From NCBI GenBank assembly GCA_037903355.1, contig JBAJFE010000001.1:620001-684000 (forward strand): 64,000 bases of DNA, written 5' to 3'. The translations under genes were made by a program, and so were the position numbers. The stretch is from Trichuris trichiura (lineage: Eukaryota > Nematoda > Enoplea > Trichinellida > Trichuridae). Numbering within the stretch: the first letter of the stretch is position 1; every line of letters starts with the position of its first letter. The notes below the pieces were generated by a model that did no database searches, had not been told where the DNA came from, and worked only from the letters and a program-made list of their open reading frames with translations. Below are positions 1 through 64,000 of this stretch, piece after piece.

Positions 1-457
1 GTACAACTATTAAACTAATTGTTAAATAGCATAATCTTAATGCACTACTTATTAATAATGGCATTTGTCTAATTACAATGACATTACTAATAATGACAGG
101 TTCTGGAACTATTGCTAGCAGTTTTTTCCTGTTAAACTCAATGTACGTGAAAATTAAGCTCTTTCGCGTTTAATTACATGAAGAATTCAACTGGCTGTTA
201 CCTCGCATGTGAAGACTGCAGATATTAATTACCTTACCGGAGAGGGAAAAAAACAGACTTAGTAAGCTTTTGTATCTTCAACTCGCTCTTTGTGTTGCAC
301 AAACAATAACTGCTTACTTTAGCCTTGTTAATGAGAAACCAAAAGTAACTGATGTTTTAAACATAGCTTTGGTGCAAGTTGAAAGCTTAAGATCATCAAG
401 AACACAACATAACAGTACAACGTTACAGTGGATCAAATTAGGAACCATATTTTTTGC
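1..457. other. No gene or element recognised
   Basis: AT-rich sequence. A 64-codon plus-strand frame at 270-464 has no recognisable domain and runs into the target duplication of the next element, so I do not call it a gene. Confidence 0.5.
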
Positions 458-471
458 TCAATGAGAACTTG

Positions 472-816
472 GTTGTAAGGTCTTCTACGGCTTTTCCCGT
501 TTTTCGTTGTGCTATTATCTGTAATTAAACTAAAACAACTGCTCTACCAACGGATGGATGAGCCGTTATTAAGAAAATGTACAGATATCAATACACTCAA
601 CTTTTTAATGTTCAGAGCGTTCCGAAAGTTCTGAACATTAAAAAGCCGAGTGTATTGATATCTGTACATTTTCTTAATAACGGCTCATCCATCCGTTGGT
701 AGAGCAGTTGTTTTAGTTTAATTACAGATAACAGCACAACGAGAAAACGGGAAAAGCCGTAGAAAACCTTACAACCATGAAAATACAGCCCGTTACAAAA
801 CACCCCGTTTTCAAGA
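472..816 (+). mobile_element. Inverted Penelope pLTR unit (copy A)
   Basis: Two arms of about 150 bp are inverted copies of each other (472-619 against 640-790). The unit is flanked by a perfect 14-bp direct repeat TCAATGAGAACTTG at 458-471 and 817-830, which I read as the target-site duplication. The plus-strand arm carries the hairpin GCTCATCC...GGTAGAGC and then an ATG at 778 opening a short frame that reads [13 protein letters not shown] and stops being alike exactly at the right boundary. Only the 3' half of the hammerhead motif (GTTCCGAAAGTTC) survives, at the centre. Seen: the inverted repeat and the duplication. Inferred: that this is a truncated Penelope-like terminal repeat. Confidence 0.75.
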
Positions 817-830
817 TCAATGAGAACTTG

Positions 831-1453
831 TTGAAACTTTAGCTAATTAATCATCATTTAAATGACTTCGGCGCTAAGCGTTTCATTTGGTATCAAGCCG
901 TATGATTCTTGGTCTACTGAATAACGCACAAGCTGGAAAATATGAGTGTAAGTGACGTTTTACCGAGACTACGACATTGTTCTTTATTCCATATGACAGG
1001 TCCGAAAAGAACTGCTCCAAGTCAGGAAGGAGGCTAAATGAAAAAACATTTAAACAACTTTTTTTTGAGCAAACGTCGTAAACTCTAAGAGGAAGCAAAG
1101 GCAAAAGGCCTATGCCAAACAACAAAGCAAATAGCAAGGCTGCAGTTAAAAATAAAGTTTCAATAGTTATAGGTTTATTTCATGTAGAATCACATTTCAC
1201 CAGCGCTGTTGTCATGGTTTCAGAGACCCTGGTAGAGTGAAAAAGGTGTACCTGGTATTGGTAAAGCACAAAGCCTTGAAGAAAACGACTGGCAAGATGC
1301 TCCTTTTAACACTGATTGGAACTCGTGAACAAAATAAGATAGCAGATGAGAGAAAAACCGTTGATAATTGCAATCTGCGCAAAGCAAACTTGAGAACTAT
1401 TTTACAAGTCACGCAATGTTAAATCGGCACTACGTCTTTATGTTCTTTAGGAG
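831..1453. other. No gene or element recognised
   Basis: Between the two flanking target duplications I see only short open frames on both strands without family signatures. Confidence 0.4.
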
Positions 1454-1517
1454 ATTGGATGCACGTAATGTAAAAGTTTTATTACGGAAGTATTCCCGAT
1501 TAATGTGCTAAATAACT

Positions 1518-1555
1518 CCGGAGCTTTCGGGTCGACCGAGACCCGTCTTCAGCGG
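1518..1555 (-). ncRNA. Hammerhead ribozyme motif (HHR 1)
   Basis: Read on the minus strand: stem I CCG, core CUGAAGA, one extra C, stem II GGGUC/GACCC, GAAA, palindrome AGCU, then C as residue H17 and stem I CGG. All core residues fit the type I hammerhead consensus; the extra C after A9 is the only oddity. Predicted cleavage is after the C that follows AGCU. Confidence 0.7.
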
Positions 1556-1565
1556 TTGTGAATTA

Positions 1566-1603
1566 CCGCTGAAGACGGGTCTCGGTCGACCCGAAAGCTC
1601 CGG
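1566..1603 (+). ncRNA. Hammerhead ribozyme motif (HHR 2)
   Basis: Inverted partner of HHR 1 in the same palindrome. Core CUGAAGA at 1569-1575, stem II GGGUC/GACCC, GAAA at 1593-1596, AGCU, cleavage expected before CGG at 1601. Confidence 0.72.
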
Positions 1604-1702
1604 AGTTATTTAGCACATTAAACGGGAATACTTCCGTAATAAAACTTCTGCATTATGAAAACATACGCTCCCGTACCAAGAAACCACATTGGATGCACGT
1701 AA

Positions 1703-3237
1703 CATGCATAAAACTTTCCCCTGAAAAATGAAAGCGTATCTACTCTACAATAATGCCATTTAATCTGTGCGTGATCAGGTTTTTTCTGAAGAGTAAAATG
1801 CAGCATTTAAATAAAACATGGCAAACTTGCAACTTTGATAATCAGGAATGTTTTTAATGAGCGTATGAGAGGGAATGGAGTTGACATCCGCTCCTAACCA
1901 CTCAGTAGATAATTAACGGCCTCGCATGAGCGCATTGTGGACATTTTTATAGGTGAGCATCGACCAAAAGCAGTTCGAATACGACTGCTTTCTCTATGGA
2001 TGTGGATGAAAAGCTAGCGCGTCTTTAACCTGTCTGCAGCCTCTTCTTTTTCTCGGTTCCTTACACAGCTGACGATGCCGATGTTAGGTGATACCACACC
2101 GTTGTCACTTTGCGTTTTCAGAGATTTTCGATTTCTCTTAAAATTTTTTCAGTTCATAGGCAGTTTACTAGACCAGTCTTTTATTCCTGCATTGGCGCTG
2201 GTAACTCTTTAACAAACAAATTCTTCGGGTCCTGTAAAATAGAACCCCGGAAAATGATCACGCACGATGCGATTGCGTAATGTTGTGCAATCAAGGTCAG
2301 CCCGCGTAACAGCATTGGGGTTAATCCTATTAGCGGTGACGCCTTATTCATGGAGTAGAAACCTCCTTGTATAGCGTGCACAATGCCCACTGCAACCGTG
2401 AACACCTGCGGTCGCACTGTTGCCAGAAATGTTGTCAAATAAAAAGGCAAGCGAGAACTATAGAGGCACCATTGTGTCTACCTCGTCCGTCGCTACCGCT
2501 GTCCAAGAAGCACTCTTCCCGACGATGCAGTTCCTGCAAGACGGTGGACTGCTTCTCCGTGCGAAGAACTGCACCTGCGGGAACCTAACGGCCCTGTCGG
2601 TGCAAGACGGCGGCTGAGCTCCTCGCTTTTTCGGTGTACAAACGCATATTAGAAAAACCAGTACGGCGCACAGTCCGCCTGTTCCGGAACTAAAAATATC
2701 AGCCTGTCTCTACAGTCAGCCTGTCACCCGAATTATTCATAGTTCAAGCAGCTGTTGCTCATTTCTGGTGTGCATTAATCGAAAATTAGCCAAAACATTT
2801 TCTGTAGGTCGCCTGAGCCTAAACCAAAAGTGAACACAACTGAAACATTGGTCCTATTTTTTCTGCGTGGAACGAAAACTAGAAGTTGCCACGACGTACA
2901 GTTTTGCCCGCTACTGCGATCACTTGTTGACCACGCAGACTACGCACAGTCAGCTCGGTCTATATGTTAAAACAAAGGAGTTCGATATGCACAGCACAAT
3001 ACGCCCGAAACAGTTCAATGGCCTCTTATCCGCGACGTACAGTCCGCCTGTTCTTCAGTGTTGGATAAGCACAATGCGTACAGTCAGCTAGGTCTGGACG
3101 GTAAAACAAACCCACCTAATGAGCAGTCTGCGCGGTCGAATAGAGCCCAAACGGTTGAATGGTTTCTTACTCCGTGCGTGCACAGGTCATCAGTAACTTG
3201 ATTATCAATCACTACAATGTCGTGACATTATGGTAGG
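1703..3237. other. Unassigned DNA with an imperfect ~143-bp direct repeat
   Basis: No gene is recognised. Two related blocks at about 2893-3025 and 3036-3180 share CGACGTACAGT, CAGTCAGCTCGGTCT-like and GTAAAACAAA words in the same order, indicating an old tandem duplication. The overlapping plus-strand frames at 2367-2617 look like chance. Confidence 0.35.
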
Positions 3238-3326
3238 GTGGCTGCTGTGGGTGGCCAAATGACAGGATTTGTTTTTATAAGACTCATTTCTTCCATAATT
3301 ATTTTTACTAATTACATTAAAGAAAA

Positions 3327-3620
3327 ATTTCGAAAGACAGGGTGTCTTTTAACAGGCTTAGGTTGTTTCATAGTTGGCCTTCTGGTTCACAGGTTTGGCC
3401 TGTTTGATGTATCTGTAAATAAACTTCAAAGTGCCCTACCAACGAATGGATGAGCAAATTGCTAGAGAAAATACAGAATAAACTCTACAACTACAACAAC
3501 ATATCAACAACCTAAGACCGCTGATGACGGGTCTCGAATGACCTGAAAGCTCCGGAGTTCTTCTACATATACAGAACAAACGGGAATCATCCGTAATAAA
3601 CTTCTTCATTATGAAAACTC
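3327..3620 (+). mobile_element. Penelope pLTR unit (copy C) with hammerhead motif
   Basis: The left part is an antisense copy of the subfamily seen at 48884-49086 (words AACAGGCTTAGGTTG and CCAACGAATGGATGAGC). The right part is a sense copy of another subfamily with a hammerhead motif and an ATG at 3610. It is therefore a mosaic of two related terminal repeats, as at 23220. I did not find a convincing target duplication. Confidence 0.6.
3518..3555 (+). ncRNA. Hammerhead ribozyme motif (HHR 3)
   Basis: Stem I CCG/CGG, core CUGAUGA at 3521-3527, stem II GGGUC/GACCU (outer G-U wobble), GAAA, AGCU, H17 = C. Confidence 0.68.
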
Positions 3621-3899
3621 TACAACTATAGAAAGTTTGTTCTGTATCGACGGCTTTATGGTATTCAACCAGACAGAAAAAAAGAGCTACTACATTACAG
3701 CAAAAAAATCATATAATAAAATCCGCACGCACGTAACGCATCGAATATCTACTCTCCGGCAACAAAGTTTCCATTAACTGTGACAAAGAGGTGGAATTCA
3801 GCTCGATGTAGACAGCTGTTTGCACTAAAGCCGGATGTTCTATACCGACTGGCGCCCCTCTCCCACTTTTAAATAACCTATCTTCGGAGTGAAGCTTAC

Positions 3900-4085
3900 A
3901 CAACCATCATCGCTGAAGACGGGACAAGGTTGGTACCGAAAGCTCTGAACATGTAACATCGTTCTGAATTTTTCTTAATAACTGCTCATCCATCCGTTGG
4001 TAAGATATTTGCTTTGGTTATTTCAGGAACCAACAACGAGCAAGACAGAAAGCCGTAGAAAAACTTTATCAGGTCATAAACAGCA
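3900..4085 (+). mobile_element. Penelope pLTR fragment (copy D) with hammerhead motif
   Basis: A single sense arm: hammerhead motif at 3910-3948, then the conserved hairpin region TGCTCATCCATCCGTTGG and the AAGCCGTAG word that precedes the ATG in other copies. The short frame after it is not preserved. Confidence 0.6.
3910..3948 (+). ncRNA. Hammerhead ribozyme motif (HHR 4), stem II weakened
   Basis: Core CUGAAGA at 3913-3919, stem II GGGAC/GUACC with one mismatch, GAAA, AGCU, H17 = C. Stem I is UCG/UGA, different from copies 1-3 but still pairing. Confidence 0.55.
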
Positions 4086-4311
4086 CGAAACACGGCAAAG
4101 TGTATAGGTCAAATCAAGGAAGAATGTAAAGCTTGTTGCGTTCGCGCTTAGACCCTAGGTTCTCAAAGTGGGCGATATCGCCCCCTGGGGGGCGATGAGA
4201 GAGCACAGGGGGGCAATGGGAAATGCATGCGGGGGCGTTGAGAATCGCATAAGAGGAATTCTGGCAGAATTGTTTCTAGCGCCAAAAGGCTGTCAGAAAA
4301 ACCGGTGTAAG

Positions 4312-4678
4312 AAGGGCCTTTCTTAACTCGTTCTCGCCAGAAGTAGAGGCGGGGACTTCAAAGGAGGTCAAGTGGGCATGGAGGACGCAATTGAACGATG
4401 ACGCTTTTCATAGCTCAACTCCGCCAAAAATGGAGACGGTAAGTTCAAAGAAGGTCAAGTGGGGTTTGCTTACAGTTTATCCTATTCTGCCCTAGCCTAA
4501 GCTCACACATAACGTGTATCCCCATTGTGTTTCGCGTGCCAGCAACCCATGCACAGCTGTTTCATTCCTTCACGTCCACTGTTCCATTGTTCCATTGCGC
4601 TCTTAATCCTCACTTGACTTCCTTTGAAAGTGCCTCCTCCAATTCTGGTGGAGACGAGTTAAAAAAGATCCGGTGCGG
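4312..4678 (+). mobile_element. Short Mutator-like (TTAGGC family) element nested in the hAT
   Basis: Left end GGGCCTTTCTTAACTCGTTC and right end (reversed) GATCTTTTTTAACTCGTC form a terminal inverted repeat. The interior has the family words AGAAGTAGAGGCGG, CTTCAAAGGAGGTCAAGTGG and CTAGCCTAAGC. A CGGTG word flanks both sides, possibly a decayed target duplication. Confidence 0.55.
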
Positions 4679-5039
4679 CAACCTGTCAGCTAAATTCCTT
4701 TCGCACTCTGGTGGTCACCTTACTCGTTCATCCTTGTGTTTAAGCTAATACTTTCTGGGCGCAGAGTCTTTCTGTGAGTCTTCCCACTTGGGTTCTTCCG
4801 TGTTCCTGTTTCGTCATCGCAGGATTTTTGTTTCTGTTCCGTGTGCCGTGTTCCGCCAACATTTTACGGTATTTTACCTTTGTACAAGACATACTCGTGA
4901 ATATACGTACATATTTGTTTCTTGTTCTTGCCGTTTACTGCAAATAAACGGAATCGTTGCCGCATCTTCTCAGCCCTCTAATACAGCAACGACAAGAACC
5001 ATCATTTCGTGGCCTTCTTTCAAGGACGGAAGTATGAAA

Positions 5040-6700
5040 GAAACGCAGGCAGTACAGCTCAGACTATTTGAAGTATGGTTTTACGCAATTACCTGCGAAT
5101 AAATGGCTACCTCTGTGTTTGATTCGTGGTAGTGGTTTCGAACGAATCTGTGAAGCCATCCAGGCTACACGGCCACATTAATAGAGTACATCCAGACATG
5201 CGTGACAAGAACATCAGCTACTTTCAGTCGCTTTGCCAGAAATTTTGTACAAGGAACATATTGCCACGTATGTTGCCACCGGCACCAGAAAAAGATAAAG
5301 ATGGCCTGCGTGCGTCTTATACCATTTCATTACTGATTGAAAAATGTGGAAAGCCACATAACATTGGGGAAACACTGTTGCTTCCCGTGATTAGCAAAGT
5401 TATCCAGACTGTACTGCATATGTTACCAACTAAAATAATCGGAAGGATACCTCTGAGTAATGACACGGTGCAAGGAAGGATTGACGAAATGAGCAACGGC
5501 GTAGAACGTACTCTATGCGACATCTTGAGAGCAACGCATTTTTCTTTGCAGCTTGATTAATCGATCTTACCTAACAATGAAGCATTATTAATAGGTTATG
5601 TCAGATTCGTAATGGATGAAGCCCTGGTACAGGAACTGCTGTTTGCCACACCGTTGCAGACAGATACCAAAGAAAAAGCCCTATTTCCTTGCTGCAGAAA
5701 AATGTTTCAAGGATAAAAACATGCCTATGGCGAACATAGTTGCTGTGGCAAGCGATGGAGCACCGTCGATGGTGGGCTGCTACCGCGGCTTTCTTGCACA
5801 TTTGAAGCAGCTCGTTCCTAGCCTTTTGGCGGTTCATTGCGTCATTCACCGGCAGCATTTAGCCACAAGACGCCTGAGCGAACGATTAAACTGATCACTA
5901 TTACAGCGGTTGATACCATCAAAAGTAAATCACTGAATGAGGGATTATTCAGACAGTTTGGTGAACAGAATGATGAAGACTTCAATCGCCTGTTATTTCA
6001 CACTGACGTTCGCTGGTTGTCAAAGGGTGCTTGTTTAACTCGCTTTTACAGCCTCTTTGACACAGTTCTAGAACTTTTGGGGTGTGTGAACCCTTCTCTA
6101 CGAGAAAATTTAAAGAAAAACAAGAAGGACATCGCGTATCTGGCAGACATATACTACAAATTCAATGCAATGAACTTGCAGCTCCAAGGCAGTGACTTAA
6201 ACTTGATTAAAACTAAAGGAGTTATATCTGCGTTCGTCGCGAAATTGCCAATTTTCAAACGAAACTTCCGGGCCGGTGAGTTCTATCAGTTTCCCCTTCT
6301 AGCTGCACTGAAGGAGGAAGAGGACATCGCTGAACAAGAAGTTGAAGTGTACTGACAACACTTGGAAATGCTGCACGTTGACTTCACGGAACGGTTCAGT
6401 GATATTCTTAACTTGAAAATTCCATAGTAGGCAATAGACCCTATGTCCAACGTCGGTGAAGCGGAGATGGAATTGCAGGAAAAACTGACTGAACTGCAAA
6501 GCAAAGAAGAGCTGAAAGTGAAATTGAAAAGTGAATATCAGCAGTTTTGGCTACAGAGCGAAATAAGGAAGCTGTTTCCGCTGTTATGGACTGCTGTAGA
6601 AAACTTCCTTATTGCGTTTCCATTGTCTTATTTAGCAGATTGCGGATTTAGCGCAGTTACAAAGCTTCTAAGTAGCAAGAGAGAAGTCGGCTGGAAATAG
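5040..6700 (+). pseudogene. hAT (ZBED5/SCAND3-like) transposase, frameshifted
   Basis: The protein would cut and paste the surrounding hAT element. Frames at 5126-5560, 5616-5894, 5837-6355 and 6443-6700 together follow the ZBED5/SCAND3-like transposase: the distal part of a BED zinc finger (HINRVH), the SYTISLLIEKCGKPHNIGE segment, then IPLSNDTVQGRIDEM and SLQLD with the first acidic region. Next come the DGAPSMVG block, the VIHRQHLA histidine block, DVRWLSKGACLTR and YLADI, and a C-terminal hATC dimerisation region with FPLSYLADCGFSAVTKL. At least three frame changes and internal stops make it non-functional. Known of the family: the RNase H fold is interrupted by an insertion domain and dimerises through hATC. 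Confidence 0.85.
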
Positions 6701-7329
6701 TGAATCGAGGCGACCTTAGACCGATGATGACAAAGATGCAGCCAAACGTAGACAACCTGCTCGTACTGCATTAAGCACACCCATCACATTGAGTAGTGTC
6801 CCTTCATGTGCAGTCGCAAACTTGCGTTATAGTTTCTTTTGTATTTTCTCACTTAAGCGCTTTCACTTCAATCTGGTTCCTTGTCACTACAATTCTTTTT
6901 GGTGTACATAAGAAAACAAACAGACGCACACTGATTGTTTTTTTCAGGAAAGGGTAATGAATGCTTCTTGCATATGTGACTCCATGTCCTGAAAAATGTG
7001 ACAAGAGATGTGAAAGGCAAGCAGAAATTTTCACATCGTAAAGTGGTTGGTGGAAAAGCAGGAGTGGTAAAGTACGTCTTTCATGTGACGAGGAGTTGAA
7101 GTGTTTTGTGCAAAATGTTCTCACGCGTACCGGTTTTGCAAAAATTTTTCCATCGGGAGCGACGGCGGGAAATGTTTGAGAACCTACTAACCTCCCGACT
7201 ATGCCACGTCCAACCTTCCAGCCAATCAGCGCGCTCAAAATTGGCTAATCAGAATTGGGGGGCAGTAGCGGTCAGGAACGTTCACAAGGGGGCGATGGAG
7301 CAAAAAGTTTGAGAACCTATGGCTTAGAA

Positions 7330-7755
7330 GATACCGATGCACACTACGGTGCAGTTGAACAATTGAACACTTTACTCAGTCGAATATCAGTCTTGCAATT
7401 ACACTGGAACCCTTTCATTTGGACGCGTCGGGAGGGAAGATAGTCCTGATTACGAAAAAATCCGGTTTGTGGAAGAGGCTTACAGTAGGTCATAGAAAAT
7501 CAGGTAACGCAATTTTTTCAATGCAGTGATCCACATTTCTGTTTATTTGAGAAACCCTGGGTCTCCAGGTGCCTTGTTGCTGTCGGCTTATTGGTTGCGA
7601 TTGGCTCGGCAGAGCCGTGGCTGATCCACGCCTGTGCTAACATATTCCGAAAGGACCGTTGGCTAGTACTTTGCTGCCCTTATAGCCGTTCTCGCCAAGT
7701 GACTGTCCGTTTCGCACATGTAGACCCAATCGTCTTTACTGTATAAGGTCGTTCG
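7330..7755. other. No gene recognised
   Basis: Short intergenic stretch between the hAT and the Mutator-like element. It contains GGGTCTCCAGG-like sequence related to the ends of the TTAGGC family, but no frame I can name. Confidence 0.35.
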
Positions 7756-8206
7756 CGTCTTGTCTGGAATCTCCCCGGCAGAAGTGGAGGTGGCAACTTC
7801 AAAGGAGCTCAAGTGGGGATAACGGCGATTCTGAACAATGGCTTGCGTAATAGGATTACCACAATAGGGCTGAGAAATTTCTGGTGGCAGCATCAAAGCA
7901 GAGTAGCAGTTACTAAGGGAACAATGGAACATATGCCGCTGGTAACGCTGTCTTTTACCATTCCACCCCGGCGTCGCACTGTAGGCTTGCCGGCCAACCT
8001 GTTCTGCCCCAGTCTAAGCCTAAGCCTAAACATTAGGTTTACGTTCTGGCTCAGATTTGGACGGGGGCAAAGAAGGGGTGATCAGCATGCTCTCCAGTGA
8101 AGGCACAGCAAATTAAGGGCAAGCTTGCCAGAAAAGAGTCTGCATTTCGCCGACGCTGGGGCGGCTGAGACACAACGTCTCAGTAACGCGCACAGTGAAA
8201 GTAAAC

Positions 8207-8480
8207 AAGCGCACATACCGTCCATTGGGGCACGGAGATTGTCGCAGACGGTGCGATCACTCAGGGCCTGGTGCTGATAACAGGCTTAGACAAAATAACC
8301 ATAGAGAAATTGCGTATCGTTCACTTGGGCACGGAGACTGTAGCAGGCAGTACGTTCACTCAGAGCGGGTTCAACCTGACGATAGTAACGCGCACAGACA
8401 AAATAACCGTAAAGAAACTGCATACCGTTCACTGGCGCACGGAAACCGGCGCAGGCGGTGGGCCCACGGTGTCTTTCGCG
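8207..8480. repeat. Imperfect tandem repeat, 3 units of ~99-109 bp
   Basis: Units are recognised by TACCGTCCATTGGGGCACGG, TATCGTTCACTTGGGCACGG and TACCGTTCACTGGCGCACGG at about 8216, 8315 and 8423. Confidence 0.6.
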
Positions 8481-8481
8481 T

Positions 8482-8910
8482 AGACAACGCAGAATGAGCT
8501 TTACGCCGTTTACCAAGACGCGACGCAGATCGGTCCGTTGACGTTCGATGTTTTCTACGAATCACGAACCGAACCCCAGCATGCACCACTGTTGCTCCAT
8601 TATGCTTCCCGTGCCAGCAATCCATGCGCAGCTGTTTCATTCCCTCAACTTCACTGTTTTCTAGGAGTGAGTAACGAAATTCCAGGCCAGGGAGTCAGAC
8701 AACGCAGAACGAGCTTTACGCTGTTTACCAAGACAAGACGCGGATCGGTCCATTGACCTTCGATGTTTTCTACGAGTGACGAACCAAACCCCTATCATGC
8801 ACCACTGCTGCTCCGTTATGGTCCTCATGCCAGCAATCTACGCGCAGCTGTTTCGTTCCCTAACCTTCACTCTTTTCTAGGGGCCAGTAACGGAATTCCT
8901 CAACAGGTAT
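8482..8910. repeat. Two-fold 216-bp direct repeat
   Basis: The block starting AGACAACGCAGAA at 8482 recurs at 8698 with about 85-90% identity by eye, including CGATGTTTTCTACGA and CAGCTGTTTC. The same block appears reversed in the element at 16910-17917 (17085-17370). Confidence 0.65.
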
Positions 8911-9126
8911 TCCGGGGGTCAATAAATGCACCTCCTGCATGTGCCACTGATGCTCCATTGTGCTTCTCGTTCCACTTGCTCGGCATGTGTTCAGTTACCC
9001 GCACTAAAACGGCGTTCCCGTTGTTTCGCTAATCACACTTCATCACGCAGTATCGTCGCGCATTACCCTTTGATATTTCGGCCTCTTCCTTTGCTAAGGA
9101 GATTCCAGACAAGATCCGGTAGTTCT

Positions 9127-9968
9127 ATTGTTCTCTTCTACGTATCCGGATTAGAGAAAGGTCCGGTTTTTGAGGCTCCGGGTCTAAGAGGTTTCACCGT
9201 ACGACCTTCGCACATATCAAATGCTCTCTTTATATAGACATGACCCTTGCCGTCCCCTAGATATGATGTTTGTCGCCTTCCCTGTTGGGGAAATAATGCT
9301 AACAGTCTTTCAAGACGAAATATTATTCGCTACACAACCACCGATTTCCAAATTACAAAACTGTATCGACATTTTCTGGTCAACAAACAACCATCAAGAC
9401 TAGTGGCTTTTCATGATGGAGGCAAAATACGTTTCATTCATAGGGTTTAAAGATTTCGTCCAAAAGGAATTTTTCTTTAGCAAGGCAAGAATTCAGACGA
9501 CAGATGCTGGCTTCAGATGAGCAGTAAAAAAAAGTGAATCAATTGGGAAGTGACGCTGTTTTGCGAAGAGGCCACTCCTTCGAACAGTTTGTTTTCGGTT
9601 TTAACATTCAATGGGCTTGCAATTACACAGAAAATTTTTTAAAACTGTGAATGAGCGGTTATATGCGAAAAGACAGTTTATACTGAGCCTTATTAAGCAG
9701 AGAGAAAAGGTTTCATAGCAACCCCAGTCCGTCTTCGGCACTCGTAATTTGAATATTAAAAGGAAAATCAGGCTGATGAAAGCACAGTTAACCAACCCTG
9801 TTCAGGTCAAGCCAGCCTTAATCAAGTGACTCTTGTGCTTTCGATACGCCCAATTAAAGTTGTGTTATCGCGTCACCTTAGCCAATAAAAAATATTTTTT
9901 TTCTTTTACTCAAATTCATAAGACTCTGGCTTAACGGTGCTTTAATCATCAGGAAAACATTTGGGTCC
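9127..9968. other. No gene or element recognised
   Basis: Short overlapping frames at 9221-9450 and 9601-9795 have no recognisable domain. Confidence 0.4.
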
Positions 9969-10315
9969 TTACCATCAGAGCCCTACCGGCAATACCAAAG
10001 GGTAATGCGTAGTGAAGTGTGATTAGCGGAACAACGGGAAGGACGTTTACTGCGCTTGATTAAACACATGCTGAGCAATTGGCATGGGAAGCACAATGGA
10101 GCATCAGTGGCACATGCAGGAGGTGCGGTTATTGACCCACAAACCTTATGTTTAGGCTTAGGCTTAGGCTAGGGCAGAAGATGGCCGGCAAATCTACAGC
10201 ATGACGGTAGGGGGACTGGTGAACAACCCCATTGTTTCACTGTTCCTTAATCCTCACTTGACCTCCTTTGGTGTTGCAGCGCAAACTGCCGCTGGGGCTC
10301 TGATGGTAAAGACCT
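9969..10315 (+). mobile_element. Short TTAGGC-family element with TACCATCAGAGCCC termini
   Basis: The terminal inverted repeat TTACCATCAGAGCCC pairs with GGGCTCTGATGGTAA at the right end. The interior contains three consecutive TTAGGC units (10152-10169) and the family words GCACAATGGAGCATCAGTGG and CTTGACCTCCTTTG. It is a diverged, shorter relative of the Mutator-like copies. Confidence 0.65.
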
Positions 10316-10918
10316 GAACATCTCTGTTACCATCCACGTTTTCCGTGAAAGTCAATTTTTTCCTTCACAAAGTCAAATGAAGTTGCACCAGCAAGTTACA
10401 AAAGACCCCAACTTTAACATGTTGGACCCGATTATAATTTGTTCAAATAGGGCAAATTTAATTAATATGAACTGTTTATGAATACCGATGCATTACTCGT
10501 ACTAGTCCCTAACAACCTGGGTTAAACAGCACTTTATTTACTAATATTATTGCCTTCTTCTTATTGTCCCCGATTTATTAAAAAATAATTCTGACTTCCA
10601 CACTTATTCATACATTTTCGATTGATTATAAAAAACGCCAACGTGGTCAAAACTTTCAATCCTCATTATATATGCCAGTTTTGTGTGCCAGAAATCTTCT
10701 GGGAATACACAAAACGTTTCCCAAACAGTAGAAAGTCCTAGCCAGATTATTTTTATTTCGAACAGCTAGTCTTGATGACTAACGCGATTGTGAAAAGGCA
10801 TATGAATACCATTCCTATCCTTTTCCGCTGTTGATGATTGCGATGTGCCGCTACTTGGGAATCTTCTCGCGGGCACTGAATCAAAAAGCAACTACTCTCT
10901 TACCAAGAAATTTAAAAG
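10316..10918. other. No gene recognised; probable ribokinase 3' flank
   Basis: AT-rich sequence after the ribokinase stop codon on the minus strand. No coding signature seen. Confidence 0.4.
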
Positions 10919-10920
10919 GC

Positions 10921-12269
<1,349 letters not shown>

Positions 12270-12524
12270 TCACCGGCCGTACTTCCCAAATGTCGCTAAA
12301 ATACTACAAAGAAATTAGAAAAGAGATGAAATAGTCCGATTGTCCTACTATGACAGTAAGGAGAGAACCGTTCGTTTCAAAACAAGGTTGACGCGTTAGG
12401 GCTGACGACAAAGTTCACTTCTGAAACATTTTGATTTATGCGGAACGTTGTGCGTTTCTACCCTCAAGCATGTAAGAAATATAAATTTGTCTATGCAACA
12501 TCAGTAACTACCACCATTCCACTG

Positions 12525-12850
12525 TCAATCGTGACAATGGAGTGGCAGTTAGCGAAGTAAGGAATGCGCTAATTAATAAATTCCAGTACTGCGCCTTAAT
12601 GAGCTAACTCACACCCATTGTTCACATTTGCATATTTGAACCACCTTACCGAATAAACACTTCCCTTATACCGTTGACGACGGAACAAGAGCAGTTCCAA
12701 AACGTTCGGTAACGAATTGTTCTGTATTATTCTCTAACAATTTGCCCATCCAATCGGTTGTTGGGCATTTTGAACTTTACTTACAGATACATCAAACAGG
12801 CCAAAGTCATAAAGGAAGATCAACTATGAACCAGTAGGCATTCACAAAAC
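12525..12850 (+). mobile_element. Penelope pLTR unit (copy E), full sense copy with promoter-like region
   Basis: A sense copy running from GACAATGGAGTGGCAG through ATTAATAAATTCCAG, CACCCATTGTT and ACCTTACCGAATAAACAC to a degenerate hammerhead motif. It continues through the TTTGCCCATCCAATCGGTTG hairpin region to ATCAACTATGAACC. It aligns throughout with 48740-49060, so it defines the region upstream of the ribozyme. The initial frame after the ATG is lost. Confidence 0.65.
12670..12712 (+). ncRNA. Degenerate hammerhead motif (HHR 5)
   Basis: Stem I UACCG/CGGUA, core UUGACGA (C3 changed to U), stem II GGAAC/GUUCC intact, AAAA in place of GAAA, ACGU palindrome, H17 = U. Two core changes probably make it inactive. 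Confidence 0.5.
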
Positions 12851-13652
12851 TCAGTCCATCCTTCATTATACACTCAAAGTGAAGTAAAGATCGCTCTGAG
12901 AACTAGTTAATAAATGGTTAATGAAAAGCGCTCACAGCTGGTTGCGATCTCTTAAACAGGGCAGTAACTGCAACAGCTACCAGAGCACCAAAACAGGTTA
13001 CGGAACTTGAAGCCAAAATTACGGCAGTTGACATCAGAAGCAAGAAAGAAATGACAGAAAGAAATCTAGTAGGATGACATCAAAAGCTTTGCTATGTGCC
13101 TTTACGCAAAGGCTATGGCGCACCGCCACGCGAAAACTCGTCTTACCCAGGGGATCGCAGCCGTTCAGTTATTAAGGAAAAGGAATAGGAAACAATGAGC
13201 CTTGAAGGAAGACGCACTGACAGTGGTGATAACGGATTACGCCTCAGGAAACACAATAACATTGATGCTGGCGCAATATGCTTCCTTGCTGCTCAGCTGT
13301 GTTGGCATTACTTCGAATCAGCGAAAAAGTAGGAAAACACAAAGCAATGGGTAGCTAGCTTGCTATCGCGCGGCGGGATCAATTATTTCTCCAGAGTGCA
13401 TGATGCGACAACAGGAAGCTAGCTGCCTAATGCGGGCGCGGCTAAGACTGTTATTCAGGGTAAGAGCCTGAGTATATTGGGTCGGAAAACGCGGATAGGG
13501 AAACGCTTGTATGGGCTCCCTTTCGTCGCTGAATTAGGCGCTACCGATTAGGAGGATACACATAGGCGGGGTAGTTCGATGTGAGTTGGTGGATAGCGGG
13601 TGCTCGCAATGTATCTTCCACGCACCCCGCTGCAGAAAGTGGAAAAGGCACT
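12851..13652. other. No gene recognised
   Basis: Mixed sequence without a named frame or repeat. Confidence 0.35.
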
Positions 13653-13720
13653 GGATCTTGTTAGTTGCCCAGCGAAAGTTGAGGCAGCAGTGTCAAAGCA
13701 TAATGCGTTACTCTACACTG

Positions 13721-13956
13721 CAGTGTTTCTCAACGTGGGCCCTGGGGCCCTCTGGGAGATTTTAGGGGAGCCCTGGAAGCCAGGGGGGCCCTGGAGGATA
13801 ATGCGGCAGGACATTGTCCCAATAAACGGTGGGCCCTTACAAGGATTAGGGGGGCCCTTACAAGGATTAGGGGGGCCCTTACAAGGCCTAGGGGGCCCTG
13901 GTGGGCCCTGACAAGGCCTAGGGGAGCCCAGGAGCAAAAAAGATTGAGAAACTATG
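13721..13956 (-). mobile_element. hAT MITE, GGGCCC family (copy 1)
   Basis: Ends CAGTGTTTCTCAACG and (revers.) CATAGTTTCTCAATC are the same termini as the copies at 31675 and 56915. GC-rich interior, with the 20-21 bp unit TTACAAGGATTAGGGGGGCC repeated three times at 13848-13890. The flanks CTCTACAC and CTCTACAG resemble an 8-bp duplication but leave two extra bases, so this copy's duplication is imperfect. Confidence 0.75.
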
Positions 13957-14711
13957 CTCTACAGCGTAATGATCTGTGCTTAGCGGTACAACGGGAGGCA
14001 CCTGTATCGTTGGGTTTAGTGAACACGTGCAGAGTAGATGGCGCGGCATCACAATGGAGCATCAGTGGCACTTGCAGTGAGCTGGTCATTGGTCTAACGA
14101 ATTGGTGCCAAAAAATTCGGCTACACTGAAAGCGACTAGCGGTTGCAGGTGTCACTGATGTGATTAGTGAACCGTACGAAAGAGCGAAGGTGAGGGAATT
14201 AAGCAGCCGCGCACGCATTGAAGGTACGGGAAACACAATGGGGCATGCAGCGGTTCACGGTGAATCCTCGTCTAATGATTCGTGACAAACATCGAAGGTC
14301 AACCGTCTGAGCCGCGTCATGCCTCTTTTCAGTGCGCACAGCTCATTCTGCACAATTTCTATGGCAACAAGTAGCGAAAACGTTCCAACCACAAGCCGGA
14401 GAGGTGAAACAGTGTCGAAAAGTAGCCGTCGTTGCCGCAGTGAACGGTATGTCGTGCGTGAACGTTTCTTTCCTATTAGCGCGTTTCTCTGATCAGGTCC
14501 AGCCAAGCGATCAGGTCGGAACCGTCCGCCCAAAACCACCGCCTTCGCAAGACTCTTCGCCTCAGTGAATGGCAAGTACGTTTGTCCACGTTACTTCTCT
14601 CATCGTTCGAAAGAGTGCGCGCTGTTCACGTTAACTGTGTCTCTGCCCCTACACTTGTTTGTCGCCCCCGTCAACGCCGTGCAGTAGTACTCCTAGTAAT
14701 AACGAAACACC

Positions 14712-14932
<221 letters not shown>

Positions 14933-15479
14933 CATGTTCAAGTTTAGGCTTAGGCTGGGGCAAAACAGGATGGCCGACAGAACTACAGTACGACGGCAGA
15001 TGCAACGGTGAAACACATCGTCGCATCTGCCGGCATTCTTTCATTATTTCAGTAACGCGCGACCTTTGAGCACCGGTGCACCGATAATAGGATTGCGTCA
15101 GTCATTGTTCCTCTGACGTAATAGTCCCCAACTGATCTCCTCTGAAATTGCCGCCTCTACTTCCGCTGGGCAACTAACATACAAGACCCAAAGTACCTGA
15201 TTAGACTTAAAATAATCAGCGGACGACGAGCTTCGGTGCATCAGAACTGGTCACGTTAGTACTGCGGTACCTGGAGCACGCGCAACAGCCGTCGATGTTA
15301 TAGTATCCGACTGAAGACAACTTGATTTCGAATTTGTACTTGGCGAGGCTACTCGGGGGAGGTATGCTGAACAGCCAAGGGCACTTGCGGTTCAATCTAT
15401 TCAGCACACAGCTTTCACTGGCGCTGATACAATCATGCGCATTGTCAAGAAAGCTTCGTCGCGACGTGCGACCCCAACT

Positions 15480-18400
15480 TCGTGCTCATGGATAGCCGCG
15501 TAGAAATGGGCAAATGGCAGTACCCTGGAACTTTTGCAGGACGCCAAGATGGAGTATCTGCCTCCTCCCGCAAACAGGGCGGCCTATGGAAAGCAGCTAA
15601 TATCGTGGGTCCAGGACAAAACAAGGCTCAGGCCAGCATGAAATCCAAGTCCTCTTATGGCAGTTGTGCAGCGCGGCAAAGGTAAGGTATGCCCAACGCT
15701 TAATTTCAGGGAGTTGAACGCGCACGCATATTAATACGTTCAAGGGTACCTGCGACGTGCGTGCCCACAAAGTACGGAAATAAATTCGAAAAGGCACAGA
15801 CGTGACGATTTTGAATTTGCACAAAGCATGCCTTGCAGGTGCGTGTTGACGAATCACTCTGGAGACCGGTGATACTGCCTGACCCGATTCGGCTCTGACT
15901 TGAACGTGGCTCCAACTATCAAGAAAGCAGTGGTTCGGGATGCGTCATCATTCGCTCCCGATGTGAGGAAAGGAATGTCGAAGGCATGCATTGATGATAA
16001 TTCATCAATCAATCGTGAGCGCCGAAGCGGCAATGAGGCACCGCGACAGGTACGGATTGGTTTGCAAGGACACCGAGAGACTGCTTAGCACTGCAGAGCA
16101 TCCTACGTTAGTCAAGAGGCAACGAAATCAGTGGCCCGACCAATAAGAGAACTAGGCGAATTGTGTTTTCATATTATGGTGAGCTCATAGGGCACTATCC
16201 GATATTCGCCTGGCTCAGGGCTGCCTCAGCCTTCGTCAAGCGGGAAGTTAAACGTGTAACGGAATGGTGAGACGAACCCATTCATGAAAACTGGATAAAA
16301 GCGCAGCTCAGCAAAATTGCGAACGCTCTAAAAACAAAAGATCCAATACACGGTAGATGGTAAGTTTCTGACAGTGAAGCTGGAATTGACACATCAACAT
16401 GCAGGAGCTCGATGCAGTGATCAAAGGATTCAACCTTGCTCTCTCCTGGCAGGTGAAGAAAATCGACCTGATGACGGACTCTGTGGCGGTCCACCAGTGG
16501 ATTGAAGATGCCCTGTGAGGCAGGAAACGGCTGCGAATGAAGGCGACCAACAAGTGCTCACCCTACGCCGGATAGAGACAACATTAGCGTTGGTGAAAGA
16601 ACGCAATCTGAAGTTAGCTGTCACGCTGGTGGGATCAGCCGACAACAAAGCCGACAACCTAACCAGCGTACCGAGCGGTGATTAGCCCACGGTTCAGCGG
16701 AGAGGTCGCGTGTGCCACAGTGGATGCTCTTCTGCCACAGCGTCTGATAGCAGAGGTGCACAGTGCCTCAGGCCACCCAGGCGTGCAGCACGCTGTACTT
16801 CGCCCGCCGCCGTGCGCTGAAGTATCTAGAAGCGATGTCAGCACTATAGTGGGCAGCTGCGGCATTTGCCGTTCCATCGACCCGGCTCCTGCCAAATGGA
16901 GACACAGAAGATCTCTTGCATTCGTGGCCCGCCGGAAGTAGAGGCGGCAACTTCAAAGCATAACGCGCGACTCGTGCTGAGTAGTTGGCGCGGCAGCACA
17001 ATGGAGCATCAGCGGCACATGCAGTAGCTGCAGTTATCGACCCGCAAAATATTTGCCGAGGCATTCCCGTTACTCACCCGTAAGAAAGAGTGAAAACATC
17101 GAAGGTCAACTGACCGATCTGCGTCGCGTCTTGGTAAACGGCACACAACTCATTCTCCATCATGTCTGACCCCTTGGCCTGGAATTTCGTTACTGACCCC
17201 TAAAAAAGAGTGAAGGGTAGCGAAAACAGCTGCGCATGGATTCCTGGCATGGGGAGCACAATAGAGCAACAGTAGTGCATGCTGGCCTTTGGTTCGTATT
17301 CGTAAAAAATGTTGAAGGTCAACGGACCGATCCGCGTCGCGTCTTGGTAAACGGCGTAAGCTCATTCTGCGTTATGTTTCCCTGAAAGACACCGTGGACG
17401 CCTGCGCCGGTCTTCCTTGCCCCGGTGAACGGTATGCGCTTTCTTTACTGTTATTTCGCCTATACGCGTTACTATCATCTGAGTGACTACTTTCACGTAC
17501 TTTCACTTTACGCGTTACTCAGACGTTGTCTCTCAGCCGCTCCAGCGTCCGAGAAATGCAGGTTCTTTTCTAACAAGCTTGCCTGTAATTTGTTATGTCT
17601 TCATTACAGAGCATGACGATCACTCTTTTTTGCCCTCGTCCAAACCTAAACCAAGAAACACACCTTATGTTGAGGTTTAGGCTTAGGCTCATGCAGAACA
17701 GGATGGCCGACAGACTACAGTATGACGGCAGCTCAAATGGTTAAACACATCGTCGCCGTCGGCAGTGTTCCATTCTTCCAGTGATACGCAACCCTTCCCA
17801 TGGCTGCACCGATAACCAGACTTGGCAGACCATTGTTCCGATGACGTAATAATCTCCACTTGACCTCCTTTGAAGTTGCCGCCTCTACTTCCGGCGGGTC
17901 ACTAACACAGGAGACCCGACACAGGAAACTAGAGATTCCTAGGGTATGGCAGAGACTTGAGATTGATGTCGCGCATTGAGGAAGCGAACTACACGTAACC
18001 CTACTTAAGTGCAAGCCCTCATGGTTCCTCTTCTGGCGCCGCTTAGGCCAATGCTCCAGGGCTGAAATCGCACAGCAGTTGGAACTAATTTTTCGCAAAC
18101 GCGGTACAGCTGACGAGTTACTGGCGGACAGTGACATGACATTTCGAAGTCTCGAGGTAACCCGGCTGGCAGAACGATGCAGGACATGTCTCCGTTTTCG
18201 ACGCGCTTGTGCCCCAAGTGGGAACGTAACAATAGAGAAGCACCACAGGACAGTCAAGCTGACCGTCACAAGAACAAGATGTTCAGCGAAGGAGGCAGTT
18301 TATCGCTACAATTTCATACCATTGGACAACCGCAATTCAGTCACCGCTAATGCAGTCTACCACACGGTGAAAGACCGGAACGAAGCGACGGCCAGCAGCA

Positions 18401-18860
18401 GCGTGCCAGACACGCACTGGCGGATCCGTATGTGGTCGGCAACGCTGCCTGGATAACGAGAGACACGATACCAGCTATGAACACGGCGTGGCCATCAGAC
18501 TAAACTCAGACCAGGCAGTGGAAATCAGTAGGGTACCCGCCGCTTTTGCGACATACGTCGCTGTGTTGCCTTTCTGAACTCCCTGCAAGATCGGCGCCAA
18601 GTGTCGATGACGGTGGTGATCTTAATGGTTCCATTGCTAAGCGGAACAGGGATCCAGGGAATGTCAGTTTTACTAGCGCTACAGAATCGCAACCCTGACA
18701 GCCGCTCGTCACGGAGCGCAGCGAAGGGCACGCCAAAGCAGTCCCGCGTCGCTCGACAAGGAGGTTCTGATGTCAACATTGCCTGTTCTAGGACTGTGCC
18801 GCTGACGAGAGGTCGGCGGTCAGCGAGCGCGTCCCAAGCAGCGGAAACGCCAGTGATGTG
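15480..18860 (+). pseudogene. Ty3/Gypsy pol remnant 1 (RT, RNase H, integrase), interrupted
   Basis: A decayed retrotransposon polyprotein. In order: an RT segment (VCPTLNFRELNAH at about 15695; YCLTRFG and LNVAPTIKKAV at 15875-15930), the RNase H-like DSVAVHQWIEDAL at about 16480, and a zinc-binding integrase region (HSASGHPGVQ then VGSCGICRSIDPAPAKW, 16760-16898). The integrase core follows after the inserted element (LIFRKRGTADELLADSDMTFRS, 18082-18147). The C-terminal linker with RRSAS runs to about 18860. Many stops and frameshifts; no LTRs identified. A Mutator-like element sits inside the integrase, and the frame on either side is continuous across one copy of the target duplication. 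Described only as a broken old copy. Confidence 0.8.
16910..17917 (+). mobile_element. Mutator-like element, TTAGGC family (copy 3), inside a Gypsy integrase
   Basis: The best-preserved copy. The two ends match over about 45 bp inverted, including a perfect stretch beginning CCCGCCGGAAGTAGAGGCGG. The outer ends are GATCTCTTGC and (reversed) GGGTCTCCTG. Flanking 9-mers GACACAGAA (16901-16909) and GACACAGGA (17918-17926) match at 8 of 9. The interior carries the reversed 216-bp unit, CACAATGGAGCATCAG and TTTAGGCTTAGGCTC (17675-17689). No transposase frame. Confidence 0.8.
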
Positions 18861-19499
18861 AAATTCGCACTGGCGACAGACAGGGAAGCTCAAAACATGC
18901 CTTCAGCACGTGGCTGCTTCATTTGGAAGCTCTGTCTCAGGCACCTGAAGAAGTAGGCACAAGAATAACGGCCACGATAGGCGCAGACGTTTGCGTACCA
19001 AGGATGCCAGAACCGCCTGAACAACTGCAACTGAGACGTAGCGCCTGAGCCCGCGGAGGCCACTCGCGCATTTACAGTGATTAGGAAAGCAGAGGGTGTA
19101 GCGGACAACTCAGGGTCTGCTTCCGTCAATGACGGATTGACCTGGAAGAGCAACAACAATGCGGGAGGTGCTGACGTAAACAGCTGAAACCGACATTCCC
19201 CATGCCAGATGACATGGCTGTTATCGAAAATAGGCACAGTCAACCAATGGTTGCTCGACCAGGCCTCACCCTGAGGACGAGACTATAAAAGTTGGACAAC
19301 AGGCCGCAGGGCTGTTGTGAGCGTCGGTAGGATGAAGAAATGTTGTCCGAACGGAACAGTTGTGCTTATACTCAATTCGTTGGTGTTCCTAATACAGGCT
19401 TGGAGAAAGACCTTTGCGTGCTAACACCCTACGGCGCGCACAAACCAGATTTAAGCGCAGCTAAATTGACAAGCAACCATTAGCGGCCATTTAAAAAAG
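18861..19499. other. No gene recognised between two Gypsy remnants
   Basis: No family signature found. It may be flanking LTR or linker sequence too decayed to name. Confidence 0.3.
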
Positions 19500-20330
19500 T
19501 TTATCAACTGATTGTAGACTGCTGAGTTCATGACCGTGAAGATATTACTGCATGCATAACTCCAGCCACCCATTTGGTCGAGTTAAACAGGTGGAAATCA
19601 CGGGCTCACACTCGGTCTCCCTCCTGGAAAGTTTGGGGCTTTTGAGTTCCTTCTGCATCCAGGTTAACAGCATTCTCCTGCTGTATTATTACGGACGCGT
19701 CCAAAGAGTCCGGATGCAAGTTATCTAATAGCAACTTCGGGCGTCGTCAGATGAGTATCTCGGCTGGCGAAAGGACAACCGCCGAATGAGGCGTCAATCT
19801 GTAGTTAAACAGGAACCGACTGAGTGATTCCCCATTTATTCGGTGTCATCGCCCCCTAAGGGCTTGTTTTGTTGTTTGCAAAACTCGTTCAACCAAACCA
19901 TTAGAGGACAGGCGGTAAGGCAACCCTATCGACTTGACCATAATTTCTTTCAGCTTTCGTCGTCGTCTGTGATCCATAAGCTACCACTTTTTCTTGGCCA
20001 TCTTCAACTAGCACCTCCCCTAGTCCGTATGCTGAGGCGTCACATGATAAGACAAGCGGTTTGGATCCGTCAGAGTGGGCTAGTATTGAGTCTGCGGTTA
20101 ACAAACGTTTAGCCGTTTCGAATACGTCCTGTTCCATTTCTCGCCAGTGCCATCTTGAACTTGCTGTCGCGTCAAGAAGCCGGTGCAGTGGCTCAAGCAC
20201 AGTCGCCTTCCTCGGTAGGAAAACCGAAAAAAATTGAGCAGTCCCAAAAAACCTTATAATTGCTTCACATTCTTCGGCGGGGACGCCTTTCTGATCACCT
20301 TCAGTTTTTGCTCTGCTCACCTATGGAGGT
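19500..20330 (-). pseudogene. Ty3/Gypsy pol remnant 2 (RNase H fused by deletion to integrase end)
   Basis: On the minus strand, 20320-19905 reads the RT thumb and RNase H (FFGTAQFFSVFLPRKATVLEPLHRLL is one recognisable block; VLSCDASAYGLGEVL holds the RNase H Asp). It then passes directly at about 19905, in another frame, into the integrase C-terminal region (SNGLVERVLQTTKQALRG, FLFNYRLTPHSAVVLSPAEIL), ending near 19500 with DFHLFNSTKWVAGV. Several hundred residues that normally lie between are missing, so this is an internally deleted copy with stops. Confidence 0.8.
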
Positions 20331-20386
20331 TCGGTGTTGTAACGGCTTCCTTCATAAACCGATACAACTCCAGACCTCCATAGGTG
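20318..20386. repeat. Perfect 13-bp inverted repeat
   Basis: CACCTATGGAGGT (20318-20330) and ACCTCCATAGGTG (20374-20386) flank a 43-bp loop, at the edge of the Gypsy remnant. Confidence 0.7.
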
Positions 20387-20829
20387 AAGGGCAGACCACA
20401 TCGGCGTTCTTGAGAAATGTTAGCATCAGCGAAGAACACAAATCGCTCCATCCAGTTCTCGCAACCATCAATCAATCCCAGTACTTACGCCAAAGGACTC
20501 CAAGCTACCGTGGTGGGACGTTGCCATAGCTGAAGCGGATCTCGCCAAACATCAGAGTTCCGTTGCTTCGTCGCCAATTATTAAGTGCTGTTCCTCGTAA
20601 CCTTTACGTGATAACCTCACACAACCGTCCAAACAAGCAGGTCAGTACCAGTCCCTGCCTGATAAAACTACACAACTTATAAGTCAAGCGAACAACAATG
20701 GCACGCGGGTCCAGCCGTACAACAACCACACTAGGCATTTACACAAGACTTAAAATTGTCTGATTCAGAATTTTGCCCAAGAAACTGGAGATGAAACACT
20801 AACCAAAATAGGCAAACAAATGGGGCTCC

Positions 20830-22376
20830 CGTCCCGTTACAAATGCCCAGAAATGTATGGACTGCCCAAAATTCACACGGTGGATAGCTCTTTCCGACCG
20901 GTAGTCTTATCTATCAACAGCATCACCTCTGAATTTAGCTGGTACCTGAAATGACGAATTCAGCCATTGGTTGGACGACAGCAGTCTTCGGGTAAAAACA
21001 GCAGGACCTTTTGTAGAGAGGTTAAAAGCATAAACCTCGCTCCTACAGACATCATGGTCAGCATGATGTCAAAGACTTATTCACAAGCTTGCCCACATCA
21101 AAAACTTAACAAGTTTTGCTAAACTTACTAAGCTCAGACGAAATCATACTTCAACGTACAAAACTAAACCCGTTCCACATTGTAAAACTTTGTTCCTTTT
21201 GCATGCTGGAGGCGAACATCTTCCATTTTCAAGGCTCACTTTATAAACAAAGAAACGGCACACCGATGGAAAGCCCACTATCACGGTACTACCGAAGGAG
21301 TTCGTGGAGTACTTGGAACGGCGAGTGTTTTCCCACACTGACAGTGAGATTGTGCCCTTGTACCTTAAACGATACGTGGACGATGTCTTTGCAATACTAA
21401 AACGGGGGAATGACGACGGCTTTCTAGAAATTCTGGACAGTGAATTCACAACGTGATAGCCCTTATGATTGAAAAAGAGGAAGAAAAAATTGCTTTTCTG
21501 GACATCCTTATCATTCCTTCACAGGAGAGTATAAAGACCACAGATTACCGAAAAGCAACGCATTCAAACAAATATGTAGTGTTTACGTCGCATCATCCGC
21601 GACACGTTATGACTGGGATATTGACTGGCATGGTAGACCGAGCATTGGCAATCTGTGGCCAAGAATACTTGGAACAAGAACTTGAGCATTTGCGGAAAAC
21701 ATTTAAGAAAAGTGGATACCCTGCTCATTTCATTAACTCAGCAATTCAGCGGAAATTGGCGGGCAGAACAAGAGCGAAAAGATCTGCTTCAGGGCTGCGC
21801 CTCATCTTCCCGTATTACGCAGGCCTGGGAGAAAACATTGAAAGGCTTGGGAACAGACTGGGCTTCCAGGTCTGGTTCAAAGGAAGTTCAAACCTCCGTT
21901 CCATCCTACGCAACGACAAAGAAAAGGTGCCACTGGACCAATGCCCTGGGGTGGTTTACAAAGTAAATCGTGAATGCTCAGCCTCGTACATTAAGGAAAC
22001 ATGTGATACGTTGGCACATAGGTTCCAGGATTACATGAAGTCCTTAACGCGGTACAGGAGTGCAGTTAACCGACTGAACGAAGAATCGTCCAATATGTCA
22101 TGCTGACGTCCGCCTACATTTGATCCGCGAGATGCTTTGGAGCAGGCCATCCAGACATCAGCGGTGGCACAGCACGCAGCGCACTGTACGGGTCAACTGC
22201 GTACGAAGGTGCTGTGTACAGAAAGGCAATTTATGATTAGAAAGATAAAAGAATCATTTTACATAAAGTCCAATTCAAACATAAACAGCGGCATCGCAGT
22301 TAGTGACTCCTGGACTAACAACATCAAGACCACAAACTGCTGCCTCTTACAAGAATCGCCTGCACAGAGAAAATAA
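20830..22376 (+). pseudogene. Penelope-like element RT/GIY-YIG remnant 1
   Basis: Reverse transcriptase plus GIY-YIG endonuclease of a Penelope-like retroelement. Blocks in order: YGLPKIH-like and FRPVVLSINSITSEFS (20855-20945), VKDLFTSLP (21062), the catalytic YVDD in KRYVDDVFAILKR (21366-21405), and FLDILI...TTDYRKATHSNKYVVF (21498-21585). Then come SHHPRHVMTGILTGMVDRAL, the GIY-YIG block GVVYKVNRECSASYIKET (21948-22002) where GIY and YIG are altered, HRFQDYMKS, and a C-terminal tail ending MIRKIKESFYIKSNSNIN. The frame shifts near 21110 and 21440, with internal stops. A pyrimidine-rich tract follows at 22420-22490. Confidence 0.88.
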
Positions 22377-22634
22377 CGGTGCTCGTCAATCCCAATTGGG
22401 AAATCCTTCAATCCCCTAATTGTTTTTTGTTCCCCTTTTTCTTTGTCTTCTTTCTTTTCTTTTCCCTTTCTTTTATCCCCCTTGCTCGACCACCCTCATG
22501 CTCTCTGTTACTCTTAACTTTCCTACCAATCCCGCCCTCATTTTAACTTTGTAACTCATTTAAAACGTCCCAAGATCTCCGCGGTTTAATTTAAAGTATT
22601 TGTTCTGAATGGTGCCATGCCAGAATTCGCTCTG
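22377..22634. other. Pyrimidine-rich spacer
   Basis: Dominated by T and C runs (TTTTTTGTTCCCC, TTCTTTCTTTTC); no gene. It may be the low-complexity 3' end of the Penelope copy. Confidence 0.4.
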
Positions 22635-23220
22635 TCAGTTTTTATGCGCTGAAGAGGGGAACCGGAATTTTCTGAAAGCATCGCGAAATAAACATTGAAC
22701 GGGTAGTTCGTCCGTACTATCAATGAAGGGATTAGGATATCCGTTGTTTGAAAAGGTATTCCTGATGTGATTTAGTTCAGAGTGTAGGAATCCAGGGCTA
22801 CATAGGTGAATAGCTTTATCTGCCATACCGGAAATAATCCCTCGCATTACGGATCGTGGACGTTAAAAGAATGTAAATACAGGCCGGTATCAGTGGGCTT
22901 TTTGTAAACAGTAATTTTTAACATGTCATGATTTCTAAAAATAGAAATGTCTAGAAAAGAAAGTGATCCACTTTGTTCCTTTTCATCGTAAAGACGACTT
23001 GATTACGGAATTGGCTATTAAGAATTTAGAGGAACCCTTCTTCCGTACACCAGTACGTATGATGGTCAGGATGTCATCAACGTAGCGTTTAGACAGACAA
23101 GGTGTATATGCGTACCCATTGTTTGAAAGGTCTATTTTTCTTGACTCTCCATAAAAAGCACAGCGAGGACCGGTGATAAAGGGCTGCCTATTTGGGCTCC
23201 ATTACGTTGCGTTCACAATG
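22635..23220 (-). pseudogene. Penelope-like RT remnant 2, inverted
   Basis: On the minus strand from 23210: IGSPLSPVLAVLFMESQEK (RT motif with Ser-Pro), then GYAYTPCLSKRYVDDILTIIRTG with the catalytic YVDD at about 23075, and SLSFLDISIF...TVYKKPTDTGLYLH. It ends with RGIISGMADKAIHLCSPGFLHSELNHI (22847-22745). The subfamily differs from remnants 1 and 3 (YKKPTDT rather than YRKATHS). Stops and frameshifts throughout. Confidence 0.82.
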
Positions 23221-23221
23221 A

Positions 23222-23545
23222 AGAAACCTTATTACGGACAGATTCCCATTTTTATGTGTGAAAAAAAACTCCGGAGCTTTCGGGTCAATCGAGACCCGTC
23301 TTCAGCGGTCTTCTTAGAGAAAATACAGAACAATATGAATACCGTACGTTTCAGAACTGCTACTGTTCCGAAACTGTACGGTATTCATACTGTTCTGTAT
23401 TTTCTCTGACAGTTTACTCATCCATTCGTTGGTAGGGCACTTTGAAGTTTAATTACAGATACATCAAACAGGCCAAACCCGTGAACCAGAAGATCAACTA
23501 TGAAACAACCGAAGTCTGTTAAAAGACACCCCGTCTTTTGAAAAC
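23222..23545 (+). mobile_element. Mosaic Penelope pLTR unit (copy G)
   Basis: The left portion is antisense subfamily 1 (ATGAAGAAACC...hammerhead minus). The centre and right are an inverted pair of subfamily 3 built around ACCGTACGTTTC...GAAACTGTACGGT, followed by ACTCATCCATTCGTTGG and ATCAACTATGAAACAACCG with a frame MKQPKSVKRHPVF. Two different subfamilies are therefore joined in one inverted unit. Confidence 0.65.
23271..23308 (-). ncRNA. Hammerhead ribozyme motif (HHR 6)
   Basis: Minus strand: CCG, CUGAAGA, C, GGGUC/GACCC, GAAA, AGCU, H17 = C, CGG. All conserved residues present. Confidence 0.7.
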
Positions 23546-23849
23546 AATGTGGTAATATGCCATTGTCACGACATCTGAGCAAGTTCATCCGCCCTTGTAT
23601 TAAAGTAATTTTGAGACGCAGGAGTTCCATGCGCTTTGCAGCCATGAGAACCTGTGTACTGTATGCATGTTTAATTACATTGAACACAGTTCTTATTTAC
23701 GGGACCATAGACTCATAATTACAGGTTTTATTTTCTTTATTTACGGACAGGAACCCGTCAATCAAAGAGAAAGATATACCGGTGCTTTCGAGTGTTTACC
23801 CTGTAATACAAACTCAAACTCACACCATTAAAATCCGTAAAACTGCAAT

Positions 23850-25091
23850 TCACTGATCTCATGGTAAGTTATGACTATAAAGATCTATTTACAAGTACGT
23901 CCGTAAAGCATACAATCGACGTGCTACTAACGCTACTAAAGACGGATGATACTATTTTGCTTAGAACCAAACTAAACTCCACGGGCATAATAAAATTAGT
24001 ATCCTTCTGCATGCGCGAAGGCAGCTACGTCAGGTTCCAGGACGCTTTCTTCTCGCAATAGGATGGAGCACCTGTGGAAAGCCCATTATCTCCCATTCCT
24101 GCCGAGATCTTCATGGAACTTCATGAAAAAAAGCTTTCAGCACTTTGCCAGATCTTGACGCTGCTACTTTTTTAAAAGATATGTCGATGACATTTTTGCC
24201 ATCGCTAGATCAGGAAGAGAAGAAATTTTCCTGGAACATTTGAATAGCCTCTTCCCTAATCAAATAATATTAACTATTGAAAAAACAATTTCAGACTACC
24301 TTTTCTTAACGTCTTAGTCATAAAGCAGTAGAATAAATTAAAAACAACCGTTTATAGAAAACTCACGCACTCAGACAAGCACCTACATTTTTCTTTGCAC
24401 CATCCCATATCAGTTAAAAGAGATATAGTAAAGGGAATGGTTGACCGGGGCCTGATGGTGTGATCCCAAATACTTAAACGCAGAAGTAAACCATATCTCA
24501 AATACATTACGCAGTAATGGCTTCCCCAGCAAATTTATCTCTTCCATTATTGGGCAATGTAAATTAAATAAATCGCTACCACCGTCCCCCAATAATCGAC
24601 AATACCCGGTTTTGGTGCTTGCTTCCCTACTATAGTGGCTTAAGCAAAAAGATTGGGACGTTAGTGCATTCCTTAAATTTCAACGGTCGGCTTAAAAGTT
24701 CTTCTAATCTTCGTTCGATTGTGTGAAATGACAAGATCACCGTTCCCTTTGACGGCAGACCAGGTGTGGTTTACAAAATAAAATGCGGTTGCAACACCTT
24801 TTACATAGGAAAAACAGGCAACACTTTATTTCACGCATTCCGTCGACACATGAAAAATGTGTTGACGTACAAGAACACCGAAGGAAGACTCAATGGGGAA
24901 CTGGCTACCGATCCTGAGTGCCCACAAACAGTAGAGCCCTGAAAGGCCATGGAAAATGCGATCAAAGCCTCCGTAATCGTGCAGCAACTCTCAGTGCGCA
25001 CTCGACCTGCGACCAAAGATAATCTGCCACGAGAATCCTTTTCACCGAAGACGTATAAAGAAGGCGCTTTGCTTCGAAAGCAAAGGGTATT
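23850..25091 (+). pseudogene. Penelope-like element RT/GIY-YIG remnant 3
   Basis: The least decayed Penelope coding copy, 5' truncated. Blocks: MVSYDYKDLFTSTSVKHTID (23861), KLVSFCMREGSYVRFQDAFF, SPLSPIPAEIFME (24085), RYVDDIFAIARSGREE with the catalytic YVDD (24178-24225), LNSLFPNQI. The GIY-YIG block is GVVYKIKCGCNTFYIGKTGNT (from about 24765) with both Tyr residues and Gly preserved, followed by HMKNVLTYKNTEGRLNGEL and AMENAIKASVI. It is cut at 25091 by insertion of a TTAGGC-family element. Several frameshifts and stops. Confidence 0.88.
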
Positions 25092-25507
25092 TACCCTCAG
25101 AGACCAACACCGACAACTAATGTGCTACGGTAATGCGTAGTGAAGTGAGATTAGCGGAACAGCGGGAGGGAAGTTTACTGCGGGAGACTAAACGCATGCA
25201 GAGCAGTTGGAACAGGGAACACAATGGAGTATCAGTTAACACATGCGGGACTGACCCACGGAATACCTGCCGAAGAATTCCGTTGCACTGCCACTGCCAG
25301 GGGTTCAGTTAGCGAATCGTCGGAAACATCGAAGGTCAACGATTCGAGCTGCGTCACGGTACGTTGAGTTGAGATTTAGGCTTAGGCTAGGGCTGCACAA
25401 CGTTGCCGCCGAACCTACAGTGTGACGGTTTGGTTAGCCCTACCACTCTTCCCTAATCCCGACTTGACCTCCTTTGAAGTTAACGGTGTCGGGCTCTGAG
25501 GGTAAAG
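25092..25507 (+). mobile_element. Short TTAGGC-family element in Penelope remnant 3
   Basis: The terminal inverted repeat TTTACCCTCAGAG pairs with CTCTGAGGGTAAA. Interior words GTAATGCGTAGTGAAGTG, GGAACACAATGGAGTATCAG and ATTTAGGCTTAGGCTAGGGC match the element at 9969. Confidence 0.65.
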
Positions 25508-26215
25508 ACTCTTAATAAATTCCAATGCTGCCCCCAAACGAGCTAGCTCACACCCATTGTTTCCATGTGCCTATTTGTGCCTGTACCAGTTGCTGGACGA
25601 AGATGCTGATGACAACAACACGAGGCCATTGGCCCCACATAGCCTTAACTTAAGACTACTCATAGGGCGACGTGACTGCGACCCCCTCCTGTTACAGAGC
25701 CGTGCCCAGTTTGCAGAAAATCACCCTGCTTGAGCTCGCTGTCCCTGTGCGTCATTGCTTCCCTGGACTATTGTCCTTTCATAGATCACTATCTCTCCTT
25801 GGTCATTTACCTAAACAGGGAGCAAAGACGGTCAATATAAACGGTTGAGGCGAGAATGGTTTGGGTTGTCGAATTGGTCGTGTTCCTGTCGTACCACTAT
25901 CGCTGTTCCGTACCCTCGATACGAAGTTAACCAGATTATTCTTTCAATAAAAGACATATATCTGTCGTATATCGCGGCAAAAACCTCTGCTGGTACACAA
26001 TTTAACCACCTTACCGAGTAAACACCTCCTCCCTTACACCGCTGACGGCGGAACAAGAGCGATTCCGAATCATACGGTATCAATCGTTCTGCATTACTCT
26101 CTAATATTTTGCTCATCCATTCGCTGGTAGGCTATTTTGAAGTCCATTTACGGGTACACCAAAACAAGCCAAAGCTGCGAACTGAAGATCAACTATGAAA
26201 CATTTCATTATGATA
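25508..26215 (+). mobile_element. Penelope pLTR unit (copy H), split by an insertion
   Basis: 25508-25578 and 25998-26215 together follow the same order as copy E: AATAAATTCCAATGCTGC, CACACCCATTGTT, then ACCTTACCGAGTAAACACC, a degenerate hammerhead at 26038-26078, GCTCATCCATTCGCTGG and GATCAACTATGAAAC. The interruption (25582-25997) begins TGTACCAG and ends CTGGTACA and could be a solo LTR of about 416 bp, but I found no matching target duplication. Confidence 0.6.
26038..26078 (+). ncRNA. Degenerate hammerhead motif (HHR 7)
   Basis: Stem I ACCG/CGGU, core CUGACGG (A9 changed), stem II GGAAC/GAUUCC-like with damage, GAAU for GAAA. Probably inactive. Confidence 0.4.
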
Positions 26216-26590
26216 AAATAAAGGAGCACTGTTACTAGATGAATAATTGCTGCTTCTTATTAAGCGAACTGATGAAAAACATGGGTTGCCAACGAAACAG
26301 TTGGTTAGGAAATTTGAAGTGCAGAAGCAAACAAATTGAAGCGAACAAGCGTAGCCACCGATAGATGGCAATTCATACAAAAACGTTTGCGACTACAGAC
26401 AACTAGCTCCACAATGAAGCTTATCGCAGTGCAGTAGAAAAAAAGAATGGGACTCCTCCCTTAGCCGCTCCACCATCTGAAAAATGCTGTTCCCTTTCTG
26501 GCAAGCATGCCAGCCACCTTGTTCTGCCCTTACTGGCGAGCATGCTGTGCATCTTCCGCTCTTACTCACGCCTGCGAAGAAATATAATTC
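26216..26590. other. No gene recognised
   Basis: Sequence after the Penelope unit without a named feature. Confidence 0.3.
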
Positions 26591-27450
26591 TTATGTGAAA
26601 GCTTAGGCTTATGTAAAGACAGGAAAAGACTGTCGGTAAGCTAACAGTATGACAGTGGGGCAGCTATGGGAAAAAGTCCGGAAAATTATCAGAGAGTTTG
26701 AATTACGACTTTGTAGGTCAAAGACTTTCACTGACCTGGGTTATTAGAAGCTGCTCCTGGTACGTTGGCTGAATGCCCAAACGTTTAACGGTACGCATGC
26801 ATCAAACACTTCGTGTGGTAGACGTATAACCGGAATAGATAGGCAAGTTCGTTAAGTGCGTTGAAACAAAAAAGCCTATTAAGTTTAACTTCACCATTCG
26901 AGAAGTCATTCTTGTAAATTACATTATTTTTTTCGGCAAAAGCCGGTTCACTTTTCTGAGTGTCATTTGTATTGGTAATTGCCATTATTCTTCAGTTTGA
27001 GAGTATAATGGCACGAAAAAGTTACTAGGATCTTGTTCCTGATAGTCTGAAAAATGCTGGTTCCTTTCTGGGAGCCATGTTGGCTATCCCGTCATGCCCT
27101 CATTGGAGACTATACCGACTGTCCTCTTCTTAACTAAGCCTAAGCCAAAATATAGGCGTTATTGTTAGGACAGGCCACGTCCTTCCCGAGCAGCCTACGA
27201 CGAGAGGAGCCTGAGAATCGTTTTATCCTCTACGCACAGTACCTAACCTGCTTTTAGTTAGTCGGTCATTCTAGTGTGTCTTGCTGTAGTGTTGCCTGTT
27301 TTTACAAGTAAAAGCTGTCCTACTCGCTCTCAAATCCCAACAGTTATACTTAGGCGTGGACTTCAACAGTCCCAAAACAAGATGGCTAACAGGTTTACGG
27401 TATAATCACAGGGTGGTTAAGAGACCAGATCCGGCTAGTGTACTATTATC
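26591..27450 (+). mobile_element. TTAGGC-family fragments interrupted by a solo LTR
   Basis: AAGCTTAGGCTTATG and GACTGTCGGTAAGCTAACAGTATGACAG (26603-26655) match the family interior. A second, reversed stretch ends CTAAGCCTAAGCC at 27131, and a third resumes at 27349 with GGATGGC-like and TACGGTATAATCACAG words. The solo LTR at 27163 lies between the last two. Confidence 0.5.
27163..27342 (+). mobile_element. Solo LTR, 180 bp
   Basis: Begins TGTTAGGACAGG and ends CAAATCCCAACA (TGTT...AACA termini), flanked by a perfect 5-bp duplication GTTAT at 27158-27162 and 27343-27347. Size and duplication fit a Ty3/Gypsy or related LTR retrotransposon. Confidence 0.8.
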
Positions 27451-27497
27451 AGTAAAAGGGAGAACAGTCTGTGAACGCACGTAACTTTACGTTCCTC

Positions 27498-27720
27498 TTA
27501 TGACCACGCCATTTCGCTGTCAACATGTTCAAGTGTCAGTATGGCTGGATTTCGCCGTTTTAATCCATTGTCAGTTGTTTTCCGTGACTTTTGCTGTTCG
27601 CTTTGCAGGATTTTGCGAGAAAATTTATTTTCAAGTCCGTTAATTTTCAATTGAAAATCTTTCATGGCTTTTCCTGTTTTTCTCATTTACTGAGTATCTG
27701 TAATTATATGAAATAACCGT
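27498..27720 (-). mobile_element. Penelope pLTR-like fragment
   Basis: CATGGCTTTTCCTG...GTATCTGTAATTA resembles the antisense arm of copy A (ACGGCTTTTCCCG...TTATCTGTAATTA). The minus-strand 62-codon frame here has no recognised domain. Confidence 0.35.
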
Positions 27721-30300
27721 TCTGTAGTGACGGGTAACATATCGTGCGCGCTATTAGTGGATATTGTAATCGTTAGTAGGCAGTGAGTGTTTGAATTTTG
27801 AGCTCGTTCGGAATTTGGGCGTAACGTTTGGTGACCCGTGAGTGATTTCGAACTTATCTAACCGTGACAGCGCAACGGCGTAAGCACTTTCCTTGCAGCT
27901 ACATCGGTTTTGGGCTACGCCACGTCAGCTCGTCGTCCACAAAATATTACCATGACCTATTTCATTTGCGTCCACTCCGGACGCAAATGAAATAGGTGCC
28001 CTTTCGGTGCTAACGGTAGAAGAATGATACTGTCATCTGAAATCACAGCCGCTCTTACGTTTTGGCCGAACCGAAAAAGATTATTTTCGACTGCTAGTTC
28101 AAGCAATTGGCTTGGATTCAGAGAAGCCAACGCAGCTCTTGCGAGAGGCGCATCCTGCCGGAGAGACACTCTTAGACCCGAACGGTACCCTCTTAAAACG
28201 TTTCTTCCTTGAACGATTGCCGAGTAACATTCGTTTGCTGTTAAAAGCTGGGGCTCATAAGTCACTTGACGCAATGGACACTTGCGCTGACAGGTTGATG
28301 GAAATTTAAGATATAGACACGCTTAGACGCTGTCTCCCTCAGAGTCGACTGCAACGACCAGCGGTCCGGTTGGGGTGGACGGTTGCTCGCCTGAAGCAAG
28401 AAGTTCACCGCGTTCACTTGCTGTCTCCTCTGCGAGCTGCTCAGAAGAAAGAACCTACGGAGACAATCGGAGACGGAAGAGTTAGCGCAGCAACCGGTAA
28501 ATACAAAGACGCTCCTGGAAGGACACCCGTAACTTATCAAATGTATATCTTCGGAAAAGTGTTCCATGGAGTCTAAAACCGCGTAGTGACGTCGGAACCT
28601 ATTTTCGTCCGTCCACGACACTCCGTGTTAGATTGCCTAGCAGCAACGAAGAAAGAATTTGATACACTTTTCCGGATGGGAGTTGTTCGACCTTCGGACG
28701 GCACGTGGACGTCACCCTTACACATGGTCTCCAAGAACAAAGCTAATACGTCGCGTGATTGCTGTGATTACCGACTGCTGAATGCTATAGCGATCCTGGC
28801 CAGGTGCCCTGTGTTACATATTCATGACTTCAAGGCTACGCTGTCCAGCAAAACAGGTTTTTTAATGGTCGATCTCATGGGAGCAAATCACAACAGCTAC
28901 CATTCTATCCTGAAAACATTCTAGGACGGCAGTCAGGAGGCCATTCGGCCTCTTTTAGTGCACCCGAGTACCGTTTGGTTTGCGAAAGGCGACGCTAACC
29001 TTTCAAACGTTTATCGACGTGGTCACCACGGATCCCCCTTCTGCTTCTAAGTGAACGACTTTCTGATCTAAGTAAGAGGGCACACGGTCCGTTTGGACCG
29101 ACTTTTCACGGGTTTTGGAGAGTACGGAATTAAGATAATCCCCACAAATGTACGCTCTGTGCTTCTTAGCTTTATTTTCCCGGTTCCCAGAAGACATCAG
29201 ATCAGTGGCTTGCAAGGTCGCGACTATTAATTTTCTCTACCGAATATAATAGCACAGCTACGTCGTTTTCTAGGCTGCTAAAATTTTTATTGTTGGTTCC
29301 AATCTCATATCACTGAAATATTGATACCGCTGGAAGATACAGTCGCAACGCCCGGTGAAAAGAAGCAATTACTGTTGTCAGACGATGCCGCATGGTCTTT
29401 CAGACTCGGCAAACCGTGTACTGTACTAAGGCGGAAATATTGACGCACATGCGTGGTGGTGGTCATTTATCTCTAGCCTTAGACGGATCTGACAAGGCAA
29501 CAGGCGCGGTGCTTAGGGAGTGACAGCCACTTGCTTTACGTCAGCAGAATGTCACTATATTACGTTTGGAAAAGCAAACCCAACTCTTGATGACATATTC
29601 GCAATATGACGTTTCAGACACTGGTTAGAAGGCCACAGTTTCACCATATTCACGGACGACGCAGTGCTTGTTCATACTGTTCAAAACGTTTCTGATCGCT
29701 AACAATCTGCGCAAGATGCGACATCTTGAATTTGTCGTGACGTTCACTACAGATATTCTTCACAAAGAGAAGGGAGAAAACACGGTTGCCGACGCCCTGT
29801 TACGAGTGGAGCTCAACTCTCTGACATCAGCACTGGATAGTGGAAACATTTGGCGCTTAGCAGAGGTACACCAGGTGGACACAGAGTTGCGACATCGGAG
29901 GTCGAAAATCATAGTACTCCACCACATTTTATTACTAGGCGCAGACGTGACCGTTGTACCCAACGTTTCATGCAGGTAACCATGCCCGTTTACGCCGACA
30001 TGCTTTTCGCAGGCTGACCTGCACTGCATGCTTTGCCTCATCCCGGAATTCGAGCCGTCCGGCGTCTGTTGGCACACCGTTTTGTATGGCAAGCAATGAA
30101 CCCAGATACAGCGGTATAGACCGGCTGGTGCATTCCCTGTCAGCGATCCAAAGTGCACCACCACGTTAGAACGCCGGATGAAACTTTTCCAGTCCCGCAA
30201 AACCGATTCAGTCACGTACACGTAAATGTAGCGGGACCGCTGCGACGGTGACATGTATATTCCTATCCCGTAACCTTGGTAGACAGACTACGCGTTGGGG
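27721..30300 (+). pseudogene. Ty3/Gypsy remnant 3 (gag-pol), decayed
   Basis: GTTTGGTGACCCGTGAGTG at 27828 resembles the post-LTR leader typical of these elements. Capsid-like sequence at 28110-28310 (FFLERLPSNIRLLL, DAMDTCADRLMEI) is followed by RT at 28600-28925 (RPRHSVLDCLAATKKEFDTL, WTSPLHMVSKNK, DYRLLNAI) with the catalytic aspartate region degraded. RNase H-like SLALDGSDKATGAVL lies near 29461-29520, and FVVTFTTDILHKEKGENTVADALLRVE at 29731-29811 is the classic end of the RNase H/connection region. Integrase-like HRFVW-region sequence continues to about 30250. Many stops; described as a broken copy. Confidence 0.82.
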
Positions 30301-31666
30301 GGAAGCGGTGACCATAACAGGTATTTCAGCCTTGGGAGCACACAGTGTTACAACGAATTGACACGAAACGTCAGATACTCTACCACTAATACTTTTACGG
30401 ATAAAATTAGCGGTCCGTGACAGTATTCACTGCTCTGCAGAACTAGTCTACAGGTTCTGTTAGCGGCTCTCCGATGCATATTTTGCTCCTTTTCGCAACT
30501 CAGAGGTAAGCTACAACGCCTGCCGAGAGAAGCTGCACTACTTGTTAAAAGAGCTGTCACCTATGCCAACACTGAGAGCTGCAAGTATCGATCTTGATAT
30601 ATGTCCAAAAGAGTCGAAGGGACTAAACATGTTTTGTAAGCAGTGCCACCACGACCTCGGCCTCCATTCGTCGTTTCGAGAAATTCACAATTTCGATCGT
30701 TCAGGTTGTCAACTCGTCCAACCTTTTGACTCATATTCAGAACAGTTCGAGAGTTGGGCCCACTCGAAGTTAAGAAATGCACACGAACCGAAAGCAGTGC
30801 GCGTCTGTCGCAGGAGAACAACAGAGAATTGAGACGGAGTGAGAAGAATTGAGACAGAGAATTGAGAAGTTACTCTAAGCCATTGCACGTATCAAAAAAA
30901 AAACGCAGGGGTGGCGGTTAAATAACGATGCACAAGCAGTAACTACCTAACTCCCGTGCGTGAACGCGGTATGCGCCAACGTGAGATGCACTCAGTGGGA
31001 CTGAACGGCAAGCTTCCTGTTTGCAGACCAACATTTGCCCAGTCTGTTTTTATCAATCTTATCTCATCTCCGCGACCTAGGGCAGTACCTAAACTCTATC
31101 GCCGTCTTTCTAATTATTGCCTCCGTTGACTCATTTTGCCCTCTGTTTTTTCTGAAAGAGTGAACGGTTTGTCTCTGGCTTGGTATTTGGTGCATTGCAC
31201 CTGACTTATTGGTTGTTCGCAAGGGGTTTGGTATGCTTACCGAACGGTCGGTTGCCAAACGATCATTTGCCTGAGCGGTTACTTTCCCGAAGGATTAAGC
31301 ATGCAATAATTTCCGTTTACTGAAGTTTGAAAATATGACGCGCTAGCATTGTCATGATGCGGTGATTTATTACGAAAATACGAAAGTGCAAGCCCGTACA
31401 GGCAAGAAAATACGTTTAATTGCTGTGGAACAAAATATTTTATAAGCGCGCTTATGTGGGTTGGTTGTAGGTGTTGTGTATCAAAACATATTATGCTTGT
31501 TTCCCTTGTTAATCACAATTAGGTCGTTACTCGTCGACCCAAAACAATATTTGTCACATACTCACAATTTAACTAACAAGGTCAACCGAGTCCTATAAAA
31601 GGACAACGCGTAAACAACGTGAGACTTCTGGGAATTAGGTGCAGGCTACGCTCAACGACTGTGTGA
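30301..31666. other. No gene recognised
   Basis: Possibly the degraded 3' part of Gypsy remnant 3. A 96-codon plus frame at 30542-30832 has no domain I can name. Confidence 0.3.
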
Positions 31667-31674
31667 CGTTAGAC

Positions 31675-31856
31675 CATAGTTTCTCAACTTTTTTTGCCCC
31701 AGGGCTCCCCTAGGCCTTTTCAGGGCCCACTGTTTATTGGGACAATGTCCTGCCGCATTATCCTCCAGGGCCCCCTGGCTTCCACGGCCCCCTCCAGAAC
31801 CCCCTGGCTTCGAGGGCTCCCCTAAAATCTCCCAGGGCCCACGTTTAGAAACACTG
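31675..31856 (+). mobile_element. hAT MITE, GGGCCC family (copy 2)
   Basis: Termini CATAGTTTCTCAAC and CGTTTAGAAACACTG, with a perfect 8-bp target duplication CGTTAGAC at 31667-31674 and 31857-31864. Interior GGGCTCCCCTAGGCC and ATTGGGACAATGTCCTGCCG are shared with the other copies. Confidence 0.9.
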
Positions 31857-31864
31857 CGTTAGAC

Positions 31865-32945
31865 GAAGAAATAAAGCTTACGCCAACGGACTTAACAGTA
31901 GGCAGTTGCGCCCAGGCCGTCCATAATTGCAGGACGACTTACATGATCGTTTATTATTTCCGCAAGTTTTTCTTCCCTGCGAATACGTCTCTGTTCTTTT
32001 AGTCGCCTGCTCTCCTCGTCGGATTCGTTCACGTTGGTTTTCAATGTTCCGCTGCTCATTTCGAATTTAATCTATGATTCAGTGCACGCCGACATGAGCT
32101 CAGCCGACTAAGTTTTCCTATCTCCTGTGCCATGCCTCCACTTTGTTTTGGGTACGCGGCAATCTATTCAGGATGCAGCGGTACATGGACTATAAATTTA
32201 GCGGAAACATCTGTGGCGATCGTACGCATGTACCATTGCGCAGCCTTCTCTTTACCTTACCCTTACGAAAGTCGCATCGAACTATTTTGACGGTTTAGTG
32301 CAGTGTTTCCCAACCTTTTTGGAGCCAGGGCCCGCTTTCGCGACCTTCAACTTGCCGTAGCCCCCCGTCATTCTCCCCAACGTAATTCTCCTGCTTCTGT
32401 TATCCTTAGGTGCGCCTACTGTGGTTACGTTGTTGTGAATTTGTACAAATAATTCAACACCTGAAACAGGCTGCAGAATGTAGAATTGACTTCGCTGCCT
32501 ACCGTGTATGCCAAAGAAAAAACAGTTAACCCGGGTCGTCGTTAAAAACCTTATTAACCTGCGGATCTTGTCAGCCGCAAGTAGGACCCCATCTTTTGCG
32601 CTGTGAAAGTTGAGTGTGCGATCAATGGCTGGAAAACCTGCCGATGCGAAGTCAACGCTGAGTTTCTTTTCTTCACTAGAGCGAAATGGCTAGTAAGGAA
32701 GCCGGCTGCCATACACAGTGAAAGCTCCTTAACGATATTCTAAACCGTTAACGCCTTTAATTCTTTAGTTGGCACTGAAAGCGTTCTTTTCGTATTGCTG
32801 GACTTAAGCCGGCTAATTGCAGATCAGAGAGCCTTCAGAGTACAAGCGCCGCACTGGGTTTTCTCTTCCTCAATTTTTTCGGCTGTCAGCAATGGTAGCG
32901 CAATATGTAAGTCAGGCTGCGATGCTGTTCTCAGGGCTGCGCAAC
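31865..32945. other. Unassigned DNA with a hAT end fragment
   Basis: CAGTGTTTCCCAACCTTTTT at 32301-32320 followed by GCCAGGGCCC is a typical hAT terminus, but no second end was found. The plus-strand frame at 32817-33014 overlaps an LTR and is not supported as a gene. Confidence 0.4.
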
Positions 32946-33527
32946 TGTGGTAGAATTGCCGCGGGAGAGCGTGGCTGCTTCAACGATTCCTTGAGTTTGT
33001 GCTGTGGAGTTTAATGCGGAAGATATGCGTTGCATAATAAATGTACACAACGATACACGCAATGGTCAGTCGTTCGGTCCATCCTTCGGTCTGTCTTTTC
33101 TGCCCGTCGGCACGCGTGCTTTTATACCCCTCTGCAGTTGTTTTGCAGAGGGATTATGGGCGTTAATCCGTTTCTGCCGCCGCTTGAGGCAGTTGACCTA
33201 CAAGGATTACGCCCTAGCACTTGCATCTCTACGCTGCACGCGGCATTTCAGTAATAGGCGGATTACCGGGAGCGCGCATGCCTATGTGCCCCGGGCAGCC
33301 GTTTGGTAGTCCACGAATCACTGCCACCCGCCTGCGTCCGCAGCTTGAAATGCCATGCCTTAGCATTCATTAAACGTGCGGATTAAGCAGCACAGGCGGT
33401 CGTGGCGGTTCTTGAAAGGCAGGATTCGGCGAGATCAAACGAGCCTGCCCAATTAGCCGGTAGGGAGCCAAGCGAGAGCGAGCCAGCCTGCCCAATTAGC
33501 AGGTAGGGAGCCGACTTGTTTACCACA
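32946..33527 (-). mobile_element. LTR (582 bp) with TATA box and adjacent polypurine tract
   Basis: Read on the minus strand it begins TGTGGTAAACAAG and ends AATTCTACCACA, a TGTGGTA/TACCACA terminal pair. Just upstream (33528-33538) is CATCAGGGGGGAG, a polypurine tract, so this is a 3' LTR-type junction. A TATA box GTATAAAAG lies at 33118-33126 (minus). A 25-bp word (GCCTGCCCAATTAGC...GGTAGGGAGCC) occurs twice at 33444 and 33486. No flanking duplication found and no internal coding region identified. Confidence 0.7.
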
Positions 33528-33682
33528 CTCCCCCCTGATGTTCAATCACAACATATGGCATGGCAAACGAACGACAGCATTGAGACAAACGTCCATTCAA
33601 ACTTTTAAGAATAGAAACAGTGTCATATGGAGTTTTGATTAGTGATAGCAGACTGCCACGCATTTAGAACACTCTCAGGGAC

Positions 33683-33830
33683 GTAATGCAAAAGTTTTAT
33701 TACGGAATTATTCCCGTTTAATGTGTTAAATAACTCCGGAGCTTTCACACATTAAACGGGAATAATTCCGTAATAAAACTTTTGCGTTATGAAAACATAC
33801 GCTCCCGTACCAAGAAACCACATTTTCAAG
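33683..33830 (+). mobile_element. Short inverted Penelope pLTR unit (copy I)
   Basis: 148 bp: antisense arm with the 3' part of a hammerhead (CCGGAGCTTTC), then a sense arm ACGGGAATAATTCCGT hairpin and ATG frame MKTYAPVPRNHIFK. Flanking 12-mers ACTCTCAGGGAC (33671-33682) and ACTCTCTGGGAC (33831-33842) match at 11 of 12. Confidence 0.78.
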
Positions 33831-34195
33831 ACTCTCTGGGACTTCTTTTAAGTTTCGACATCCCTTTACATTGCTCATCAGTTGTCTCGCATTCATTCGA
33901 CATTCAAAACCCTTGTAACGATTGAAATAATCATTTCGTTTTTTCATCAGCACACACAGCTAAACACTGCGTTCAATTCTCATGGCATATCCATTATTAT
34001 TTACTCCAGTTATTAGGACGACTAGTTACTTTCCATTATTTCGTCTTGTAAAAAAGCGAATAGCTTCTAACGGGTGCAGCTGTTCAACAAAAGATGTGCA
34101 TGGATTTTCCCTGTTCGTATTTGCCAACAAAACGAGTCAAATAAGCGAAAAACTTTTTAATTTCGTTAAGGCATAAAAAACCAAACGACGGTTTG

Positions 34196-34234
34196 GCGAA
34201 GCTTTCGGCTCGTTCTTGAGCCGCCGTCAGCGAA
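34196..34234 (-). ncRNA. Hammerhead-like motif (HHR 8), A9 altered
   Basis: Minus strand: core CUGACGG, stem II GGCUC/GAGCC, GAAA, AGCU, H17 = U, CGC. The plus-strand partner near 34675-34710 has CUCACGA and is more degraded. Confidence 0.5.
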
Positions 34235-34449
34235 CGCAGGAGTTGCCCTCCAACCGAGTTTTTTTCCCAGGAGCAGCTCCTCTACCTTTCCAGTCCATTT
34301 GCGCGCCTGTTAGGTTGAACCTTGACCTGTCGAGGTTGCAAACATATGGCTGGATTAGCTTCGAATCAACTGTCTTAGAAGCTGTCCTCGGTGGAGGCTA
34401 AGGTTCGACCTAACAGGCGCGCACATGAATTGGAAAGGTGGAGCTGCTC

Positions 34450-34623
34450 ACAGTGTTTGGTCTTCTACGGCTTTTCCCGTTTATTTGTTGTGCTGGTATC
34501 TGTAAATTCAACGAAACAGCTGCTCTACTAACGGATGGATGAGCCGTTATTAGGAAAAATTGTACAGATACTAAGACCAAACACTATGAAACTCCAACCC
34601 GTTACGAAGCACCCAGTGTTCAA
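34450..34623 (+). mobile_element. Nested Penelope pLTR unit with 13-bp target duplication
   Basis: Flanked by a perfect 13-bp direct repeat GGTGGAGCTGCTC at 34437-34449 and 34624-34636. The body has an antisense arm (TCTTCTACGGCTTTTCCCG...) and ends with an ATG frame [12 protein letters not shown] exactly at the right boundary. This fixes the unit's right end at that point of the sequence. Confidence 0.82.
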
Positions 34624-34822
34624 GGTGGAGCTGCTCCTAAAAAAACTCGGTCAGAGGGCAACTCCTGCATGTGCTCACGACGGCTCAATAACGAGCCGAA
34701 AGCTTCGCCAAACTGTCGTTTGGTTTTTTATGCCTTTAACAAGATTAAAAAGTTTTTCGCTTATTTGACTCGTTTTGTTGGCAAATACGAACGGAGAAAA
34801 TCCATGTACATCTTTTGTATGT

Positions 34823-35446
34823 CGTCTTGTATAGATAGATGAATCCATTGGAATAGGAATAAGCCTCTGAATTCACGGCAGGACGAACATGCAAACAAGA
34901 AAACCGTTTAATGAAGATGGCAATTTTCAGAGTTCGATTGCTCCTTTTTCAACACCAACTGATGAGAAAGAGTTTCGCGAAAGGCCTTCATTCGAGAGGA
35001 ACTTCTCTTCCATGTAAGTGCTGATCCTTTTGCACGTCAGGTGTTCTTGCTAATTTGAAAAACTTTTTGCTGCGAAATGAAACTCCTTGTCAAAGGTAAC
35101 TAAGCTTATTTGTTTATATAAAACTTCCATCTTTAGAAGGTTTGTGAAAGTACGTTTATTTGCTTGGCTCTTATGACGTAGTATTTCTCTCTAGAGTAGA
35201 GTATTCAAATTTCCTATCGCACTAGAGTAGCGACACTCAGCTTGCCGCGCAGCCTGTCGTAGCTTGTTCTTTACATCTTCGGAGTGAGTAACAACGACAT
35301 TCTGAACGGCCAATAACACAAACTGTTCTTGTTTCAGAAATGAACTTCCTGCAGAATGGCAACATACTATCATCCTGGTCAGTTCTGAAGCTTAACGTGG
35401 ATTAACCATTGCCCCTGGCAGGAAACTCTTTCCAACTTAATTTGTT
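34823..35446. other. 3' flank of the KCC gene
   Basis: No second gene is supported. A 60-codon minus-strand frame (35191-35373) follows the KCC stop and is either 3' UTR or unknown. Confidence 0.35.
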
Positions 35447-36986
35447 TCATGAGAATATGGTGACCACTTCCCTGCCGGTCCCCTTTACAAGGACAACTCG
35501 ATCCAAGTCCATTGTCAGAGTTTCAATGTAGTCCATGTCTGTAACAAATAATTCCTTGAAAAGCAGAAAGATAATTCCGTACATGCATTCCTTACAGAAA
35601 TTATCAGAGTCTTTCCCTCGTGGTTCAGGCAAATTCAGGAAAATCAATTGAGCCTCACCGGACTTGCTCTGAATAGCTTCGTTCAGTTTTCCTGCCCGCT
35701 GAATACAACGGATTGTATAGCGTTGCTTTCTTTCAACGCTGCCGGTTGAGCGACTATCTAATGGTTGTTTGTTGACATCAGCCTTCAGAGAGTATTACTA
35801 TAGTGGCTCACTCTGCTGAGACAAGGAACAAATACTCACTTCAGCATGATGTATTGCACTGCTTGGCTCATCGTCATTTGCAGTTTTTGCGGAACGAGCT
35901 TTTTTGGACACATATGCAGTGCTTCCAATGACGTCTTGCATCTAACAAAAAGCTATATGATTTTGACACACGCATTAGTTTACTGAGTGTAAGGTTTCCC
36001 AATAGTACATGAACTGCAATTTGTTTCATGCAATGTAAGGAAAGATTTCCATAGAAAATGTAGTTTTTTGAAAAGTGTATAGGAGTTCGTCAATTCTTAT
36101 TATCCAGAAAGCGCTAGGTCTTTTTGAGTCATTAATATTGTGACAGAGTTTTGGGACAAACCTTGTCTGTCTTCAACGGCAAGGATAGTGCGACAGATTT
36201 TTTTATCCATAGCTAATGAACAACGCTTGCAATTCAAGGTATTAAGTAAGATGTCCAGACGTTGGCGACAGAATGTGTCGATTCTTAAAACTCTGTTCTT
36301 CTCATCGCTTGCAGCGACTTTTACTGATAGTTGCCTGTTCATGTCTGCCGAACATTGTTCTTTTATGACAGACACTGTACATTGCCGTCTTGATATGCAC
36401 AGACGTACAGTTCATAGCTTCACACATACAGCAGAGGCTGCTAATTCTGTCAATCTGATGTCAACCAACCCTTAGCGAAGTTATAAATCATGGCATAAAG
36501 TCCCATATATTGTTACGTAGAAGGATAACTCCTCATCTTTTGTTAATCATTTACTAAACGATGGAACTTACAGAATTCGCCGCGTCTCGTCCTCAGGGTT
36601 TTAGTTAATTGCAGCAAACAAAGACGCGGAAAACCAGGCGCGGTGCCCTGAAAGCTCTACTGTCAGGAAAACGATTAATCCAAAAACAGTCAGTTGCTCC
36701 ATAACATGTAAAGCTTCCTGTGTCTATTGACAGAACTATTGATTTCTTTTAATAGCGCGAAGCTTACAATGCCGGGACTTACCTGTAGACTGCTAAAAGG
36801 CTTACCTATCAATATTTTGATAGCTTGATGGTTTCATTCGAACGTTTGTGGCTCCTAATGTGGGTGGTGTAGCGCCCTATACTAACGAACAGGAAGACTA
36901 GGCCTCGCTATAATTTACAAGGCGACAAACAACTCAATTACAATTGTTTTTCTGGAACACGGGGTCACGACCCAGCCTTGACCCGC

Positions 36987-37033
<47 letters not shown>

Positions 37034-40000
37034 CATCTCAATATAGTTGTATGATCTTCTACGGCTTTTCCCGTTTTTTGTTGTGCTGTTAACTGTAATT
37101 AAACTAAAACTAATCCTTAAATTAAACTAAAAGCTCCACCACCTCACTGACGATGAAACTAGAGCGTTCCGAAAGCTTTGAACATTAAAAAGTTGAGTGC
37201 GTTGATATCTGTACATTTTCTTAATAATCTTTCTATCTTCTTTCTTAATAATTTTCTTAATAAGACCTTACAACCATGAAACAGCCCGTTACAAAACATC
37301 CAGTTTTCAAGTATATATATGAACAATAAAAAAGTTGAGTGCGTTGATATCTGTACTTTTCTTAATAACGGCTCATCCATCCGTTGGTAGAGCAGTTGTT
37401 TAGTTTAATTACAGATAACAGCACAACGAAAAACGGGAAAAGCCGTAGAAGACCTTACAACCATGAAAATTCAACCCGTTACAAAACATCCAGTTTTCAA
37501 GTATATATATATACTTGAAAACTGGATGTTTTGTAACGGATTGAATTATATATATATACAGCGGATAGTTTGTGATACCAGTCTTGTCTTGTCGTTGGAC
37601 GAAGTAAAGCTTTCGTGTGACGCTTCAGTGGAATGTAATCATGTTTCAAAAGCTCGAGAAATAATGTTTAGTCAATCAAACCCTTTGGTATCAAGTACTT
37701 GACGCTTGTCAACAGGCTCTTGATATTCCCTATGTGATTTCTCTTAATGGTTGTGCGGATATTCAAAGGATGTACACGGACAACATGGGCATTGAAGTTT
37801 CAACAATATTTCAGCTGGAAAGTCTGTCAAAGTAATAACTGTTTACGAGATTGTTTCCGTAGTCCTTATGAATATCATAGCCATTGCTTTAAGCGTTAGG
37901 ACGTTCAGGCTGACTTTTGAAGAGCTGAAGTTACCAGCGGAAACACGTGCTTTCCGTTCTGTTGAAATACAGTTGAACCTCCGTAAATTGACCACCCAGT
38001 AGACTGGGGAAACTGGTGAACACTGGGAGATTGTGGGTATAAGTGTCTTGGCTGAACAGATTAGTATCTGCCCGCGTTTTATTCTGCTGCACAGCGTCTA
38101 TTGGACGTCTATTTTATGGTGAGATGCATAAAAATAACATTGTAAAATCATGCAGAAGGCTTTTTAGGAGTTAAAATGCTTCCTGAAAAAGGTGTCAATT
38201 TTAGTCTGGTGCTTTTTCTTACTACAAACATAAGCGGTAAGAGCGGTCTTCTCGCTAGTAACTTGGCTCAGCATCTCTGAACATTTTTCAGCAGCAAAAC
38301 ACCTCATCAGTGCCAACAAGCGCCCGATGTCCTCTTTCTTCAGCTTTTGTACCATTTCCGCCTCATTGTCACTTTCCTCCTCTGCGTCATCTCCTGCACT
38401 ACTTGCTTCTACGCTTGAACCCGCTTCGGCTAGTATAGATTGGAAAATTGCGTGTGGGTCGGGTTCGGTAGAAATGGCCAACTCATCATCTATCGCAAAG
38501 AAAACTTCGAAATTCACTCCTTCAATCTCTACCTCGTGTCGAACTATCAGGTCGGAGCTCAACATCATTTTCTTGGTCTCTGACGAACCCAGCTCTCCTA
38601 AGCACTTCCTTATTGCCTCTGGTTGAACCTTATTTCAGGAAGAGCTGATCCAAAGTACAGCGTCCAAAGTATTAATGGACGCAGCAACCAAAGTCGCTCC
38701 CACAAACGAGCTCGTGACTTCTGCTTTGCTAATGACCCACTGCAGAAGCTGGGTCCCGTATTTCGCTTTAAATGTCTTAATTACTCCTTGGCCTAGAGGC
38801 AGGGTTTCTGAGGAAGTGTCCGAAGACTGGAACTTTAGCTTGACGTTTTGCGAGGTGCCTCACGCAGGGATGAGTTAGACATTAGTCTACTACCAATAAG
38901 ATGGAACGTTTCATTCGCTTCATCTGTCAGTCGATGCTTCATACCCGCTCCTCGAATATGGTGGCTGTCATTCAGGCGCATTTATTTAATTTGCAAGTAA
39001 CAGGGAGGTCGTCAGGCCTCAAGTTCCTAAGTGCCTAGGGTTTCGCTGATTTGCTAATGACCAATGGTTTCAACTTCTCCCCATTTGCGCTAGCGCAAAG
39101 AAGCACAGTGAAGCGTTCTTTGGAGAGCTTCACGCTTTTGCATTTGTCGTCTTTTAGTACAAGGTTTCTATCAGGCATAGCCTTGAAGAACAAGCCACAT
39201 TTACTAGCATTGAAAATGTCTTCGTCCTTGAAGCCATTGAAAAAATAATGAAACTTCGCGATGAAGTCATCCAAGACCTCGACGGTAACATTTCTAGATT
39301 CGCCGCATAACATTTTCCCAGAAAATTTTATGACGAAGCTTGAACTTCTCGAGCCAACCGCTTGGTGCCTGGAAACCTGTCAACCCGAATTCTACGGCGA
39401 ATCTTCTAGCAACTTCCTGGATCATTGGACCAGAGATCCGTGCATTAGCTGTTCTCATTTGCTTAAACTATTTACCAATGCTAAACTGACCTGGTTGAGG
39501 GAGGTTCTCCTCTTTTTTCTCTGCGCTTCTCGGCTTTCCTAATCACATCTTTCTAATTACTCACGTTTACATCTCTGGATGTTGCTAACGCTAGTCTCTT
39601 GCTGACCTGGAACCTTTTTGCTGACTTCCCTTGTCTGTTGGTTTCGAGAAAGCGGATAAAATCCACTTTTTCCTTCAGTACCAACTCTCTCGATTCTTTC
39701 CGTTCAGCCATAATGCAAACTGTAACCAGCTTCGTAGTTATTACTGCGTGAGTCGGAATACCTTTACTCGTCAAGACACGTTAACGTGACCTCCCACAAG
39801 GATACACCAAAGCGAATGAATAGAATTGAGCTCGACGCGGACGGCTACAAGTAGGCTCGATTTGTCGTATTTCGCTCCATGGGAGAATGCTACCGACGCG
39901 TAGGTGGGAGGTTATGTAATTGAGGAAACGTAAGCTGCGCCAGCAAGCATGAAAAAAGCACAGTCAAAGCGGCGGAACCGTTTCTGTTATCAGGAAACCC

Positions 40001-43000
40001 AAACGCACGGTAATGAAAAACTTCGCTATGTTGAATAACAGATAGCACATTCAGGCACTGACGGTTAACAGCTCCCAGCGACTGACACAGAGCAAACTGA
40101 AGTGGTCAACTTATACAGAGCAAACTAGCACTGGGTCGATACACTACGTCACGGCTAATCGGTTAACATATAGAGGATGTCCTTGAGCTTATTTACGTGC
40201 GGACCAACTAACTGGTCAAAATTTGGTCAACTCAGAGAGGTGATCAACTTTGGAACTTCCACTGTATGAATGCATAATTTTGCGAACTTCAGGTGCTATA
40301 GGATCTTGAAGCCTGACGGCAGTGGCAATCTCTGCCAAGGTTGGTCGTATGGGGCGGCTTGCAAGCATAAAGACCGACCCGATGGGCGGCACAACTTACG
40401 CTGATGACGGGTCAAGTGCAGACCCGAAAGCTTCGTAAAACGTTTTTTGAATAAACGTTAAATGAATAACGGGTTAGAAATTCCGCGAAAATTTTAAAAC
40501 AAATATAGAAAATCTTCATTTTAAGGCCAGAACTAACATTAAATTTTTATCTAAGCTTGGTTAGCAGTTAAAGAGGATTATTTGGTCTTTAAGGCGGGTT
40601 TACAGAATTAGTGCACTATCTAAATCGGTTGTCTATGGGTGGACAAGGCGTTTCAAGGAGGGCAGAAAGACCATCGAAGACGACCGGAGAAGGGGAAGAC
40701 CAGCAATCGCAACGAGCCAAGGAACCGTGGTTCTTGTCCGGAACCTAGTGGAAGAAGACCGCAGAATTACCATCAGGAGGATTGCTAGAATGGTTGGGAT
40801 CTCTCTCCATTCAAAATTTGGAATACTGCACAAAATCTTTGGTCTGACGAAGCTTTCAGCTCCGTGATTCCCGAAAGCATCGCTCCGTGAAGAGCAGGTC
40901 GTTCGATGCGTTAACGTTTCTCAAAAGCTTTTAACGAAGATTGAAGCGAATGAGACCAGCTTTTTTACCCTATCGTCGCGGGAGATGAAACGTGGATCTA
41001 CCAATATGATTCCGTCAGGACGATCCAATCCAAGCAGTGGTTACCGAAGGGGTCAGCAGGTCCGGTCAAGTTCAAAGCAGAACGGTCGGCTAGAAAAGTT
41101 GTGGCGACTATACTCTGGGATTCGGACGGAGTAATTCTGATTGGCTTCTTCGAGGGAAAGCGAACAATCACGGCAAGTTATTACAAAGCAGTATTGCAAA
41201 AATTAAAGACTGCACTGGCAAGAAAACGGTCTGGAAAGTTGCATCTCAGTGTTTTTTTCCGTCATGATAACGCACCGGCTCATTCGTCAAGGACTGTGCG
41301 GACGGTTCTTCATGAGTTTCGGTGTGAAGTCATTCCACATCCGCCCTAGAGTTCAGATCTTGACCCGTCAGACTTTTTTCTCTTCGCAAACTTAAGAGAA
41401 CATTTAGAAGGCACGCTGTTCGAGTCAGTGGATAACGCGAAACGAGCCATCTCGGCTTCGTACAATACACAGCCCCCAGGATTCTACAAGAAAGGTCTGC
41501 AGAAGTGGAGACACCGTCTGCAGAAGTGCCTAGAGGTATACGAAAAATACGTTGAGAAATAAGTTTGATATAATTGCAAATAGAATTTTTATTTAATTTT
41601 CCGGGAACTTTTGGAAGAACTCTCGCATAATAATTTGGAAAATCTATTCGGTGAAGTATACGATTGGGGTGTGCGACTTTCCGCTCCTCCTGCCACCATA
41701 GAAATAAGGTACGACCGTTCCTCAACCTGAGCGGTGCAAGGCAGTGCTATCAACTAGTCATCTATTAACACTTTCCCTAACGGCAACCTCCCTATTCCTT
41801 GCTCATCTTGACTAGCAGTAATGACGAGGCAAGGGTGACCCAGAAGATGAATGAACAAACTACATTAAAGAACAGATTGCTCCTCCGTAATAAATTATAG
41901 AGGTGAAGTATCGAAATAAAAGCGCCTTACTTCCTTTTCCTTTTCAGTTAAGCCCAGTTCGCACAGCATCTTTGTTCTTTGGTCTATCTTTAGAGTTAGT
42001 TCATGCGCATATTCTGATATGTCATATTCAGACTAAAGTAAAATGGCTCAAGTGAGATGAAAAAATCTGCATATATATATATATATATGTACCAGTTCCA
42101 CAACGTCAACAAACGCGACGTCAATACGGAGATAATAGATGAATTTTTTAAGGCTCTCTCTGATTTTGCTGGCATCATCATCATGGTGCGCTACGGTAAA
42201 TATCCGCAGCTTTGTATTTTTCCATACGCGGTTCTGCCGAAGCAAAAACCCAAGAAGGATCATAATGCCACCGTCGTGTAATATCCACCACACGTCGATA
42301 TTTCCAGTTATCTAACAAAAAAAGCAACTGTAGAACGAGAACTTTAGTTCTCTCCCTTACTTTCTCAGCGTTGTCAGGAAAGTGGTCTGAATTTTTCAAC
42401 ACAATCAGAGCTTTCTTTGCAGCCCTAGTAATGCGTATAATCTCTTAAAGGAATTCTTTTGTGATCATGTACAACAAATAGAAATTGACTGAACGCAGAC
42501 CAACAAACGTTTCAGCTTTTCCGACGGAACTCTTCCAGTTTGATGGCCACCCTATAATCACTGTGTTATGTTCCATACCGCCTAGCCCGGAAGTTTGGAC
42601 CCTAATGAAGAATACTTTTAAAAACTGAAAAATCATAAAAGCATTTTCCAACGCACAGAGCGCTAATTCCTTCTACGACATCCCTGGCTACGAGCAGTTC
42701 ATAAAATCCCATGATCTTCATGCGTGCACGTACTTCTTTGAGTGTCTTAACAGTAAGCGCACATTTTATAACTCTTATTACTTATACTTCTTGACGAATG
42801 AAAGAGTACCTCCTTTGTAGCGGTTACCATTGGCTCCATGTTAACAAATCTTCCTTGAATTACTGCGGCCAGCACTGTTAGGCCCTTACCTGTAAGAAAT
42901 GAAGCTAACCTTTAAAGTTAACGCTTAGGTAGTCTTACCAGCCTTCATCTGGCTAGCAAAAGCAACCAGCTTTTCTCCTCCTGTCTTCATTACCCTTCCT

Positions 43001-46000
43001 GACACTTTACAAAACACGAGGATTTGGGGTCTGTAAGTAGGCGTGCTTGAAAATATTGTTCAGTGCGCTATTAGCATTACCTCCAGTTTTTCGTATGAAC
43101 TGGCCCTTCCTCAAGCGTTCTGAGAGCATAGGAAGCTGCTGAGAGGCGAAGGCCACGAATACCATCACCCCATTCTTTCTCTGCTCTAAAAGTAATTTCT
43201 TTCAAGTGCCAGAGTCCTTCTGCAAAATAAAAGAACCAACCCTCTGTATTCAATGTATTTATAGGCGATCGCGCCGATAAAGAAAGCTACAATTGAAAAT
43301 AACCAATGGCTCATGAACATTACTGCCATACAAAGAGCAGCGCCAAACATTGATAGCGTCCTAAACAAATGTACAAATTACATTTTCAACAGAAAGTTTG
43401 CTGCTAATTTACCAGTGGTAGAAACGAAACCTAGGTCGCCAGCTCGGCGCTTTTAAAATGCTTTGCAGAGCACAAGCAGCGTTGACGCTCATGTAACACA
43501 TTAAAAAGAATCTGCAATACTTAAGCTGTCAGACGCAGTTACGCAAAAGAACCTTCTTAACTGGCTAATTAGCGCTGTTATACTTTCCAGGAAGGCAATC
43601 AGAATGCAGCACTCGCATATGCAAGTACTTAAAAGAATAGCTCTAAGCGGTTCACCACGAGAAGTTGTCTTCTGAAAAGGGCGAAGTATTGGAATGACCT
43701 CATCTGAAGCAATAGCTTGCAGAAGTCGAGGCGCTCCTTCAAAACACGAACAGATTTTACGTTCTTTAATACATTATCTCTTTAAATGTTGCTTACCTGT
43801 TAAGCATTGCATTCCAGCACCAGCACTTGCCATAAATGAACCAATAATAATCACCATTGGATGAGGAACGGCAAGTTCAGCGACTGCCAGGCGACCGTAA
43901 GCACCAGCTCCAAATTTATCTCTCAGAAAAACATCATTTATGGCAGCACCAAAGCATAAAACACCAAGTAAGTCTGTAACTATATCCTTTACAGCGAAAA
44001 TTCACATAATTTTACTTACAGGCACAGGAAGTAATCAACTGGGCAGCCAGCGTCCCAATAGGTATTGAGCGTGAAGCGTCTTTTAGGTTACCTGACCTGT
44101 TTGAACCCTGCATTATTCCTAGAAAAGTAAATGCCAGTTCGCTTCTCCGCGAAAATCATTCCTTCTCGTTTAAAGAGATATAGCATGATGTAGTTCCTTT
44201 CGTCTATTGTCTCTTAAGCCTATCAGGCGCAAACAAGTCTCATAGTCAGCGCATACCTGTTACTGATGGAAAAAATACTCCAATGAGAATTGTGAAACTG
44301 GTTGCCATGTCGGCTGTTACGAAGCTTTCTGCTGCTTCAGATTTATTGTCATATCCTTTCTCCTCGATGCTCAAGTTGGCAGAAATTATGTCCCCAGCAT
44401 CCAGATACTTTGGGAAAATGTTGGCTGTAATGAAAGGATTAAAATTCATTTAGTTACTGACTAAAGTAGTTGGCACCTTTAATTATACCACTTGTAGCGC
44501 CCTCTATAGCCCGCAGTTGGCGTATTGTGTTGTTTTGTAAAGCTTTAAGGAAGTATGGGTCACATGTTGAATCCATGCTGACATTTAAACAATATAAATG
44601 CCGTAAATCAGTCGCATTGCACGCCAAGTAGTGTCCAGGATGGTGATCAATCCATTTCTGCAAGTCAGGTACTCGATCCCCTACCATGCAAAATCTGAAA
44701 ATTATTGTCAAATGTAATGGTGCTATGAATTCATTCAGAAATTAGGAATTTAAACAGTTCCGTATTCGTATGTTATTATTTTTATATTAAATTTTTTTCC
44801 CACTTCTTGTATACTGTGCAGAAATGTTTCAGCTGTTTTGGCTGTAGTTCCTATTTTCTTTTGATTTTGTTTTCCGCATAACATGTAGTCATGCAGAACT
44901 TTGTCTATCATCTTATGTGAGAACAGGCTACAGGTTCACTGGGATTCTGAATGTTTTTTTATCATCAAGTATCGCTAACCTCGTCCATCCATGAAGAACA
45001 ATTGGATTGCAAAAGAAAAAGTTAGCTTCAGCCGGCTAGCTGGGCACAAGTGCATTACGGAAAACTTCAGAAGCTAAAAAGAAATGTAGAGACAAAAAAT
45101 CGAAACGATACAGCAAATAAACCAGTCATAAAATGATCATAACTTGTGATGTTACGAGCTATTTATGCGTTGTACTTTAATGCCTGCCATAGCTAACTTT
45201 TGTTAGCAAACACTGATACTAAAAATATGAGTCATATGAGCTATGAAACAGTTATTGAGCAACAACGTAGCCTCCCTACTGCTTCAGCTGCCTTGGTTTA
45301 TTCATAATCTGCTATTTTTTGTCCTGTTTTCATTTTAATTCTTATTGAATAATGTGATTAGTTCTCCTTGATCGTACCTTCTTGAAGAATTTAAGGATGA
45401 ATTAACAAAATGCACTCTTGAGATTCCATGAGATAAAGTTGGCACAGAAGGTACGTTGAAACTATCACAACATTACATCACAAAATAGAAGGGTCTGTAC
45501 ATTAATCACCGCTTGAGTAACACCTTGTGTGTCGTTATCAGTCTGTTAAACCTGTCTTTTAGGCCATCTTTCAGAAAGTTTGTTTCTAGCTTAGACTTAA
45601 TCGAACATTCCGCTGTGGAATTCATTATGGGTTCCACTGAACAGGATAGTGCATACCACGAAAAGGACAAAAGAAAACTGAGCCGAAATGTTTCGCTTGC
45701 TTCGATTAATAAAAACAGCCATAAAAGATAATGAAAAAACTTTATTACGGATCGGTTCCCGTTTATGTATATAAAAGAGACTCCGGAGCTTTTGGGTCAT
45801 TCAAGACCCGTCATCAGCGGTCTAAAGTAAGGACCGCTGATGACAGGTCTCGAATGACCCGAAAGCTCCGGAGTCTCTTTTATATACATAAACGGGAACC
45901 GATCCGTAATAAAGTTTTTTCATTATGAAAATATATGGTCCCGTACCAAGACATCACGTTTTCAGCCATAAAAGATTGCTAAATTTATTACTAGCCCGAA

Positions 46001-48308
46001 AAAGTAAAGCTAAAATACTAGTATTAATAGTAGTCTTGCATCGTTTACTGCAGGGGTGGGGAACGTCCGGCCCGCGAGACCATTTTCCGTCCACGCGCTG
46101 GGGAAACCCCGCATGGATGCGAGATTCAGTGAAATGTGATTGTGGGAGGTCATTTTTCATAACGCGATAAACGTATTGTATGTGAATCCTAGTAAAAAGA
46201 TAAATCTTGCGTAACAAGCAGGGAGTGTCATACTGGCTCAGATGACTGCGTTGCTGACAGCTCTCTGTCGACAAGCCGACATTGTTAATCCTCGGTGACA
46301 AGCAGTAGGCGCAACTACAGTGTGTGTGCGCGCGTAAGTAGTGTGGACCATTGCTTTGTTCGAGATAACGACTGTCCAGCTTGCTAGAGCACTTCTGCTT
46401 TTTTTGCTTTCAGTAGTCACTGGCATCGTTCTCGTCGGTTTGCACCGGCTGCTTGTCCTTTACGTTTTCGAAGTACAAAAAGGTTATTTCGTTCTCTGTA
46501 GTTGCGCTTATGTTCTTGACAACTGGGTTGCAGAATTGTCTCAAAATTCTGCCTTTTATCTCAGAGTTGCCTCACCAAGGAAAAGCAGTTCTAAGCATCT
46601 TATTAGGGGTGAGTTAATAAACATACGTGCAAATAAAGCAGACTGTTTTTCGTTTAAGTATGCTATACGGCCCGCGGCACCAAAAGGGTTCCCCCCTGGT
46701 TTACTGGCAGAATAAGGACGACGAATCAACTGCATCCCGAAGCTCCGTCATTCTTCATAGTAAATAAAACAGGGCAAATGTGCTCAAACGTAGTTTAGAA
46801 TGAAGATTCGTACACCCGTTACATGGCATCCTCTAATTGCTTGCATTGAAAACTGTCATATTCTTAAAAATTGCATGTGAACATAAACATTCTATCTTTT
46901 AACTAACACTAGGGTAATGTGTACATATGTAATATGTACTGTTAAGCTACCTTTAAAAATGTCAAGCGTTCTAAGTCATCTGAGATAACTGGCACAGGCG
47001 CTGGTGTCCCATGAACAATACTATAGCTCTGCTGTCAGTCAACTTGGTAAGTTAAGGTAGCCGTAACTCCTTTTCACCTAAGCATCTCCGTTTTAACACC
47101 AGTGAGCATGTGCCGAAGGGATTGGTGGAATCAAAGTAAAAACTAGTAAAACCTTTTCTCAAAGTTGGTTTTACTTTAAATTGGTTAAAGTGATCAAATC
47201 GGTTTTTCGTTTTTCTAATGGAAGCTAATGCCGTTTAATGACACTTTCTATCCTTAATTTGAAACGTAATCCAGTTCAGCGATCACCTGTTACACGCTTT
47301 ACTGGATACTGCTGTACAACTTAAACTAGCTGTTATGTGGATGGTTAGCATGAGAAAGCACGAGTTAAGCTATACCCTAACTAACATTTGTGCCTACTGA
47401 AAAGTCAGTTAATTATCCTTCGTTCAAACCAATAAATCACTATCGACTGATTGATTTGCAAACAAAATTTGTTTAAAAATGGAACATTTTAATCTAATTC
47501 TTGCTGGTTGTTACCACTTGCGTTAAAATTCTGCAGCGTCGATGAAAAGGACAGAAACTAGTTACTGACTAAAGTTAAGCAAAAATCAGATTAGCATGCG
47601 TTGGAACTCACTTTAACGAATCAGACCCATTGATATTGACAAAAAAACCAATGATTGTTAGCAGAATGCACAAATTGACTAACGCTATTGTGGGTAAAGC
47701 GAACTTGTTGACCACGCTGACACCAGACACCACGATGCAAGATATAACAGCCAGAAGCAACGAGGCAAATAAACGATAGCAGTGGTAAATGTCGTCAAAA
47801 ATTTTTGCTTGAGGAACAGCGTATAACTGGAAAAGTAGTTGTAATAATCTAGATGGTTTCCGCGACAACCTACTAGAAATATCTCTGCCGAACCTGTAGA
47901 AGCAAGTACATATTTTTATGCCTGTAGCTGACAATTCACTTACCTAAAATGTACATTGAAGCAGCAATTGTCGATGCCAAATAGAATAAAATTCCAACAG
48001 CGCCACCGAGTTCTGGGCCCAGGTTACGAGAAATCATGTAATATGGGCCTCCAGCAGGTACCATTCCATTTGTTGCTATCGCGCTGAGAGAGATCGAAGT
48101 AGTGAAAGTCTGAAACAGCGATCGATTAAAGGCAGTTCAATATTGCACCTCTGGTTTATACCACTAGACAGCAGATTAGTGTAATGAGGAAAGCTTCGAG
48201 CAAGCCAGCTGTGCCGACCATCCAAGCAAGACGAATAAAAAATAGCACACCAAAGATATTTTGCACGCATGGCATAAAGACGCCAACAAAGGTGCCCATC
48301 CTTACCGG
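35447..48308 (-). CDS. kcc: Potassium-chloride cotransporter (SLC12/KCC family), N-terminus not found
   Basis: Electroneutral K+-Cl- symporter of the plasma membrane. Exons: 48308-48162, 48109-47944, 47893-47874 (20 nt), 47826-47612, 44694-44477, 44424-44257, 44118-44020, 43973-43797, 43736-43553, 43511-43413, 43360-43241, 43185-43081, 43030-42939, 42889-42810, 42745-42657, 42601-42473, 42424-42361, 42311-42093, 42032-41931, 35941-35840, 35782-35596, 35538-35447. All phases close: 957 residues. Family signatures: [19 protein letters not shown] (TM1), [20 protein letters not shown], a glycosylated loop (NAT, NVS, NNT, NLS sites), [73 protein letters not shown], and the KCC-type end REVVTIFS. 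Usual family length is near 1,050-1,100, so roughly 100 N-terminal residues are missing. Introns are 41-138 nt except two (2.9 and 6.0 kb) loaded with transposons. The least certain exon is 35941-35840, whose residues match no close family block. Confidence 0.93.
36986..37031. repeat. (TA)n microsatellite
   Basis: About 20 TA units inside the large KCC intron, next to a Penelope unit. Confidence 0.95.
37040..37511 (+). mobile_element. Penelope pLTR unit (copy K) in a KCC intron
   Basis: An antisense arm (TCTTCTACGGCTTTTCCCG), a sense degenerate hammerhead at 37144-37180 (CUGACGA at 37147, GAAA, GCU, stem I UCA/UGA), then sense-arm sequence with an internal partial duplication (37184-37320 and 37330-37500) sharing GATATCTGTAC, GGCTCATCCATCCG and CCTTACAACCATGAAA. 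Ends with [13 protein letters not shown] at an ATATAT target. A short inverted copy of the end follows at 37511-37555. Confidence 0.7.
37560..37842 (+). pseudogene. Unidentified coding-like remnant in a KCC intron
   Basis: A plus-strand frame reads [20 protein letters not shown] then [10 protein letters not shown]. With one frameshift near 37684 it continues through [18 protein letters not shown] and [21 protein letters not shown] to a stop at 37834. Composition looks like real protein rather than chance, but I do not recognise the family. It could be a retrocopy or a captured exon. Confidence 0.3.
37970..40264 (-). mobile_element. Tigger/pogo transposon (copy 1) in a KCC intron
   Basis: Inverted ends CAGTTGAACCTCCGTAAATT (left) and, reversed from the right, CAGTGGAAGTTCCAAAGTTG, each flanked by TA (37968-37969 and 40265-40266), the target duplication of this superfamily. 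2295 bp, same transcriptional strand as KCC. Contains the transposase remnant listed next. Confidence 0.88.
38164..39774 (-). pseudogene. Tigger/pogo transposase, broken
   Basis: DDE transposase with a CENP-B-type DNA-binding region. From the N-terminus: helix-turn-helix [13 protein letters not shown]...[13 protein letters not shown] (39774-39560), a CENP-B linker remnant in other frames (39540-39320), and the catalytic domain [14 protein letters not shown]...[18 protein letters not shown]...[19 protein letters not shown] (39313-39035), where the usual NADE is changed to NASK. A degraded DDE core follows to 38880. The C-terminal acidic tail has [19 protein letters not shown] and ends QTKIDTFF, a PCNA-binding (PIP) box as known from pogo-type transposases. 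Loss of the catalytic acid and several stops make it inactive. Confidence 0.85.
40396..40438 (+). ncRNA. Hammerhead ribozyme motif (HHR 9), best stem I
   Basis: 5-bp stem I UUACG (40396-40400) with CGUAA (40434-40438), core CUGAUGA 40401-40407, extra C, stem II GGGUC 40409-40413 with GACCC 40421-40425, GAAA 40426-40429, palindrome AGCU, H17 = U at 40433. Every core position is intact. It sits in the large KCC intron, antisense to the gene, with only short pLTR sequence after it. Confidence 0.75.
40560..41640 (+). mobile_element. mariner transposon, transposase nearly intact
   Basis: Tc1/mariner element antisense to KCC in its last large intron. N-terminal helix-turn-helix region at 40640-40850 ([22 protein letters not shown], then [17 protein letters not shown]). 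One frameshift lies near 40970. The catalytic domain follows with [11 protein letters not shown] (Asp codon at 40984), [11 protein letters not shown] (Asp codon 41266) and DPSDFFLF (Asp codon 41371). The last two Asp are 35 residues apart, the DD34D mariner spacing. A TAG at 41347 replaces the Tyr of the usual HPPYSPDL. The frame ends at about 41560. Inverted ends were not clearly defined. Confidence 0.85.
45783..45820 (-). ncRNA. Hammerhead ribozyme motif (HHR 10), GAAA altered
   Basis: CUGAUGA, stem II GGGUC/GACCC, AAAA in place of GAAA, AGCU, H17 = C, stem I CCG/CGG. Confidence 0.6.
45834..45871 (+). ncRNA. Hammerhead ribozyme motif (HHR 11)
   Basis: CUGAUGA at 45837-45843, stem II AGGUC/GACCC (outer mismatch), GAAA, AGCU, H17 = C, stem I CCG/CGG. 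Confidence 0.65.
46051..46698 (+). mobile_element. Non-autonomous hAT element, 648 bp, in a KCC intron
   Basis: Starts CAGGGGTGGGGAACGTCCGG and ends GGTTCCCCCCTG (imperfect inverted ends), with a perfect 8-bp duplication GTTTACTG at 46043-46050 and 46699-46706. The CAGGGGTGGG...GGCCCGC terminus is a classic hAT end. The 124-codon plus frame inside is probably not a functional gene. Confidence 0.9.
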
Positions 48309-48499
48309 CTGTAAAGTTAGAGCTGAGAAGACAATGAATCTTTACCCCTTTAATGCTCATTTAGTTACTTCACTTGTTTCATAGTTGATCTTCTGGTTAA
48401 CGGGTTTGGCCTGTTTGATGTATCTGTAAGTGAACTTCAAAGTGCCCGACCAACGAATAGATGAGCAAATTGTAAGAGAAAATACAGAACAATTTCTAT

Positions 48500-48540
48500 A
48501 CCGTACGTTTCGGAACTGCTCTTGTTCCGTCGTCAGCAGT
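48500..48540 (-). ncRNA. Hammerhead ribozyme motif (HHR 12), subfamily 3, intact
   Basis: Minus strand: stem I ACUG/CGGU, core CUGACGA, extra C, stem II GGAAC/GUUCC, GAAA, palindrome ACGU, H17 = A. All core residues conserved with a stem II unlike the other subfamilies. Confidence 0.75.
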
Positions 48541-48883
48541 GTGAGAGAGAAGGTGCTTATTCGGTAAGGGGGGTAAATAGCACATGGGAGCAATGGGTGT
48601 TTGATTAGTTGGGTAGGGTGCAGCATTGTAATTTATTAATCAGCGTAGCCCATAAATAATTATTTGCCGCGAGACCCTGTTACACCTAAATCGTATTAAG
48701 GAGGCTCTCTACATCCAGAGCAACTCCACTATTAATCGCGACAATGGTGTGGCGGTTAGTGAAGTATGGGCTGCGCTGATTAATAAATTCCAATGCTGCA
48801 CCCTACTCAAGTAATCGAACACCCATTGTTCCCATGTGCTATGCTATATAACCTCTTTACCGAATAAACACCTTCTCCCTCAC

Positions 48884-48924
48884 ACTGCTGACGACGGAAC
48901 AAGAGCAGTTCCAAAACGTACGGT
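48884..48924 (+). ncRNA. Hammerhead motif (HHR 13), GAAA altered
   Basis: Core CUGACGA 48888-48894, stem II GGAAC/GUUCC, AAAA for GAAA, ACGU, CGGU. Confidence 0.6.
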
Positions 48925-49086
48925 ATAGAAATTGTTCTGTATTTTTTCTTACAATTTGCTCATCCATTCGTTGGCAGGGCACTTTGAAGTTTGCTTACAG
49001 ATACATCAAATAGGCCAAACCCGTGAATCAGAAGATCAACTATGAAACAACCTAAGCCTGTTAAAAGACATTCCATCTTTCGAAAT

Positions 49087-52000
49087 ATTTCACTTGTTGA
49101 TGATAAGATAATGAAAGAGTTGCAACAGATGTACTTTGGTCGCTTCATTCCTTTCTTCCGTCTCAGCACTGCCAAGGGGCATAGGACTGTACAAGGACAG
49201 ACGACGTATGAATTGAGAAACTTTGATTCCGGGGGGGAGACCGTCTTCCTGAAAGGCAATCCTTAGTAGTAACAAAACTGAGGTTTTGGAAACAGTTTAG
49301 TTCGCACCTCAGTGAAAGAAAGACTTGTTCGTCTCGTTCCTTCTTCATCATTTCTTCCTTCTTCATTCAAAAGAATTTGTGTCGTATATCCTTCAACAAA
49401 CCGTACTTTCATATTGCTATTGCGACGGAAACGAAGGAAAGCTATTCATTTCGACAGCATTGTGGCAGTGCAATAAGCTGTGAAGGGAAAACACAAGACA
49501 AAATTGATGTCACTGTTGCGTTACGAAAACTTAACGCAGAACGTTTGATCAATTTAACGGTCCTGTTAGTGGCAGCGCCGCTCATGTCGCATAGAGAACA
49601 CAAACTCACCAACTGCATCTTAATCAAAACCTCGTGATGCGAAAAATAGCATTGAACGATGTGCACCATAGGAAGGAACAGAGAATATCTCACGGTTTTT
49701 TCACTTCATTAATTTTACTTGCTGCTCACGGCATATTTGTATTGAAAGTTAATACCATGGGCCTTTTCTTCCTCCGTCACTTTATTAAGAATATGATGAA
49801 ATTGGGGGGGGGGCATGAAATGACGAGGAATGGGCTTGTCAATAATGTGTCCTACTTTATTTTAAATGGAACGAGGGTCCAAGACTGAATGAAATGTCTA
49901 TTTTACGCAATCTTGAAGGTACAACGAAGCGCATATTTTAAGTAACTGAAATAATTAGAATGGACTGAAAGTGGCCATAGCTAGTCACGTCAAAGAATTC
50001 GGCTTTGATGTCTGCATCTGAGGTCATATGCCTTTCGCTTTGAATCCACAGAAAGTTTCAAAATATTCCGTACTTAAAACTGCATTCTGACAATGAATAT
50101 TTGCCCTTACGGCCCGGGAAAAGCATGGTCACTAGATTCTTTTAGAAAAAATTACGACTTGCGAGAATATCTCAGCTTTGTATGAAGGAGCAAATTGGAT
50201 AAGCTGTTTGCTGATGCACAACCTAAGTGCGGAAGCTCAACCCGTGGAAACGTTTTATTTTGCGAAGCTTTCAGAAAGCCAGCCACTACAGGTCCCCCGC
50301 TCTGCCATTCTTCTTGGGCTGAAGATGTGTGCACAATTTTTCTAATAGCTCTGCAAAATAAAGGTTTTCACGGGTCGAACTTCACTACTTAGATTATGCA
50401 TTTACGAGTGCCCATTAGGAAGAGTTTCATTTTCAAAACAATGAACTGCTTGTTCGCACGATTGGTTCTTAAGTTTGTATTGCTCATTCCCGCTGAGTGA
50501 TTCCCATCTGATGAAGATAAATTTACAAGATCAAATCGTTTTGAAGAAAGCATCGTTCACGGGGTGTCCCTGCTGGCTGCTGTTCGATTTCGACGTTCAT
50601 GACAGGGCAACAGCTGCTGAAGCGTAAGGAATCCTAGCGTCTAGAACTGGTTAGATTTTGTTTGGCGCCAGTAACAACTAAGAGCTCAACAAGAGGAAAG
50701 GGGCGTCTTAAACATTGGCTCGTACGAGAAAGATATGTCAACTTTTCAGGCTTTCTAGTAGTTCTGGCCACCCACATTTTCTAAAAAACAGTCCCATCCG
50801 AAATTTTCTAGCGTTACCGTGGTAAAATAAATGAGGAGTTAAAAAGCAGGAAATAGCTACGACGATAAACGTGATGTGCTCAAACATTTGCTATTATCAC
50901 GCAACAGCGATAGGGACTTCTCAAATGTTATTGATTAAGTATTTGGTAAATGACAATCAGTGGTTCTTTAGTATTCGCATGCAATATGCTGAAAAACAAC
51001 CTATAACACGTAAGCTTTGCTGGGACAGTTAAAGGCAGCACGCAGTCGACTACTTCCATATGTTGTCATTATAGCTTACACCGCTTTCCAAAAACATTCT
51101 GGAGCAGCAAAACTCCATGCCTGGTTAAGCGGAAGTTACTTGAACTTACCCTCCATTTTTTCCTGTGATGGAATTTCACTGCACGTAGCGTTATAAAATC
51201 AATAATGGGTGTTCCAGGGTGACTGTAATATATGACGCTGCGCACTTGACGTAACTGCGCAACAAGCCTGTGTTTCAAACTGTGAGGAAAACGCTAGACG
51301 AACCTGTTCTTGCAGTGGCTTTTCTTCACATTTTCTTAGCAATGCAGCAGAAGTGCATCTGTTTGAGAGTCTGAATGGCTGTTTGATAAAGAATTCGACT
51401 GATAGGGTCAATGTCAGTGAAACTCCTATAACTCGCCTTTCTGAAAACCATTCGCTAATGAGTCTTATTAGCGGTAATGCATCAATGATTATTGTGAGTT
51501 CCCATAAACAAGATTGCACGCCATCCAATCACAATGTTTCTATTTCCGTTATAGTCTAAGATTTCTAGTTTTGAAGCAGTGAGCCCAGAGTCATTCCTCA
51601 GTCTAGCGATTGCGTTGACTGAACATTCCCTTGCCAATTAGTCCCATTCAAAGTCAATAAACGACTGTGAAAAGAAGTTGGCAATTGAAATAGAATTGTT
51701 ACTTTTTATTTCCAACAAATTACATTAATTCGCTGCAAAACCTAATTCATAAAGTTGGCTATCAAAACCCAGGCTCATAGAAATGACAATCTGGCGGATT
51801 GCGGGCACCATGAGTGCTCAGACGCCTGGTTTCCGTAGCACCCGAAGAGGTTGCGAACTAAAACAGAAAGAAACCATTCTCATGGCCAATCAGAAGGGAG
51901 CATGCTATTTCTGTTCACTAGAGATTACATTAACCAGATCAGTTCCCCGTTAAGAGTCAACGCAGGTAATTCACTTTAGCATTCACATTAGACTTCTTTT

Positions 52001-53896
52001 CGTAATTTCATGTGCCCTTACAGTTAATTACAACTGAAGCTATTTACGAAAACGTCAAAGTCTGAGACTCTTCCTACTTTCCGGGAACTTATTGCTTCCG
52101 TAAAGACGACATATAAGCAGCAATGAGAGTGTTGTTGAAGCCTGTTGAGCAGCAGGCAGTAATGCCCTACGCATGTCAACGCTTTAATGATCATGGCTTC
52201 AGCGTAAGGGAATAAATGCTAAAAGAATTTCTTGGTCAACTGTTCACTTTGTAGTCAAGCCTAAAACGAAGATTTGCTAGATTTCAATCGGACGTCTCTG
52301 CATGCGTGCCTGCTTCAGCACGCTGGAAGTGCCTAAATTTTAGCTTATCTTCTGATGTCGGCCAGTAGAATTTCTTTCCCAACGAACTAAAATGACCGCG
52401 CCCGATATATCTGTTCACATTCATAGTCTATTCAATTTTGATTTCCACCTCATTAACCTTCAAACCAAAAGTAAGCACGTACATAACAAGTGCTACTATG
52501 GTGACATTACGCTATCCTGCAAAGTTTCAAAGAAGCTTGTTTCCATGCATATAATAGTTTGCTTAAATTAGTCTATTCGCGGAAGTGATTTAGCAGAGTA
52601 GTCAGAAAACACGCATTCATTAATCAAATCGTCTTTCTCTTGGAGGGCAGAGTTCAATGGTATGCATGCTGATTCACACTATATGCCAGTTTGGACCAAG
52701 TATAAATATCTCATGAGCATCTTTTGAGAATGAGAAGAGTCATGATTCCCTCTACTTAGTTATAACCTGATATCACTGCCGAATGGAGTTAATAGTTCGT
52801 CAATTTTGTTTATATTGAGTTTCCGCTTGAAACAGCTTGTTCTCATTTCTAAACAGCGTCTATAAGTATTCGATAGGCGCTAACCGACAGCTAAACGGTC
52901 ATTTGTTAGCAAAGCAAAGATACTGTTCGTTGAACTTTTGTTGCTGTAAGAATTTCGGAACTGAGATGCACATTTCTGAACATTATATGTGCTCTCAGAT
53001 GAGCATAATATCTTTAAGTGTTTACTAACTTATCTAAGACTCTATCCATTTAACGACCATTAATTTGTTTTCATCATGTAAAGCGATTTGCTATCGTACT
53101 GCCACTGATGACAGAAAAAACATCTCTCATAGCTATGGCTTTAAAAGGCTTCAATAAACGACTTTGCCCTGCACGAGTACTACGAAGACAATAGATTTTA
53201 CAGACAAGAACAAATCATCAATGGAACGCATCTAAGACTAGATTTATATCTGTTTTCACCATCTGCATGCTGCCTTTCTATAGCGAATTACATTAACCAC
53301 AAACCAGTGTCATTTAGATTAGAATGAAATTAATTTAGACGTAAAGTGTCTTGTGATGGCTGCGTCAGTTATCATCTTCGAACATATTGCACCTCGTTTG
53401 ACCTATTTTACCTGTCGTCAAGAAACACTGATTTTTCAGGATGCAGCTTGTCTGAACGACAGGATAAGCTGCATCGCAAAAGCCCTAACACTCTTGGCAG
53501 CAGGGCAAACGTAACGCAGGGTGTTAGAAAATTTAATGAAAAGCTTAGACATTCCTCCAAAACGAAGATGGATAACTAATTTCTGCAGCCAGACTAGCAA
53601 ACAAAAATTAAGCTTCATGACACACCAATTAGAAGCATTCACTCTGGCAGTTTGCCAATACCATTAATGCTCAGAGCATCTAGAACATTGCACCTGGTAC
53701 ACGTGCCTACGCGCCTGTTTTGCTGAAATAGCGCCTTTCATCATAAAAAGATTAATAAATAAGTTGGACAGCTTTCATGACCAAGATCGCTCTCTGTCTT
53801 CAAATGAGGTGAGCAGATGACGCGTTTTTGGTCCAGCTAAGTAGATTCTCACTGTGAAGCAGTCATAAATAACGTTAATATTAATAAAACTATCTT
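49087..53896. other. Unassigned DNA upstream of the visible KCC exons
   Basis: No domain-bearing frame found on either strand. Missing N-terminal KCC exons could be here but are too short for me to identify. The frames at 49377-49637, 49634-49888 and 51199-51528 have no recognisable motif. Confidence 0.4.
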
Positions 53897-53954
53897 TCAT
53901 GTCGAGTTTCTTTTAAGGAAAGTTTGTCCCGTTGACAATATTTTTATTATTATT

Positions 53955-53992
53955 CCGGAGCTTTCGGGTCAAACGAGACCCGTCTTCAGCGG
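53955..53992 (-). ncRNA. Hammerhead ribozyme motif (HHR 14)
   Basis: CCG, CUGAAGA, C, GGGUC/GACCC, GAAA, AGCU, H17 = C, CGG; complete consensus. Confidence 0.72.
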
Positions 53993-54077
53993 TATTAATA
54001 TAAAGCAATGAAGTAACGAAAATTCACGGTGTTCAGAACACCGTGAATTTTCGTTACTTCATTGCTTTATATTAATA

Positions 54078-54115
54078 CCGCTGAAGACGGGTCTCGTTTG
54101 ACCCGAAAGCTCCGG
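54078..54115 (+). ncRNA. Hammerhead ribozyme motif (HHR 15)
   Basis: Inverted partner of HHR 14, core CUGAAGA at 54081-54087; complete consensus. Confidence 0.72.
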
Positions 54116-54637
54116 AATAATAATAAAAATATTGTCAACGGGACAAACTTTCCGTAAAAGAAACTCGACATGAAGACAAAGCTCATGCCATTTAAGCATG
54201 AAAAAACGCAAACGCCATAGGTCATCACCGCTAACGTATCAGACAGGAAATCTACCAATTATAAAATAGGAAAACCTAGAAACTGAAAACAACCTTGATC
54301 TTCATTTTTTGTCATGCCCAGGAACATATTAATATGAACAGCGCAACTGAATTCTTTTAACCACGGCGTCCTAATAGAAAATCAATTGCAACGATTCTGC
54401 GGCATCTTGTTTTCCATTCTACTGGCTTTATCCCAATAGAGCGGCTGCCAGTCAGACCTACTTGAAAGGACTGCCGTGAAAATTTTCCAGTAATGGCTTA
54501 TTGCTGAAAGTGGCAGCGCACCCCTAATAAATCGATTGCTAAGAGCCTTATCGCTCCGATTGCGTTGAGCAGTACGGCATGATCAAATTAAGAATTCAAA
54601 TTTCTTGTGAGCATGGAAGGGATGAGAACATGTGATT

Positions 54638-55179
54638 AGAAGAGATGTACATGGATTTTTCCCGTTTTGCATTTGCCCATAAAACGAGTCAAAAAAGTGA
54701 AAAAGCTTTAATGTCGTTCAAGGGCATAAAAACCAAACAAAATTCTGGCGAAGCTTTCGGCTCAATCTTGAGCCGTCATCAGCGCACGCAGGAGTTGCCC
54801 TCCCACCAAGTTTTTCCTCAGGAGTAGCTCCTCCACCTTTCCGAGTCGTGTGCGTGCCTGTCTAGTCGAACCTTGACCTGTCGAGGCTATACACACACGG
54901 CTGGATCAGCTTCGGAGCAACTTCCTTACAGGCTGTCCTCGGCGGAGGCACAACGCGCAATAGGATGGTCAGTCAATGTTAGGTGAGTCGTCCTGCCAGA
55001 ATAGGTCAAGATTGAGCCGAAAGCTTCGCCAAACTTTTGTTTGGTTCTTATGCCCCTGAACGACATTAAAGCTTTTTCAATTTTTTGACTCGTTTTATGG
55101 GCAAATGCAAAACGGGAAAAATCCATGTACATCTCTTCTATGACAACCAAACCCGTTACAGACCACACACCTGTATACC
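54638..55179 (+). mobile_element. Inverted Penelope pLTR unit (copy P)
   Basis: 542 bp between perfect 15-bp duplications TGAGAACATGTGATT (54623-54637 and 55180-55194). Inverted arms share GTACATGGATTTTTCCCG, AAAACGAGTCAAA and GGCGAAGCTTTCGGCTCAAT. The sense arm ends with an ATG frame related to the M-K-x-PV pattern (MTTKPVTDHTPVY). Same subfamily as the outer unit at 34087. Confidence 0.82.
54748..54785 (-). ncRNA. Hammerhead ribozyme motif (HHR 16), subfamily 2, intact
   Basis: Minus strand: stem I GCG/CGC, core CUGAUGA, extra C, stem II GGCUC/GAGCC, GAAA, AGCU, H17 = U. Both stems differ from subfamily 1 but stay complementary. The sense partner at 55010 keeps only the 3' half. Confidence 0.75.
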
Positions 55180-55194
55180 TGAGAACATGTGATT

Positions 55195-56906
55195 CATATA
55201 GCATTACGCCAATTAGTACTTTTATTTACGATCGCTGTTTCAGGATACTGGGCTATGCCAGATTCTAATTCCTTTATTATGCGGACAGAAACGAACTACA
55301 ACTGTCGTCAATTGCTGACAAGTTGCAAGCATGCATCAGCAGGGAAATGATTTCAGCTGCCGTAAGCAATAACGAATTTTGGAGCTTGGAGCAGCGAATA
55401 AGCGAAAGAGAAACCTACGAAACGTATACCTGTTTGCAATCTGGTGATCCATATCAGATACGGGTGCAAAATTGAGGTAGAATGAGAAAGACTGCAGATT
55501 TGCAAATGAGTGAGTGCAAATGCAAATAAATTAACGGAATGCAATTGAGCTAAATTCCCATGTATGTCCGTTTGAACGCTAGACTTCGTTCTGATAAGTA
55601 AGAATATGAATACTTACGCAAAAGTGCTACTGAATGTTTTAAAACGTGAAATTATGTTTTATTGTCGAATGCAGAGTGCTTTACTTTGCTTATTTGTTGA
55701 ATTTTTTATCCGTTAGGCCAGAACTTTACTTCAAGACACTGAAATGTTCAGATAACTTCACCCTACAGTTTTCACTTTTTTCTATGCGCCGGACACGAGT
55801 GGACGCCGCTTCATCTTACCTATTAACAACTGGCGCAGCTTGGAAACTCAACTCACACTAAAGATTGAAAGGTATCGATATTAACCGAATTTTGTGATAA
55901 TTAGTAGCTATTCATTCAGTAACTTAATTACTGAATGCAATTTCAAACATACCGTGGTGTCAGGTTTTTTTGAAGATAAACCTTCTCTGCAAGTTCAGGT
56001 CCGTGCAGCTTCAACTTTTGAGGACTACAACTCTTTTATTGTTTTTTTAATTTTTTTCTGTTCTTTATTAAGGATGTAAAACCTAACTAACAAATCGTTG
56101 CGCGACTCATGAGATGGACAAAACTAAAAAGAGATGCTTACCCAAGGAAAGCTGAGTTGCAACAGTCAGGTGAAGTAATGGACAGTCAAGCAAACTTTTA
56201 TTGAAAGAATTCATGGAATGTAAAATGTTTAATGAGAGCTGAGTACACCTGCTTTAATTAATAGGACGGACGTTACGGTAATTTGGGTGGTAAATGGAGA
56301 AACTCATCAATCAGTTTAGTAAATGGGTTATGTCATAACCTATGTCCTACTCTTCCATAATGACTTTACTAGCATAGTGAAAACAGGTGCGCATCGTGGA
56401 ATCAAATATCAGAGATGAGCAGTTCTGAAAGTTCTACATTCTAGCATCCTCAGCTTTTAGTTGCGGACATCGACATGTGAAAAAGATGATGAGCCTCCAT
56501 CATTACACTATTGTCTTGTTTCCCTCATAGATAGTAAACGTTTATTAGAAATTCCCACTCATACTGCTACCATATAACAGCTGCAGAATCTCTAACGAAA
56601 ATACTAACTTAGAGAGCAAGACAAACACTGCAAAAATTCACAGAGATTTAACTGAGAATTCAAGCTACGTTCCCATGTAGTTTCTTAATGTCTCGCTGTG
56701 GGTGGCAGCTATTTGCCGCAGGAAAAACTAATTTTGAAAATGTAGCTCATCTGGATTGAAAATGGGAAAATGATTACATGCCATTTTGAACAGGCAAGAA
56801 AATCAAAATAATTTTTCCATAAATACACTTCGACTGAATTATTGCGCATGAGAATTGAAGAGTAACCATTACTTTATCTACGTTTATTGAATTGCTGAAG
56901 GCCATA
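55195..56906. other. No gene or element recognised
   Basis: AT-rich, only short frames without motifs. Confidence 0.4.
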
Positions 56907-56914
56907 CCTTAGAT

Positions 56915-57139
56915 CATAGTTTCCCAACCTTTTTTGCCCCAGGGCTCCCCTAGGCCTTTTCAGGGCCCACCAGGCCCCCCTAGGCCTTGTCAGGGCCCCC
57001 CTAATCCTTGTAAGGGCCCACTATTTATTGGGACAATGTCCTGCCGCATTATCCTCCAGGGCCCCCTGGCTTCCAGGGCTCCCCTAAAATCTCCCAGGGC
57101 CCCCCAGGGGGGCCCCAGGGCTCACGTTGAGAAACACTG
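56915..57139 (+). mobile_element. hAT MITE, GGGCCC family (copy 3)
   Basis: Termini CATAGTTTCCCAACC and CGTTGAGAAACACTG, perfect 8-bp duplication CCTTAGAT at 56907-56914 and 57140-57147, GC-rich interior shared with copies 1 and 2. Confidence 0.92.
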
Positions 57140-57383
57140 CCTTAGATACATTGAAAGCTTTAATGTAGCTTTTTTGTTACTTGTCACTGATTATAATATG
57201 TGTCTGTTATCAAAGTCTATTGGCTTCGTTTCTCAATGAGAATTCATTTGATGTATAGGCAGAACTCTTGATGCAAAAAGCGATACCCTGAACACGCAGT
57301 TCTTCATTATAAAAGGCTGATGAATTTTTGACGTATACTTTTGAATTATGATATGACCCGTTTATATTAAAACAAGTCTAGAT

Positions 57384-57422
57384 CCAAAGCTTTCAGGCTG
57401 AACCGTAACCCGTCTTCAGCGG
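57384..57422 (-). ncRNA. Hammerhead motif remnant (HHR 17)
   Basis: CCG, CUGAAGA, GGGUU with AGCCU (stem II disrupted), GAAA, GCU. Core strings remain but stem II pairs poorly. Confidence 0.4.
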
Positions 57423-57429
57423 AAAGAAC

Positions 57430-60168
57430 GTAGAAGATGAGAAGGCAATGCTAAAACTGTCTGAAATCATTTTAGGTGCAAAGGTTTATCAAAATAACAT
57501 GACGAGTTCTGGTTATGGTTACCTTAAACTTAGCTTCTCTTTAGTGGTAGGCGGGTCACCGTTGATTTTAACTGTCCAGATACCTCCACTACAAGGGACT
57601 GATGGTTTCAAAGTATGGTAACGACAGGTTACTGACCGCTTGATCAGTGACAGAAACGCTGTCAAATGCATCAGAATTGCGAAAAAATGGCGAAATTTTT
57701 TTATGTGGGCACAACAGTACCAGGGTAGTTAAATCACTGCTTTGGCTGACGTATGAGGCTAATACGTCGAACTTTTTGACACTAAGTTGCTACACTTATC
57801 TTGTGATTTTAACTTCTTTACGAAATATTGCACGTTGAATAACAGTTTGTCAAAGCTTAGTGTTCACGGGTGACCGAAATTTATGCATTATCAGTTCGGC
57901 ACCAAGCAATTATTGCATCAAGGGAACTGCATCAGGTCAGTCTGTCCTAATCGTTCTCAGTGCGAGCTGTCCTAACACAGTTCGCAGGTAAAATGCCCTC
58001 CTGTTTCTTACGGCAGCAGAATTCTTTCCGCATGCCAGAACCTCAATTGGGCTTTTAATCCATCTTTTCTTGCTGCCTTAACCGTTAGTCACATGCTCAG
58101 CGCTGGTCATCTTTGTGTTGCCTGATCTCCGCAAACCATATAGTTAGACGAAGTTTTGCAAGTTGCCTAAATGATTACTGCACTTGCGCAACCTATAGAT
58201 GGGAAATTGAAACGTCCATGAAATCTAGTTAGAGAACAGCGTCGTCGAGGAAACCTGTGGAATTTTAGCTTGCAAAAACTCTGATGCAGAGTGCCTCCTG
58301 ACTCCACGCGACGATGATAACTAACTATAGCAACTCTACGAGAAAATGAACTTACTTGTAGTAGTCTGCTGCTATGCTTGGTGGATTGCAAACGAATATA
58401 CCTAATGGATAATCTCTCATTCAGCCAAGATCTTAAGGGACTGCTGATTAGTCGTCCAGTGTTACAAAGCGTTATACTGGGCATCCTCTCATGCTACCTT
58501 AATACGCTATTTGCACAAAATTTTACCTATTTACCAGAAGGGACTACATTCACCTTAAGACTTTATTATGACAAAAGGAGCAGAACATCTAAGAGGGAAG
58601 TAATCATTCTTATCCTTAAACTTGGGACTCATGAACAGAAAATTATTCTCTAGTCTAGGAATCATTAGGTAGCTCATCACAGTTACTTTATATCCACACT
58701 GGACAAAAATTTGATGAACATGAAACAGTCTGTTTAGGAACATCAGTGTCAGTGAATTACATACGCGCGCCTCATCTATTATTACGAGCAGAAAAATAGA
58801 GCAAGACTGGCTTGTGTTTCATTAATCTCAGTTAGTAACCAGAAGCCTCCACCTGTTCAGAGCTTCTGTTACAGGAAAAAGTTCACATGACGACGATCCA
58901 GTTGATAAACTTATTTGATTAGATAATCGTCCCTGAAAGGCGTAATCGATTTTCTTGCGCAGGCTCTTGCTTAAAGATTACACATAGGGAGAGACTCCGA
59001 CTTGCTAACCCAGATGCGACAAAAAATAAATAACAATTTAAACGTGTAACTTAAATGCACTGATTGTGTGTTATCCACACAATGAGTTTTTTTGCTCAGT
59101 ACAAAAATGCAGTTTTCCTAAGAAGGCTGGTTAGCGAAGAAAGAAAGATGTCAGCTGAAAAGCAATTAGGAGAACGTTTAGTCATGATTTTCTTGCAATT
59201 GTATTGACCAAAAGTGCAGCGCTGGTTTGTTGAAAAGTTGCAATGCATGAACGGAGAAAGTAGCACTCACCTGTATTAGGGCATGCGTGAAGGTTCCATT
59301 TATCATGAGAATCAGCCAAAGATGGTGACTCATGGTTAACAGGCTCTAATGCCGCTGCTTTCATCCGCAAAACTTATCTTGTTTGTGTTGTACGTTCCAT
59401 GCTTTGATTAAGAAAGAACAACGAATCGAGTTAAGGAAACCGCAAAGGACGAGAGACCATGCGTCCAAGCATGTATGAAGGTTGATAAATATTGCCACAG
59501 CTTAATGTGTTGCGTAGGCTAATTACCAAAAGAAGATCTCAGAAGCACGCAACCTACCGGCGAGGAAATAGTTCGAATTGATCTTTTAGCCTGGTTGGTC
59601 AGGAGGATTTGAAATCTGACAGCTTGACGGCGCAACAATCGCGCATTGTTATGTTTTCCTGGCAGTCAGAAAGCATCTCTTAGTTAAACAATACCCTGAG
59701 ATGGAGTAACGAAGGTTTTCATGCACGCTACGGTTTGTGTTCAGAAACTGAATTAAAGCTGACATGCTGCAACAAACGCGCAGTTAACTTTTTCCCTGAA
59801 AGTTTCCCATGACGTAACGCGTAATTAGAAAAGCCGTTACCCAGAGCCGATGGCAGTATTTATATTTCTGACTGTTGATGCATCGAGCTTTGGTGTGGTT
59901 CGATAAAACGGCAAAGTAGGGTGGATTAACACTTACACGCAGTGAACGTGGTGCCATTATGATTAGGCTATTAGTAAGCAAGCATCTAGAAATAGTTTTA
60001 AAACACGCGTTCTGGAATTGAAGCTGGCGGTTCTGTCAGTTAAGAATGACCTTGTGAAACTAGATACTTTAGATGAAAATTTTTGAGTACGATGTTCCAA
60101 CAGCCGCGTCTACGTAACGTAGTCAGTCCACTTTTTGATACGCATTTTGGAAAACCTGCATTAAACTA
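57430..60168. other. No supported gene; one candidate exon
   Basis: The only coding-like signal is on the minus strand at 59364-59271: an ATG frame MKAAALEPVNHESPSLADSH and onward, ending at a strong donor CAG/GTGAGT. It could be a first exon of KCC or another gene, but I cannot link it. Confidence 0.3.
59271..59364 (-). CDS. Candidate first exon (unassigned)
   Basis: Open from ATG to CAG/GTGAGTG, a near-consensus donor. The 31 or so residues have no recognised motif. It lies upstream of KCC on the same strand, so an N-terminal KCC exon is possible, though the family's conserved N-terminal block is not visible. Confidence 0.22.
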
Positions 60169-60182
60169 AACGGAGTGTTCAT

Positions 60183-60577
60183 GATGGAGTTTCTTCCCTA
60201 CGGCTTTTTATTGCCCGTTGATGATTTCTGAAATAACTGAAGCAAATGCCCTACCAACGAATGGATGAGCAGTTATTAAGGAAAATTCAGAACAAAACTT
60301 AGTTTCAGAACTTTCTGGACCAACCTAGTCACGTCGTCAGCGATGATAATGTCCAATGTCACATTACCATTATCGCTAACGACAGGACAGGGTTGGTCCC
60401 GAAAACTGCGAAACTGTTAAGTTTTGTTCTCAATTTTCCTTAATAACTGCTCATCCATTCGTTAGTAGGGCTTTGCTTCAGTTATTTCAGAAATCATCAA
60501 CGGGCAATACAAAGCCGTAAGAAAGAAACTCCATCATGAAAATCAATAGACACGTTAAGAAGCATCCGTTGTTCAAC
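60183..60577 (+). mobile_element. Inverted Penelope pLTR unit (copy R)
   Basis: 395 bp between perfect 14-bp duplications AACGGAGTGTTCAT (60169-60182 and 60578-60591). Inverted arms with hammerhead motifs at 60305-60344 (minus, CUGACGA) and 60372-60412 (plus, CUAACGA), stem II GUGAC/GGUCC-like and GGAC/GGUCC-like and partly decayed. Ends with the ATG frame MKINRHVKKHPLFN. Confidence 0.82.
60305..60344 (-). ncRNA. Hammerhead motif (HHR 18), subfamily 4, partly decayed
   Basis: Core CUGACGA, stem I UCG/UGA, GAAA, AGUU in place of the palindrome, H17 = C. Stem II is weakened. Confidence 0.45.
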
Positions 60578-60591
60578 AACGGAGTGTTCAT

Positions 60592-61970
60592 ATCGTTTCT
60601 GAACCATTATTGAAGTAGCACCGTCTGCTGAGTCATATGCACGAGTGTATACGATGAGGCCGTTGTCCTTCTGAATAGGAACGAGTACTCCTACCAGAGT
60701 AGGACTGGTTCCCGCACAAAACGAGAACAGTCGTAGAAGGCCTTCGTACACTGAATAAAGAGTGATTTCCACTGTCATACACGTTGGACTACCGAAAAAT
60801 AGTTGATGCTTCTGTTACTTCAGACCCTGATGCTTATTTTCAAATGAACTTTCACCTAAGCGTGCGCAAAATACAGTTGATGATTATACGGTAGCTTTTA
60901 AGTTCTTACTTTCATTTATTCCGCTATTTATACAACAGTGTTTTCAATTTTCATTCTCTAAGCCTTACGCACTTGCGGCTTTAACACTCTCTGGTCAACG
61001 CTCTTCACGGAGTAGAAGGACCACCTTACGCCTGAATGACCAGCTTCATGGCGAATTTTTTTAATCAAGCGTCAGACGTGCAGCAGCGCAATAGGAAGTG
61101 GGAAGTGCAGTTATCGTCGCCGCACAGGAGTCATGACTTCCGTCTTCGCAGACATTACCAATGCGACAGTGATGTCTAGACCGTATTCCTTGACCAAGTT
61201 GTATACCTGTACAGCTGCAACTCGCTCGCCGCCTTCATCCTTATCCTGTCCGTATGAGAACTCATCAGTCAAACACCAGTGAACGGTTTATGAGTCTATC
61301 GTCAGTTGAATTGTACTCGCATTCCAAGAGAAAACAGCGTCTTTAGTCTCTTGATGCTAACTCAGTTCAGGCATATTTATTAGGTGTTTACTGATTATCT
61401 TGTACGCTCTAGTCAGTTAACTTCCTTACACAGTTAGCGCAAAAGCAATTATGCAGGCAGACAGCGGCGCCAGGTTTCTGTTCGCCTGCGTATTTTAATT
61501 GAGTTTTCCCCAACAGGGACACATAATTCATATGTTTCTAACAGCATTCGTCTTCTGGATGCAGTCAAGCGACGTCTTCTATAGCGTTGCTACCGACTTC
61601 AATTACGACACCGAAAGACAGCTAGCTGACGTTTAGCCAGCCTGACCGTGTCTCCAGACACGTACCCTTCCACTGATGGTTCCTGCTTCTTAGCTTGAGC
61701 AGCTAACTACCGGCCTACAAGTGCCAAAACCATCCTGAAAAACGAGAGTACGACAGCTAAAAGTAAAACAGGGAAACTTTTCAATTCAGGGTTCTGGAGA
61801 CTCAGCATTCAGGACTTAAAAATTTTAGCTTTCTAATATGCTAATATATGCAGCTGTTTTATTGTAATGACAGCTAAAACTCCTGAAAAATTACTTCTAC
61901 TGTTTCCAAAGTATCGAACGTGTCAAACTTGGGCAACAGCTGTATAGCCTGATAACGGCAGATCAGAATA
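60592..61970. other. No gene or element recognised
   Basis: No frame with a family signature. Confidence 0.4.
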
Positions 61971-61972
61971 TA

Positions 61973-64000
61973 CGGTGGAACCACCAAAGTTGACCACCTC
62001 TGTATGTTGAGCATCTCCCTAAGTTGACCGAAATTTGACATGTTGGTTGGCCCGGACGTAAATAAGCACAACGACAACCTCTACAAGTTGGCCATTTCCG
62101 TAAGTGGGAAGTTGAGCGCTTTAGTTGTGACGTGGTACATGGACGCAACGCTAGTTTGCTCGCTGTAAGTTGACCATATCAGTCTGCTTTGTGTCAGTCG
62201 CTAGCAGCTGTTAATCGTCAGTGGCTGAATGTGCTATCTGTTACTCCACATAACAAATTTTTTCATTACTGTTCATTGCAGATTCATGAAGAAAGAACCA
62301 ATTACGTTGCCTTGGAGATGATTTCTTTATGCTTGCTGGTGCAGCTTGCGCTTTTCTCGTTTACACGACCTCCCACCTAGGCGTCGACAGCATTATCCCA
62401 TGGAGAGAAATGTGCCGAATCGAGCCTACTTGTATTCTTTCGCGTCGAGCTCAATTCTATTGATTCGCTTTGCTGTATCCGTGCAGGAGATGGCATTAAC
62501 GTGTCTTGACGAGTAGAAGTATCCCGACTTAGGCAGTAATAGCTACGAAGCTGGTTACAGTTTGCACTATGGGCAAACGGAAGCATCAAGAGAGTTGACA
62601 CTGAAGGAAAAGTGCAACTTATTCGCTTTCTCGAAACCAACAGTCAAAGGAAGACAGCGGAACAGTTCCATGTCAGCAAGAGACTAGCGTTAGCAACATC
62701 CAGTGATGTAAACGTCAGTACATCGAAAGATATGATTAGGAAAGCGGAGGCACGCCGCGGAAAAGCAGAAGAATCTCCCTTGACCAAGTCAGTGAAGAAG
62801 CGTTAGGTTGGTTTAAGCAAATGAGAGTAGCTAATGTACGGATCTCTGGCCCGATGAGCCAGGAAATTGCTAGAAGATTCGCCGTGGAATTCGGGTTGAC
62901 AGGTTTCCAAGCATCAAGCGGTTGGCCTGAGAAGTTCAAGCTCTGTCATAAAATCTCCCAGAAAGTCTTATGCGAGAAATCTAGCGAAGTTCTCATCCAC
63001 GTTTTGGAAGACTTCATCGCGAAGTTTCATTATTTCACCAGTGGCTTCAGGGAAGAAGACATTTTCAATGCTGATGAATGTGGCTCGTTCTTCAAGGCTA
63101 AGTATGATAGAAGCTTTGTACTAAAAGGCGACAAATGAAAAAGCGGGAAGCCCTCTGAGGAAAGCTTTACTGTGATTCTTTGTGCTAGTGCAACTGTGGA
63201 GAAGTTGAAACCATTGGTCATTGGTAAGTCAGCGAGACCCCACGCATTTAGGAACTTGAGACCTGACGATCTCCCTGTCACTTGGAGATCAAATAAATGC
63301 GCCTGGATGACAGTCACCATGTTCGAGGAGTAGGTAAGAAGCGTCGATCTACAGATAAAGCGGATGAAGCGTTCCATCTTACTGGTAGTTAACAATTGTT
63401 AGAGCCATCTCGCGTGAGGCACCTCATCAACGTCACATTGAAATTTCTGCCTCCAAACACTTCCTTAAAACCCTAGCATCTAGATGAAGGAGTAATCAAC
63501 ACATTTAAGGCGAAATACAGGATCCAGCTTTTTCAATGGGTCATTAGCAAAGCAGAAGTCACTAGCTCGACAGTGGGAGCGATTTTGATTGCTGCGTCCA
63601 TTAATGCTTTGAATGCCGTACTTTGGATAGCTCTTCCTGGAATCTGGTTCAGCCGGAGGCAATAAGGAATTGTTTCAGGAGAGCCAGATTCGTCAGAGAC
63701 CAAGAAAATGATGTTGAGCTCCGACCTGATAGTCCGGCACGAGGCAGAGATTGAAGGAGTAAATTTCGAAGTTTTCTTTGCAATAGATGATGAGTTGGCC
63801 ACTTCTACCGTACCCAACCCACACGCAATTTTCCAATCTATACTAGCCGAAGCGGGAATAAGCGTAGAAGCAAGTAGCGCAGGAGATGACGCAGAAGAGG
63901 AAAGCGACAATGAGACGGAAATGGTACAAAAGCTGAAGAAAGAGGACATCAGGCGCATGGTAGCACAGCTGAGGTGTTTTGCTGCTGAAAAATGCCCAAA
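61973..64000 (+). mobile_element. Tigger/pogo transposon (copy 2), truncated by the window end
   Basis: The left end CGGTGGAACCACCAAAGTTG after TA (61971-61972) matches the terminus of copy 1. The 5' leader shares ACGACCTCCCAC, GCCTACTTGTA and GTCGAGCTCAATTCTATT with the copy at 37970-40264. Transcribed rightward; the C-terminal end lies beyond the window. Confidence 0.85.
62555..64000 (+). pseudogene. Tigger/pogo transposase (copy 2), broken, partial
   Basis: Start region MGKRKHQES at 62569, helix-turn-helix LIRFLETNSQRKTAEQFHVSK, and CENP-B-type DNA-binding part MRVANVRISGPMSQEIARRF with GLTGFQASSGWPEKFKL (62821-62945). The catalytic segment follows: [32 protein letters not shown] with NADE intact, [45 protein letters not shown]. 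Then a degraded stretch and the acidic C-terminal region to 64000. Stops at about 62597, 63136 and later make it a pseudogene. It keeps the catalytic acid that copy 1 has lost. Confidence 0.85.

Follow-up and report, generated by a model that had tools for sequence, protein, structure and literature searches.

The window, i.e. the whole 64-kb stretch of Trichuris trichiura DNA analysed here, carries many hammerhead ribozyme (HHR) motifs on both strands, as an earlier note made from the sequence had claimed. A mechanical scan for the core CTGANGA...GAAA with at most one mismatch, a stem II, a palindromic tetranucleotide, an H17 other than G and at least three stem I pairs recovers 15 strong sites on both strands, and none in each of 20 Markov shuffles. 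Built from 56 family members, four of them from the window, the covariance model R1 gives 22 matches over the whole window at E<0.01, of which 20 are at E<2e-5; these matches are therefore repeats of one family and not independent proof of ribozymes. All eight positions that the note had listed as complete cores (1518, 1566, 23271, 40396, 48500, 53955, 54078 and 54748) are among them.

The inverted pairs described in the note are real, with arms of 91, 95, 139 and 209 nt that match at 92-99% and arms of 134 nt that match at 82% in a pair near 34 kb. Unit A (1469..1687) is a head-to-head insertion of pseudo-LTRs (pLTRs) with HHR motifs at 1514-1558 on the minus strand and 1563-1607 on the plus strand. 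Its left arm is short and ends at the ORF start, the right arm carries a tail and is 35 nt longer, and the unit lies between the two copies of a 15-bp target-site duplication (TSD), ATTGGATGCACGTAA (left copy 1454..1468, right copy 1688-1702). Unit B (45730..45962) is a second head-to-head pLTR insertion, located between two SLC12-like matches, with motifs at 45779-45823 (-) and 45831-45875 (+), an arm difference of 38 nt and the 14-bp TSD CAGCCATAAAAGAT at 45716 and 45963. Unit D (48379..49088) joins a 5'-truncated Penelope to an inverted short arm (motifs 48497-48542 on the minus and 48882-48927 on the plus strand); its palindrome is ACGT, the arms differ by 43 nt and the 10-bp TSD TTCACTTGTT is found at 48369 and 49089. 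The 34-kb pair (34051..34821; motifs 34192-34236 (-) and 34668-34712 (+)) is also head-to-head and belongs to another motif subfamily. Its arms differ by 32 nt, with the start codon not placed, and its 10-bp TSD TCGTCTTGTA is at 34041 and 34822. Four of the five pairs tested have a TSD, 10-15 bp long, together with arms that differ in length by 32-43 nt. The exception is unit C (53896..54174; motifs 53951-53995 (-) and 54075-54119 (+)), a near-perfect palindrome with 139-nt arms around a 1-nt centre, in which a TSD and a long tail were looked for and neither was found; its arms stop at the same place.

The window also has motifs outside of these pairs. A solo pLTR insertion (3494..3615, plus strand) ends at the ORF start, contains one motif (3515-3559) and has the 13-bp TSD AACTCTACAACTA at 3481 and 3616. 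The R1 match at 23267..23311 (-, 64 bits) lies in a pLTR fragment adjoining a second pLTR-like remnant. Both the scan and R1 report 40395..40440 (+), where stem I reaches 5 bp, its maximum at the strong scan sites; 54744..54788 (-), with stem II GGCTC/GAGCC and stem I GCG/CGC; 3907..3952 (+), with a partly decayed stem II; 57380..57425 (-); and 37141..37185 (+), a decayed motif in which the extra base discussed below is T. R1 further matches decayed motifs at 60301..60346 (-), with a weak divergent mate at 60370-60415 (+, E=0.0012), and at 22643..22688 (+), 0.5 kb 3' of a Penelope RT fragment, a decayed HHR-like sequence at 12668..12713 (+, 29 bits) and a weak HHR-like sequence at 26036..26081 (+, 19 bits, E=0.0044). 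The placing of motifs inside the introns of a host gene is plausible for those at 37147 and 40401 and for the 45.8-kb unit, which are flanked by minus-strand SLC12/AA_permease profile matches. One of these matches (35450-35794) scores 21.5 bits, under the cut-off of 27, and the other (47669-48115) scores 29 bits and contains five in-frame stops; we infer that the two stretches belong to one gene.

The Penelope RT fragment (21444..22106, plus strand) is the C-terminal part of an RT-endonuclease ORF in a decayed copy. The fragment alone has no Pfam match, but compared with the genome it gives at least 150 Penelope matches, the best other copy among the matches scored being 78% identical. Three Penelope copies have open frames of 878-901 codons with motifs alongside. 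RVT_1 was detected in all three full ORFs and GIY-YIG above the cut-off in one, and the best named database matches of the Penelope ORFs are RT proteins of Trichuris suis and T. muris. In two full copies, L069 and L073, the TSDs measure 11 and 14 bp and the ends are unequal, with one side exceeding the other by more than 2 kb; both share a pLTR word with the subfamily of unit A. L070 has direct pLTRs, and a script that sought a TSD in the full copy L068 found none. The RT fragment, its genome matches and the full-length copies with the motif beside their ORFs uphold the link to Penelope that the note had drawn. As part of the explanation favoured below, the motif carriers are probably endonuclease-bearing Penelope-like elements (PLEs) that hold the motif in their pLTRs.

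By its architecture and covariation, the motif is a minimal type I hammerhead-like element for which cleavage is predicted. The conserved core CUGANGA ... GAA(A) ... UH is present in 111 unique copies. The search that yielded these copies required the core itself, a pyrimidine and G to follow A9, and [CG][CG]T to precede H17; therefore, the stems alone are independent evidence for a hammerhead. Stems I and II are correctly placed and covary at pair 3 of stem I and at pairs 3-5 of stem II. Paired cells make up 88.9% compared with 78.0% in shuffles and double-change cells number 53 compared with 13.2, although 16 of 500 shuffles reach the count of pairs with double changes. Pairing falls to 20-50% when the stem partners are slid by 1-3 columns. 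Stem I pair 3, stem II pair 4 and stem II pair 5 form in 109, 107 and 101 of the 111 copies, compared with shuffle maxima of 85, 84 and 94, respectively. Across the same copies, there is no covariation signal from the near-invariant pairs (1-2 in each of stems I and II), and pairs 4-6 of stem I form no more often than expected by chance; in most copies, stem I has three pairs only. The A14-H17 tetranucleotide, for which the copies were selected as A[CG][CG]U, is AGCU in 107, ACGU in two and ACCU in two. Unlike that of a type I hammerhead, stem III does not close within a single molecule. Since it consists only of the self-complementary AGCU (or ACGU), a complete ribozyme would need two adjacent copies.

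The core, stems and palindrome of the pattern given in the note are confirmed, but that pattern lacks one extra base after A9. This base is present in 15 of 15 strong window sites, although the scan tried the reading without it too. It is a pyrimidine in all 84 strictly folded copies (C in 81, T in three), where both forms were tried and the form with the extra base was kept if both fitted. A genome pattern search gave 1001 matches with the extra base and none without. In the canonical hammerhead, stem II follows A9 without an unpaired base, and the motif departs from it in this respect. The earlier note had held that the lack of both a covariance-model hit and cleavage would speak against its ribozymes. 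On the first of these the outcome is negative: the Rfam hammerhead models give no match in the whole window at the gathering threshold, and none at E<=10 in 40380-40460 or in five tested loci. Evidently, these models do not cover the extra-pyrimidine variant. The PLE hammerheads of Cervera & de la Pena (2014) and Lunse, Weinberg & Breaker (2017) are said to have a minimal type I core in pLTRs and a reduced stem III, and are reportedly expected to act as dimers. The Trichuris motif is the same in these respects; it differs in its 4-nt AGCU/ACGU stem III and in the added pyrimidine that separates A9 from stem II in all strict copies. No published report of an obligate extra pyrimidine was found in the literature consulted.

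Inverted units are numerous in the genome, where one spacing class has 127 mirrored places with the core motif on both sides. A TSD of at least 9 bp is present in 52 of 64 distinct units, compared with 11 of 390 swapped-flank controls, and is absent from 12 of the 64 in the main scan; the units were mostly the first among the places listed and are not a random sample. By set, TSDs occur in 43 of 51 mirrored units and in 10 of 14 units whose choice did not depend on the ribozyme, with L098 belonging to both sets. A second script found TSDs of 8-21 bp in 12 of the 14. The TSD calls of L047 and L064 fall in simple repeats. The arms are unequal in all 52 TSD-bearing units, by 26-50 nt. In the 50 of these with the start codon placed (41 of 43 mirrored and 10 of 10 ribozyme-independent), the short end is at -9 to +13 of the codon, while positions of the long end range from +30 to +44. 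Close neighbours (<1 kb) on C1 are head-to-head in 19 of 21 cases among those listed, and in 19 of 20 in another listing. With start-codon and tail ends between TSDs, the short units look like Penelope insertion products. Earlier publications already describe inverted pLTRs, the tail and the use of two RT start sites; no published report of a strict pairing of one short and one long arm was found in the literature consulted.

We consider it likely that these are hammerhead-like motifs in Penelope pLTRs and that the short inverted units are two-sided Penelope insertions. The reading builds on the observed architecture, covariation, TSDs, unequal arms and head-to-head orientation, and on the pLTR that one subfamily shares with Penelope copies. 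The Penelope endonuclease would cut the target with a stagger of ~13 bp, and the two target 3' ends would each act as a primer inside the Penelope RNA, with reverse transcription starting at the ORF start codon from one of them and ~40 nt downstream of it from the other. The two cDNAs would reach the ribozyme region or pass through it and then be joined head-to-head at their far ends, often within self-complementary sequence found there. The first active in vitro Penelope system, the Anolis Poseidon PLE PAc, was reported in 2024 (PMC11167929). As proposed for the Trichuris units, two adjacent internal RT start sites define the tail and both target strands are cut and extended. A hammerhead lies near the ORF start in both systems; unprocessed RNA is the dominant substrate of PAc (PMC11167929). 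The PAc hammerhead overlaps the ORF start, whereas the start codon of unit A is ~55 nt beyond the predicted cleavage site. The Trichuris genomic units pair the two places one-to-one, but PAc showed no strand difference in start site (PMC11167929). The one-each pairing was thus not seen in vitro, which counts against the model, as do the equal arm stops of unit C without a TSD and the lack of a detected TSD in L068.

The palindromes could also arise by self-priming, in which one template or cDNA folds back on itself at a hairpin end that is then copied. For the endonuclease-bearing Penelopes of Adineta vaga, PMC3846280 proposes self-priming on the antisense template. The Adineta vaga elements have pLTRs with an adjacent inverted pLTR, TSDs (8-10 bp in the described cases), a 31-bp tail optionally on one inverted pLTR and palindromes at the inverted junction, all of which have counterparts in Trichuris. 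They differ in their low copy number and in inserts with ORFs or captured genes, whereas pLTR-only palindromes are abundant in Trichuris. Many unit centres are palindromic, two of the 14 ribozyme-independent units (L088 and L089) are centred on ribozyme stem-loop II, and 43 of 50 units have no more than 7 changes between their two arms over 84 nt, as self-priming would suggest. However, it predicts equal outer ends, and the TSD-bearing units all have unequal arms, with ends at two preferred places, which points to two primings. The sides of L069 and L073 that are over 2 kb longer, and L100, which joins ends ~80 nt apart with ~2 nt of overlap, also argue against self-priming, which we regard as unlikely. 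Long inverted arms between TSDs would also fit foldback or MITE-type DNA transposons, with the motif merely inside the inverted repeats. TSD lengths of 9-22 bp, variable inner spacers, outer ends that are not equal inverted repeats and arms made of retroelement pLTR sequence leave this explanation almost no probability.

It is possible, though not probable, that the motif has been conserved as a non-cleaving RNA or DNA structure of hammerhead shape, kept for protein binding, RT start or strand joining. The obligate extra pyrimidine is in favour of this; in the predicted fold of the 40401 copy, the one copy folded, the extra C pairs with G12 (10 of 200 shuffles fold as well). The lack of an Rfam match and arm ends that do not cluster at the predicted cleavage site agree with it. 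A viroid hammerhead with an extra core nucleotide, reportedly published, is a precedent against it. The recurrence of core and palindrome across motif subfamilies would also fit selection on catalysis in the parent elements, although the scans selected on the core. In the other PLE, the ribozyme was uncleaved without protein and ribozyme mutants still inserted (PMC11167929), which favours a non-cleaving structure. The note had itself proposed a non-autonomous retrozyme-like family, i.e. ribozyme-processed small RNAs spreading in trans. The many copies, the core on both sides at the mirrored places, the autonomous-looking Penelopes at hand to supply enzymes and the proposal in PMC7761336 that PLEs mobilise animal retrozymes are in its favour. 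Animal non-LTR retrozymes also have type I hammerheads in short repeated units, but as described in PMC7229834 they are tandem repeats with canonical HHRs that give circular RNAs. A retrozyme would consist of direct tandem repeats of 150-450 bp, each with a ribozyme that cuts linear and circular RNAs; close neighbours here are mostly head-to-head, the unit ends are the Penelope start codon and tail between TSDs, and one subfamily shares its pLTR word with L069 and L073. The core is also often broken: CTGANGA is intact in both arms of three, one arm of six and neither arm of five of the 14 ribozyme-independent units, so that 11 have at least one arm without it. In L096 and L097, small later changes seem to have destroyed the second core, and the looser model R1 scores some ribozyme sequence in all 14. 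An independent family is therefore not supported and appears very improbable.

A more specific form of the two-sided insertion model is speculative and probably not correct in all of its parts. Penelope integration might be obligately two-sided, with a dimeric enzyme using each RNA start site once per insertion, one per cut side; the stem II, AGCU and leader palindromes might anneal the sister cDNAs head-to-head as DNA; and the ribozyme might be shut by pairing of the extra pyrimidine with G12 until Penelope protein opens it.

Penelope elements are relatives of telomerase, and their insertion mechanism is an open question. The genome is a large natural record of both insertion ends, with the 127 mirrored places coming from one spacing class alone. 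The pairing of a start-codon end with an end ~40 nt further makes two-sided priming directly testable, and argues against simple self-priming as the source of head-to-head palindromes. Dense ribozyme motifs can be a by-product of an insertion mechanism rather than a sign of a ribozyme-dependent family, and the results point to a variant hammerhead that goes unrecognised by the standard RNA library.

The window has 15 strong hammerhead-like sites in a strict scan, compared to 0 in every one of 20 Markov shuffles. The covariance model R1 was built in this analysis from 56 non-redundant family members (alignment A1), four of them of window origin, and results in 22 window matches at E<0.01. All eight complete-core positions named in the earlier note are among these matches, and its observation of hammerhead-like motifs is confirmed. 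The covariance-model check with Rfam that it had proposed did not agree, as the Rfam hammerhead models gave no match to the whole window at the gathering threshold or to one stretch and five loci at E≤10. MicroRNA matches on the palindromes (at most 74.7 bits, below the cut-off of 100) were regarded as the generic effect of a hairpin. No match to the motif was found in a scan of viral contigs.

The hammerhead architecture is well supported. In A1 (56 sequences), standard pairs are found in 88.9% of cells compared to 78.0% in shuffles, and there are 53 double-change cells compared to 13.2. Seven pairs have a double change compared to 4.9, a value which 16 of 500 shuffles reach. Pairing falls to 20-50% when the partners are slid by 1-3 columns. 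The stems were also assessed in 111 unique copies picked by CTGANGA, a pyrimidine plus G, GAAA, [CG][CG]T and H, which leaves the stems unselected except for that G. Pair 3 of stem I alternates between C-G, G-C, U-A and A-U and is paired in 109/111 copies (shuffle maximum 85). Pairs 4 and 5 of stem II covary (107/111 and 101/111; shuffle maxima 84 and 94), and its pair 3 is only just above the shuffles (105/111, maximum 104). The near-invariant stem pairs give no covariation signal in these copies and the formation of stem I pairs 4-6 is not above chance; stem I is in essence three pairs. The sequence from A14 to H17 is AGCU in 107 copies, ACGU in 2 and ACCU in 2; therefore, stem III is possible only between two copies. 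Minimal Penelope hammerheads with such a dimeric mode were reportedly described by Lunse et al. 2017. At least five motif subfamilies coexist, which differ in the sequences of stems I and II (A1 rows L014, L026 and window 34.2, 34.7, 48.5 and 54.8 kb).

The motif also has an extra base after A9. It is present in 84/84 strictly folded copies (C in 81, T in 3), from a scan that allowed forms both with and without it, and in all 15 strong window sites. The exact pattern with this base has 1001 matches in the genome (72.7 Mb, 62 contigs), compared to 0 for the pattern without it. A viroid hammerhead with an extra core nucleotide has been published, reportedly with the nucleotide also after A9. When the 40401 copy, the sole copy folded, is modeled as a single strand, the extra C is predicted to pair with G12, and 10 of 200 shuffles fold equally well. 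G12 is the general base according to PMC6155905. Since the predicted pairing involves this base, the extra pyrimidine could act as a lock on the putative ribozyme.

The carrier of the motif is the pseudo-LTR (pLTR) of a Penelope-like element. A decayed Penelope RT-endonuclease fragment is located at 21444-22106 of the window. It has at least 150 scored genome matches, from 1792 candidates, and by hand count about 30 of the 150 have open frames of at least 700 codons. RVT_1 is present in all three of the open frames at L068, L070 and L074, and GIY-YIG in one. The L068 protein has its closest named relatives in Trichuris suis (72% identity, 66% query coverage) and T. muris (50%, 86% coverage), which makes a Trichuris whipworm the probable host. 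In L070, two direct-orientation motifs 2.9 kb apart flank the ORF. The ORF of L068 and L069 is preceded by an inverted short arm whose motif is on the minus strand, and a plus-strand motif is at or past the ORF end. The tail, the extension of the longer arm into the ORF, was folded as RNA in three elements and gave no reliable common hairpin. At L011/L012 (G000:C1:806950-810290), a short unit has the target word AGAATGAAT (9-12 bp) directly after its pLTR end, and a Penelope copy at a distance of 2.9 kb has this word after its own end. The repeated word looks as if the second insertion had used the end of the first for its target.

Most of the close neighbors among the listed motifs are arranged head-to-head in short units. 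The genome has 127 places with mirrored motif pairs spaced 4-34 bases apart, compared to 0 in the reversed control. Among the first 100 motif places listed, all on one contig (C1), there are 21 pairs of neighbors within 1 kb; 19 are head-to-head, one is same-strand and one is tail-to-tail, and the latter two fall between adjacent units. A separate listing by a pLTR word gave 19/20 neighbors within 1 kb head-to-head and one same-strand. Two sets of units were used. Set 1 has 51 mirrored pairs with 3-60 bases between cores, mostly the first-listed of the 127 places, and includes window unit A (1469-1687). Pairs with a flank shorter than 180 bases, pairs identical over 60 bases on each side (e.g. 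L076) and L048 (46 bases only) were excluded. Set 2 has 14 units picked by the pLTR word downstream of the ribozyme from 19 head-to-head pairs within 1 kb; of the remaining five, L051 is already in set 1 and four were left out. L098 is common to both sets and was counted once, which results in 64 distinct units.

A target-site duplication (TSD) of at least 9 bp is present in 43/51 units of set 1 and 10/14 of set 2 (52/64 distinct; medians 13 and 14 bp), compared to 11/390 pairings of left and right flanks from different units. Two of these TSDs, those of L047 and L064, fall within simple repeats. With a second script, 12/14 units of set 2 had TSDs of 8-21 bp. The arm lengths are unequal by 26-50 nt in all 52 units with a TSD of at least 9 bp, and in none of them are both arms short or both long. 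The script placed the start codon in 41/43 and 10/10 of the TSD-bearing units (50 distinct). In these 50 units the short arm ends from 9 bases before to 13 after the first base of the start codon, and the end of the long arm is 30-44 bases inside the ORF. The arms of L038 and L067 are also unequal, with the start codon not placed by the script, and the L038 length difference is distorted by an insertion within one arm. In the window, units A, B (45730-45962) and D (48379-49088) and the 34-kb pair (34051-34821) are flanked by TSDs of 10-15 bp, and the two arms of each differ in length. The 34-kb pair belongs to a divergent motif subfamily and has both features. Both arms of unit C (53896-54174) end at one place, without a TSD. 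The copy at 3494-3615, which consists of one arm, is flanked by a 13-bp TSD.

The data fit two-sided priming, in which one cDNA would be primed from each side of the cut, one at each RNA start site, and both would extend upstream to the ribozyme region and then be joined. For another Penelope-like element, PMC11167929 reports two adjacent internal RT start sites, without a difference in start site from one strand to the other. PMC3846280 describes inverted pLTRs, TSDs of 8-10 bp and a 31-bp tail on one inverted pLTR, with self-priming on an antisense template as the proposed mechanism. An arm copied from the other would give equal outer ends, which are seen in no unit with a TSD of at least 9 bp; self-priming is therefore disfavored. 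The arms within a unit differ by at most 7 changes over 84 nt in 43/50 units and by 10-31 changes in the other seven. In the test for arms from different source elements, the L038 right-arm row was spoilt, as its insertion made it look falsely close to many arms. Since the arms of one unit are so alike, both cDNAs would usually come from one RNA or source element. The inner junctions of the 14 set 2 units are scattered across the ribozyme region, and the center of L088 and L089 is stem-loop II. Arm ends do not cluster at the predicted cleavage site in these units; one L100 arm ends there and L090 and L091 are 1-5 nt off. The partner of this L100 arm extends past the ribozyme by about 50 nt on its upstream side, and the two arms overlap by about 2 nt where they are joined. 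We infer that self-complementary parts of the ribozyme steer the joining of the cDNAs.

CTGANGA is intact in both arms of 3/14 set 2 units, in one arm of 6/14 and in neither arm of 5/14. L096 and L097 seem to have lost the second CTGANGA through small later changes, so the counts at insertion would be about 5, 4 and 5. With the looser R1, some ribozyme sequence is still detected in 14/14 (E<0.01). The earlier note had also proposed a non-autonomous, retrozyme-like family. This reading is not supported, in view of the unit ends, the head-to-head orientation and the frequent loss of an intact core. A MITE was rejected because of the variable TSD length and the unequal ends. Two-sided Penelope insertion is the best reading of the units.

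The window also has two SLC12/AA_permease profile matches on the minus strand, one at 35450-35794 that is below the Pfam cut-off and one at 47669-48115 with five in-frame stops. These matches point to a possible cation-chloride cotransporter-like gene over 35-48 kb of this strand, with Penelope pLTR insertions between them. The minus strand also has a pfkB/ribokinase-like exon (11928-12269) and the RNase H-like domain of an LTR-type retrotransposon (19901-20320). The plus strand has a mariner-type transposase fragment (Transposase_1, 40954-41349) and a Tc5/pogo-type piece (62740-63138, HTH_Tnp_Tc5 at 62740), to which a minus-strand ORF at 39035-39379 is similar by eye. An AC dinucleotide array is located at 14713-14932 (110 copies, 99% matches).

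Penelope elements were already known to have hammerheads, inverted pLTRs, the tail, TSDs and two start sites for RT. Among the open-access papers searched, which are a part of what is in print, none was found to report strict one-each use of the two start sites, an abundance of pLTR-only palindromes in one genome or an extra pyrimidine as an obligate feature of hammerheads in Penelope. For hammerhead ribozymes in Trichuris, these papers gave one match, apparently on a redox enzyme. The finding is of solid interest for researchers of retroelement mechanisms.
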